From Ligustrum vulgare (lineage: Eukaryota; Streptophyta; Magnoliopsida; Lamiales; Oleaceae), in NCBI GenBank assembly GCA_963555705.1, contig OY743176.1, positions 41,462,497 through 41,526,496 on the forward strand: a DNA stretch of 64,000 nt, read 5' to 3'. The translations under genes and the position numbers were made by a program. The notes under the pieces are model-generated. The model was given only the letters and a program-made list of their open reading frames with translations, searched no databases and was not told where the DNA came from. Below are positions 1-64,000 of the stretch, piece after piece (positions within the stretch are counted from its first letter, which is position 1; each line of letters starts with the position of its first letter).

Positions 1-151
1 TACATGTGTCCCTACTTTAATTTGAAATTCAAATTCTCCCTCCGAAACTCTCGCCCTAAAGTACGAAGATTCTAAATTCAGAATCCGACACATGAGACCG
101 AGTACGTATGTAATCTTCAGTCCACGGAGTGGCACGGCTCCCCCAACCCAT

Positions 152-182
152 GGGAAAACCTATATAATATTACGGTTTGCCC
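152..182 (+). other. Origin-like hairpin of unit M1
   Basis: Left arm GGGAAAACC (152-160), loop TATATAATATTAC (161-173), right arm GGTTTGCCC (174-182); one A-G mismatch in a 9-bp stem. The nonanucleotide TAATATTAC is 165-173 and a Rep-type nick would fall between 171 and 172. In other units the nonanucleotide starts at unit start + 164 (M4: 4160). By reading it is intact in 38 of 42 units, the exceptions being M21, M22, M23 and M26. Confidence 0.85.
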
Positions 183-211
183 GCCCGCCGGGGTCACCTC
201 CGTACAGCCAG

Positions 212-228
212 CTGGCCGAATCCTGGCC
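212..228 (+). promoter_or_regulatory. Iteron-like direct repeat CTGGCC x2 beside the hairpin
   Basis: CTGGCC occurs at 212-217 and 223-228, an 11-nt period (about one helical turn), 30 bp to the right of the hairpin. The pair is repeated in the other units (M2: 1545-1550 and 1556-1561). Rep-binding iterons of CRESS DNA viruses are short direct repeats near the stem-loop. The iteron role is inferred. Confidence 0.4.
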
Positions 229-240
229 ATCCGCTCTTCG

Positions 241-267
241 GATCAACAGGGTTGATTCAGATCAACC
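241..267 (+). promoter_or_regulatory. GATCAAC direct and inverted repeats
   Basis: GATCAAC is at 241-247 and again at 260-266. GGTTGAT (250-256) and ATCAACC (261-267) form a 7-bp inverted repeat with a 4-nt loop. The block is kept in most units, with single-base variants (GAACAAC in M10-M14, GATCAAG in M7, M9 and M18). It could be a protein-binding site or part of the origin region. Confidence 0.4.
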
Positions 268-359
268 GTCGAACTTGAAATTGCCCGTGCTTCTAACTTG
301 TAGCCTCACGATTAGGATGGTCCGTTCAATCGCGAGCGTTTAACTCTGTCGTACACTTG

Positions 360-366
360 TATAAAC
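360..366 (+). promoter_or_regulatory. Virion-sense TATA box (unit M1)
   Basis: TATAAAC lies 35 bp upstream of the ATG at 401 and about 190 bp downstream of the hairpin loop. The element recurs at the same unit position except in M9 and M18, where the 58-bp deletion turns it into GATAAAC. Confidence 0.45.
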
Positions 367-400
367 GTGACGATCTTTTCTCACCATCTTGTTGGCTGTG

Positions 401-562
401 ATGAACATTTTACGGACTGTGATTCTTTCGATATTTATAACATTTTTGATCGTCCTGCAGATATACTTTGAAATTCATTTTGGGAAGTTCTTTCCCGATG
501 AAGATGATGCCATTTTTATTTTATATTTAGTTGTATTCTGTGTCGAGTGTATTCGAAGTTGA
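401..562 (+). CDS. Small two-hydrophobic-segment protein, virion sense (unit M1)
   Basis: A 53-codon ATG-to-TGA frame. Residues about 4-23 are strongly hydrophobic and long enough for a membrane helix. An acidic turn (DEDD, residues 33-36) follows, then a second hydrophobic stretch at about 37-50. It lies in the sense of the TAATATTAC strand, downstream of the hairpin and a TATA box, the place where small ssDNA plant viruses keep short membrane-associated movement proteins. That role is inference from topology and position only. No homologue is recognised, and a frame this short could be chance. Confidence 0.4.
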   Translation: MNILRTVILSIFITFLIVLQIYFEIHFGKFFPDEDDAIFILYLVVFCVECIRS

Positions 563-779
563 ACGATTAATTTATTGCTCGTATTTTGTTCGGACATTTG
601 ATTTGCGAATCTCTTCGTGTCAAATCAGAAACAGATGTAATGAGAACTTTAGATTCGAATTTGAAAATCGTTCAATCAATTCATCGCGTTCAAATCTTAA
701 ATAATTGATATAAAGAACATCGTAGAAACATATACTGTTCAGATCACTCATCCAGAAGATGCAGAATTTCATAGTCATG

Positions 780-1253
780 TTATGTGCACTTGTCCGTATT
801 CTCTTCGCGTCTGTATTGAATGATTTCATAGCCACTGTTCCGAGCTGTCCATGTGTGCGTTGATCTGTGTATGCAGTCGGAGTATTCTGAGTAGTAATCC
901 GAGTCGATCAGGCTGGATATGAATTTTGACAAATTCGTATCTATCTTCAACCTCTCCAGGTTCACGATTATCTGTGCAGCTGGAGTTCTAAGATAGTTTA
1001 TAATTCCCAAATTTATTCCGTCCTTGTAAAACAAGAAGTCGTTGTATTCTGGACACCAGAACGGTCTGAAAACCCACGACATCATTTTCGTTTGCCTGAA
1101 CAAATGATGCATATCTTCAATACGTTCAGAATAATATTTTTTTTTTATCTGTTGTTTTAAATCTTCCGGTAAATTGGAGAACAACTGTCCAAACTCGTGA
1201 TTTTGGTCCAATGCGAATCGAGGCGAGTATTGAGAGGAATTCATGTTTCGCAT
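780..1253 (-). CDS. F-box-like protein with FxCxE motif (unit M1)
   Basis: A complementary-sense frame of 157 codons from the AUG at 1253. The frame stays open upstream to a TTG at 1331, but a plant or viral mRNA would be expected to start at AUG. Residues 25-62 fit the F-box pattern: LPEDL at 28-32, an Ile four residues on, then an ED...LFRQTK...W stretch. FWCPE at 65-69 is one residue away from the retinoblastoma-binding LxCxE. The remainder is charged and Tyr-rich with no motif I recognise. Nanovirus Clink combines an N-terminal F-box with LxCxE at about this length, but is encoded in the virion sense, so homology is a hypothesis. A TATA box lies about 60 nt upstream. Confidence 0.5.
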   Translation of the reverse strand: MRNMNSSQYSPRFALDQNHEFGQLFSNLPEDLKQQIKKKYYSERIEDMHHLFRQTKMMSWVFRPFWCPEYNDFLFYKDGINLGIINYLRTPAAQIIVNLERLKIDTNLSKFISSLIDSDYYSEYSDCIHRSTHTWTARNSGYEIIQYRREENTDKCT

Positions 1254-1312
1254 GCCGAATTCGTAACGGAGTCTCTCAAACTTACTAGTCAATATTTGTA
1301 TTGGTGTATTAC

Positions 1313-1317
1313 TTATA
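1313..1317 (-). promoter_or_regulatory. Complementary-sense TATA box (unit M1)
   Basis: On the minus strand this reads CCTATAAGTA and lies about 60 nt upstream of the AUG at 1253. It is conserved across the units I read except M14 (ACATATAGG, 26982-26990) and M16 (ACGTATAGG), which are altered just there. It is the best candidate promoter for the F-box-like ORF. Confidence 0.45.
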
Positions 1318-1484
1318 GGTGTTGACCACAAAGTACATGTGTCCCTACTTTATTTTGAAATTCAAATTCTCCCTCCGAAACTCTCGCCTTAAAGTACGAA
1401 GATTCTAAATTCAGAATCCGACACATGAGACCGAGTACGTATGTAATCTTCAGTCCACGCAGTGGCATGGCTCCCCCAACCCAT

Positions 1485-1515
1485 GGGCAAACCTATATAA
1501 TATTACGGTTTGCCC
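1485..1515 (+). other. Origin-like hairpin of unit M2, perfect 9-bp stem
   Basis: GGGCAAACC (1485-1493) pairs perfectly with GGTTTGCCC (1507-1515) around the loop TATATAATATTAC; TAATATTAC is 1498-1506. Geminivirus origins have this same form: a GC-rich stem, an 11-13-nt AT-rich loop, and the nonanucleotide at the 3' end of the loop. Confidence 0.88.
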
Positions 1516-1732
1516 GCCCGCCGGGGTCACCTCCGTACAGCCAGCTGGCCGAATCCTGGCCATCCGCTCTTCGGATCAACAGGGTTGATTCAGATCAACC
1601 GTCGAACTTGAAATTGCCCGTGCTTCTAACTTGTAGCCTCACGATTAGGATGGTCCGTTAATCCCGAGCGTTTAACTCTGTCGTACACTTGTATAAACGT
1701 GACGATCTTTTCTCACCGTCTTGTTGGCTGTG

Positions 1733-1894
1733 ATGAACGTTTTACGGACTGTGATTCTTTCGATATTTATAACATTTTTGATCGTCCTGCAGATATACTT
1801 TGAAATTCATTTTGGGAAGTTCTTTCCCGATGAAGATGATGCCATTTTTATTTTATATTTAGTTGTATTCTGTGTCGAGTGTATTCGAAGTTGA
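1733..1894 (+). CDS. Small two-hydrophobic-segment protein (unit M2)
   Basis: Same 53-codon frame as in M1, with Val for Ile at residue 3. Start and stop are retained although the unit has a one-base deletion upstream of the gene. Confidence 0.38.
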   Translation: MNVLRTVILSIFITFLIVLQIYFEIHFGKFFPDEDDAIFILYLVVFCVECIRS

Positions 1895-3064
1895 ACGATT
1901 AATTTATTGCTCGTATTTTGTTCGGACATTTGATTTGCGAATCTCTTCGTGTCAAATCAGAAACATATGTAATGAGAACTTTAGATTCGAATTTGAAAAT
2001 CGTTCAATCAATTTATCGCGTTCAAATCTTAAATAATTGATATAAAGAACATCGTAGAAACATATACTGTTCAGATCACTCATCCAGAAGATGCAGAATT
2101 TCATAGTCATGTTATGTGCACTTGTCCGTATTCTCTTCACGTCTGTATTGAATGATTTCATAGCCATTGTTCCGAGCTGTCCATGTGTACGTTGATCTGT
2201 GTATGCAGTCGGAGTATTCTGAGTAGTAATCCGAGTCGATCAGGCTGGATATCAATTTTGACAAATTCGTATCTATCTTCAACCTCTCGAGGTTCACGAT
2301 TATCTGTGCAGCTGGAGTTCTAAGATAGTTTATAATTCCCAAATTTATTCCGTCCTTGTAAAATAAGAAGTCGTTGTATTCTGGACACCAGAACGGTCTG
2401 AAAACCCACGACATCATTTTCGTTTGCCTGAACAAATGATGCATATCTTCAATACGTTCAGAATAATATATTTTTTTATCTGTTGTTTCAAATATTCCGG
2501 TAAATTGGAGAACAACTGTCCAAACTCGTGATTTTGGTCCAATGCGAATCGAGGCGAGTATTGAGAGGAATTCATGTTTCGCATGCCGAATTCGTAATGG
2601 AGTCTCTCAAACTTACTAGTCAATTTGTGTATTGGTGTATTACTTATAGGTGTTGACCACAAAGTACATGTGTCCCTACTTTAATTTGAAATTCAAATTC
2701 TCCCTCCGAAACTCTCGCCCTAAAGTACGAAGATTCTAAATTCAGAATCCGACACATGAGACCGAGTACGTATGTAATCTTCAGTCCACGCAGTGGCACG
2801 GCTCCCCCAACCCATGGGAAAACCTATATAATATTACGGTTTGGCCGCCCGCCGGGGTCACCTCCGTACAGCCAGCTGGCCGAATCCTGGCCATCCGCTC
2901 TTCGGATCAACAGGGTTGATTCAGATCAACCGTCGAACTTGAAATTGCCCGTGCTTCTAACTTGTAGCCTCACGATTAGGATGGTCCGTTCAATCGCGAG
3001 CGTTTAAAACTGTCGTACACTTGTATAAACGTGACGATCTTTTCTCAGCGTCATGTTGGCTGTG

Positions 3065-3226
3065 ATGAACGTTTTACGGACTGTAATTCTTTCCATATTT
3101 ATAACATTTTTGATCGTCCTTCAGATATACTTTGAAATTCATTTTGGGAAGTTCTTTCCCGATGAAGATGATGCCATTTTTATTTTATATTTAGTTGTAT
3201 TCTGTGTCGAGTGTATTCGAAGTTGA
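3065..3226 (+). CDS. Small two-hydrophobic-segment protein (unit M3)
   Basis: Same frame, 53 codons. The substitutions visible relative to M2 inside the frame (GTGATT to GTAATT, TCG to TCC, CTG to CTT) are all synonymous in this frame. That is weak but suggestive evidence that the frame was once selected. Confidence 0.4.
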   Translation: MNVLRTVILSIFITFLIVLQIYFEIHFGKFFPDEDDAIFILYLVVFCVECIRS

Positions 3227-4395
3227 ACGATTAATTTATTGCTCGTATTTTGTTCGGACATTTGATTTGCGAATCTCTTCGTGTCAAATCAGAAACAGAT
3301 GTAATGAGAACTTTAGATTCGAATTTGAAAATCGTTCAATCAATTCATCGCGTTCAAATCTTAAATAATTGATATAAAGAACATCGCAGAAACATATACT
3401 GTTCAGATCACTCATCCAGAAGATGCAGAATTTCATAGTCATGTTATGTGCACTTGTCCGTATTCTCTTCGCGTCTGTATTGAATGATTTCATAGCCACT
3501 GTTCCGAGCTGTCCATGTGTACGTTGATCTGTGTATGCAGTCGGAGTATTCTGAGTAGTAATCCGAGTCGATCAGGCTGGATATGAATTTTGACAAATTC
3601 GTATCTATCTTCAACCTCTCGAGGTTCACGATTATCTATGCAGCTGGAGTTCTAAGTTACTTTATAATTCCCAAATTTATTCCGTCCTTGTAAAATAAGA
3701 AGTCGTTGTATTCTGGACACCAGAACGGTCTGAAAACCCACGACATCATTTTCGTTTGCCTGAACAAATGATGCATATCTTCAATACGTTCAGAATAATA
3801 TATTTTTTTATCTGTTGTTTCAAATATTCCGGTAAATTGGAGAACAACTGTCCAAACTCGTGATTTTGGTCCAATGCGAATCGAGGCGAGTATTGAGAGG
3901 AATTCATGTTTCGAATGCCGAATTCGTAATGGAGTCTCTCAAACTTACTAGTCAATTTGTGTATTGGTGTATTACTTATAGGTGTTGACCACAAAGTACA
4001 TGTGTCCCTACTTTAATTTGAAATTCAAATTCTCCCTCCGAAACTCTCGCCCTAAAGTACGAAGATTCTAAATTCAGAATCCGACACATGAGACCGAGTA
4101 CGTATGTAATCTTCAGTCCACGCAGTGGCACGGCTCCCCCAACCCATGGGAAAACTATATAATATTACGGTTTGGCCGCCCGCCGGGGTCACCTCCGTAC
4201 AGCCAGCTGGCCGAATCCTGGCCATCCGCTCTTCGGATCAACAGGGTTGATTCAGATCAACCGTCGAACTTGAAATTGCCCGTGCTTCTAACTTGTAGCC
4301 TCACGATTAGGATGGTCCGTTCAATCGCGAGCGTTTAACTCTGTCGTACACTTGTATAAACGTGACGATCTTTTCTCAGCGTCATGTTGGCTGTG

Positions 4396-4557
4396 ATGAA
4401 CGTTTTACGGACTGTAATTCTTTCCATATTTATAACATTTTTTATCGTCCTTCAGATATACTTTGAAATTCATTTTGGGAAGTTCTTTCCCGATGAAGAT
4501 GATGCCATTTTTATTTTATATTTAGTTGTATTCTGTGTCGAGTGTATTCGAAGTTGA
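4396..4557 (+). CDS. Small two-hydrophobic-segment protein (unit M4)
   Basis: Same 53-codon frame, with the synonymous changes of M3 plus one Leu-to-Phe change in the first hydrophobic segment (TTG to TTT). This is the last full-length copy. From M5 onward TTTATATTTAG reads TTTATATTGA, which stops the frame after 42 codons and removes the second hydrophobic segment. Confidence 0.38.
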   Translation: MNVLRTVILSIFITFFIVLQIYFEIHFGKFFPDEDDAIFILYLVVFCVECIRS

Positions 4558-5328
4558 ACGATTAATTTATTGCTCGTATTTTGTTCGGACATTTGATTTG
4601 CGAATCTCTTCGTGTCAAATCAGAAACAGATGTAATGAGAACTTTAGATTCGAATTTGAAAATCGTTCAATCAATTCATCGCGTTCAAATCTTAAATAAT
4701 TGATATAAAGAACATCGTAGAAACATATACTGTTCAGATCACTCATCCAGAAGATGCAGAATTTCATAGTCATGTTATGTGCACTTGTCCATATTCTCTT
4801 CACGTCTGTATTGAATGATTTCATAGCCACTGTTCCGAGCTGTCCATGTGTACGTTGATCTGTGTATGCAGTCGGAGTATTCTGAGTAGTAATCCGAGTC
4901 GATCAGGCTGGATATGAATTTTGACAAATTCGTATCTATCTTCAACCTCTCGAGGTTCACGATTATCTATGCAGCTGGAGTTCTAAGTTACTTTATAATT
5001 CCCAAATTTATTCCGTCCTTGTAAAATAAGAAGTCGTTGTATTCTGGACACCAGAACGGTCTGAAAACCCACGACATCATTTTCGTTTGCCTGAACAAAT
5101 GATGCATATCTTCAATACGTTCAGAATAATATATTTTTTTTATCTGTTGTTTCAAATATTCAGGTAAATTGGAGAACAACTGTCCAAACTCGTGATTTTG
5201 GTCCAATGCGAATCGAGGCGAGTATTGAGAGGAATTCATGTTTCGAATGCCGAATTCGTAATGGAGTCTCTCAAACTTACTAGTCAATTTGTGTATTGGT
5301 GTATTACTTATAGGTGTTGACCACAAAG

Positions 5329-6344
5329 TACATGTGTCCCTACTTTAATTTGAAATTCAAATTCTCCCTCCGAAACTCTCGCCCTAAAGTACGAAGATTC
5401 TAAATTCAGAATCCGACACATGAGACCGAGTACGTATGTAATCTTCAGTCCACGCAGTGACACGGCTCCCCCAACCCCTGGGCAAACCTATATAATATTA
5501 CGGTTTGCCTGCCCGCCGGGGTCACCTCCGTACAGCCAGCTGGTCGAATCCTGGCCATCCGCTCTTCGAATCAACAGGGTTGATTCAGATCAACCGTCGA
5601 ACTTGAAATTGCCCGTACTTCAAACTTGTAGCCTCACAATTAGGATGGTCCGTTCAATCGCGAGCGTTTAACTCTGTCGTACACTTGTATAAACGTGACG
5701 ATCTTTTCTCACCGTCTTGTTGGCTATGATGAACGTTTTATGGACTGTGATTCTTTCGATATTTATAACATTTTTGATCGTCCTGCAGATATACTTTGAA
5801 ATTCATTTTGGGAAGTTCTTTCCCGATGAAGATGATGCCATTTGTATTTTATATTGAGTTGTATTCTGTGTCGAGTGTATTCGAAGTTGAACGATTAATT
5901 TATTGCTCGTATTTTGTCCGGACATCTGATTTGCGAATTTCTTCGTGTCAAATCAGAAACAGATGTAATGAGAACTTTAGATTCGAATTTGAAAATCGTT
6001 CAATCAATTTATCGCGTTCAAATCTTAAATAATTGATATAAAGAACATCGTAGAAACATATACTGTTCAGATCACTCATCCAGAAGATGCATAATTTCAT
6101 AGTCATGTTATGAGCACTTGTCCATATTCTCTTCGCGTCTGTATTGAATGATTTTATAGCCACTGTTCCGAGCTGTCCATGTGTACGTTGATCTGTGTAT
6201 GCAGTCGGAGTATTCTGAGTAGTAATCCGAGTCGATCAGGCTGGATATGAATTTTGACAAATTCGTATCTATCTTCAACCTCTCGAGGTTCACGATTATC
6301 TGTGCAGCTGGAGTTCTAAGATAGTTTATAATTCCCAAATTTAT
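5329..6344 (+). repeat. Unit M5, left part, interrupted by the retrotransposon
   Basis: The first 1,016 bp of unit M5 end in TTTAT, where the LTR element begins. The unit resumes at 14757. Joined without the insert it is 1,332 bp, exactly one repeat unit. M5 is mostly type A but already has the TATATTGAGTTG variant that truncates the virion-sense ORF, so it is transitional. Its hairpin loop carries an intact TAATATTAC at 5493-5501. Confidence 0.95.
6340..6344 (+). repeat. Target-site duplication TTTAT, left copy
   Basis: The uninterrupted repeat reads CCCAAATTTATTCCGTCC. TTTAT is present once there and on both sides of the element here (6340-6344 and 14752-14756), the 5-bp duplication expected of LTR-retrotransposon integrase. 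Confidence 0.93.
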
Positions 6345-6841
6345 TGTGACGACCCGAATTCTCGACCATTCGAGTGCCACTAAAAGTGACTCATATCATA
6401 TTATCGAGACTTAAATAGTAATGTAAAATTATTCAAAAGAATAATTAGAATCCCATAATTTTATTTGTGAATAAAAATAGAACATAATTATCTCATCAAT
6501 CTTAACCACTTTTGCCACTTCCATGTTGACCGCCTCGAACCTTCAATTATCTGAAAATGGTAAATATCGTGGAGTGAGATTTATAAAATCCCAGTAAGTA
6601 TACCAAGCATAATTTTCTTTTGAAAGCATATGGATCATTTTCATCATAACATAGGATAGGATCGAAATCCTCATAAACATAGAGAGACACAAGAATTTTA
6701 CCGAACTTAGATGGCAAGAATTCTTATGTGTAGCGCTACTAAACTCCGATTCCCTTGCATAATTATAAACATATCATATCATATGGGACCCAGAATAATT
6801 TCTTGGAATTGATTCCATTGTAATGATCCAAACATAAATAG

Positions 6842-7650
6842 CATACTTACTTTTCTTAAAAACATAATGTATTTTACTTTTCATAAAAACATACTTACTT
6901 TTCTTAAAAACATAAGGTGTATTTACCTTTCATAAAAACATACTTACTTTTCATAAAAACATAAAGTAATACCTTTCATAAAAACATACTTACTTTTCAT
7001 AAAAACATAAGGTATATTTACCTTTCATAAAAACATACTTACTTTTCATAAAAACATAAAGTAATACCTTTCATAAAAACATACTTACTTTTCATAAAAA
7101 CATAAGGTATATTTACCTTTCATAAAAACATACTTACTTTATAAAAACATAAGATATACTTACTTGTCATAAAAACATACTTACTTTTCATAAAAACATA
7201 AGGTGTATTTACCTTTCATAAAAACATACTTACTTTTCATAAAAACATAAGATATACTTACTTGTCATAAAAACATACTTACTTTTCATAAAAACATAAG
7301 GTGTATTTACCTTTCATAAAAACATACTTACTTTTCATAAAAACATAAGATATACTTACTTGTCATAAAAACATACTTACTTTTCATAAAAACATAAGGT
7401 GTATTTACCTTTCATAAAAACATACTTACTTTTCATAAAAACATAAGATATACTTACTTGTCATAAAAACATACTTACTTTTCATAAAAACATAAGGTGT
7501 ATTTACCTTTCATAAAAACATACTTACTTTTCATAAAAACATAAAGTAATACCTTTCATAAAAACATACTTACTTTTCATAAAAACATAAGGTATATTTA
7601 CCTTTCATAAAAACATACTTACTTTTCATAAAAACATAAAGTAATACCTT
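6842..7650 (+). repeat. Minisatellite in the left LTR (CATACTTACTTTTCATAAAAA-type)
   Basis: Tandem variants of a short unit built from ATACTTACTTTTCATAAAAAC, organised in higher units of about 97-98 bp. The AAGATATACTTACTTG variant occurs four times here and three times in the right LTR. Confidence 0.9.
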
Positions 7651-8028
7651 TCATATACTTTTCCATATTTATACAAATATTATGCTCTTCATGATTACAT
7701 ATAATGGAGTCTTATCAACCATTCATATACTTTTCCATATTTATACAAATATTATGCTCTTCATGATTACATATAATGGAATCTTATCAACCATTCATAT
7801 ACTTTTCCATATTTATACAAATATTATGCTCTTCATGATTACATATAATGGAGTCTATAATTCATTCATATACTTTTCCATATTTATACAAATATTATGC
7901 TCTTCATGATTACATATAATGGAGTATATAATTCATTCATATACTTTTCCATATTTATACAAATATTATGCTCTTCATGATTACATATAATGGAGTATAT
8001 AATTCATTCATATACTTTTCCATATTTA
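7651..8028 (+). repeat. 71-72-bp tandem repeat in the left LTR, about five copies
   Basis: Units contain TATGCTCTTCATGATTAC, with ATG at 7682, 7754, 7826, 7897 and 7968. The 75-codon frame that crosses it is a by-product of the repeat, not a gene. Confidence 0.9.
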
Positions 8029-8336
8029 TTAAATTAAGATTCTCATAATTATTATATATAATGGAACCTCTCATGCTTGCATATATTTTCTTAATTTCAA
8101 TAATAAAAATAATTTTTGTATAAATAAATATTGGGATAACATTGAATTAAGTACTTGGACTTAATATACTTTAAATCAAGAGAATGGAGATATTTTTAGA
8201 AATTCGGAATTTAATTTAAAATCGAACGATCTCGATTATTTCTTGACTTGGCTATACGAATACGTCGCGGCGTTAACTTAATAAAAATGGGTGAAATAGT
8301 AGCGACACGATTTTCTATTAAAATAATTATTAATCG

Positions 8337-9190
8337 AAATTAAACTTACTTGATCTTATGATTTCTGAACACTTAATCAGAATCTCTTCTTCTTCTTCTT
8401 ATGTAGCATCATCGCTACCATATTTAACCCAACCATATTTAACCCACTGGACTTTGACTAAATGCATCAATTTGTTTTCTTAAGAACATGTACTTTTCTT
8501 ATCAATAATAGATATATGTGTCTACTCATAAATTCTGACTCAAAATGAAAATTTCCAATCGTATGTGATATTTCATCATATCTTGTAGTACTCATGTAAC
8601 CTGTCACTTATCATAGTATCATGTAACCTCAAATATTCGTATTAATATCTCTAAAATTTCAATAAATCTTTACTAACATATCATACCATAATAATTTGTC
8701 ATTTCTTCTTATCACCAAATATCCCAAAATAATTAAAACGATTAACTGAATATTCTCTATGTAATATACCCAAACATGTTATTCACATATCAACATAATC
8801 ATCAGTTTATCTTTCCAATATTTGTAACCCAAAATTTCTGCAAAATTCAATAAACAAATTTCTCCCAAATAATTAAAATTCTTAACTCAAATATCATAAC
8901 ATTTCCCGTAAGGTATTCCTTTCACTTGCACAAACTTATTAATCCTGATTCAATACAGTCCTTATTTCACTTTCACGTATCCCCGTATTATTTCTATACC
9001 TTGATTATTATATCAAAATATCAGTACCCAAAATCCAAGAAAATATTCCATATCTCAAATCCCGTCATCATCAAATCTTCCTTTTATCAAGAAAGTAAAC
9101 GGCACATAAACTCTTGTTCCCTCTTTTCCATTATTCTATTCTGCGCTTTCTTGCTGGAATCAATATCACGCGGATTCCCTCCGATCCTTA
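8337..9190. other. AT-rich internal region, no gene seen
   Basis: Between the left LTR and the first cargo gene. A pyrimidine run (CTCTTCTTCTTCTTCTTA, about 8383-8400) is purine-rich on the minus strand and could be a relic of the polypurine tract, but it lies about 45 bp from the visible LTR boundary. The 92-codon plus-strand frame starting at 8926 has no recognisable motif and is AT-driven, so it is not called. Confidence 0.5.
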
Positions 9191-9790
9191 ATGCTTTTAA
9201 ATAGTTCATGCTGGGAAGAGGTTAGATCCATCAAAAACATGGATATCATTCTTACAAACATTCGCAAGTATTATTCCAGTCTTCCAATGAATGATCTGAG
9301 GAAAATTTATCGAATAAGACTCGAAAGATTGAGGTTGCTGATGGCTCATGGTGTTTCAGAAGATGTTCGCTGGTTGATCGAAGCAAAGGTTCGACTATCT
9401 GGTGAATTACCTATGACATTTCCAAAGCACATGCCTGGTTTAGGCAAAAGCACCTTCGCAAAGAAACGAAGAGCAAAAAGGCTGAATGGTTGCTACAAAT
9501 GTGCTCGTTGGAACTGTGATACTCGTTGCAAAACAGTAGGATATTCTTCTACTAATCGGGATGATAAAATCAAATTCATAAAGGGTGGACTGAGTAAGGA
9601 GTCTTTGGATGATATTCGACTGACTCTTGAGACGCACCCAAGTGGTTATGTGCAACGTGAACTTTTCTCCTTATACGCTCAGTTTAACGGGGACAAAAAT
9701 CGTTATAGTCTCCAAAATATAATAGCAAAAGATCCTGTTTGCCAGTCTGTTTTACAAAATGAGGCTTCTGGCAGTTCATCAATGATATAA
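9191..9790 (+). CDS. Basic cysteine-cluster protein, Betaflexiviridae nucleic-acid-binding-like
   Basis: 199 codons from ATG 9191; a second in-frame ATG at 9239 (MDIIL) may be the real start. Residues 20-70 are helical and charged. Residues 88-97 hold a basic patch (STFAKKRRAKR spans 87-97), followed at once by Cys 101, 104, 109 and 113 (CX2CX4CX3C). A further segment, DDKIKFIKGG (124-133), follows, then about 65 residues of unrecognised C-terminus. A basic arm abutting a four-Cys finger and then a K..FI..G segment is the layout of the small nucleic-acid-binding, silencing-suppressor-type proteins of carlaviruses and vitiviruses. That is a pattern resemblance, not an alignment, and the usual viral proteins are about half this length. 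It lies 337 bp upstream of the LOG gene in the same orientation and antisense to the retrotransposon. Confidence 0.5.
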   Translation: MLLNSSCWEEVRSIKNMDIILTNIRKYYSSLPMNDLRKIYRIRLERLRLLMAHGVSEDVRWLIEAKVRLSGELPMTFPKHMPGLGKSTFAKKRRAKRLNGCYKCARWNCDTRCKTVGYSSTNRDDKIKFIKGGLSKESLDDIRLTLETHPSGYVQRELFSLYAQFNGDKNRYSLQNIIAKDPVCQSVLQNEASGSSSMI

Positions 9791-9846
9791 GGTAAATCTC
9801 TTGATACACATTTAAAATATTTTGCTGTTTTCTTTCACGCGTTTTG

Positions 9847-9937
9847 GAAATAAAATATATTTTCCTTTCTCGAGTTTTGATAAAGCTGGAAATAAATATA
9901 TTTTCCTTTCTCGAGGTTTGATAAAGCTGGAAATAAA
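9847..9937 (+). repeat. 41-bp tandem duplication between the two cargo genes
   Basis: TTTTCCTTTCTCGAG...GATAAAGCTGGAAATAAAT occurs twice (TTTTCC at 9860 and 9901). It lies in the presumed 3' end of the upstream gene or the promoter of LOG. Confidence 0.75.
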
Positions 9938-9951
9938 TCACCGAAAGGTGA
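9938..9951 (+). other. Hairpin with GAAA tetraloop
   Basis: TCACC-GAAA-GGTGA is a perfect 5-bp stem with a GNRA tetraloop, just after the 41-bp duplication. It is a possible RNA structure at the 3' side of the upstream gene; function unknown. Confidence 0.4.
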
Positions 9952-9990
9952 TATCTTTGGTAAAACAGTCAAAAGTTGGCCGATTTTGTC

Positions 9991-10010
9991 AAAAGTAAAT
10001 CTTTACTTTT
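9991..10010 (+). other. Perfect inverted repeat AAAAGTAAATCTTTACTTTT
   Basis: The arms match completely around a minimal loop, 118 bp upstream of the LOG start. It is AT-rich and could be chance or a regulatory or terminator-like structure. Confidence 0.35.
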
Positions 10011-10044
10011 TCAGAATCAATGAAAAACAGTAAGTTTTTCCGGC

Positions 10045-10053
10045 TTTAAATAG
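10045..10053 (+). promoter_or_regulatory. TATA-like box of the LOG gene
   Basis: TTTAAATAG lies about 75 bp upstream of the ATG at 10128. The pyrimidine-rich sequence between them (TCTTCTTCG, TTTTCTCTTCTATAC) looks like a plant 5' leader. Together they suggest the gene has its own promoter rather than relying on the LTR, which faces the other way. Confidence 0.4.
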
Positions 10054-10127
10054 CCAAACATATTTCATAGTTCAGGCATCCCAAAATCACATCTTCTTCG
10101 TAAGTTTTCTCTTCTATACTATCAAAG

Positions 10128-10781
10128 ATGGAAGCACCAAAACTTCGACAGATCAAAACTATTTGTGTATTTTGTGGATCAAAAGTGGGGAAAGGCTTCA
10201 GTTATCTAGAAGCGGCCGTAGATCTTGGAAAGAAACTGGGGGAAAAAGGTATCACTCTTGTGTATGGGGGTGGTAGCAGTGGTCTAATGGGTTGTGTTTC
10301 CCAATCTGCTCTTGCAGAGAAATCAAAAGTAATCGGTGTCATACCTGTCCCTTTGGTAGATGTTGCAGGAAAAACACGAGGGCATGAAGTTCAAACCTTA
10401 TCCATCCATGAACGCATAACTTGTATGCTATATGGTTCTGATGCCTTTATAGCCCTGCCCGGAGGTTTTGGTACCTTAGAAGAAATCTTTAACATTACCT
10501 CGTGGGCTCAACTAGATCTCCATACTAAGCCTATTGGGCTTCTGAATGTTAACAATTTCTTTGATGGCTTGTTAACCTTTCTTGATTATGCTGTGGAACA
10601 GGGATTCATCTCTCCATTTTCCAGAACACTCCTTATTTCTGCTCCTACTATTGATGAACTACTGGATAAGCTGCAGTCATATATCTCAATACAAGATCCA
10701 GCAGGGGTTAAGATAGATTGGTCTCAAGGAAGGGGAATCAAGCGAAAATGGAGTCCGGTTAATGTAAACTTAACTTTATGA
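10128..10781 (+). CDS. LOG: Cytokinin riboside 5'-monophosphate phosphoribohydrolase, LOG family, intronless
   Basis: 217 codons, the normal LOG length. LOG enzymes release active cytokinin bases from their riboside monophosphates in the cytosol, in one step. Visible hallmarks: ICVFCGS at 12-18, YGGGSSGLMG at 46-55, IHER at 93-96, PGGFGTLEE at 111-119 and SWAQLDLHTKPIGLLN at 125-140. Two oddities: the residue after IHER is Ile where family members normally have Lys at a substrate-binding position, and the segment between GVIP and the HER motif is about two residues short. Plant LOG genes are normally split by several introns; this one is continuous, as expected for a retrocopy captured as cDNA. 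It lies antisense inside an LTR element. The reading frame is complete, so it may be expressed; activity is uncertain because of the Ile. Confidence 0.88.
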   Translation: MEAPKLRQIKTICVFCGSKVGKGFSYLEAAVDLGKKLGEKGITLVYGGGSSGLMGCVSQSALAEKSKVIGVIPVPLVDVAGKTRGHEVQTLSIHERITCMLYGSDAFIALPGGFGTLEEIFNITSWAQLDLHTKPIGLLNVNNFFDGLLTFLDYAVEQGFISPFSRTLLISAPTIDELLDKLQSYISIQDPAGVKIDWSQGRGIKRKWSPVNVNLTL

Positions 10782-10792
10782 ATCTTAGAATA

Positions 10793-11013
10793 GGTGGGGG
10801 TAGAGTACGGAGTATTCTTACTCTCGAGACACCCCTCTAATTTCCTAGGATTTTCCTTAATGTTTAAATCTTGTGTGTACCTCAAAGGTTCCAGGTGGTA
10901 GATTACGGAGTATTCTTACTCTCGAAACACACCTTTTTGAAGGTTTCTTTATTTCCTCAAAAGGTCAGAGGTGGTAGGATACGGCTACTCCGGAAACACA
11001 TCTCTCAATTTGA
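10793..11013 (+). repeat. Three related hairpin-forming repeats downstream of LOG
   Basis: Copies at about 10793-10837, 10893-10935 and 10970-11013 share GGTGG-TA-(n)-TACGG...AAACAC or GAGACAC. The first two contain GAGTATTCTTACTC, a small hairpin, enclosed by outer arms that also pair (GGGGT/ACCCC in copy 1, AGGTG/CACCT in copy 2). They probably lie in the 3' untranslated region of the LOG transcript. The short frame at 10871 crosses them and is not a gene. Confidence 0.6.
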
Positions 11014-11740
11014 GGAATTTCCCATGTTGCTTTCTTTTGCTTTTGCGTGTTTTCATGTATTTCCTTTCTAGGGTGACTCTTGTGTGTTCTCCTTATGAGA
11101 AAATAATAATATCTCTGTTATCATCTACTAAATCTCGTTTGTGATGTAAATGAACTTGTATGTCTAACTTCAATTCTCTTAGTGATTGCATACCATACTA
11201 TGCTCTTAACTCCAAACGATAAAATTCTAGGCAGAGTTTTCCTTTGAAATTTGGACTTATCCAAATCGTAAGCATATTTCATAACTCACAATAATAACTA
11301 ATTGTACATTTGATCACAATTTCGTCAAACTTCAATATCATCATAAATATTCCAGAAAATCAATTCATAATTCCTCAACATAGAAATTTCAAATCATAAT
11401 TTCTAATATCACCATATCAAGTCCTTATTTCTCAATAATTAAGAGCCTAAACTTTAAATCTCCAACTTCATAATTCTTCTCATAAAAATCTCAATAAAAT
11501 CATATCACTTATAATCTCAACATCTCATCATAACTTCATAAAACTGACTTTCTATTTCTCGTTTAATCTAAACGATGAATAATTCGAAAATATTATCTAG
11601 TCCTTTCTGTTGACTTCTCATACTTAGTGCCATGTCTAAAATCAATTATGCAAAGTCCATTTAGGGCTCATCATTTCTAAACTTGACGACAAAGATTATT
11701 TTGAAAATCATTCGTAAATCATATTTTTTTTTTTTTTTTC
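11014..11740. other. AT-rich internal region, no gene seen
   Basis: No frame, RNA gene or clear repeat is visible. It ends in a T-run just before the 94-bp repeat. Confidence 0.5.
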
Positions 11741-12022
11741 AAAATTGAAACTTGAAGAGTGGTACCAATAATCATCCACAGTTTTTCCTTGCTTTTAAGC
11801 AAAGGTAGTGATAAAGGGATAAATTATTGAACTGAAAATTGAAACTTGAAGAGTGGTACCAATAATCATCCACAGTTTTTCCTTGCTTTTAAGCAAAGGT
11901 AGTGATAAAGGGATAAATTATTGAACCGAAAATTGAAACTTGAAGAGGAAGTACTAATAACCATCCACAGTTTTTCCCTTGTTTTTACACAAAGGTAGTG
12001 ATAAAGGGATAAATTATTGTAC
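11741..12022 (+). repeat. 94-bp tandem repeat, three copies
   Basis: Copies start at 11741, 11835 and 11929 (AAAATTGAAACTTGAAGAG). The first two are nearly identical and the third has diverged (GGAAGTACTAATAACC, TTTACAC). Each contains CTTGCTTTTAAGCAAAGG, a hairpin (TTTGCTTAAAAGCAAG on the other strand). Confidence 0.9.
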
Positions 12023-12821
12023 AATTCATTATCAATTTTGTTTGTTTAATATATTATTCCATATATTTTTGGCAAAAGTTACGAACCAACTTAATTTCTA
12101 ATTGAGTCAATCTTACTAAGCTTAATATGAACCAAAATTCATATCAATATCCTCTATGTCTCATGATTCTACATTAAAATGAATAAATTAAAATTTAGGC
12201 TTCTATCAATTCATATCATACTCAACATGTATATTTCACTTAAAGATTCATAACATATGAATATTTCATACTTAACATGTCTTAATAAAATCGTAAATGA
12301 CTTGCAAAGCATATAACATACCTGGTTCGAGGAGTCAATACGTGGAGAGTGACATAGTAGAGTGATGAGTTAAAATATTTAAAAAAAAAAATTATTATTA
12401 ATCATTTCGCATCTTTACATAAGATTGGGCCTAATTAACCCAAATAAAATTTTATCGTCAAATCTTATTTTCCTTTAGTCCCCGAACTTCTAGAAATTTA
12501 TTAAAGACATCAATATAAAAATCATATCACTAACTAATTATATTCCATAAAATTTTCAGAACATTACAAACTCCCTTGCTTAAAATGAATTTTGTCCTTG
12601 AAATTCGCACATCAAATTTCATCATACTTTTCAAAATCATAACCATACTTGACATGTGAAAATTCAAATTTTTTTTTTTTAATTGAATAGTGATTTCGTT
12701 CACTGTTCATCATGAATAGCACGTCGTTTTACTGTTCACGTGAATAGTTTTTTTTTTTTTTTTTTTTTTTTTTAAGAAATAAAATTTCAAAAATCTACAG
12801 AATCGTTTTTAAAACTCTTGT
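12023..12821. other. AT-rich internal region next to the primer-binding site
   Basis: This is the expected leader of the retrotransposon RNA (minus strand). It has a long T-run (about 12749-12773) and a TTCACGTGAA palindrome near 12735. No gag start or other frame is visible. Confidence 0.5.
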
Positions 12822-12832
12822 CTCTGATACCA
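12822..12832 (-). other. Primer-binding site, initiator tRNA-Met type
   Basis: The minus strand reads TGGTATCAGAG two bases inside the right LTR. This is the usual plant LTR-retrotransposon site complementary to the 3' end of initiator tRNA-Met, and it fixes the element's orientation. Confidence 0.9.
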
Positions 12833-13331
12833 ACTGTGACGACCCGAATTCTCGACCATTCGAGTGCCACTAAAAGTGACTCATATCATATTATCGAGAC
12901 TTAAATAGTAATGTAAAATTATTCAAAAGAATAATTAGAATCCCATAATTTTATTTGTGAATAAAAATAGAACATAATTATCTCATCAATCTTAACCACT
13001 TTTCCCACTTCCATGTTGACCGCCTCGAACCTTCAATTATCTGAAAATGGTAAATATCGTGGAGTGAGATTTATAAAATCCCAGTAAGTATACCAAGCAT
13101 AATTTTCTTTTGAAAGCATATGGATCATTTTCATCATAACATAGGATATGATCGAAATCCTCATAAACATAGAGAGACACAAGAATTTTACCGAACTTAG
13201 ATGGCAAGAATTCTTATGTGTAGCGCTACTAAACTCCGATTCCCTTGCATAATTATAAACATATCATATCATATGGGACCCAGAATAATTTCTTGGAATT
13301 GATTCCATTGTAATGATCCAAACATAAATAG

Positions 13332-14040
13332 CATACTTACTTTTCTTAAAAACATAATGTATTTTACTTTTCATAAAAACATACTTACTTTTCTTAAAAA
13401 CATAAGGTGTATTTACCTTTCATAAAAACATACTTACTTTTCATAAAAACATAAAGTAATACCTTTCATAAAAACATACTTACTTTTCATAAAAACATAA
13501 GGTATATTTACCTTTCATAAAAACATACTTACTTTTCATAAAAACATAAAGTAATACCTTTCATAAAAACATACTTACTTTTCATAAAAACATAAGGTAT
13601 ATTTACCTTTCATAAAAACATACTTACTTTATAAAAACATAAGATATACTTACTTGTCATAAAAACATACTTACTTTTCATAAAAACATAAGGTGTATTT
13701 ACCTTTCATAAAAACATACTTACTTTTCATAAAAACATAAGATATACTTACTTGTCATAAAAACATACTTACTTTTCATAAAAACATAAGGTGTATTTAC
13801 CTTTCATAAAAACATACTTACTTTTCATAAAAACATAAGATATACTTACTTGTCATAAAAACATACTTACTTTTCATAAAAACATAAGGTGTATTTACCT
13901 TTCATAAAAACATACTTACTTTTCATAAAAACATAAAGTAATACCTTTCATAAAAACATACTTACTTTTCATAAAAACATAAGGTATATTTACCTTTCAT
14001 AAAAACATACTTACTTTTCATAAAAACATAAAGTAATACC
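13332..14040 (+). repeat. Minisatellite in the right LTR
   Basis: Same array as in the left LTR with one ~98-bp unit fewer. The LTRs therefore differ in length by slippage or unequal exchange rather than by point mutation. Confidence 0.9.
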
Positions 14041-14418
14041 TTTCATATACTTTTCCATATTTATACAAATATTATGCTCTTCATGATTACATATAATGGA
14101 GTCTTATCAACCATTCATATACTTTTCCATATTTATACAAATATTATGCTCTTCATGATTACATATAATGGAATCTTATCAACCATTCATATACTTTTCC
14201 ATATTTATACAAATATTATGCTCTTCATGATTACATATAATGGAGTCTATAATTCATTCATATACTTTTCCATATTTATACAAATATTATGCTCTTCATG
14301 ATTACATATAATGGAGTATATAATTCATTCATATACTTTTCCATATTTATACAAATATTATGCTCTTCATGATTACATATAATGGAGTATATAATTCATT
14401 CATATACTTTTCCATATT
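14041..14418 (+). repeat. 71-72-bp tandem repeat in the right LTR, about five copies
   Basis: Counterpart of the left-LTR repeat, same copy number as far as I can read. Confidence 0.9.
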
Positions 14419-14751
14419 TATTAAATTAAGATTCTCATAATTATTATATATAATGGAACCTCTCATGCTTGCATATATTTTCTTAATTTCAATAATAAAA
14501 ATAATTTTTGTATAAATAAATATTGGGATAACATTGAATTAAGTACTTGGACTTAATATACTTTAAATCAAGAGAATGGAGATATTTTTAGAAATTCGGA
14601 ATTTAATTTAAAATCGAACGATCTCGATTATTTCTTGACTTGGCTATACGAATACGTCGCGGCGTTAACTTAATAAAAATGGGTGAAATAGTAGCGACAC
14701 GATTTTCTATTAAAATAATTATTAATCGCGTAAAAATTCTTGGTCGCTACA

Positions 14752-14756
14752 TTTAT
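14752..14756 (+). repeat. Target-site duplication TTTAT, right copy
   Basis: It directly follows the terminal CA of the right LTR. Removing 6345-14756 restores an exact 1,332-bp unit. Confidence 0.93.
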
Positions 14757-15072
14757 TCCGTCCTTGTAAAATAAGAAGTCGTTGTATTCTGGACACCTGA
14801 ACGGTCTGAAAACCCATGACATCATTTTCGTTTGCCTGAACAAATGATGCATATCTTCAATACGTTCAGAATAATATATTTTGTTTATCTGTTGTTTCAA
14901 ATCTTCCGGTAAATTGGAGAACAACTGTCCAAACTCGTGATTTTGGTCTAATGCGAATCGAGGCGAGTATTAAGAGGAATTCATGTTTCGCATGCCGAAT
15001 TCTAACGGAGTCTCTCAAACTTACTAGTCAATATTTGTATTGGTGTATTACTTATAGGTGTTGACCACAAAG
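14757..15072 (+). repeat. Unit M5, right part
   Basis: This 316-bp segment resumes the repeat exactly where 6344 left off, after the duplicated TTTAT at 14752-14756. It encodes, on the minus strand, the N-terminal half of the F-box-like ORF. A base missing in the segment after the MNSS codons (GAATTCTAACGG) and a TAAGAGG variant (TTAAGAGG instead of TGAGAGG) make this copy defective. Confidence 0.93.
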
Positions 15073-16402
15073 TACATGTGTCCCTACTTTAATTTGAAAT
15101 TCAAATTCTCCCTCCGAAACTCCCGCCCTAAAGTACGAAGATTCTAAATTCAAAATCCGACACATGGGACCGAGTACGTATGGAATCTTCAGTCCACGCA
15201 GTGGCACGGCTCCCACAACCCGTGGGCAAACCCATATAATATTACGGTTTGCCCGCCCGCCGGGGTCACCTCCGTACAGCCAGCTGGCCAAATCCTGGCC
15301 ATCCGCTCTTCGGATCAACAGGGTTGATTCAGATCAACCGTCGAACTTGAAATTGCCCGTGCTTCTAACTTGTAGCCTCACGATTAGGATGGTCCGTTCA
15401 ATCGCGAGGGTTTAACTCTGTCGTACACTTGTATAAACGTGACGATCTTTTCTCACCGTCTTGTTGGCTGTGATGAACGTTTTACGGACTGTGATTCTTT
15501 CGATATTTATAACATTTTTGATCGTCCTGCAGATATACTTTGAAATTCATTTTGGGAAGTTCTTTCCCGATGAAGATGATGCCATTTGTATTTTATATTG
15601 AGTTGTATTCTGTGTCGAGTGTATTCGAAGTTGAACGATTAATTTATAGCTCGTATTTTGTTCGGACATTTGATTTGCAAATCTCTTCGTGTCAAATCAG
15701 AAACAGATGTAATGAGAACTTTAGATTCGAATTTGAAAATCGTTCAATCAATTTATCGCGTTCAAATCGTAAATAATTGATATAAAGAACATCGTAGAAA
15801 CATATACTGTTCAGATCACTCATCCAGAAGATGCAGAATTTCATAGTCATGTTATGTGCACTTGTCCATATTCTCTTCGCGTCTGTATTGAATGATTTCG
15901 TAGCCTCTGTTCCGAGCCGTCCATGTGTACGTTGATCTGTGTACGCAGTCGGAGTATTCTGAGTTGCAATCCGAGTCGATCAGGCTGGATATGAATTTTG
16001 ACAAATTCGTATCTATCTTCGACCTCTCGAGGTTCTCGATTATCTGTGCAGCTGGAGTTCTAAGATAGTTTATAATTCCCAAATTTATTCCGTCCTTGTA
16101 AAATAAGAAGTCGTTGTATTCTGGACACCAGAACGGTCTGAAAGCCCACGACATCATTTTCGTTTGCCTGAACAAATGATGAATATATTCAATATGTTCA
16201 GAATAATTTTTTTTTATCTGTTGTTTCAAATCTTCCGGTAAATTGGAGAACAACTGTCCAAACTCGTGATTTTGGTCCAATGCGAATCGAGGCGAGTATT
16301 GAGAGGAATTCATGATTCGCATGCCGAATTGTTAACGGAGTCTCTCAAACTTACTAGTCAATTTGTGTATTGGTGTATTACTTATAGGTGTTGACCACAG
16401 AG
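15073..16402 (+). repeat. Unit M6 (first type B unit)
   Basis: This 1,330-bp unit has type B markers (CTCCCGCC, CAAAATCCG, CATGGGACC, TTTATAGCTCG, TCGTAAATAATTG). Its loop reads CATATAATATTAC, with the nonanucleotide intact at 15237-15245. The complementary-sense ORF is open from its AUG although the upstream non-AUG extension is closed by GTTAAC. This supports the AUG at 16320-16322 as the real start. Confidence 0.95.
15852..16322 (-). CDS. F-box-like protein (unit M6)
   Basis: 156 codons, one fewer than M1 because the A-run is shorter. It is closed just upstream of the AUG, which confirms AUG initiation as the sensible model. FWCPE and LPEDL are kept. The second Met region reads MRIMNSS. 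Confidence 0.48.
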   Translation of the reverse strand: MRIMNSSQYSPRFALDQNHEFGQLFSNLPEDLKQQIKKNYSEHIEYIHHLFRQTKMMSWAFRPFWCPEYNDFLFYKDGINLGIINYLRTPAAQIIENLERSKIDTNLSKFISSLIDSDCNSEYSDCVHRSTYTWTARNRGYEIIQYRREENMDKCT

Positions 16403-19066
16403 TACATGTGTCCCTACTTTAATTTGAAATTCAAATTCTCCCTCTGAAACTCCCGCCCTAAAGTACGAAGATTCTAAATTCAAAATCCGACACATGGGAC
16501 CGAGTACGTATGTAATCTTCCGTCCACGCAGTGGCACGAATCCCCCAACCCGTGGGCAAACCTATATAATATTACGGTTTGCCCGCCCGCCGGGGTCACC
16601 TCCGTACAGCCAGCTGGCCGAATCCTGGCCATCCGCTCTTCGGATCAAGAGGGTTGATTCAGATCAACCGTCGAACTTGAAATTTCCCGTGCTTCTAACT
16701 TGTAGCCTCACGATTAGGATGGTCCGTTCAATCGCGAGCGTTTAACTCTGTCGTACACTTGTATAAACTTGACGATATTTTCTCACCGTCTTGTTGGCTG
16801 TGATGAACGTTTTACGGACTGTGATTCTTTCGATATTTATAACATTTTTGATCTTCCTGCAGATATACTTTGAAATTCATTTTGGGAAGTTCTTTCCCGA
16901 TTAAGATGATGCCATTTTTATTTTATATTGAGTTGTATTCTGTGTCGAGTGTATTCGAAGTTGAACGATTAATTTATAGCTCGTATTTTGTTCGGACATT
17001 TGATTTGCCAATCTCTTCGTGTCAAATCAGAAACAGATGTAATGAGAACTTTAGATTCGAATTTGAAAATCGTTCAATCAATTTATCGCGTTCAAATCGT
17101 AAATAATTGTTATAAAGAACATCGTAGAAACATATACTGTTCAGATCACTCATCCAGAAGATGCAGAATTTCATACTCATGTTATGTGCACTTGTCCATA
17201 TTCTCTTCACGTCTGTATTGAATGATTTAGTGGCCTCTGTTCCGAGCCGTCCATGTGTACGTTGATCTGTGTATGTAGTCGGAGTATTCTGAGTAGTAAT
17301 CCGAGTCGATCAGGCTGGATACGAATTTTGACAAATTCGTATCTATCTTCAACCTCTCGAGGTTCTCGATTATCTGTGTAGCTGGAGTTCTAAGATTGTT
17401 TATAATTCCCAAATTTATTCTGTCCTTGTAAAATAAGAAGTCGTTGTATTCTGGACACCAGAACGGTCTGAAAACCCACGACATCATTTTCGTTTGCCTG
17501 AACAAATGATGCATATCTTCAATATGCTCAGAATAATATTTTTTTTTATCTGTTGTTTCAAATCTTCCGGTAAATTGGAGAACAACTGTCCAAACTCGTG
17601 ATTTTGGTCCAATGCGAATCGAGGCGAGTATTGAAAGGAATTCATGTTTCGCATGCCGAATTGGTAACGGAGTCTCTCAAACTTACTAGTCAATTTGTGT
17701 ATTGGTGTATTACTTATAGGTGTTGACCACAAAGTACATGTGTCCCTACTTTAATTTGAAATTCAAATTCTCCCTCCGAAACTCCCGCCCTAAAGTACGA
17801 AGATTCTAAATTCAAAATCCGACACATGGGACCGAGTACGTATGTAATCTTCAGTCCACGCAGTGGCACGGCTCCCCCAACCCGTGGGCAAACCTATATA
17901 ATATTACGATTTGCCCGCCCGCCGGGGTCACCTCCGTACAGCCAGCTGGCCGAATCCTGGCCATCCGCTCTTCGGATCAACAGGGTTGATTCAGATCAAC
18001 CGTCGAACTTGAAATTGCCCGTGCTTCTAACTTGTAGCCTCACGATTAGGATGGTCCATTCAATCGCGAGCGTTTAACTCTGTCGTACACTTGTATAAAC
18101 GTGACGATATTTTCTCACCGTCTTGTTGGCTGTGATGAACGTTTTACGGACTGTGATTCTTTCGATATTTATAACATTTTTGATCTTCCTGCAGATATAC
18201 TTTGAAATTCATTTTGGGAAGTTCTTTCCCGATTAAGATGATGCCATTTTTATTTTATATTGAGTTGTATTCTGTGTCGAGTGTATTCGAAGTTGAACGA
18301 TTAATTTATAGCTCGTATTTTGTTCGGACATTTGATTTGCCAATCTCTTCGTGTCAAATCAGAAACAGATGTAATGAGAACTTTAGATTCGAATTTGAAA
18401 ATCGTTCAATCAATTTATCGCGTTCAAATCGTAAATAATTGTTATAAAGAACATCGTAGAAACATATACTGTTCAGATCACTCATCCAGAAGATGCAGAA
18501 TTTCATAGTCATGTTATGTGCACTTGTCCATATTCTCTTCACGTCTGTATTGAATGATTTAGTGGCCTCTGTTCCGATCCGTCCATGTGTACGTTGATCT
18601 GTGTATGTAGTCGGAGTATTCTGAGTAGTAATCCGAGTCGATCAGGCTGGATACGAATTTTGACAAATTCGTATCTATCTTCAACCTCTCGAGGTTCTCG
18701 ATTATCTGTGCAGCTGGAGTTCTAAGATTGTTTATAATTCCCAAATTTATTCTGTCCTTGTAAAATAAGAAGTCGTTGTATTCTGGACACCAGAACGGTC
18801 TGAAAACCCACGACATCATTTTCGTTTGCCTGAACAAATGATGCATATCTTCAATATGCTCAGAATAATATTTTTTTTTATCTGTTGTTTCAAATCTTCC
18901 GGTAAATTGGAGAACAACTGTCCAAACTCGTGATTTTGGTCCAATGCGAATCGAGGCGAGTATTGAAAGGAATTCATGTTTCGCATGCCGAATTGTTAAC
19001 GGAGTCTCTCAAACTTACTAGTCAATTTGTGTATTGGTGTATTACTTATAGGTGTTGACCACAAAG
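16403..19066 (+). repeat. Units M7-M8
   Basis: Units start at 16403 and 17735, both 1,332 bp. Both carry a Pro-type variant in the 78-codon shadow frame and the same frameshifted T-run. M8 has a stem mutation (GGTTT to GATTT) beside an intact TAATATTAC; the same mutation recurs in M17. Confidence 0.95.
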
Positions 19067-20340
19067 TACATGTGTCCCTACTTTAATTTGAAATTCAAAT
19101 TCTCCCTCCGAAACTCCCGCCCTAAAGTACGAAGATTCTAAATTCAAAATCCGACACATGGGACCGAGTACGTATGTAATCTTCAGTCCACGCAGTGGCA
19201 CGGCTCCCCCAACCCGTGGGCAAACCTATATAATATTACGGTTTGCCCGCCCGCCGGGGTCACCTCCGTACAGCCAGCTGGCCGAATCCTGGCCATCCGC
19301 TCTTCGGATCAAGAGGGTTGATTCAGATCAACCGTCGAACTTGAAATTGCCCGTGCTTCTAACTTGGATAAACGTGACGATCTTTTCTCACCGTCTTGTT
19401 GGCTTTGATGAACGTTTTACGGACTGTGATTCTTTCGATATTTATAACATTTTTGATCGTCCTGCAGATATACTTTGAAATTCATTTTGGGAAGTTCTTT
19501 CCCGATGAAGATGATGCCATTTGTACTTTATATTGATGTGTATTCTGTGTCGAGTGTATTCGAAGTTGAACGATTAATTTATAGCTCGTATTTTGTTCGG
19601 ACATTTGATTTGCGAATCTCTTCTTGTCAAATCAGAAACAGATGTAATGAGAACTTTAGATTCGAATTTGAAAATCGTTCAATCAATTTATCGCGTTCAA
19701 ATCGTAAATAATTGTTATAAAGAACATCGTAGAAACATATACTGTTCAGATCACTCATCCAGAAGATGCAGAATTTCATAGTCATGTTATGTGCACTTGT
19801 CCATATTCTCTTCGCGTCTGTATTGAATGATTTCGTAGCCTCTGTTCCGAGCCGTCCATGTGTACGTTGATCTGTGTATACAGTCGGAGTATTCTGAGTA
19901 GTAATCCGAGTCGATCACGCTGGATATGAATTTTGACAAATTCGTATCTATCTTCAACCTCTCGAGGTTCTCGACAATCTGTGCAGCTGGAGTTCTAAGA
20001 TAGTTTATAATTCCCAAATTTATTTCGTCCTTGTAAAACAAGAAGTCGTTGTATTCTGGACACCAGAACGGTCTGAAAACCCACGACATCATTTTCGTTT
20101 GCCGGAACAAATGATGCATATCTTTAATATGTTGAGAATAATATATTTTTTTTATCTGTTGTTTCAAATCTTCCGGTAAATTGGAGAACAACTGTCCAAA
20201 CTCGTGATTTTGGTCCAATGCGAATCGAGGCGAGTATTGAGAGGAATTCATATTTCGCATGCCGAATTCGTAACGGAGTCTATCAAACATACTAGTCAAT
20301 TTGTGTATTGGTGTATTACTTATAGGTGTTGACCACAAAG
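19067..20340 (+). repeat. Unit M9, 1,274 bp, with 58-bp deletion
   Basis: This unit is 58 bp shorter than standard. The gap falls near 19366, between two CTTG microrepeats, and removes the segment from TAGCCTCACG to the virion-sense TATA box, leaving GGATAAACG. The hairpin is intact (TAATATTAC at 19231) and the F-box-like ORF is open. Confidence 0.95.
19787..20290 (-). CDS. F-box-like protein (unit M9)
   Basis: Open frame. A CATACTAG variant creates an earlier AUG, giving 167 codons (or 157 from the internal AUG at 20260). LPEDL and FWCPE are present. C-terminal variants include IVENLE and SSVID. Confidence 0.48.
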   Translation of the reverse strand: MFDRLRYEFGMRNMNSSQYSPRFALDQNHEFGQLFSNLPEDLKQQIKKIYYSQHIKDMHHLFRQTKMMSWVFRPFWCPEYNDFLFYKDEINLGIINYLRTPAAQIVENLERLKIDTNLSKFISSVIDSDYYSEYSDCIHRSTYTWTARNRGYEIIQYRREENMDKCT

Positions 20341-20489
20341 TACATGTGTCCCTACTTTAATTTGAAATTCAAATTCTCCCTCCGAAACTCCCGCCCTAAA
20401 GTACGAAGATTCTAAATTCAAAATCCGACACATGGGACCTAGTACGTATGGAATCTTCAGTCCACGCAGTGGCACGGCTCCCCCAACCC

Positions 20490-20524
20490 GCGGGCAAACC
20501 TATATAATATTACGGTTTGCCCGC
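20490..20524 (+). other. Origin-like hairpin of unit M10, perfect 11-bp stem
   Basis: GCGGGCAAACC (20490-20500) pairs with GGTTTGCCCGC (20514-20524) around TATATAATATTAC; the nonanucleotide is 20505-20513. The same 11-bp form recurs in M11-M14 and, from GCGGGCAAACC with GGTTTGCCCGC, in M15-M16 and M19. Confidence 0.88.
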
Positions 20525-21119
20525 CGGCCGGGGTCACCTCCGTACAGCCAGCTGGCCGAATCCTGGCCATCCGCTCTTCGGAACAACAGGGTTGATTCAG
20601 ATCAACCGTCGAACTTGAAATTGCCCGTGCTTCTAACTTGTAGCCTCACGAGTAGGACGGTCCGTTCAATCGCGAGCGTTTAACTCTGTCGTACACTTGT
20701 ATAAACGTGACGATCTTTTCTCACCGTCTTGTTGGCTTTGATGAACGTTTTACGGACTGTGATTCTTTCGATATTTATAACATTTTTGATCGTCCTGCAG
20801 ATATACTTTGAAATTCATTTTGGGAAGTTCTTTCCCGATGAAGATGATGCCATTTGTACTTTATATTGATGTGTATTCTGTGTCGAGTGTATTCGAAGTT
20901 GAACGATTAATTTATAGCTCGTATTTTGTTCGGACATTTGATTTGCGAATCTCTTCTTGTCAAATCAGAAACAGATGTAATGAGAACTTTAGATTCGAAT
21001 TTGAAAATCGTTCAATCAATTTATCGCGTTCAAATCGTAAATAATTGTTATAAAGAACATCGTAGAAACATATACTGTTCAGATCACTCATCCAGAAGAT
21101 GCAGAATTTCATAGTCATG

Positions 21120-21623
21120 TTATGTGCACTTGTCCATATTCTCTTCGCGTCTGTATTGAATGATTTCGTAGCCTCTGTTCCGAGCCGTCCATGTGTACGT
21201 TGATCTGTGTATACAGTCGGAGTATTCTGAGTAGTAATCCGAGTCGATCACGCTGGATATGAATTTTGACAAATTCGTATCTATCTTCAACCTCTCGAGG
21301 TTCTCGACTATCTGTGCAGCTGGAGTTCTAAGATAGTTTATAATTCCCAAATTTATTTCGTCCTTGTAAAACAAGAAGTCGTTGTATTCTGGACACCAGA
21401 ACGGTCTGAAAACCCACGACATCATTTTCGTTTGCCGGAACAAATGATGCATATCTTTAATATGTTGAGAATAATATATTTTTTTTATCTGTTGTTTCAA
21501 ATCTTCCGGTAAATTGGAGAACAACTGTCCAAACTCGTGATTTTGGTCCAATGCGAATCGAGGCGAGTATTGAGAGGAATTCATATTTCGCATGCCGAAT
21601 TCGTAACGGAGTCTATCAAACAT
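21120..21623 (-). CDS. F-box-like protein (unit M10)
   Basis: 167 codons, predicted protein identical to that of M9. It belongs to a block of near-identical units, so it is not independent evidence of selection. Confidence 0.48.
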   Translation of the reverse strand: MFDRLRYEFGMRNMNSSQYSPRFALDQNHEFGQLFSNLPEDLKQQIKKIYYSQHIKDMHHLFRQTKMMSWVFRPFWCPEYNDFLFYKDEINLGIINYLRTPAAQIVENLERLKIDTNLSKFISSVIDSDYYSEYSDCIHRSTYTWTARNRGYEIIQYRREENMDKCT

Positions 21624-22452
21624 ACTAGTCAATTTGTGTATTGGTGTATTACTTATAGGTGTTGACCACAAAGTACATGTGTCCCTACTTTAATTTGAAA
21701 TTCAAATTCTCCCTCCGAAACTCCCGCCCTAAAGTACGAAGATTCTAAATTCAAAATCCGACACATGGGACCTAGTACGTATGGAATCTTCAGTCCACGC
21801 AGTGGCACGGCTCCCCCAACCCGCGGGCAAACCTATATAATATTACGGTTTGCCCGCCGGCCGGGGTCACCTCCGTACAGCCAGCTGGCCGAATCCTGGC
21901 CATCCGCTCTTCGGAACAACAGGGTTGATTCAGATCAACCGTCGAACTTGAAATTGCCCGTGCTTCTAACTTGTAGCCTCACGAGTAGGATGGTCCGTTC
22001 AATCGCGAGCGTTTAACTCTGTCGTACACTTGTATAAACGTGACGATCTTTTCTCACCGTCTTGTTGGCTTTGATGAACGTTTTACGGACTGTGATTCTT
22101 TCGATATTTATAACATTTTTGATCGTCCTGCAGATATACTTTGAAATTCATTTTGGGAAGTTCTTTCCCGATGAAGATGATGCCATTTGTACTTTATATT
22201 GATGTGTATTCTGTGTCGAGTGTATTCGAAGTTGAACGATTAATTTATAGCTCGTATTTTGTTCGGACATTTGATTTGCGAATCTCTTCTTGTCAAATCA
22301 GAAACAGATGTAATGAGAACTTTAGATTCGAATTTGAAAATCGTTCAATCAATTTATCGCGTTCAAATCGTAAATAATTGTTATAAAGAACATCGTAGAA
22401 ACATATACTGTTCAGATCACTCATCCAGAAGATGCAGAATTTCATAGTCATG

Positions 22453-22956
22453 TTATGTGCACTTGTCCATATTCTCTTCGCGTCTGTATTGAATGATTTC
22501 GTAGCCTCTGTTCCGAGCCGTCCATGTGTACGTTGATCTGTGTATACAGTCGGAGTATTCTGAGTAGTAATCCGAGTCGATCACGCTGGATATGAATTTT
22601 GACAAATTCGTATCTATCTTCAACCTCTCGAGGTTCTCGACTATCTGTGCAGCTGGAGTTCTAAGATAGTTTATAATTCCCAAATTTATTTCGTCCTTGT
22701 AAAACAAGAAGTCGTTGTATTCTGGACACCAGAACGGTCTGAAAACCCACGACATCATTTTCGTTTGCCGGAACAAATGATGCATATCTTTAATATGTTG
22801 AGAATAATATATTTTTTTTATCTGTTGTTTCAAATCTTCCGGTAAATTGGAGAACAACTGTCCAAACTCGTGATTTTGGTCCAATGCGAATCGAGGCGAG
22901 TATTGAGAGGAATTCATATTTCGCATGCCGAATTCGTAACGGAGTCTATCAAACAT
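22453..22956 (-). CDS. F-box-like protein (unit M11)
   Basis: 167 codons, same predicted protein as M10. Confidence 0.47.
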   Translation of the reverse strand: MFDRLRYEFGMRNMNSSQYSPRFALDQNHEFGQLFSNLPEDLKQQIKKIYYSQHIKDMHHLFRQTKMMSWVFRPFWCPEYNDFLFYKDEINLGIINYLRTPAAQIVENLERLKIDTNLSKFISSVIDSDYYSEYSDCIHRSTYTWTARNRGYEIIQYRREENMDKCT

Positions 22957-23785
22957 ACTAGTCAATTTGTGTATTGGTGTATTACTTATAGGTGTTGACC
23001 ACAAAGTACATGTGTCCCTACTTTAATTTGAAATTCAAATTCTCCCTCCGAAACTCCCGCCCTAAAGTACGAAGATTCTAAATTCAAAATCCGACACATG
23101 GGACCTAGTACGTATGGAATCTTCAGTCCACGCAGTGGCACGGCTCCCCCAACCCGCGGGCAAACCTATATAATATTACGGTTTGCCCGCCGGCCGGGGT
23201 CACCTCCGTACAGCCAGCTGGCCGAATCCTGGCCATCCGCTCTTCGGAACAACAGGGTTGATTCAGATCAACCGTCGAACTTGAAATTGCCCGTGCTTCT
23301 AACTTGTAGCCTCACGAGTAGGACGGTCCGTTCAATCGCGAGCGTTTAACTCTGTCGTACACTTGTATAAACGTGACGATCTTTTCTCACCGTCTTGTTG
23401 GCTTTGATGAACGTTTTACGGACTGTGATTCTTTCGATATTTATAACATTTTTGATCGTCCTGCAGATATACTTTGAAATTCATTTTGGGAAGTTCTTTC
23501 CCGATGAAGATGATGCCATTTGTACTTTATATTGATGTGTATTCTGTGTCGAGTGTATTCGAAGTTGAACGATTAATTTATAGCTCGTATTTTGTTCGGA
23601 CATTTGATTTGCGAATCTCTTCTTGTCAAATCAGAAACAGATGTAATGAGAACTTTAGATTCGAATTTGAAAATCGTTCAATCAATTTATCGCGTTCAAA
23701 TCGTAAATAATTGTTATAAAGAACATCGTAGAAACATATACTGTTCAGATCACTCATCCAGAAGATGCAGAATTTCATAGTCATG

Positions 23786-24289
23786 TTATGTGCACTTGTC
23801 CATATTCTCTTCGCGTCTGTATTGAATGATTTCGTAGCCTCTGTTCCGAGCCGTCCATGTGTACGTTGATCTGTGTATACAGTCGGAGTATTCTGAGTAG
23901 TAATCCGAGTCGATCACGCTGGATATGAATTTTGACAAATTCGTATCTATCTTCAACCTCTCGAGGTTCTCGACTATCTGTGCAGCTGGAGTTCTAAGAT
24001 AGTTTATAATTCCCAAATTTATTTCGTCCTTGTAAAACAAGAAGTCGTTGTATTCTGGACACCAGAACGGTCTGAAAACCCACGACATCATTTTCGTTTG
24101 CCGGAACAAATGATGCATATCTTTAATATGTTGAGAATAATATATTTTTTTTATCTGTTGTTTCAAATCTTCCGGTAAATTGGAGAACAACTGTCCAAAC
24201 TCGTGATTTTGGTCCAATGCGAATCGAGGCGAGTATTGAGAGGAATTCATATTTCGCATGCCGAATTCGTAACGGAGTCTATCAAACAT
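23786..24289 (-). CDS. F-box-like protein (unit M12)
   Basis: 167 codons, same predicted protein as M10. Confidence 0.47.
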   Translation of the reverse strand: MFDRLRYEFGMRNMNSSQYSPRFALDQNHEFGQLFSNLPEDLKQQIKKIYYSQHIKDMHHLFRQTKMMSWVFRPFWCPEYNDFLFYKDEINLGIINYLRTPAAQIVENLERLKIDTNLSKFISSVIDSDYYSEYSDCIHRSTYTWTARNRGYEIIQYRREENMDKCT

Positions 24290-25118
24290 ACTAGTCAATT
24301 TGTGTATTGGTGTATTACTTATAGGTGTTGACCACAAAGTACATGTGTCCCTACTTTAATTTGAAATTCAAATTCTCCCTCCGAAACTCCCGCCCTAAAG
24401 TACGAAGATTCTAAATTCAAAATCCGACACATGGGACCTAGTACGTATGGAATCTTCAGTCCACGCAGTGGCACGGCTCCCCCAACCCGCGGGCAAACCT
24501 ATATAATATTACGGTTTGCCCGCCGGCCGGGGTCACCTCCGTACAGCCAGCTGGCCGAATCCTGGCCATCCGCTCTTCGGAACAACAGGGTTGATTCAGA
24601 TCAACCGTCGAACTTGAAATTGCCCGTGCTTCTAACTTGTAGCCTCACGAGTAGGATGGTCCGTTCAATCGCGAGCGTTTAACTCTGTCGTACACTTGTA
24701 TAAACGTGACGATCTTTTCTCACCGTCTTGTTGGCTTTGATGAACGTTTTACGGACTGTGATTCTTTCGATATTTATAACATTTTTGATCGTCCTGCAGA
24801 TATACTTTGAAATTCATTTTGGGAAGTTCTTTCCCGATGAAGATGATGCCATTTGTACTTTATATTGATGTGTATTCTGTGTCGAGTGTATTCGAAGTTG
24901 AACGATTAATTTATAGCTCGTATTTTGTTCGGACATTTGATTTGCGAATCTCTTCTTGTCAAATCAGAAACAGATGTAATGAGAACTTTAGATTCGAATT
25001 TGAAAATCGTTCAATCAATTTATCGCGTTCAAATCGTAAATAATTGTTATAAAGAACATCGTAGAAACATATACTGTTCAGATCACTCATCCAGAAGATG
25101 CAGAATTTCATAGTCATG

Positions 25119-25622
25119 TTATGTGCACTTGTCCATATTCTCTTCGCGTCTGTATTGAATGATTTCGTAGCCTCTGTTCCGAGCCGTCCATGTGTACGTT
25201 GATCTGTGTATACAGTCGGAGTATTCTGAGTAGTAATCCGAGTCGATCACGCTGGATATGAATTTTGACAAATTCGTATCTATCTTCAACCTCTCGAGGT
25301 TCTCGACTATCTGTGCAGCTGGAGTTCTAAGATAGTTTATAATTCCCAAATTTATTTCGTCCTTGTAAAACAAGAAGTCGTTGTATTCTGGACACCAGAA
25401 CGGTCTGAAAACCCACGACATCATTTTCGTTTGCCGGAACAAATGATGCATATCTTTAATATGTTGAGAATAATATATTTTTTTTATCTGTTGTTTCAAA
25501 TCTTCCGGTAAATTGGAGAACAACTGTCCAAACTCGTGATTTTGGTCCAATGCGAATCGAGGCGAGTATTGAGAGGAATTCATATTTCGCATGCCGAATT
25601 CGTAACGGAGTCTATCAAACAT
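25119..25622 (-). CDS. F-box-like protein (unit M13)
   Basis: 167 codons, same predicted protein as M10; last of the identical run before M14, which has a stop. Confidence 0.47.
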   Translation of the reverse strand: MFDRLRYEFGMRNMNSSQYSPRFALDQNHEFGQLFSNLPEDLKQQIKKIYYSQHIKDMHHLFRQTKMMSWVFRPFWCPEYNDFLFYKDEINLGIINYLRTPAAQIVENLERLKIDTNLSKFISSVIDSDYYSEYSDCIHRSTYTWTARNRGYEIIQYRREENMDKCT

Positions 25623-25672
25623 ACTAGTCAATTTGTGTATTGGTGTATTACTTATAGGTGTTGACCACAAAG

Positions 25673-27005
25673 TACATGTGTCCCTACTTTAATTTGAAAT
25701 TCAAATTCTCCCTCCGAAACTCCCGCCCTAAAGTACGAAGATTCTAAATTCAAAATCCGACACATGGGACCTAGTACGTATGGAATCTTCAGTCCACGCA
25801 GTGGCACGGCTCCCCCAACCCGCGGGCAAACCTATATAATATTACGGTTTGCCCGCCGGCCGGGGTCACCTCCGTACAGCCAGCTGGCCGAATCCTGGCC
25901 ATCCGTTCTTCGGAACAACAGGGTTGATTCAGATCAACCGTCGAACTTGAAATTGCCCGTGCTTCTAACTTGTAGCCTCACGAGTAGGATGGTCCGTTCA
26001 ATCGCGAGCGTTTAACTCTGTCGTACACTTGTATAAACGTGACGATCTTTTCTCACCGTCTTGTTGGCTTTGATGAACGTTTTACGGACTGTGATTCTTT
26101 CGATATTTATAACATTTTTGATCGTCCTGCAGATATACTTTGAAATTCATTTTGGGAAGTTCTTTCCCGATGAAGATGATGCCATTTGTACTTTATATTG
26201 ATGTGTATTCTGTGTCGAGTGTATTCGAAGTTGAACGATTAATTTATAGCTCGTATTTTGTTCGGACATTTGATTTGCGAATCTCTTCTTGTCAAATCAG
26301 AAACAGATGTAATGAGAACTATAGATTCGAATTTGAAAATCGTTCAATCAATTTATCGCGTTCAAATCGTAAATAATTGTTATAAAGAACATCGTAGAAA
26401 CATATACTGTTCAGATCACTCATCCAGAAGATGCAGAATTTCATAGTCATGTTATGTGCACTTGTCCATATTCTCTTCGCGTCTGTATTGAATGATTTCG
26501 TAGCCTCTGTTCCGAGCCGTCCATGTGTACGTTGATCTGTGTATGCAGTCGGAGTATTCTGAGTAGTAATCCGAGTCGATCACGCTGGATATGAATTTTG
26601 ACAAATTCGTATCTATCTTCAACCTCTCGAGGTTCTCGACTATCTGTGCAGCTGGAGTTCTAAGATAGTTTATAATTCCCAAATTTATTCCGTCCTTGTA
26701 AAACAAGAAGTCGTTGTATTCTGGACACCAGAACGGTCTGAAAACCCACGACATCATTTTCGTTTACCTGAACAAATGATGCATATCTTTAATATGTTGA
26801 GAATAATATATTTTTTTTATCTGTTGTTTCAAATCTTCCGGTAAATTGGAGAAAAACTGTCCAAACTCGTGATTTTGGTCCAATGCGAATTGAGGCGAGT
26901 ATTGAGAGGAATTCATGTTTCGCATGCCGAATTCGTAACGGAGTCTTTCAAACTTACTAGTCAATATTTTTATTGGTGTATTACATATAGGTGTTGACCA
27001 CAAAG
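25673..27005 (+). repeat. Unit M14
   Basis: Left part as in M10-M13; right part shifts to the M15-like type (CAATATTTTTATTGG). One substitution (CGTTTACCTG at 26761) puts a stop codon inside the F-box-like ORF. The hairpin is intact. Confidence 0.95.
26452..26925 (-). pseudogene. F-box-like ORF broken by one stop codon (unit M14)
   Basis: Frame as in M15, but CGTTTACCTG on the plus strand turns a Gln codon in the FRQTK segment into TAA (26764-26766). The stop falls inside the F-box-like region, so both it and FxCxE are separated from the N-terminus. Confidence 0.5.
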
Positions 27006-29670
27006 TACATGTGTCCCTACTTTAATTTGAAGTTCAAATTCTCCCCCCGAAACTCCCGCCCTTAAGTACGAAGATTCTAAATTCAAAATCCGACACATGG
27101 GACCGAGTACGTATGGAATCTTCAGTCCACGCAGTGGCACGGCTCCCACAACCCGCGGGCAAACCTATATAATATTACGGTTTGCCCGCCCGCCGGGGTC
27201 ACCTCCGTACAGCCAGCTGGCCGAATCCTGGCCATCCGCTCTTCGGATCAACAGGGTTGATTCAGATCAACCGTCGAACTTGAAATTGCCCGTGCTTCTA
27301 ACTTGTAGCCTCACGATTAGGATGGTCCGTTCAATCGCGAGCGTTTAACTCCGTCGTACACTTGTATAAACGTGACGATATTTTCTCACCGTCTTGTTGG
27401 CTGTGATGAACGTTTTACGGACTGTGATTCTTTCGATATTTATAACATTTTTGATCGTCCTGCAGATATACTTTGAAATTCATTTTGGGAAGTTCTTTCC
27501 CGATGAAGATGATGCCATTCTTAATTTATATTGAGTTGTATTCTGTGTCGAGTGTATTCGAAGTTGAACGATTAATTTATAGCTCGTATTTTGTTCGGAC
27601 ATTTGATTTGCGAATCTCTTCGTGTCAAATCAGAAACAGATGTAATGAGAACTTTCGATTCGAATTTGAAAATCGTTCAATCAATTTATCGCGTTCAAAT
27701 CGTAAATAATTGTTATAAAGAACATCGTAGAAACATATACTGTTCAGATCACTCATCCAGAAGATGCAGAATTTCATAGTCATGTTATGTGCACTTGTCC
27801 ATATTCTCTTCGCGTCTGTATTGAATGATTTCGTAGCCTCTGTTCCGAGCCGTCCATGTGTACGTTGATCTGTGTATGCAGTCGGAGTATTCTGAGTAGT
27901 AATCCGAGTCGATCACGCTGGATATGAATTTTGACAAATTCGTATCTATCTTCAACCTCTCGAGGTTCTCGACTATCTGTGCAGCTGGAGTTCTAAGATA
28001 GTTTATAATTCCCAAATTTATTCCGTCCTTGTAAAACAAGAAGTCGTTGTATTCTGGACACCAGAACGGTCTGAAAACCCACGACATCATTTTCGTTTGC
28101 CTGAACAAATGATGCATATCTTTAATATGTTGAGAATAATATATTTTTTTTATCTGTTGTTTCAAATCTTCCGGTAAATTGGAGAAAAACTGTCCAAACT
28201 CGTGATTTTGGTCCAATGCGAATTGAGGCGAGTATTGAGAGGAATTCATGTTTCGCATGCCGAATTCGTAACGGAGTCTTTCAAACTTACTAGTCAATAT
28301 TTTTATTGGTGTATTACTTATAGGTGTTGACCACAAAGTACATGTGTCCCTACTTTAATTTGAAATTCAAATTCTCCCTCCGAAACTCCCGCCCTTAAGT
28401 ACGAAGATTCTAAATTCAAAATCCGACACATGGGACCGAGTACGTATGGAATCTTCAGTCCACGCAGTGGCACGGCTCCCACAACCCGCGGGCAAACCTA
28501 TATAATATTACGGTTTGCCCGCCCGCCGGGGTCACCTCCGTACAGCCAGCTGGCCGAATCCTGGCCATCCGCTCTTCGGATCAACAGGGTTGATTCAGAT
28601 CAACCGTCGAACTTGAAATTGCCCGTGCTTCTAACTTGTACCCTCACGATTAGGATGGTCCGTTCAATCGCGAGCGTTTAACTCCGTCGTACACTTGTAT
28701 AAACGTGACGATCTTTTCTCACCGTCTTGTTGGCTATGATGAACGTTTTACGGACGGTGATTCTTTCGATATTTATAACATTTTTGATCTTCCTGCAGAT
28801 ATACTTTGAAATTCATTTTGGGAAGTTCTTTCCCGATGAAGATGATGCCATTCTTAATTTATATTGAGTTGTATTCTGTGTCGAGTGTATTCGAAGTTGA
28901 GCGATTAATTTATAGCTCGTATTTTGTTCGGACATTTGATTTGCGAATCTCTTCGTGTCAAATCAGAAACAGATGTAATGAGAACTTTCGATTCGAATTT
29001 GAAAATCGTTCAATCAATTTATCGCGTTCAAATCGTAAATAATTGTTATAAAGAACATCGTAGAAACATATACTGTTCTGATCACTCATCCAGAAGATGC
29101 AGAATTTCATAGTCATGTTATGTGCACTTGTCCATATTCTCTTCGCGTCTGTATTGAATGATTTCTTAGCCTCTGTTCCGAGCCGTCCATGTGTACGTTG
29201 ATCTGTGTCTGCAGTCGGAGTATTCTGAGTAGTAATCCGAGTCGATCACGCTGGATATGAATTTTGACAAATTCCTATCTATCTTCAACCTCTCGAGGTT
29301 CACGATTATCTGTGCAGCTGGAGTTCTAAGATAGTTTATAATTCCCAAATTTATTCCGTCCTTGTAAAACAAGAAGTCGTTATATTCTGGACACCAGAAC
29401 GGTCTGAAAACCCACGACATCATTTTCGTTTGCCTGAACAAATGATGCATATATTCAATACGTTCAGAATAATATTTTTTTTTATCTGTTGTTTCAAATC
29501 TTCCGGTAAATTGGAGAACAACTGTCCAAACTCGTGATTTTGGTCCAATGCGAATCGAGGCGAGTATTGAGAGGAATTCATGTTTCGCATGCCGAATTCG
29601 TAACGGAGTCTCTCAAACTTACTAGTCAATATTTGTATTGGTGTATTACGTATAGGTGTTGACCACAAAG
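27006..29670 (+). repeat. Units M15-M16
   Basis: Units start at 27006 and 28339. M15 has an open F-box-like ORF. M16 is frameshifted at the T-run, and its right-hand third carries type A variants resembling M1 (CACGATTATC, CAATATTTGTATTGG). Confidence 0.95.
27785..28258 (-). CDS. F-box-like protein (unit M15)
   Basis: 157 codons from AUG. PRFALDQ has become PQFALDQ and GQLF has become GQFF; LPEDL and FWCPE are unchanged. Confidence 0.48.
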   Translation of the reverse strand: MRNMNSSQYSPQFALDQNHEFGQFFSNLPEDLKQQIKKIYYSQHIKDMHHLFRQTKMMSWVFRPFWCPEYNDFLFYKDGINLGIINYLRTPAAQIVENLERLKIDTNLSKFISSVIDSDYYSEYSDCIHRSTYTWTARNRGYEIIQYRREENMDKCT

Positions 29671-31002
29671 TACATGTGTCCCTACTTTATTTTGAAATTC
29701 AAATTCTCCCTCCGAAACTCTCGCCTTAAAGTACGAAGATTCTAAATTCAGAATCCGACACATGAGACCGAGTACGTATGTAATCTTCAGTCCACGCAGT
29801 GGCACGGCTCCCCCAACCCGTGGGCAAACCTATATAATATTACGATTTGCCCGCCCGCCGGGGTCACCTCCGTACAGCCAGCTGGCCGAATCCTGGCCAT
29901 CCGCTCTTCGGATCAACAGGGTTGATTCAGATCAACCGTCGAACTTGAAATTGCCCGTGCTTCTAACTTGTAGCCTCACGATTAGGATGGTCCATTCAAT
30001 CGCGAGCGTTTAACTCTGTCGTACACTTGTATAAACGTGACGATATTTTCTCACCGTCTTGTTGGCTGTGATGAACGTTTTACGGACTGTGATTCTTTCG
30101 ATATTTATAACATTTTTGATCTTCCTGCAGATATACTTTGAAATTCATTTTGGGAAGTTCTTTCCCGATTAAGATGATGCCATTTTTATTTTATATTGAG
30201 TTGTATTCTGTGTCGAGTGTATTCGAAGTTGAACGATTAATTTATAGCTCGTATTTTGTTCGGACATTTGATTTGCCAATCTCTTCGTGTCAAATCAGAA
30301 ACAGATGTAATGAGAACTTTAGATTCGAATTTGAAAATCGTTCAATCAATTTATCGCGTTCAAATCGTAAATAATTGTTATAAAGAACATCGTAGAAACA
30401 TATACTGTTCAGATCACTCATCCAGAAGATGCAGAATTTCATAGTCATGTTATGTGCACTTGTCCATATTCTCTTCACGTCTGTATTGAATGATTTAGTG
30501 GCCTCTGTTCCGAGCCGTCCATGTGTACGTTGATCTGTGTATGTAGTCGGAGTATTCTGAGTAGTAATCCGAGTCGATCAGGCTGGATACGAATTTTGAC
30601 AAATTCGTATCTATCTTCAACCTCTCGAGGTTCTCGATTATCTGTGCAGCTGGAGTTCTAAGATTGTTTATAATTCCCAAATTTATTCTGTCCTTGTAAA
30701 ATAAGAAGTCGTTGTATTCTGGACACCAGAACGGTCTGAAAACCCACGACATCATTTTCGTTTGCCTGAACAAATGATGCATATCTTCAATATGCTCAGA
30801 ATAATATTTTTTTTTATCTGTTGTTTCAAATCTTCCGGTAAATTGGAGAACAACTGTCCAAACTCGTGATTTTGGTCCAATGCGAATCGAGGCGAGTATT
30901 GAAAGGAATTCATGTTTCGCATGCCGAATTGTTAACGGAGTCTCTCAAACTTACTAGTCAATTTGTGTATTGGTGTATTACTTATAGGTGTTGACCACAA
31001 AG
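29671..31002 (+). repeat. Unit M17 (mosaic)
   Basis: The first ~95 bp read like type A unit M2 (ACTTTATTTTG, CTCTCGCCTTAAAG, CATGAGACC). The rest, including the GATTT stem mutation and the T-run frameshift, matches M8. This points to exchange or conversion between distant units. Confidence 0.92.
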
Positions 31003-32276
31003 TACATGTGTCCCTACTTTAATTTGAAATTCAAATTCTCCCTCCGAAACTCCCGCCCTAAAGTACGAAGATTCTAAATTCAAAATCCGACACATGGGAC
31101 CGAGTACGTATGTAATCTTCAGTCCACGCAGTGGCACGGCTCCCCCAACCCGTGGGCAAACCTATATAATATTACGGTTTGCCCGCCCGCCGGGGTCACC
31201 TCCGTACAGCCAGCTGGCCGAATCTTGGCCATCCGCTCTTCGGATCAAGAGGGTTGATTCAGATCAACCGTCGAACTTGAAATTGCCCGTGCTTCTAACT
31301 TGGATAAACGTGACGATCTTTTCTCACCGTCTTGTTGGCTTTGATGAACGTTTTACGGACTGTGATTCTTTCGATATTTATAACATTTTTGATCGTCCTG
31401 CAGATATACTTTGAAATTCATTTTGGGAAGTTCTTTCCCGATGAAGATGATGCCATTTGTACTTTATATTGATGTGTATTCTGTGTCGAGTGTATTCGAA
31501 GTTGAACGATTAATTTATAGCTCGTATTTTGTTCGGACATTTGATTTGCGAATCTCTTCTTGTCAAATCAGAAACAGATGTAATGAGAACTTTAGATTCG
31601 AATTTGAAAATCGTTCAATCAATTTATCGCGTTCAAATCGTAAATAATTGTTATAAAGAACATCGTAGAAACATATACTGTTCAGATCACTCATCCAGAA
31701 GATGCAGAATTTCATAGTCATGTTATGTGCACTTGTCCATATTCTCTTCGCGTCTGTATTGAATGATTTCGTAGCCTCTGTTCCGAGCCGTCCATGTGTA
31801 CGTTGATCTGTGTATGCAGTCGGAGTATTCTGAGTAGTAATCCGAGTCGATCACGCTGGATATGAATTTTGACAAATTCATATCTATCTTCAACCTCTCG
31901 AGGTTCTCGACTATCTGTGCAGCTGGAGTTCTAAGATAGTTTATAATTCCCAAATTTATTCCGTCCTTGTAAAACAAGAAGTCGTTGTATTCTGGACACC
32001 AGAACGGTCTGAAAACCCACGACATCATTTTCGTTTGCCTGAACAAATGATGCATATCTTTAATATGTTGAGAATAATATATTTTTTTTATCTGTTGTTT
32101 CAAATCTTCCGGTAAATTGGAGAAAAACTGTCCAAACTCGTGATTTTGGTCCAATGCGAATTGAGGCGAGTATTGAGAGGAATTCATGTTTCGCATGCCG
32201 AATTCGTAACGGAGTCTTTCAAACTTACTAGTCAATATTTTTATTGGTGTATTACTTATAGGTGTTGACCACAAAG
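31003..32276 (+). repeat. Unit M18, 1,274 bp, same deletion as M9
   Basis: It shares the exact 58-bp deletion junction of M9 (ACTTGGATAAACG near 31302). The order M8-like (M17) then M9-like (M18) repeats the order M8-M9, so a multi-unit block was copied. The F-box-like ORF is open. Confidence 0.95.
31723..32196 (-). CDS. F-box-like protein (unit M18)
   Basis: 157 codons, close to M15 with a Thr-to-Met change in KIDTNL. It is open despite the 58-bp deletion elsewhere in this unit. Confidence 0.47.
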   Translation of the reverse strand: MRNMNSSQYSPQFALDQNHEFGQFFSNLPEDLKQQIKKIYYSQHIKDMHHLFRQTKMMSWVFRPFWCPEYNDFLFYKDGINLGIINYLRTPAAQIVENLERLKIDMNLSKFISSVIDSDYYSEYSDCIHRSTYTWTARNRGYEIIQYRREENMDKCT

Positions 32277-33055
32277 TACATGTGTCCCTACTTTAATTTG
32301 AAATTCAAATTCTCCCTCCGAAACTCCCGCCCTTAAGTACGAAGATTCTAAATTCAAAATCCGACACATGGGACCGAGTACGTATGGAATCTTCAGTCCA
32401 CGCAGTGGCACGGCTCCCACAACCCGCGGGCAAACCTATATAATATTACGGTTTGCCCGCCCGCCGGGGTCACCTCCGTACAGCCAGCTGGCCGAATCCT
32501 GGCCATCCGCTCTTCGGATCAACAGGGTTGATTCAGATCAACCGTCGAACTTGAAATTGCCCGTGCTTCTAACTTGTACCCTCACGATTAGGATGGTCCG
32601 TTCAATCACGAGCGTTTAACTCCGTCGTACACTTGTATAAACGTGACGATCTTTTCTCACCGTCTTGTTGGCTATGATGAACGTTTTACGGACGGTGATT
32701 CTTTCGATATTTATAACATTTTTGATCTTCCTGCAGATATACTTTGAAATTCATTTTGGGAAGTTCTTTCCCGATGAAGATGATGCCATTCTTATTTTAT
32801 ATTGAGTTGTATTCTGTGTCGAGTGTATTCGAAGTTGAACGATTAATTTATAGCTCGTATTTTGTTCGGACATTTGATTTGCGAATCTCTTCGTGTCAAA
32901 TCAGAAACAGATGTAATGAGAACTTTCGATTCGAATTTGAAAATCGTTCAATCAATTTATCGCGCTCAAATCGTAAATAATTGATATAAAGAACATCGTA
33001 GAAACATATACTGTTCAGATCACTCATCCAGAAGATGCAGAATTTCATAGTCATG

Positions 33056-33559
33056 TTATGTGCACTTGTCCATATTCTCTTCGCGTCTGTATTGAATGAT
33101 TTCGTAGCCTCTGTTCTGAGCCGTCCATGTGTACGTTGATCTGTGTATGCAGTCGGAGTATTCTGAGTAGTAATCCGAGTCGATCAGGCTGGATATGAAT
33201 TTTGACAAATTCGTATCTATCTTCAACCTCTCGAGGTTCTCGATTATCTGTGCAGCTGGAATTCTAAGATAGTTTATAATTCCCAAATTTATTCCGTCCT
33301 TGTAAAATAAGAAGTCGTTGTATTCTGGACACCAGAACGGTCTGAAAACCCACGACATCATTTTCGTTTGCCTGAACAAATGATGCATATCTTTAATATG
33401 TTGAGAATAATATATTTTTTTTATCTGTTGTTTCAAATCTTTCGGTAAATTGGAGAACAACTGTCCAAACTCGTGATTTTGGTCCAATGCGAATCGAGGC
33501 GAGTATTGAGAGGAATTCATATTTCGCATGCCGAATTCGTAACGGAGTCTATCAAACAT
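33056..33559 (-). CDS. F-box-like protein (unit M19)
   Basis: 167 codons from the earlier AUG. LPEDL is changed to LPKDL; FWCPE is kept. Confidence 0.47.
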   Translation of the reverse strand: MFDRLRYEFGMRNMNSSQYSPRFALDQNHEFGQLFSNLPKDLKQQIKKIYYSQHIKDMHHLFRQTKMMSWVFRPFWCPEYNDFLFYKDGINLGIINYLRIPAAQIIENLERLKIDTNLSKFISSLIDSDYYSEYSDCIHRSTYTWTAQNRGYEIIQYRREENMDKCT

Positions 33560-34388
33560 ACTAGTCAATTTGTGTATTGGTGTATTACTTATAGGTGTTG
33601 ACCACAAAGTACATGTGTCCCTACTTTAATTTGAAATTCAAATTCTCCCTCCGAAACTCCCGCCCTAAAGTACGAAGATTCTAAATTCAAAATCCGACAC
33701 ATGGGACCTAGTACGTATGGAATCTTCAGTCCACGTAGTGGCACGGCTCCCCCAACCCGCGGGCAAACCTATATAATATTACGGTTTGCCCGCCTGCCGG
33801 GGTCACCTCCGTACAGCCAGCTGGCCGAATCCTGGCCATCCGCTCTTCGGAACAACAGGGTTGATTCAGATCAACCGTCGAACTTGAAATTGCCCGTGCT
33901 TCTAACTTGTAGCCTCACGAGTAGGATGGTCCGTTCAATCGCGAGCGTTTAACTCTGTCGTACACTTGTATAAACGTGACGATCCTTTCTCACCGTCTTG
34001 TTGGCTGTGATGAACGTTTTACGGACTGTGATTCTTTCGATATTTATAACATTTTTGATCGTCCTGCAGATATACTTTGAAATTCATTTTGGGAAGTTCT
34101 TTCCCGATGAAGATGATGCCATTTGTATTTTATATTGATGTGTATTCTGTGTCGAGTGTATTCGAAGTTGAACGATTAATTTATAGCTCGTATTTTGTTC
34201 GGACATTTGATTTGCGAATCTCTTCATGTCAAATCAGAAACAGATGTAATGAGAACTTTAGATTCGAATTTGAAAATCGTTCAATCAATTTATCGCGTTC
34301 AAATCGTAAATAATTGTTATAAAGAACATCGTAGAAACATATACTGTTCAGATCACTCATCCAGAAGATGCAGAATTTCATAGTCATG

Positions 34389-34862
34389 TTATGTGCACTT
34401 GTCCATATTCTCTTCGCGTCTGTATTGAATGATTTCGTAGCCTCTGTTCCGAGCCGTCCATGTGTACGTTGATCTGTGTATGCAGTCGGAGTATTCTGAG
34501 TAGTAATCCGAGTCGATCACGCTGGATATGAATTTTGACAAATTCGTATCTATCTTCAACCTCTCGAGGTTCTCGACTATCTGTGCAGCTGGAGTTCTAA
34601 GATAGTTTATAATTCCCAAATTTATTCCGTCCTTGTAAAACAAGAAGTCGTTGTATTCTGGACACCAGAACGGTCTGAAAACCCACGACATCATTTTCGT
34701 TTGCCTGAACAAATGATGCATATCTTTAATATGTTGAGAATAATATATTTTTTTTATCTGTTGTTTCAAATCTTCCGGTAAATTGGAGAAAAACTGTCCA
34801 AACTCGTGATTTTGGTCCAATGCGAATTGAGGCGAGTATTGAGAGGAATTCATGTTTCGCAT
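34389..34862 (-). CDS. F-box-like protein (unit M20)
   Basis: 157 codons, same type as M15. This is the last open copy. From M21 on all copies are split at or next to the A-run. Confidence 0.47.
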   Translation of the reverse strand: MRNMNSSQYSPQFALDQNHEFGQFFSNLPEDLKQQIKKIYYSQHIKDMHHLFRQTKMMSWVFRPFWCPEYNDFLFYKDGINLGIINYLRTPAAQIVENLERLKIDTNLSKFISSVIDSDYYSEYSDCIHRSTYTWTARNRGYEIIQYRREENMDKCT

Positions 34863-34942
34863 GCCGAATTCGTAACGGAGTCTTTCAAACTTACTAGTCA
34901 ATATTTTTATTGGTGTATTACTTATAGGTGTTGACCACAAAG

Positions 34943-36274
34943 TACATGTGTCCCTACTTTAATTTGAAATTCAAATTCTCCCTCCGAAACTCCCGCCCTT
35001 AAGTACGAAGATTCTAAATTCAAAATCCGACACATGGGACCGAGTACGTATGGAATCTTCAGTCCACGCAGTGGCACGGCTCCCACAACCCGCGGGAAAA
35101 CCTATATAACATTACGGTTTGCCCGCCCGCCGGGGTCAACTCCGTACAGCCAGCTGGCCGAATCCTGGCCATCCGCTCTTCGGATCAACTGGGTTGATTC
35201 AGATCAACCGTCGAACTTGAAATTTCCCGTGCTTCTAACTTGTAGCCTCACGATTAGGATGGTTCGTTCAATCGCGAGCGTTTAACTCTGTCGTACACTT
35301 GTATAAACGTGACTATCTTTTCTCACCGTCTTGTTGGCTGTGATGAACGTTTTACGGACTTTGATTCTTTCGATATTTATAACATTTTTGATAGTCCTGC
35401 AGATATACTTTGAAATTCATTTTGGGAAGTTCTTTCCCGATGAAGATGATGCCATTTGTATTTTATATTGATGTGTATTCTGTGTCGAGTGTATTCGAAG
35501 TTGAACGATTAATTTATAGCTCGTATTTTGTTCGGACATTTGGTTTGTGAATCTCTTCATGTCAAATCAGAAACAGATGTAATGAGAACTTTAGATTCGA
35601 ATTTGAAAATTGTTCAATCAATTTATCGCGTTCAAATCGTAAATAATTGTTATAAAGAACATAATAGAAACATATACTGTTCAGATCACTCATCTAGAAG
35701 ATGCAGAATTTCATAGTCATGTTATGTGCACTTGTCCATATTCTCTTCGCGTCTGTATTGAATGATTTTGTAGCCTCTGTTCTGAGCCGTCCATGTGTAC
35801 GTTGATCTGTATATGCAGTCGGAGTATTCTGAGTAGTAATCCGAGTCGATCAGGCTGGATATGAATTTTGACAAATTCGTATCTATCTTCAACCTCTCGA
35901 GGTTCTCGATTATCTGTGCAGCTGGGGTTCTGAGATAATTTATAATTCCCAAATTTATTCGGTCCTTGTAAAATAAGAAGTCGTTGTATTCTGGACACCA
36001 GAACGGTCTGAAAACCCACGACATCATTTTCGTTTGCCTGAACAAATGATGCATATCTTCAATATGTTGAGAGTAATATTTTTTTTTATCTGTTGTTTCA
36101 AATCTTCCGGTAAATTGGAGAAAAACTGTCCAAACTCGTGATTTTGGTCCAATGCGAATCGAGGCGAGTATTGAGAGGAATTCATGTTTCGCATGCCGAA
36201 TTCGTAACGGAGTCTCTCAAACTTACTAGTCAATATTTGTATTGGTGTATTACTTATAGGTGTTGACCACAAAG
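34943..36274 (+). repeat. Unit M21, nonanucleotide mutated
   Basis: The loop reads TAACATTAC at 35107-35115, one change from the conserved nonanucleotide. From this unit on the left stem carries GGGAAAACC rather than GGGCAAACC, leaving one A-G mismatch in the hairpin. The F-box-like ORF is split. Confidence 0.94.
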
Positions 36275-38932
36275 TACATGTGTCCCTACTTTAATTTGAA
36301 ATTCAAATTCTCCCTCCGAAACTCCCGCCCTAAAGTACGAAGATTCTAAATTCAAAATCCGACACATGGGACCGAGTACGTATGGAATCTTCAGTCCACA
36401 CAGTGGCACGGCTCCCACAACCTGCGGGAAAACCTATATAATATGAAGGTTTCCCCGCCCGCCGAGGTCAACTCCGTACAGCCAGCTGGCCGAATCATGG
36501 CCATCCGCTCTTCGGATCAACAAGGTTGATTCAGATCAACCGTCGAACTTGAAATTGCCCGTGCTTCTAACTTGTAGCCTCACGATTAGGATGGTCCGTT
36601 CAATCGCGAGCGTTTAACTCTGTCGTACACTTGTATAAACGTGACGATCTTTTCTCACCGTCTTGTTGGCTGTGATGAACATTTTACGGACTATGATTCT
36701 TTCGATATTTATAACATTTTTGATCGTCCTGCAGATATACTTTGAAATTCATTTTGGGAAGTTCTTTCCCGATGAAGATGATGCCATTTGTATTTTATAT
36801 TGATGTGTATTCTGTGTCGAGTGTATTCGAAGTTGAACGATTAATTTATAGCTCGTATTTGGTTCGGACATTTGATTTGCGAATCTCTTCATGTCAAATT
36901 AGAAACAGATGTAATGAGAACTTTAGATTCGAATTTGAAAATCGTTCAATCAGTTTATCGCGTTCAAATCGTAAATAATTGATATAAAGAACATCGTAGA
37001 AACATATAATTCTCAGATCACTCATTTAGAAGATGCAGAATTTCATAGTCATGTTATGTGCACTTGTCCATATTCTCTTCGCGTCTGTATTGAATGATTT
37101 CGTAGCCTCTGTTCCGAGCCGTCCATGTGTACGTTGATTTGTGTATGCAGTCGGAGTATTCTGAGTAGTAATCCGAGTCGATCAGGCTGGATATGAATTT
37201 TGACAAATTCGTATCTATCTTCAACCTCTCGAGGTTCTCGATTATCTGTGCAGCTGGAGTTCTGAGATAATTTATAATTCCCAAATTTATTCCGTCCTTG
37301 TAAAATAAGAAGTCGTTGTATTCTGGACACCAGAACGGTCTGAAAACCCACGACATCATTTTCATTTGCCTGAATAATGATGCATATCTTCAATATGTTG
37401 AGAATAATATTTTTATTTTATCCGTTGTTTCAAATCTTCCGGTAAATTGGAGAACTGTCCAAACTCGTGATTTTGGTCCAATGCGAATCGAGGCGAGTAT
37501 TGAGAGGAATTCATGTTTCGCATGCCGAATTCGTAACGGAGTCTCTCAAACTTACTAGTCAATATTTGTATTGGTGTATTACTTATAGGTGTTGACCACA
37601 AAGTACATGTGTCCCTACTTTAATTTGAAATTCAAATTCTCCCTCCGAAACTCCCGCCCTAAAGTACGAAGATTCTAAATTCAAAATCCGACACATGGGA
37701 CCGAGTACGTATGGAATCTTCAGTCCACACAGTGGCACGGCTCCCACAACCCGCGGGAAAACCTATATAATATGAAGGTTTGCCCGCCCGCCGAGGTCAA
37801 CTCCGTACAGCCAGCTGGCCGAATCATGGCCATCCGCTCTTCGGATCAACAAGGTTGATTCAGATCAACCGTCGAACTTGAAATTGCCCGTGCTTCTAAC
37901 TTGTAGCCTCACGATTAGGATGGTCCGTTCAATCGCGAGCGTTTAACTCTGTCGTACACTTGTATAAACGTGACGATCTTTTCTCACCGTCTTGTTGGCT
38001 GTGATGAACATTTTACGGACTATGATTCTTTCGATATTTATAACATTTTTGATCGTCCTGCAGATATACTTTGAAATTCATTTTGGGAAGTTCTTTCCCG
38101 ATGAAGATGATGCCATTTGTATTTTATATTGATGTGTATTCTGTGTCGAGTGTATTCGAAGTTGAACGATTAATTTATAGCTCGTATTTGGTTCGGACAT
38201 TTGATTTGCGAATCTCTTCATGTCAAATTAGAAACAGATGTAATGAGAACTTTAGATTCGAATTTGAAAATCGTTCAATCAGTTTATCGCGTTCAAATCG
38301 TAAATAATTGATATAAAGAACATCGTAGAAACATATAATTCTCAGATCACTCATTTAGAAGATGCAGAATTTCATAGTCATGTTATGTGCACTTGTCCAT
38401 ATTCTCTTCGCGTCTGTATTGAATGATTTCGTAGCCTCTGTTCCGAGCCGTCCATGTGTACGTTGATTTGTGTATGCAGTCGGAGTATTCTGAGTAGTAA
38501 TCCGAGTCGATCAGGCTGGATATGAATTTTGACAAATTCGTATCTATCTTCAACCTCTCGAGGTTCTCGATTATCTGTGCAGCTGGAGTTCTGAGATAAT
38601 TTATAATTCCCAAATTTATTCCGTCCTTGTAAAATAAGAAGTCGTTGTATTCTGGACACCAGAACGGTCTGAAAACCCACGACATCATTTTCATTTGCCT
38701 GAATAATGATGCATATCTTCAATATGTTGAGAATAATATTTTTATTTTATCCGTTGTTTCAAATCTTCCGGTAAATTGGAGAACTGTCCAAACTCGTGAT
38801 TTTGGTCCAATGCGAATCGAGGCGAGTATTGAGAGGAATTCATTTTTCGCATGCCGAATTCGTAACGGAGTCTCTCAAACTTACTAGTCAATATTTGTAT
38901 TGGTGTATTACTTATAGGTGTTGACCACAAAG
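36275..38932 (+). repeat. Units M22-M23, duplicated pair with mutated loop
   Basis: Units start at 36275 and 37604 (both 1,329 bp) and are nearly identical. Both read TAATATGAA at 36439-36447 and 37768-37776 instead of TAATATTAC, so the loop mutation preceded the duplication. Both lack three bases in GGAGAACTGTCC, and the T-run became TTTATTTTATCCG, which is an in-frame stop on the minus strand. Confidence 0.95.
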
Positions 38933-41900
38933 TACGTGTGTCCCTACTTTAATTTGAAACTCAAATTCTCCCTCCGAAACTCCCGCCCTAAAGTACGAAG
39001 ATTCTAAATTCAAAATCCGACACATGGGACCGAGTACGTATGGAATCTTCTGTCCACGCAGTGGCACGGCTCCCACAACCCGCGGGAAAACCTATATAAT
39101 ATTACGGTTTGCCCGCCCGCCGGGGTCAACTCCGTACAGCCAGCTGGCCGAATCCTGGCCATCCGCTCTTCGGATCAACAGGGTTGATTCAGATCAACCG
39201 TCGAACTTGAAATTGCCCGTGCTTCTAACTTGTAGCCTCACGATTAGGATGGTCCGTTCAATCGCGAGCGTTTAACTCTGTCGTACACTTGTATAAACGT
39301 GACGATCTTTTCTCACCGTCTTGTTGGCTGTGATGAACGTTTTACGGACTATGATTCTTTCGATATTTATAACATTTTTGATCGTCCTGCAGATATACTT
39401 TGAAATTCATTTTGGGAAGTTCTTTCCCGATGAAGATGATGCCATTTGTATTTTATATTGATGTGTATTCTGTGTCGAGTGTATTCGAAGTTGAACGATT
39501 AATTTATAGCTCGTATTTTGTTCGGACATTTGATTTACGAATCTCTTCATGTCAAATCAGAAACAGATGTAATGAGAACTTTAGATTCGAATTTGAAAAT
39601 CGTTCAATCAATTTATCGCGTTCAAATCGTAAATAATTGTTATAAAGAACATCGTAGAAACATATACTGTTCAGATCACTCATCCAGAAGATGCAGAATT
39701 TCATAGTCATGTTATGTGCACTTGTCCATATTCTCTTCGCGTCTGTATTGAATGATTTCGTAGCCTCTGTTCCGAGCCGTCCATGTGTACGTTGATCTGT
39801 GTATGCAGTCGGAGTATTCTGAGTAGTAATCCGAGTCGATCAGGCTGGATATGAATTTTGACAAATTCGTATCTATCTTCAACCTCTCGAGGTTCTCGAT
39901 TATCTGTGCAGGTGGAGTTCTGAGATAATTTATAATTCCCAAATTTATTCCGTCCTTGTAAAATAAGAAGTCGTTGTATTCTGGACAGCAGAACGGTCTG
40001 AAAACCCACGACATCATTTTCGTTTGCCTGAACAAATGATGCATATCTTCAATATGTTGAGAATAATATTTTTATTTTATCCGTTGTTTCAAATCTTCCG
40101 GTAAATTGGAGAACAACTGTCCAAACTCGTGATTTTGGTCCAATGCGAATCGAGGCGAGTATTGAGAGGAATTCATATTTCGCATGCCGAATTCGTAACG
40201 GAGTCTATCAAACTTACTAGTCAATTTGTGTATTGGTGTATTACTTATAGGTGTTGACCACAAAGTACATGTGTCCCTACTTTAATTTGAAATTCAAATT
40301 CTCCCTCCGAAACTCCCGCCCTAAAGTACGAAGATTCTAAATTCAAAATCCGACACATGGGACCGAGTACGTATGGAATCTTCAGTCCACGCAGTGGCAC
40401 GGCTCCCACAACCCACGGGAAAACCTATATAATATTACGGTTTGCCCGCCCGCCGAGGTCAACTCCGTACAGCCAGCTGGCCGAATCCTGGCCATCCGCT
40501 CTTCGGACCAACAGGGTTGATTCAGATCAACCGTCGAACTTGAAATTGCCCGTGCTTCTAACTTGTAGCCTCACGATTAGGATGGTCCGTTCAATCGCGA
40601 GCGTTTAACTCTGTCGTACACTTGTATAAACGTGACGATCTTTTCTCACCGTCTTGTTGGCTGTGATGAACATTTTACGGACTATGATTCTTTCGATATT
40701 TATAACATTTTTGATCGTCCTGCAGATATACTTTGAAATTCATTTTGGGAAGTTCTTTCCCGATGAAGATGATGCCATTTGTATTTTATATTGATGTGTA
40801 TTCTGTGTCGAGTGTATTCGAAGTTGAACGATTAATTTATAGCTCGTATTTTGTTCGGACATTGGATTTGCGAATCTCTTCATGTCAAATCAGAAACAGA
40901 TGTAATGAGAACTTTAGATTCGAATTTGAAAATCGTTCAATCAGTTTATCGCGTTCAAATCGTAAATAATTGATATAAAGAACATCGTAGAAACATATAC
41001 TTCTCAGATCACTCATTTAGAAGATGCAGAATTTCATAGTCATGTTATGTGCACTTGTCCGTATTCTCTTCGCGTCTGTATTGAATGATTTCGTAGCCTC
41101 TGTTCCGAGCCGTCCATGTGTACGTTGATCTGTGTATGCAGTCGGAGTATTCTGAGTAGTAATCCGAGTCGATCAGGCTGGATATGAATTTTGACAAATT
41201 CGTATCTATCTTCAACCTCTCGAGGTTCTCGATTATCTGTGCAGCTGGAGTTCTGAGATAATTTATAATTCCCAAATTTATTCCGTCCTTGTAAAATAAG
41301 AAGTCGTTGTATTCTGGACACCAGAACGGTCTGAAAACCCACGACATCATTTTCGTTTGCCTGAATAATGATGCATATCTTCAATATGTTGAGAATAATA
41401 TTTTTATTTTATCCGTTGTTTCAAATCTTCCGGTAAATTGGAGAACTGTCCAAACTCGTGATTTTGGTCCAATGCGAATCGAGGCGAGTATTGAGAGGAA
41501 TTCATGTTTCGCATGCCGAATTCGTGACAGAGTCTCTCAAACTTACTAGTCAATATTTGTATTGGTGTATTACTTATAGGTGTTGACCACAAAGTACATG
41601 TGTCCCTACTTTAATTTGAAATTCAAATTCTCCCTCCGAAACTCCCGCCCTAAAGTACGAAGATTCTAAATTCAAAATCCGACACATGGGACCGAGTACG
41701 TATGGAATCTTCTGTCCACGCAGTGGAACGGCTCCCACAACCCGCGGGAAAACCTATATAAAATTACGGTTTGCCCGCCCGCCGGGGTCAACTCCGTACA
41801 GCCAGCTGGCCGAATCCTGGCCATCCGCTCTTCAGATCAACAGGGTTGATTCAGATCAACCGTCGAACTTGAAATTGCCCGTGCTTCTAACTTGTAGCCT

Positions 41901-42924
41901 CACGATTAGGATGGTCCGTTCAATCGCGAGCGTTTAACTCTGTCATACACTTGTATAAACGTGACGATCTTTTCTCACCGTCTTGTTGGCTGTGATGAAC
42001 ATTTTACGGACTATGATTCTTTCGATATTTATAACATTTTTGATCTACCTGCAGATATACTTTGAAATTCATTTTGGGAAGTTCTTTCCCGATGAAGATG
42101 ATGCCATTTGTATTTTATATTGATGTGTATTCTGTGTCGAGTGTATTCGAAGTTGAACGATTAATTTATAGCTCGTATTTTGTTTGGACATTTGATTTGT
42201 GAATCTCTTCATGTCAAATCAGAAACAGATGTAATGAGAACTTTAGATTCGAATTTGAAAATCGTTCAATCAATTTATCGCGTTCAAATCGTAAATAATT
42301 GTTATAAAGAACATCGTAGAAACATATACTGTTCAGATCACTCATCCAGAAGATGCAGAATTTCATAGTCATGTTATGTGCACTTGTCCATATTCTCTTC
42401 GCGTCTGTATTGAATGATTTCGTAGCCTCTGTTCCGAGCCGTCCATGTGTACGTTGATCTGTGTATGCAGTCGGAGTATTCTGAGTAGTAATCCGAGTCG
42501 ATCAGGCTGGATATGAATTTTGACAAATTCGTATCTATCTTCAACCTCTCGAGGTTCTCGATTATCTGTGCAGCTGGAGTTCTGAGATAATTTATAATTC
42601 CCAAATTTATTCCGTCCTTGTAAAATAAGAAGTCGTTGTATTCTGGACAGCAGAACGGTCTGAAAACCCACGACATCATTTTCGTTTGCCTGAACAAATG
42701 ATGCATATCTTCAATATGTTGAGAATAATATTTTTATTTTATCCGTTGTTTCAAATCTTCCGGTAAATTGGAGAACTGTCCAAACTCGTGATTTTGGTCC
42801 AATGCGAATCGAGGCGAGTATTGAGAGGAATTCATGTTTTGCATGCCGAATTCGTAACGGAGTCTCTCAAACTTACTAGTCAATATTTGTATTGGTGTAT
42901 TACTTATAGGTGTTGACCACAAAG
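38933..42924 (+). repeat. Units M24-M26
   Basis: Units start at 38933, 40266 and 41595. M24 and M25 keep TAATATTAC. M26 reads TAAAATTAC at 41759-41767. In all three the complementary-sense ORF is split by the TTTATTTTATCCG stop into upstream (about 63-codon) and downstream (about 110-codon) open segments. Confidence 0.95.
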
Positions 42925-45900
42925 TACATGTGTCCCTACTTTAATTTGAAATTCAAATTCTCCCTCCGAAACTCCCGCCCTAAAGTACGAAGATTCTAAA
43001 TTCAAAATCCGACACATGGGACCGAGTACGTATGGAATCTTCAGTCCACGCAGTGGCACGGCTCCCACAACCCGCGGGAAAACCTATATAATATTACGGT
43101 TTGCCCGCCCGCCGGGGTCAACTCCGTACAGCCAGCTGGCCGAATCCTGGTCATCCGCTCTTCGGATCAACAGGGTTGATTCAGATCAACCGTCGAACTT
43201 GAAATTTCCCGTGCTTCTAACTTGTAGCCTCACGATTAGGATGGTCTGTTCAATCGCGAGCGTTTAACTCTGTCGTACACTTGTATAAACGTGACGATCT
43301 TTTCTCACCGTCTTGTTGGCTGTGATGAACGTTTTACGGACTATGATTCTTTCGATATTTATAACATTTTTTATCGTCCTGCAGATATACTTTGAAATTC
43401 ATTTTGGGAAGTTCTTTCCCGATGAAGATGATGCCATTTGTATTTTATATTGATGTGTATTCTGTGTCGAGTGTATTCGAAGTTGAACGATTAATTTATA
43501 GCTCGTATTTTGTTCGGACATTGGATTTGCGAATCTCTTCATGTCAAATCAGAAACAGATGTAATGAGAACTTTAGATTCGAATTTGAAAATCGTTCAAT
43601 CAATTTATCGCGTTCAAATCGTAAATAATTGTTATAAAGAACATCGTAGAAACATATACTGTTAAGATAACTCATCCAGAAGATGCAGAATTTCATAGTC
43701 ATGTTATGTGCACTTGTCCATATTCTCTTCACGTCTGTATTGAATGATTTCGTAGCCTCTGTTGCGAGCCTTCCATGTGTACGTTGATCTGTGTATGCAG
43801 TCGGAGTATTCTGAGTAGTAATCCGAGTCGATCAGGCTGGATATGAATTTTGACAAGTTCGTATCTATCTTCAACCTCTCGAGGTTCTCGATTATCTGTG
43901 CAGCTGGAGTTCTGAGATAATTTATAATTCCCAAATTTATTCCGTCCTTGTAAAATAAGAAGTCGTTGTATTCTGGACAGCAGAACGGTCTGAAAACCCA
44001 CGACATCATTTTCGTTTGCCTGAACAAATGATGCATATCTTCAATATGTTGAGAATAATATTTTTATTTTATCTGTTGTTTCAAATCTTCCGGTAAATTG
44101 GAGAACAACTGTCCAAACCCGTGATTTTGGTCCAATGCGAATCGAGGCAAGTATTGAGAGGAATTCATATTTCGCATGCCGAATTCGTAACGGAGTCTAT
44201 CAAACTTACTAGTCAATTTGTGTATTGGTGTATTACTTATAGGTGTTGACCACAAAGTACATGTGTCCCTACTTTAATTTGAAATTCAAATTCTCCCTCC
44301 GAAACTCCCGCCCTAAAGTACGAAGATTCTAAATTCAAAATCCGACACATGGGACCTAGTACGTATGGAATCTTCATTCCACGCAGTGGCACGGCTCCCC
44401 CAACCCGCGGGAAAACCTATATAATATTACGGTTTGCCCGCCCGCCGAGGTCACCTACGTACAGCCAACTGGCCGAATCCTGGCCATCCGCTCTTCGGAA
44501 CAACAGGGTTGATTCAGATCAACCGTCGAACTTGAAATTGCCCGTGCTTCTAACTTGTAGCCTCACGATTAGGATGGTCCGTTCAATCGCGAGCGTTTAA
44601 CCCTGTCGTACACTTGTATAAACGTGACGATCTTTTCTCACCGTCTTGTTGGCTGTGATGAACGTTTTACGGACTGTGATTCTTTCGATATTTATAACAT
44701 TTTTGATCGTCCTGCAGATATACTTTGAAATTCATTTTGGGAAGTTCTTTCCCGATGAAGATGATGCCATTTGTATTTTATATTGATGTGTATTCTGTGT
44801 CGAGTGTATTCGAAGTTGAACGATTAATTTATAGCTCGTATTTTGTTCGGACATTTGATTTGCGAATCTCTTCGTGTCAAATTAGAAACAGATGTAATGA
44901 GAACTTTAGATTCGAATTTGAAAATCGTTCAATCAGTTTATCGCGTTCAAATCGTAAATAATTGATATAAAGAACATCGTAGAAACATATACTTCTCAGA
45001 TCACTCATTTAGAAGATGCAGAATTTCATAGTCATGTTATGTGCACTTGTCCATATTCTCTTCGCGTCTGTATTGAATGATTTCGTAGCCTCTGTTCCGA
45101 GCCGTCCATGTGTACGTTGATCTGTGTATGCAGTCGGAGTATTCTGAGTAGTAATCCGAGTCGATGAGGCTGGATATGAATTTTGACAAATTCGTATCTA
45201 TCTTCAACCTCTCGAGGTTCTCGATTATCTGTGCAGCTGGAGTTCTGAGATAATTTATAATTCCCAAATTTATTCTGTCCTTGTAAAATAAGAAGTCGTT
45301 GTATTCTGGACACCAGAACGGTCTGAAAACCCACGACATCATTTTCATTTGCCTGAACAAATGATGCATATCTTCAATATGTTGAGAATAATATTTTTAT
45401 TTTATCCGTTGTTTCAAATCTTCCGGTAAATTGGAGAACTGTCCAAACTCGTGATTTTGGTCCAATGCGAATCGAGGCGAGTATTGAGAGGAATTCATGT
45501 TTTGCATGCCGAATTCGTAACGGAGTCTCTCAAACTTACTAGTCAATATTTGTATTGGTGTATTACTTATAGGTGTTGACCACAAAGTACATGTGTCCCT
45601 ACTTTAATTTGAAATTCAAATTCTCCCTCCGAAACTCCCGCCCTAAAGTACGAAGATTCTAAATTCAAAATCCGACACATGGGACCGAGTACGTATGGAA
45701 TCTTCAGTCCACGCAGTGGCACGGCTCCCACAACCCGCGAGAAAACCTATATAATATTACGGTTTGCCCGCCCGCCGGGGTCAACTCTGTACAGCCAGCT
45801 GGCCGAATCCTGGCCATCCGCTCTTCGGATCAACAGGGTTGATTCAGATCAACCGTCGAACTTGAAATTTCCCGTGCTTCTAACTTGTAGCCTCACGATT

Positions 45901-48253
45901 AGGATGGTCTGTTCAATCGCGAGCGTTTAACTCTGTCGTACACTTGTATAAACGTGACGATCTTTTCTCACCGTCTTGTTGGCTGTGATGAACGTTTTAC
46001 GGACTATGATTCTTTCGATATTTATAACATTTTTTATCGTCCTGCAGATATACTTTGAAATTCATTTTGGGAAGTTCTTTCCCGATGAAGATGATGCCAT
46101 TTGTATTTTATATTGATGTGTATTCTGTGTCGAGTGTATTCGAAGTTGAACGATTAATTTATAGCTCGTATTTTGTTCGGACATTGGATTTGCGAATCTC
46201 TTCATGTCAAATCAGAAACAGATGTAATGAGAACTTTAGATTCGAATTTGAAAATCGTTCAATCAATTTATCGCGTTCAAATCGTAAATAATTGTTATAA
46301 AGAACATCGTAGAAACATATACTGTTCAGATCACTCATCCAGAAGATGCAGAATTTCATAGTCATGTTATGTGCACTTGTCCATATTCTCTTCGCGTCTG
46401 TATTGAATGATTTCGTAGCCTCTGTTCCGAGCCTTCCATGTGTACGTTGATCTCTGTATGCAGTCGGAGTATTCTGAGTAGTAATCCGAGTCGATCAGGC
46501 TGGATATGAATTTTGACAAGTTCGTATCTATCTTCAACCTCTCGAGGTTCTCGATCATCTGTGCAGCTGGAGTTCTGAGATAATTTATAATTCCCAAATT
46601 TATTCCGTCCTTGTAAAATAAGAAGTCGTTGTATTCTGGACAGCAGAACGGTCTGAAAACCCACGACATCATTTTCGTTTGCCTGAACAAATGATGCATA
46701 TCTTCAATATGTTGAGAATAATATTTTTATTTTATCTGTTGTTTCAAATCTTCCGGTAAATTGGAGAACAACTGTCCAAACCCGTGATTTTGGTCCAATG
46801 CGAATCGAGGCAAGTATTGAGAGGAATTCATATTTCGCATGCCGAATTCGTAACGGAGTCTATCAAACTTACTAGTCAATTTGTGTATTGGTGTATTACT
46901 TATAGGTGTTGACCACAAAGTACATGTGTCCCTACTTTAATTTGAAATTCAAATTCTCCCTCCGAAACTCCCGCCCTAAAGTACGAAGATTCTAAATTCA
47001 AAATCCGACACATGGGACCTAGTACGTATGGAATCTTCATTCCACGCAGTGGCACGGCTCCCCCAACCCGCGGGAAAACCTATATAATATTACGGTTTGC
47101 CCGCCCGCCGAGGTCACCTCCGTACAGCCAACTGGCCGAATCCTGGCCATCCGCTCTTCGGAACAACAGGGTTGATTCAGATCAACCGTCGAACTTGAAA
47201 TTGCCCGTGCTTCTAACTTGTAGCCTCACGATTAGGATGGTCCGTTCAATCGCGAGCGTTTAACCCTGTCGTACACTTGTATAAACGTGACGATCTTTTC
47301 TCACCGTCTTGTTGGCTGTGATGAACGTTTTACGGACTGTGATTCTTTCGATATTTATAACATTTTTGATCGTCCTGCAGATATACTTTGAAATTCATTT
47401 TGGGAAGTTCTTTCCCGATGAAGATGATGCCATTTGTATTTTATATTGATGTGTATTCTGTGTCGAGTGTATTCGAAGTTGAACGATTAATTTATAGCTC
47501 GTATTTTGTTCGGACATTTGATTTGCGAATCTCTTCGTGTCAAATTAGAAACAGATGTAATGAGAACTTTAGATTCGAATTTGAAAATCGTTCAATCAGT
47601 TTATCGCGTTCAAATCGTAAATAATTGATATAAAGAACATCGTAGAAACATATACTTCTCAGATCACTCATTTAGAAGATGCAGAATTTCATAGTCATGT
47701 TATGTGCACTTGTCCATATTCTCTTCGCGTCTGAATTGAATGATTTCGTAGCCTCTGTTCCGAGCCGTCCATGTGTACGTTGATCTGTGTATGCAGTCGG
47801 AGTATTCTGAGTAGTAATCCGAGTCGATCAGGCTGGATATGAATTTTGAAAAATTCGTATCTATCTTCAACCTCTCGAGGTTCTCGATTATCTGTGCAGC
47901 TGGAGTTCTGAGATAATTTATAATTCCCAAATTTATTCCGTCCTCGTAAAATAAGAAGTCGTTGTATTCTGGACACCAGAACGGTCTGAAAACCCACGAC
48001 ATCATTTTCGTTTGCCTGAACAAATGATGCATATCTTCAATATGTTGAGAATAATATTTTTATTTTATCCGTTGTTTCAAATCTTCCGGTAAATTGGAGA
48101 ACAACTGTCCAAACTCGTGATTTTGGTCCAATGCGAATCGAGGCGAGTATTGAGAGGAATTCATATTTCGCATGCCGAATTCGTAACGGAGTCTATCAAA
48201 CTTACTAGTCAATTTGTGTATTGGTGTATTACTTATAGGTGTTGACCACAAAG
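42925..48253 (+). repeat. Units M27-M30, dimeric higher-order repeat
   Basis: Units start at 42925, 44258, 45588 and 46921. M27 matches M29 and M28 matches M30 in diagnostic variants (for example GGTCTGTTCAATC in M27/M29; CTTCATTCCACGC and CCCTGTCG in M28/M30). The working period is therefore about 2,663 bp. Confidence 0.94.
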
Positions 48254-49582
48254 TACATGTGTCCCTACTTTAATTTGAAATTCAAATTCTCCCTCCGAAA
48301 CTCCCGCCCTAAAGTACGAAGATTCTAAATTCAAAATCCGACACATGGGACCGAGTACGTATGGAATCTTCAGTCCACGCAGTGGCACGGCTCCCACAAC
48401 CCGCGGGAAAACCTATATAATATTACGGTTTGCCCGCCCGCCGAGGTCAACTCCGTACAGCCAGCTGGCCGAATCCTGGCCATCCGCTCTTCGGACCAAC
48501 AGGGTTGATTCAGATCAACCGTCGAACTTGAAATTGCCCGTGCTTCTAACTTGTAGCCTCACGATTAGGATGGTCCGTTCAATCGCGAGCGTTTAACTCT
48601 GTCGTACACTTGTATAAACGTGACGATCTTTTCTCACCGTCTTGTTGGCTGTGATGAACGTTTTACGGACTTTGATTCTTTCGATATTTATAACTTTTTT
48701 GATCGTCCTGCAGATATACTTTGAAATTCATTTTGGGAAGTTCTTTCCCAATGAAGATGATGCCATTTGTATTTTATATTGATGTGTATTCTGTGTCGAG
48801 TGTATTCGAAGTTGAACGATTAATTTATAGCTCGTATTTTGTTCGGACATTTGATTTGCGAATCTCTTCGTGTCAAATTAGAAACAGATGTAATGAGAAC
48901 TTTAGATTCGAATTTGAAAATCGTTCAATCAGTTTATCGCGTTCAAATCGTAAATAATTGATATAAAGAACATCGTAGAAACATATACTTCTCAGATCAC
49001 TCATTTAGAAGATGCAGAATTTCATAGTCATGTTATGTGCACTTGTCCATATTCTCTTCGCGTCTGTATTGAATGATTTCGTAGCCTCTGTTCCGAGCCG
49101 TCCATGTGTACGTTGATCTGTGTATGCAGTCGGAGTATTCTGAGTAGTAATCCGAGTCGATCAGGCTGGATATGAATTTTGACAAATTCGTATCTATCTT
49201 CAACCTCTCGAGGTTCTCGATTATCTGTGCAGCTGGAGTTCTGAGATAATTTATAATTCCCAAATTTATTCTGTCCTTGTAAAATAAGAAGTCGTTGTAT
49301 TCTGGACACCAGAACGGTCTGAAAACCCACGACATCATTTTCGTTTCCTGAACAAATGATGCATATCTTCAATATGTTGAAAATAATATTTTTATTTTAT
49401 CCGTTGTTTCAAATCTTCCGGTAAATTGGAGAACTGTCCAAACTCGTGATTTTAGTCCAATGCGAATCGAGGCGAGTATTGAGAGGAATTCATGTTTTCC
49501 ATGCCGAATTCGTAACGGAGTCTCTCAAACTTACTAGTCAATATTTGTATTGGTGTATTACTTATAGGTGTTGACCACAAAG
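48254..49582 (+). repeat. Unit M31
   Basis: This 1,329-bp unit resembles M25 on its left (GGACCAACAGG) and carries GGAGAACTGTCC on its right. The hairpin loop is intact. The complementary-sense frame is split. Confidence 0.94.
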
Positions 49583-52500
49583 TACATGTGTCCCTACTTT
49601 AATTTGAAATTCAAATTCTCCCTCCGAAACTCCCGCCCTAAAGTACGAAGATTCTAAATTCAAAATCCGACACATGGGACCGAGTACGTATGGAATCTTC
49701 AGTCCACGCAGTGGCACGGCTCCCACAACCCGCGGGAAAACCTATATAATATTACGGTTTGCCCGCCCGTCGGGGTCAACTCCGTACAGCCAGCTGGCCG
49801 AATCCTGGCCATCCGCTCTTCGGATCAACAGGGTTGATTCAGATCAACCGTCGAACTTGAAATTTCCCGTGCTTCTAACTTGTAGCCTCACGATTAGGAT
49901 GGTCTGTTCAATCGCGAGCGTTTAACTCTGTCGTACACTTGTATAAACGTGATGATCTTTTCTCACCGTCTTGTTGGCTGTGATGAACGTTTTACGGACT
50001 ATGATTCTTTCGATATTTATAACATTTTTTATCGTCCTGCAGATATACTTTGAAATTCATTTTGGGAAGTTCTTTCCCGATGAAGATGATGCCATTTGTA
50101 TTTTATATTGATGTGTATTCTGTGTCGAGTGTATTCGAAGTTGAACGATTAATTTATAGCTCGTATTTTGTTCGGACATTGGATTTGCGAATCTCTTCAT
50201 GTCAAATCAGAAACAGATGTAATGAGAACTTTAGATTCGAATTTGAAAATCGTTCAATCAATTTATCGCGTTCAAATCGTAAATAATTGTTATAAAGAAC
50301 ATCGTAGAAACATATACTGTTCAGATCACTCATCCAGAAGATGCAGAATTTCATAGTCATGTTATGTGCACTTGTCCATATTCTCTTCGCGTCTGTATTG
50401 AATGATTTCGTAGCCTCTGTTCCGAGCCGTCCATGTGTACGTTGATCTGTGTATGCAGTTGGAGTATTCTGAGTAGTAATCCGAGTCGATCAGGATGGAT
50501 ATGAATTTTGACAAATTCGTATCTATCTTCAACCTCTCGAGGTTCTCGATTATCTGTGCAGCTGGAGTTCTGAGATAATTTATAATTCCCAAATTTATTC
50601 CGTCCTTGTAAAATAAGAAGTCGTTGTATTCTGGACACCAGAACGGTCTGAAAACCCACGACATCATTTTCGTTTGCCTGAACAAATGATGCATATCTTC
50701 AATATGTTGAGAATAATATTTTTTTTATCTGTTGTTTCAAATCTTCCGGTAAATTGGAGAACAACTGTCCAAACTCGTGATTTGTGTCCAATGCGAATCG
50801 AGGCAAGTATTGAGAGGAATTCATGTTTCGCATGCCGAATTCGTAACGGAGTCTCTCAAACTTACTAGTCAATATTTTTATTGGTGTATTACTTATAGGT
50901 GTTGACCACAAAGTACATGTGTCCCTACTTTAATTTGAAATTCAAATTCTCCCTCCGAAACTCCCGCCCTAAAGTACGAAGATTCTAAATTCAAAATCCG
51001 ACACAAGGGACCGAGTACGTATGGAATCTTCAGCCCACGCAATGGCACGGCTCCCACAACCCGCGGGAAAACCTATATAATATTACGGTTTGCCCGCCCG
51101 CCGGGGTCAACTCCGTACAGCCAGCTGGCCGAATCCTTGCCATCCGCTCTTCGGATGAACAGGGTTGATTCAGATCAACCGTCGAACTTGAAATTGCCCG
51201 TGCTTCTAACTTGTAGCCTCACGATTAGGATGGTCCGTTCAATCGCGAGCGTTTAACTCTATCGTACACTTGTATAAACGTGACGATCTTTTCTCCCGTC
51301 TTGTTGGTTGTGATGAACGTTTTACGGACTATGATTCTTTCGATATTTATAACATTTTTTATAGTCCTGCAGATATACTTTGAAATTCATTTTGGGAAGT
51401 TATTTCCCGATGAAGATGATGCCATTTGTATTTTATATTGATGTGTATTCTGTGTCGAGTGTATTCGAAGTTGAACGATTAATTTATAGCTCGTATTTTG
51501 TTCGGACATTGGATTTGCGAATCTCTTCATGTCAAATCAGAAACAGATGTAATGAGAACTTTAGATTTGAATTTGAAAATCGTTCAATCAATTTATCGCG
51601 TTCAAATCGTAAATAATTGTTATAAAGAACATCGTAGAAACATATACTGTTCAGATCACTCATCCAGAAGATGCAGAATTTCATAGTCATGTTATGTGCA
51701 CTTGTCCATATTCTCTTCGCGTCTGTATTGAATGATTTCGTAGCCTCTGTTCCGAGCCGTCCATGTGTACGTTGATCTGTGTATGCAGTCGGAGTATTCT
51801 GAGTAGTAATCCGAGTCGATCAGGCTGGATATGAATTTTGACAAATTCGTATCTATCTTCAACCTCTCGAGGTTCTCGATTATCTGTGCAGCTGGAGTTC
51901 TGAGATAATTTATAATTCCCAAATTTATTCTGTCCTTGTAAAATAAGAAGTCGTTGTATTCTGGACACCAGAACGGTCTGAAAACCCACGACATCATTTT
52001 CGTTTCCTGAACAAATGATGCATATCTTCAATATGTTGAAAATAATATTTTTATTTTATCCGTTGTTTCAAATCTTCCGGTAAATTGGAGAACTGTCCAA
52101 ACTCGTGATTTTAGTCCAATGCGAATCGAGGCGAGTATTGAGAGGAATTCATGTTTTCCATGCCGAATTCGTAACGGAGTCTCTCAAACTTACTAGTCAA
52201 TATTTGTATTGGTGTATTACTTATAGGTGTTGACCACAAAGTACATGTGTCCCTACTTTAATTTGAAATTCAAATTCTCCCTCCGAAACTCCCGCCCTAA
52301 AGTACGAAGATTCTAAATTCAAAATCCGACACATGGGACCGAGTACGTATGGAATCTTCAGTCCACGCAGTGGCACGGCTCCCACAACCCGCGGGAAAAC
52401 CTATATAATATTACGGTTTGCCCGCCCGTCGGGGTCAACTCCGTACAGCCAGCTGGCCGAATCCTGGCCATCCGCTCTTCGGATCAACAGGGTTGATTCA

Positions 52501-54903
52501 GATCAACCGTCGAACTTGAAATTTCCCGTGCTTCTAACTTGTAGCCTCACGATTAGGATGGTCTGTTCAATCGCGAGCGTTTAACTCTGTCGTACACTTG
52601 TATAAACGTGACGATCTTTTCTCACCGTCTTGTTGGCTGTGATGAACGTTTTACGGACTATGATTCTTTCGATATTTATAACATTTTTTATCGTCCTGCA
52701 GATATACTTTGAAATTCATTTTGGGAAGTTCTTTCCCGATGAAGATGATGCCATTTGTATTTTATATTGATGTGTATTCTGTGTCGAGTGTATTCGAAGT
52801 TGAACGATTAATTTATAGCTCGTATTTTGTTCGGACATTGGATTTGCGAATCTCTTCATGTCAAATCAGAAACAGATGTAATGAGAACTTTAGATTCGAA
52901 TTTGAAAATCGTTCAATCAATTTATCGCGTTCAAATCGTAAATAATTGTTATAAAGAACATCGTAGAAACATATACTGTTCAGATCACTCATCCAGAAGA
53001 TGCAGAATTTCATAGTCATGTTATGTGCACTTGTCCATATTCTCTTCGCGTCTGTATTGAATGATTTCGTAGCCTCTGTTCCGAGCCGTCCATGTGTACG
53101 TTGATCTGTGTATGCAGTTGGAGTATTCTGAGTAGTAATCCGAGTCGATCAGGCTGGATATGAATTTTGACAAATTCGTATCTATCTTCAACCTCTCGAG
53201 GTTCTCGATTATCAGTGCAGCTGGAGTTCTGAGATAATTTATAATTCCCAAATTTATTCCGTCCTTGTAAAATAAGAAGTCGTTGTATTCTGGACACCAG
53301 AACGGTCTGAAAACCCACGACATCATTTTCGTTTGCCTGAACAAATGATGCATATCTTCAATATGTTGAGAATAATATTTTTTTTATCTGTTGTTTCAAA
53401 TCTTCCGGTAAATTGGAGAACAACTGTCCAAACTCGTGATTTGTGTCCAATGCGAATCGAGGCAAGTATTGAGAGGAATTCATGTTTCGCATGCCGAATT
53501 CGTAACGGAGTCTCTCAAACTTACTAGTCAATATTTTTATTGGTGTATTACTTATAGGTGTTGACCACAAAGTACATGTGTCCCTACTTTAATTTGAAAT
53601 TCAAATTCTCCCTCCGAAACTCCCGCCCTAAAGTACGAAGATTCTAAATTCAAAATCCGACACAAGGGACCGAGTACGTATGGAATCTTCAGCCCACGCA
53701 ATGGCACGGCTCCCACAACCCGCGGGAAAACCTATATAATATTACGGTTTGCCCGCCCGCCGGGGTCAACTCCGTACAGCCAGCTGGCCGAATCCTTGCC
53801 ATCCGCTCTTCGGATGAACAGGGTTGATTCAGATCAACCGTCGAACTTGAAATTGCCCGTGCTTCTAACTTGTAGCCTCACGATTAGGATGGTCCGTTCA
53901 ATCGCGAGCGTTTAACTCTATCGTACACTTGTATAAACGTGACGATCTTTTCTCCCGTCTTGTTGGTTGTGATGAACGTTTTACGGACTATGATTCTTTC
54001 GATATTTATAACATTTTTTATCGTCCTGCAGATATACTTTGAAATTCATTTTGGGAAGTTATTTCCCGATGAAGATGATGCCATTTGTATTTTATATTGA
54101 TGTGTATTCTGTGTCGAGTGTATTCGAAGTTGAACGATTAATTTATAGCTCGTATTTTGTTCGGACATTGGATTTGCGAATCTCTTCATGTCAAATCAGA
54201 AACAGATGTAATGAGAACTTTAGATTTGAATTTGAAAATCGTTCAATCAATTTATCGCGTTCAAATCGTAAATAATTGTTATAAAGAACATCGTAGAAAC
54301 ATATACTGTTCAGATCACTCATCCAGAAGATGCAGAATTTCATAGTCATGTTATGTGCACTTGTCCATATTCTCTTCGCGTCTGTATTGAATGATTTCGT
54401 AGCCTCTGTTCCGAGCCGTCCATGTGTACGTTGATCTGTGTATGCAGTCGGAGTATTCTGAGTAGTAATCCGAGTCGATCAGGCTGGATTTGAATTTTGA
54501 CAAATTCGTATCTATCTTCAACCTCTCGAGGTTCTCGATTATCTGTGCAGCTGGAGTTCTGAGATAATTTATAATTCCCAAATTTATTTCGTCCTTGTAA
54601 AATAAGAAGTCGTTGTATTCTGGACACCAGAACGGTCTGAAAACCCACGACATCATTTTCGTTTGCCTGAAAAAATGATGCATATCTTCAATATGTTGAG
54701 AATAATATTTTTTTTTATCTGTTGTTTCAAATCTTCCGGTAAATTGGAGAACATCTGTCCAAACTCGTGATTTTGGTCCAATGCGAATCGAGGCGAGTAT
54801 TGAGAGGAATTCATGTTTCGCATGCCGAATTCGTAACGGAGTCTCTCAAACTTACTAGTCAATATTTGTATTGGTGTATTACTTATAGGTGTTGACCACA
54901 AAG
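49583..54903 (+). repeat. Units M32-M35, dimeric higher-order repeat
   Basis: Units start at 49583, 50914, 52242 and 53573. M32 matches M34 (CCCGTCGGGGTC) and M33 matches M35 (ACACAAGGGACC, TTGTTGGTTGTG, AAGTTATTTCCC). This is a two-unit block of about 2,659 bp copied twice. Confidence 0.95.
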
Positions 54904-57900
54904 TACATGTGTCCCTACTTTAATTTGAAATTCAAATTCTCCCTCCGAAACTCCCGCCCTAAAGTACGAAGATTCTAAATTCAAAATCCGACACATGGGA
55001 CCGAGTACGTATGGAATCTTCAGTCCACGCAATGGCACGGCTCCCACAACCCGCGGGAAAACCTATATAATATTACGGTTTGCCCGCCCGCCGGGGTAAA
55101 CTCCGTACAGCCAGCTGGCCGAATCCTGGCCATCCGCTCTTCGAATCAACAGGGTTGATTCAGATCAACCGTCGAACTTGAAATTGCCCGTGCTTCTAAC
55201 TTGTAGCCTCACGATTAGGATGGTCCGTTCAATCGCGAGCGTTTAACTCTGTCATACACTTGTATAAACGTGACGGTCTTTTCTCGCCGTCTTGTTGGTT
55301 GTGATGAACGTTTTACGGACTATGATTCTTTCGATATTTATAACATTTTTGATCGTCCTGCAGATATACTTTGAAATTCATTTTGGGAAGTTCTTTCCCG
55401 ATGAAGATGATGCCATTTGTATTTTATATTGATGTGTATTCTGTGTCGAGTGTATTCGAAGTTGAACGATTAATTTATAGCTCGTATTTTGTTCGGACAT
55501 TTGATTTGGGAATCTCTTCATGTCAAATCAGAAACAGATGTAATGAGAACTTTAGATTCGAATTTGAAAATCGTTCAATCAATTTATCGCGTTCAAATCG
55601 TAAATAATTGTTATAAAGAACATCGTAGAAACATATACTGTTCAGATCACTCATCCAGAAGATGCAGAATTTCATAGTCATGTTATGTGCACTTGTCCAT
55701 ATTCTCTTCGCGTCTGTATTGAATGATTTCGTAGCCTCTGTTCCGAGCCGTCCATGTGTACGTTGATCTGTGTATGCAGTCGGAGTATTCTGAGTAGTAA
55801 TCCGAGTCGATCAGGCTGGATATGAATTTTGACAAATTCGTATCTATCTTCAACCTCTCGAGGTTCTCGATTATCTGTGCAGCTGGAGTTCTGAGATAAT
55901 TTATAATTCCCAAATTTATTCCGTCCTTGTAAAATAAGAAGTCGTTGTATTCTGGACACCAGAACGGTCTGAAAACCCACGACATCATTTTCGTTTGCCT
56001 GAACAAATGATGCATATCTTCAATATGTTGAGAATAATATTTTTTTTTATCTGTTGTTTCAAATCTTCCGGTAAATTGGAGAACAACTGTCCAAACTCGT
56101 GATTTGTGTCCAATGCGAATCGAGGCAAGTATTGAGAGGAATTCATGTTTCGCATGCCGAATTCGTAACGGAGTCTCTCAAACTTACTAGTCAATATTTT
56201 TATTGGTGTATTACTTATAGGTGTTGACCACAAAGTACATGTGTCCCTACTTTAATTTGAAATTCAAATTCTCCCTCCGAAACTCCCGCCCTAAAGTACG
56301 AAGATTCTAAATTCAAAATCCGACACAAGGGACCGAGTACGTATGGAATCTTCAGCCCACGCAATGGCACGGCTCCCACAACCCGCGGGAAAACCTATAT
56401 AATATTACGGTTTGCCCGCCCGCCGGGGTCAACTCCGTACAGCCAGCTGGCCGAATCCTTGCCATCCGCTCTTCGGATGAACAGGGTTGATTCAGATCAA
56501 CCGTCGAACTTGAAATTGCCCGTGCTTCTAACTTGTAGCCTCACGATTAGGATGGTCCGTTCAATCGCGAGCGTTTAACTCTATCGTACACTTGTATAAA
56601 CGTGACGATCTTTTCTCCCGTCTTGTTGGTTGTGATGAACGTTTTACGGACTATGATTCTTTCGATATTTATAACATTTTTGATCGTCCTGCAGATATAC
56701 TTTGAAATTCATTTTGGGAAGTTATTTCCCGATGAAGATGATGCCATTTGTATTTTATATTGATGTGTATTCTGTGTCGAGTGTATTCGAAGTTGAACGA
56801 TTAATTTATAGCTCGTATTTTGTTCGGACATTGGATTTGCGAATCTCTTCATGTCAAATCAGAAACAGATGTAATGAGAACTTTAGATTTGAATTTGAAA
56901 ATCGTTCAATCAATTTATCGCGTTCAAATCGTAAATAATTGTTATAAAGAACATCGTAGAAACATATACTGTTCAGATCACTCATCCAGAAGATGCAGAA
57001 TTTCATAGTCATGTTATGTGCACTTGTCCATATTCTCTTCGCGTCTGTATTGAATGATTTCGTAGCCTCTGTTCCGAGCCGTCCATGTGTACGTTGATCT
57101 GTGTATGCAGTCGGAGTATTCTGAGTAGTAATCCGAGTCGATCAGGCTGGATATGAATTTTGACAAATTCGTATCTATCTTCAACCTCTCGAGGTTCTCG
57201 ATTATCTGTGCAGCTGGAGTTCTGAGATAATTTATAATTCCCAAATTTATTCCGTCCTTGTAAAATAAGAAGTCGTTGTATTCTGGACACCAGAACGGTC
57301 TGAAAACCCACGACATCATTTTCGTTTGCCTGAACAAATGATGCATATCTTCAATATGTTGAGAATAATATTTTTTTTTATCTGTTGTTTCAAATCTTCC
57401 GGTAAATTGGAGAACAACTGTCCAAACTCGTGATTTGTGTCCAATGCGAATCGAGGCAAGTATTGAGAGGAATTCATGTTTCGCATGCCGAATTCGTAAC
57501 GGAGTCTCTCAAACTTACTAGTCAATATTTTTATTGGTGTATTACTTATAGGTGTTGACCACAAAGTACATGTGTCCCTACTTTAATTTGAAATTCAAAT
57601 TCTCCCTCCGAAACTCCCGCCCTAAAGTACGAAGATTCTAAATTCAAAATCCGACACAAGGGACCGAGTACGTATGGAATCTTCAGCCCACGCAATGGCA
57701 CGGCTCCCACAACCCGCGGGAAAACCTATATAATATTACGGTTTGCCCGCCCGCCGGGGTCAACTCCGTACAGCCAGCTGGCCGAATCCTTGCCATCCGC
57801 TCTTCGGATGAACAGGGTTGATTCAGATCAACCGTCGAACTTGAAATTGCCCGTGCTTCTAACTTGTAGCCTCACGATTAGGATGGTCCGTTCAATCGCG

Positions 57901-60900
57901 AGCGTTTAACTCTATCGTACACTTGTATAAACGTGACGATCTTTTCTCCCGTCTTGTTGGTTGTGATGAACGTTTTACGGACTATGATTCTTTCGATATT
58001 TATAACATTTTTTATCGTCCTGCAGATATACTTTGAAATTCATTTTGGGAAGTTATTTCCCGATGAAGATGATGCCATTTGTATTTTATATTGATGTGTA
58101 TTCTGTGTCGAGTGTATTCGAAGTTGAACGATTAATTTATAGCTCGTATTTTGTTCGGACATTGGATTTGCGAATCTCTTCATGTCAAATCAGAAACAGA
58201 TGTAATGAGAACTTTAGATTTGAATTTGAAAATCGTTCAATCAATTTATCGCGTTCAAATCGTAAATAATTGTTATAAAGAACATCGTAGAAACATATAC
58301 TGTTCAGATCACTCATCCAGAAGATGCAGAATTTCATAGTCATGTTATGTGCACTTGTCCATATTCTCTTCGCGTCTGTATTGAATGATTTCGTAGCCTC
58401 TGTTCCGAGCCGTCCATGTGTACGTTGATCTGTGTATGCAGTCGGAGTATTCTGAGTAGTAATCCGAGTCGATCAGGCTGGATATGAATTTTGACAAATT
58501 CGTATCTATCTTCAACCTCTCGAGGTTCTCGATTATCTGTGCAGCTGGAGTTCTGAGATAATTTATAATTCCCAAATTTATTCCGTCCTTGTAAAATAAG
58601 AAGTCGTTGTATTCTGGACACCAGAACGGTCTGAAAACCCACGACATCATTTTCGTTTGCCTGAACAAATGATGCATATCTTCAATATGTTGAGAATAAT
58701 ATTTTTTTTTATCTGTTGTTTCAAATCTTCCGGTAAATTGGAGAACAACTGTCCAAACTCGTGATTTGTGTCCAATGCGAATCGAGGCAAGTATTGAGAG
58801 GAATTCATGTTTCGCATGCCGAATTCGTAACGGAGTCTCTCAAACTTACTAGTCAATATTTTTATTGGTGTATTACTTATAGGTGTTGACCACAAAGTAC
58901 ATGTGTCCCTACTTTAATTTGAAATTCAAATTCTCCCTCCGAAACTCCCGCCCTAAAGTACGAAGATTCTAAATTCAAAATCCGACACAAGGGACCGAGT
59001 ACGTATGGAATCTTCAGCCCACGCAATGGCACGGCTCCCACAACCCGCGGGAAAACCTATATAATATTACGGTTTGCCCGCCCGCCGGGGTCAACTCCGT
59101 ACAGCCAGCTGGCCGAATCCTTGCCATCCGCTCTTCGGATGAACAGGGTTGATTCAGATCAACCGTCGAACTTGAAATTGCCCGTGCTTCTAACTTGTAG
59201 CCTCACGATTAGGATGGTCCGTTCAATCGCGAGCGTTTAACTCTATCGTACACTTGTATAAACGTGACGATCTTTTCTCCCGTCTTGTTGGTTGTGATGA
59301 ACGTTTTACGGACTATGATTCTTTCGATATTTATAACATTTTTTATCGTCCTGCAGATATACTTTGAAATTCATTTTGGGAAGTTATTTCCCGATGAAGA
59401 TGATGCCATTTGTATTTTATATTGATGTGTATTCTGTGTCGAGTGTATTCGAAGTTGAACGATTAATTTATAGCTCGTATTTTGTTCGGACATTGGATTT
59501 GCGAATCTCTTCATGTCAAATCAGAAACAGATGTAATGAGAACTTTAGATTTGAATTTGAAAATCGTTCAATCAATTTATCGCGTTCAAATCGTAAATAA
59601 TTGTTATAAAGAACATCGTAGAAACATATACTGTTCAGATCACTCATCCAGAAGATGCAGAATTTCATAGTCATGTTATGTGCACTTGTCCATATTCTCT
59701 TCGCGTCTGTATTGAATGATTTCGTAGCCTCTGTTCCGAGCCGTCCATGTGTACGTTGATCTGTGTATGCAGTCGGAGTATTCTGAGTAGTAATCCGAGT
59801 CGATCAGGCTGGATATGAATTTTGACAAATTCGTATCTATCTTCAACCTCTCGAGGTTCTCGATTATCTGTGCAGCTGGAGTTCTGAGATAATTTATAAT
59901 TCCCAAATTTATTCCGTCCTTGTAAAATAAGAAGTCGTTGTATTCTGGACACCAGAACGGTCTGAAAACCCACGACATCATTTTCGTTTGCCTGAAAAAA
60001 TGATGCATATCTTCAATATGTTGAGAATAATATTTTTTTTTATCTGTTGTTTCAAATCTTCCGGTAAATTGGAGAACATCTGTCCAAACTCGTGATTTTG
60101 GTCCAATGCGAATCGAGGCGAGTATTGAGAGGAATTCATGTTTCGCATGCCGAATTCGTAACGGAGTCTCTCAAACTTACTAGTCAATATTTGTATTGGT
60201 GTATTACTTATAGGTGTTGACCACAAAGTACATGTGTCCCTACTTTAATTTGAAATTCAAATTCTCCCTCCGAAACTCCCGCCCTAAAGTACGAAGATTC
60301 TAAATTCAAAATCCGACACATGGGACCGAGTACGTATGGAATCTTCAGTCCACGCAATGGCACGGCTCCCACAACCCGCGGGAAAACCTATATAATATTA
60401 CGGTTTGCCCGCCCGCCGGGGTCAACTCCGTACAGCCAGCTGGCCGAATCCTGGCCATCCGCTCTTCGGATCAACAGGGTTGATTCAGATCAACCGTCGA
60501 ACTTGAAATTGCCCGTGCTTCTAACTTGTAGCCTCACGATTAGGATGGTCCGTTCAATCGCGAGCGTTTAACTCTGTCATACACTTGTATAAACGTGACG
60601 GTCTTTTCTCGCCGTCTTGTTGGTTGTGATGAACGTTTTACGGACTATGATTCTTTCGATATTTATAACATTTTTGATCGTCCTGCAGATATACTTTGAA
60701 ATTCATTTTGGGAAGTTCTTTCCCGATGAAGATGATGCCATTTGTATTTTATATTGATGTGTATTCCGTGTCGAGTGTATTCGAAGTTGAACGATTAATT
60801 TATAGCTCGTATTTTGTTCGGACATTTGATTTGGGAATCTCTTCATGTCAAATCAGAAACAGATGTAATGAGAACTTTAGATTCGAATTTGAAAATCGTT

Positions 60901-63900
60901 CAATCAATTTATCGCGTTCAAATCGTAAATAATTGTTATAAAGAACATCGTAGAAACATATACTGTTCAGATCACTCATCCAGAAGATGCAGAATTTCAT
61001 AGTCATGTTATGTGCACTTGTCCATATTCTCTTCGCGTCTGTATTGAATGATTTCGTAGCCTCTGTTCCGAGCCGTCCATGTGTACGTTGATCTGTGTAT
61101 GCAGTCGGAGTATTCTGAGTAGTAATCCGAGTCGATCAGGCTGGATATGAATTTTGACAAATTCGTATCTATCTTCAACCTCTCGAGGTTCTCGATTATC
61201 TGTGCAGCTGGAGTTCTGAGATAATTTATAATTCCCAAATTTATTCCGTCCTTGTAAAATAAGAAGTCGTTGTATTCTGGACACCAGATCGGTCTGAAAA
61301 CCCACGACATCATTTTCGTTTGCCTGAACAAATGATGCATATCTTCAATATGTTGAGAATAATATTTTTATTTTATCTGCTGTTTCAAATCTTCCGGTAA
61401 ATTGGAGAACAACTGTCCAAACTCGTGATTTTGGTCCAATGCGAATCGAGGCGAGTATTGAGAGGAATTCATGTTTCGCATGCCGAATTCGTAACGGAGT
61501 CTCTCAAACTTACTAGTCAATATTTTTATTGGTGTATTACTTATAGGTGTTGACCACAAAGTACATGTGTCCCTACTTTAATTTGAAATTCAAATTCTCC
61601 CTCCGAAACTCCCGCCCTAAAGTACGAAGATTCTAAATTCAAAATCCGACACAAGGGACCGAGTACGTATGGAATCTTCAGCCCACGCAATGGCACGGCT
61701 CCCACAACCCGCGGGAAAACCTATATAATATTACGGTTTGCCCGCCCGCCGGGGTCAACTCCGTACAGCCAGCTGGCCGAATCCTTGCCATCCGCTCTTC
61801 GGATGAACAGGGTTGATTCAGATCAACCGTCGAACTTGAAATTGCCCGTGCTTCTAACTTGTAGCCTCACGATTAGGATGGTCCGTTCAATCGCGAGCGT
61901 TTAACTCTATCGTACACTTGTATAAACGTGACGATCTTTTCTCCCGTCTTGTTGGTTGTGATGAACGTTTTACGGACTATGATTCTTTCGATATTTATAA
62001 CATTTTTTATCGTCCTGCAGATATACTTTGAAATTCATTTTGGGAAGTTATTTCCCGATGAAGATGATGCCATTTGTATTTTATATTGATGTGTATTCTG
62101 TGTCGAGTGTATTCGAAGTTGAACGATTAATTTATAGCTCGTATTTTGTTCGGACATTGGATTTGCGAATCTCTTCATGTCAAATCAGAAACAGATGTAA
62201 TGAGAACTTTAGATTTGAATTTGAAAATCGTTCAATCAATTTATCGCGTTCAAATCGTAAATAATTGTTATAAAGAACATCGTAGAAACATATACTGTTC
62301 AGATCACTCATCCAGAAGATGCAGAATTTCATAGTCATGTTATGTGCACTTGTCCATATTCTCTTCGCGTCTGTATTGAATGATTTCGTAGCCTCTGTTC
62401 CGAGCCGTCCATGTGTACGTTGATCTGTGTATGCAGTCGGAGTATTCTGAGTAGTAATCCGAGTCGATCAGGCTGGATTTGAATTTTGACAAATTCGTAT
62501 CTATCTTCAACCTCTCGAGGTTCTCGATTATCTGTGCAGCTGGAGTTCTGAGATAATTTATAATTCCCAAATTTATTTCGTCCTTGTAAAATAAGAAGTC
62601 GTTGTATTCTGGACACCAGAACGGTCTGAAAACCCACGACATCATTTTCGTTTGCCTGAAAAAATGATGCATATCTTCAATATGTTGAGAATAATATTTT
62701 TTTTTATCTGTTGTTTCAAATCTTCCGGTAAATTGGAGAACATCTGTCCAAACTCGTGATTTTGGTCCAATGCGAATCGAGGCGAGTATTGAGAGGAATT
62801 CATGTTTCGCATGCCGAATTCGTAACGGAGTCTCTCAAACTTACTAGTCAATATTTGTATTGGTGTATTACTTATAGGTGTTGACCACAAAGTACATGTG
62901 TCCCTACTTTAATTTGAAATTCAAATTCTCCCTCCGAAACTCCCGCCCTAAAGTACGAAGATTCTAAATTCAAAATCCGACACATGGGACCGAGTACGTA
63001 TGGAATCTTCAGTCCACGCAATGGCACGGCTCCCACAACCCGCGGGAAAACCTATATAATATTACGGTTTGCCCGCCCGCCGGGGTCAACTCCGTACAGC
63101 CAGCTGGCCGAATCCTGGCCATCCGCTCTTCGGATCAACAGGGTTGATTCAGATCAACCGTCGAACTTGAAATTGCCCGTGCTTCTAACTTGTAGCCTCA
63201 CGATTAGGATGGTCCGTTCAATCGCGAGCGTTTAACTCTGTCATACACTTGTATAAACGTGACGGTCTTTTCTCGCCGTCTTGTTGGTTGTGATGAACGT
63301 TTTACGGACTATGATTCTTTCGATATTTATAACATTTTTGATCGTCCTGCAGATATACTTTGAAATTCATTTTGGGAAGTTCTTTCCCGATGAAGATGAT
63401 GCCATTTGTATTTTATATTGATGTGTATTCTGTGTCGAGTGTATTCGAAGTTGAACGATTAATTTATAGCTCGTATTTTGTTCGGACATTTGATTTGGGA
63501 ATCTCTTCATGTCAAATCAGAAACAGATGTAATGAGAACTTTAGATTCGAATTTGAAAATCGTTCAATCAATTTATCGCGTTCAAATCGTAAATAATTGT
63601 TATAAAGAACATCGTAGAAACATATACTGTTCAGATCACTCATCCAGAAGATGCAGAATTTCATAGTCATGTTATGTGCACTTGTCCATATTCTCTTCGC
63701 GTCTGTATTGAATGATTTCGTAGCCTCTGTTCCGAGCCGTCCATGTGTACGTTGATCTGTGTATGCAGTCGGAGTATTCTGAGTAGTAATCCGAGTCGAT
63801 CAGGCTGGATATGAATTTTGACAAATTCGTATCTATCTTCAACCTCTCGAGGTTCTCGATTATCTGTGCAGCTGGAGTTCTGAGATAATTTATAATTCCC

Positions 63901-64000
63901 AAATTTATTCCGTCCTTGTAAAATAAGAAGTCGTTGTATTCTGGACACCAGATCGGTCTGAAAACCCACGACATCATTTTCGTTTGCCTGAACAAATGAT
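54904..64000 (+). repeat. Units M36-M42, recent amplification, truncated by window end
   Basis: Units start at 54904, 56236, 57567, 58898, 60229, 61562 and 62893; the last runs out of the window. M37, M38, M39 and M41 are M33-like (ACACAAGGG). M36, M40 and M42 form a second type (CGCAATGGCACGG with ACACATGGG, GATTTGGGAATC). All keep TAATATTAC. In every one the F-box-like frame is broken at the T-run. Confidence 0.95.

What the first reader, a model, noticed from the sequence alone, without database searches (positions are those of the whole stretch)
1..64000. Geminivirus-type origin hairpin repeated in almost every unit of a 1.33-kb plant satellite
Seen: a GC-rich stem of 9-11 bp with loop TATATAATATTAC, ending in TAATATTAC, at the same place in each ~1,332-bp unit; intact nonanucleotide in 38 of 42 units. 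Known: TAATATTAC at the 3' end of such a loop is the Rep nick site of geminiviruses and betasatellites. A chance 9-mer would not also sit at the right place in a perfect stem. Inference: the array descends from a circular ssDNA replicon that integrated as a concatemer or was amplified afterwards. Geminivirus-related repeats (GRD in Nicotiana) are a precedent, but those carry Rep sequence, which I do not see here.
Basis: partly seen in the sequence, partly recalled or inferred. Interest (0 to 1): 0.95.

Follow-up and report, generated by a model that had tools for sequence, protein, structure and literature searches.

The report
Viral-origin hairpin in plant satellite array
A long tandem DNA repeat, apparently from a plant chromosome, carries in each 1.33-kb unit what looks like the replication origin and a decayed gene of a small circular virus-like DNA, which suggests that a satellite repeat grew from an integrated viral circle of a kind not clearly matching any known one.

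Summary
The observation largely holds. TAATATTAC occurs 38 times, all on the + strand (1.12 expected), at 38 of 42 hairpin sites. In 20,000 shuffled units, none of 346 chance nonamers had a flush stem over 5 bp; here 14 of 42 have 9-11 bp, 1 has 8, 24 have 5 then a mismatch, 3 have 1. So the 'perfect stem' is true of a third. 6345-14751 is a young LTR retrotransposon, not satellite. New: a 156-167-codon complementary-sense ORF, intact in 11 of 40 full units, longer than chance (6 of 3000 shuffles) and codon-periodic (P 0.0048), with a short virion-sense ORF across the hairpin. No Rep, no protein relative and no A-rich region were found. Today the ORF drifts neutrally and the loop is kept no better than most of the unit. 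Best explanation: a dead, amplified copy of a Rep-less, half-genome-size geminivirus-like circle (satellite, component or virus/host minicircle). Tandem geminiviral arrays are known (Nicotiana GRD, yam EGV1) but carry rep. Host unidentified; no plant genome or geminivirus collection could be searched, so missing relatives are weak evidence of novelty.

The parts
1..6344 (+). satellite array, left part (4 full 1.33-kb units plus partial units)
   Evidence: blastn of one natural unit against the window; unit list
14752..64000 (+). satellite array, right part (36 full units plus partial units)
21823..21857 (+). example hairpin: 11-bp uninterrupted stem (21823-21833 / 21847-21857), 13-nt loop 21834-21846 ending in TAATATTAC 21838-21846
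   Evidence: 21790-21900 folded as DNA, z -3.23, 0 of 200 shuffles as stable
44418..44430 (+). example loop with intact nonanucleotide whose stem is broken by an A.G mismatch at pair 6 (24 of 42 hairpins stop at 5 pairs)
35107..35115 (+). mutated nonanucleotide; the others start at 36439, 37768 and 41759 (4 of 42)
20700..20705 (+). virion-sense TATAAA, 196 nt after the start of the nonanucleotide; TATAAA in 38 of 40 full units
   Evidence: weak, since each unit strand holds 5-9 TATA words
20741..20869 (+). short virion-sense ORF with a hydrophobic stretch, example unit, 42 aa (42 aa in 31 units, 53 in 4, 33 in 3, 2 of 40 not scored)
   Evidence: no Pfam match for this copy, E 0.54 below cut-off for another copy. 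Coding not shown
21652..21657 (-). complementary-sense TATA-like word (TATAAG), about 180 nt before the next origin; unchanged in 38 of 40 units
   Evidence: weak, as above
21120..21623 (-). complementary-sense ORF, 167 aa, example unit; open from ATG to its stop at 156-167 aa in 11 of 40 full units, shorter or broken in 29
   Evidence: length: 6 of 3000 shuffles (on the unit at 165); codon-position asymmetry P 0.0048
780..1253 (-). same ORF in the first full unit, 157 aa from ATG
6345..14751 (-). LTR retrotransposon inserted in a satellite unit near unit position 850 (TG...CA ends, target duplication TTTAT at 6340-6344 and 14752-14756); not part of the satellite

Best explanation
The array is a chromosomal fossil of a small circular single-stranded DNA replicon of geminivirus type, about 1.33 kb, that had no Rep of its own and was copied in trans by a helper. 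Shown: a hairpin ending its loop with TAATATTAC, a 156-167-codon complementary-sense ORF on one side, a short virion-sense ORF on the other. [quoted passage not shown] one entered a chromosome. Shown by the unit pattern: the array was then homogenised locally, ORF and hairpin drifted without visible selection, and a retrotransposon jumped in. Whether the circle was an independent satellite, a genome component or a virus/host minicircle is open; the first two rivals below are sub-cases of this statement, so their odds overlap with it.
For: Nonanucleotide at 38 of 42 sites, + strand only. 20,000 shuffled units: 346 nonamers, no flush stem over 5 bp. ORF: open stretch of 189 codons reached by 6 of 3000 shuffles; codon-position asymmetry P 0.0048, against 0.62 for a control stretch of the same unit. 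Present neutrality: 22 synonymous, 76 non-synonymous, 8 stop variants against 24.5, 73.9, 7.6 expected. Chromosomal evolution: identity 98.2% at lag 1, 97.0% at lag 13. No Rep match in ten frames of a unit. [quoted passage not shown]
Against: No sequence relative of any part was found: protein search, 15 candidates, none at E up to 10; IMG/VR; plasmids. No repeat near the hairpin stands out as an iteron. 28 of 42 stems are interrupted below 9 bp. The TATA words are weak evidence: 5-9 TATA words per strand in each of three units checked, and no AATAAA was found in a shared place behind the ORF. The virion-sense ORF is too short to be shown as a gene. The geminivirus link thus rests on origin, layout and length alone.
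Confidence: 0.72

Rival explanations
1. Virus/host minicircle: a geminivirus intergenic region joined to host DNA, copied as a half-genome circle by the virus, then put back into a chromosome as a concatemer. The ORF would be host-derived or mixed.
For: Such circles exist: 1241-1572 nt for those found by sequencing, all with the viral stem-loop and intergenic region (PMC6293997, passages). The unit length fits.
Against: The inserts of the field-collected minicircles were AT rich (69.8-71.2%) and lacked ORFs; here the unit is about 60% AT and has a coding-like ORF beside the origin. No protein matched the ORF.
Confidence: 0.3
2. Half-length defective DNA or a component (DNA-B-like) of an unknown bipartite geminivirus-like virus.
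For: ORFs on both sides of one hairpin region; Olea europaea geminivirus DNA-B has a complementary-sense ORF of 177 aa without known relatives (PMC8000510 section 14).
Against: OEGV DNA-B is 2763 nt with a recognisable 296-aa movement protein; here no such domain was found. In OEGV DNA-B the orphan ORF lies far from the origin (1757-1224), here it starts about 210-240 nt from it. The proteins were not compared: I had no copy of the OEGV one.
Confidence: 0.2
3. Betasatellite-type element.
For: Size about 1.3 kb, hairpin with TAATATTAC, one complementary-sense ORF, no Rep found.
Against: No A-rich region: at most 39% A in any 160-nt stretch of one unit. ORF of 156-167 aa, longer than a 13.5-kDa protein (size from PMC12193555), without a significant Pfam match.
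Confidence: 0.07
4. Ordinary plant satellite with a chance hairpin, or a Helitron end.
For: The units now evolve as neutral chromosomal satellite and the loop is kept no better than most 9-mers. A CTRR word (CTGG) does follow the stem, about 27 nt on, in the sequence.
Against: Chance geometry is excluded in 20,000 shuffled units. A Helitron end is expected 10-12 nt after its hairpin (recalled), and TAATATTAC is not a Helitron feature (recalled); no Helitron protein was seen.
Confidence: 0.05

Closest known systems
GRD repeats of Nicotiana (from passages of PMC5014472; original papers not read)
   Same: direct repeats in plant chromosomes with a geminivirus-type origin; reported as neutral
   Different: each GRD element holds a degenerate truncated rep; no Rep match found here
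EGV1 of Dioscorea (PMC5014472, passages)
   Same: tandem repeat with GC-rich stem and loop TAATATTAC
   Different: 2,642-bp repeat with partial rep and ren; some rep lineages under purifying selection; here 1.33 kb, no rep found, ORF neutral
Betasatellites (PMC12193555, passages)
   Same: size, origin, complementary-sense ORF, no Rep
   Different: no A-rich region; ORF longer and unmatched; conserved region not testable here
BCTIV virus/host minicircles (PMC6293997, passages)
   Same: 1241-1572 nt circles with the viral stem-loop, amplified in trans
   Different: described as free molecules in infected beet; field inserts without ORFs
Olea europaea geminivirus DNA-B (PMC8000510, passages and section 14)
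   Same: orphan complementary-sense ORF of similar length (177 aa)
   Different: 2,763 nt, recognisable movement protein, ORF placed elsewhere; proteins not compared

Membership tests
Endogenous geminivirus arrays (GRD, EGV1) | tandem chromosomal repeats with hairpin and TAATATTAC | tested here: met
Endogenous geminivirus arrays (GRD, EGV1) | rep gene or fragment in the unit | tested here: not met
   ten stop-to-stop frames of one unit against Pfam, no Rep match at E up to 1; shorter frames and other units not scanned, no positive control run
Betasatellite | about 1.3-kb unit, TAATATTAC hairpin, complementary-sense ORF, no Rep | tested here: met
Betasatellite | A-rich region of 160-280 nt | tested here: not met
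   one unit: at most 39% A in 160 nt, 35% in 200 nt
Betasatellite | betaC1 protein, 13.5 kDa | tested here: inconclusive
   no significant Pfam match; that Pfam holds a betaC1 model is recalled, not checked; ORF longer
Betasatellite | satellite conserved region of about 125 nt | not testable with these tools
   no betasatellite sequences at hand
Alphasatellite | encodes its own Rep | tested here: not met
   same limits as above
Deltasatellite | about 0.7 kb, no protein | tested here: not met
   unit 1.33 kb; ORF with coding statistics
Virus/host minicircle | half-genome size with the viral stem-loop | tested here: met
   size; hairpin
Virus/host minicircle | part of the circle is host chromosomal DNA | not testable with these tools
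   no plant genome could be searched; the genome search did not answer in 11 identical tries
F-box / RB-binding viral protein (nanovirus Clink type) | F-box and LxCxE motif | tested here: inconclusive
   LPEDLKQQI fits the minimal LPxxI/L consensus (PMC6784205) and FWCPE is one residue off LxCxE; no Pfam F-box match up to E 10; seen after the fact
Helitron | hairpin shortly before a CTRR end | tested here: inconclusive
   nearest CTRR about 27 nt after the stem, by eye

The most novel reading that the evidence does not exclude
An unknown class of Rep-less, geminivirus-dependent satellite, with an orphan protein that may bind SKP1 or RB-related proteins, integrated and founded a plant satellite DNA (over 55 kb of it in this window); satellite repeats of plant chromosomes can thus be born from viral circles.
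Probability: 0.3. Interest if true: 0.85.

Novelty: new variant of a known kind. Interest (0 to 1): 0.62.

Why it matters
The endogenous geminivirus arrays described in the passages I read (PMC5014472, PMC7758297) are recognised by rep. An array with the origin and an orphan ORF but no rep would be missed by searches for rep. If right, it shows that Rep-less circles can found satellite DNA, and gives a fossil of a satellite or component type outside alpha-, beta- and deltasatellites as described in PMC12193555. It makes two questions testable: where long-unit plant satellites come from, and whether geminivirus satellites begin as minicircles, as PMC6293997 suggests.

Tried and rejected
Led nowhere: a unit against phage records, 13 records with one 42-bp chance match each, E 0.4; plasmids none. 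IMG/VR: exact hairpin 0; ORF, 3 pattern matches, none confirmed; ORF alignment, 52 pattern matches, none confirmed; downstream GC-rich stretch 0. Protein search of the ORF: 15 candidates, none at E up to 10. PDB sequences: 11 matches up to E 10, best E 0.0029 to a bacterial putative lipoprotein (4gio), taken as chance. Pfam: only sub-threshold hits, Rtt106_N E 0.044 for a 46-aa piece and CHIP_TPR_N E 0.32 for one copy, E 0.14 and 0.16 for two other frames, E 0.54 for one copy of the short ORF. PHROGs none. Rfam none at gathering score, no tRNA. AlphaFold models had mean pLDDT 45.1 and 36.5, so no fold search was made.

Rejected: chance hairpin; assembly of free concatemers; selection on the ORF inside the array; special conservation of the loop: retention 0.90 against a mean of 0.852, matched or beaten by 54% of 9-mers, and the bins beside it are among the more variable. 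Iterons: only short AT-rich or palindromic repeats.

Full report
What is there. The window is a head-to-tail array of about 1.33-kb units from 1 to 6344 and from 14752 to 64000, interrupted by one insertion. There are 40 full units, 38 of 1328-1333 bp and 2 of 1274 bp. TAATATTAC occurs 38 times, always on the + strand, against 1.12 expected from shuffles. Of 42 hairpin sites 38 keep the nonanucleotide; the other four start at 35107, 36439, 37768 and 41759.

The stem. Counting uninterrupted Watson-Crick pairs flush with the 3' end of the loop, 9 hairpins have 11 bp, 5 have 9, 1 has 8, 24 have 5 and then a mismatch (A.G in 23, A.C in 1), and 3 have 1. The mismatch is not compensated on the other arm. 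Folded as single-stranded DNA, 111 nt around an 11-bp form is more stable than all 200 shuffles (z -3.23), while one 9-bp and one mismatched form are not special (z -0.93 and -0.95). Chance is excluded all the same: 20,000 dinucleotide shuffles of one unit gave 346 nonamers, the longest flush stem being 5 bp.

The rest of the unit. Count from the first base of the nonanucleotide. A complementary-sense ORF runs from 1119 or 1089 down to 616; it is open from ATG to its stop at 156-167 aa in 11 of 40 units. It is unlikely to be chance: in the unit at 165 the open stretch of 189 codons was reached by 6 of 3000 shuffles, and in the unit at 20505 its codon-position asymmetry has P 0.0048, against 0.62 for a control stretch of the same unit. 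On the other side a short virion-sense ORF with a hydrophobic stretch starts at 237: 42 aa in 31 units, 53 in 4, 33 in 3, 2 not scored. A TATAAA stands at +196 and a TATAAG on the other strand at 1153, each in 38 of 40 units; but the three units checked hold 5-9 TATA words per strand, and no AATAAA lies in a shared place behind the ORF, so the promoter reading is suggestive only. A hairpin between diverging genes is the plan of a geminivirus intergenic region (PMC5014472, passage).

What it encodes. Nothing recognisable. Pfam gave no family for the ORF copies at 780-1331 and 21120-21623, and only sub-threshold hits elsewhere: E 0.32 for a third copy, 0.044 for a 46-aa piece, 0.14 and 0.16 among ten stop-to-stop frames of one unit. 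PHROGs gave none. The protein search had 15 candidates and no hit. Two motifs seen after the fact, LPEDLKQQI and FWCPE, recall the F-box and LxCxE of nanovirus Clink (PMC3588083, PMC6784205, PMC10653810, passages); the second is one residue off, and Pfam does not see an F-box. This is a lead only.

Present state. The array evolves like neutral chromosomal satellite. In the ORF 106 variants split 22 synonymous, 76 non-synonymous, 8 stop, against 24.5, 73.9 and 7.6 expected. The nonanucleotide is kept in 0.90 of the 40 units; 54% of 9-mers do as well or better. Mean identity of units is 97.1%; it falls from 98.2% for neighbours to 97.0% at 13 units apart, and some units recur far apart almost unchanged, for example 17899 and 29835 (99.92%). 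I read this as unequal exchange or conversion in place.

The insertion. 6345-14751 has TG...CA ends, a 5-bp target duplication TTTAT, and beside the right LTR, at 12825, a primer-binding site of initiator-tRNA type on the minus strand (the tRNA identity is recalled). Two LTR stretches outside the minisatellites differ by 2 of 752 compared bases plus 2 gap columns, so it is recent and the array is older. Whole-LTR BLAST gave 95-98% because the minisatellites differ in copy number.

Host. Not established. The insertion's NABP-like ORF has named relatives in Orobanche hederae, gracilis and minor (59-66%), Populus, Xanthoceras and Acer, in the best 120 of 413 listed; several better or equal hits are unnamed. 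Its LOG ORF has an unnamed relative at 92% and named ones in Xanthoceras, Diospyros and Reevesia at 51-59%. A flowering plant is likely; Orobanchaceae is a guess.

Classification. It shares the array form with Nicotiana GRD and yam EGV1, but those hold rep (PMC5014472, passages). Against the satellite classes as described in PMC12193555 (passages), no Rep was found as in alphasatellites, it is twice the deltasatellite size, and it lacks the A-rich region of betasatellites. A strong rival is a virus/host minicircle of 1241-1572 nt (PMC6293997, passages), though the field-collected ones had AT-rich inserts without ORFs. I saw no report of a rep-less, half-genome-size array of this kind in the listings of searches; these cover open-licence papers, and most listings were capped at 10-25 titles.

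Limits. No plant genome and no geminivirus or satellite collection could be searched: the genome search did not answer in 11 tries, and the viral collection seems to hold few small circles. The lack of relatives is therefore weak evidence of novelty.

Noticed in passing
window 9191-9790 (+), inside the LTR element: ORF of 199 aa with Viral_NABP and Carla_C4 domains (E 1.4e-7 and 7.9e-5), antisense to the element; 413 relatives at E up to 1, best 120 listed, among them named proteins of Orobanche, Populus, Acer and Xanthoceras; four listed Orobanche ones also carry PF03641, the LOG-type domain.
   Followed up: partly
window 10128-10781 (+), inside the LTR element: Uninterrupted LOG-type (PF03641, E 2.4e-33) ORF of 217 aa, also antisense: a retrotransposon carrying a virus-like NABP ORF and a cytokinin-enzyme-like ORF side by side.
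   Followed up: partly
window 6833-8065 and 13323-14457: Both LTRs hold 49-bp and 71-bp minisatellites; the left 49-bp array is 98 bp longer.
   Followed up: no
window 8333 and 14729-14751: The inner end of the left LTR lacks about 23 bp found at the outer end of the right LTR (GGTCGCTAC occurs only at 14742).
   Followed up: no
window 19231-20504 and 31167-32440: Two units, 11,936 bp apart, share one deletion of about 59 bp after unit position 136; the units before them, 17899 and 29835, are 99.92% identical, which suggests a duplicated block.
   Followed up: partly
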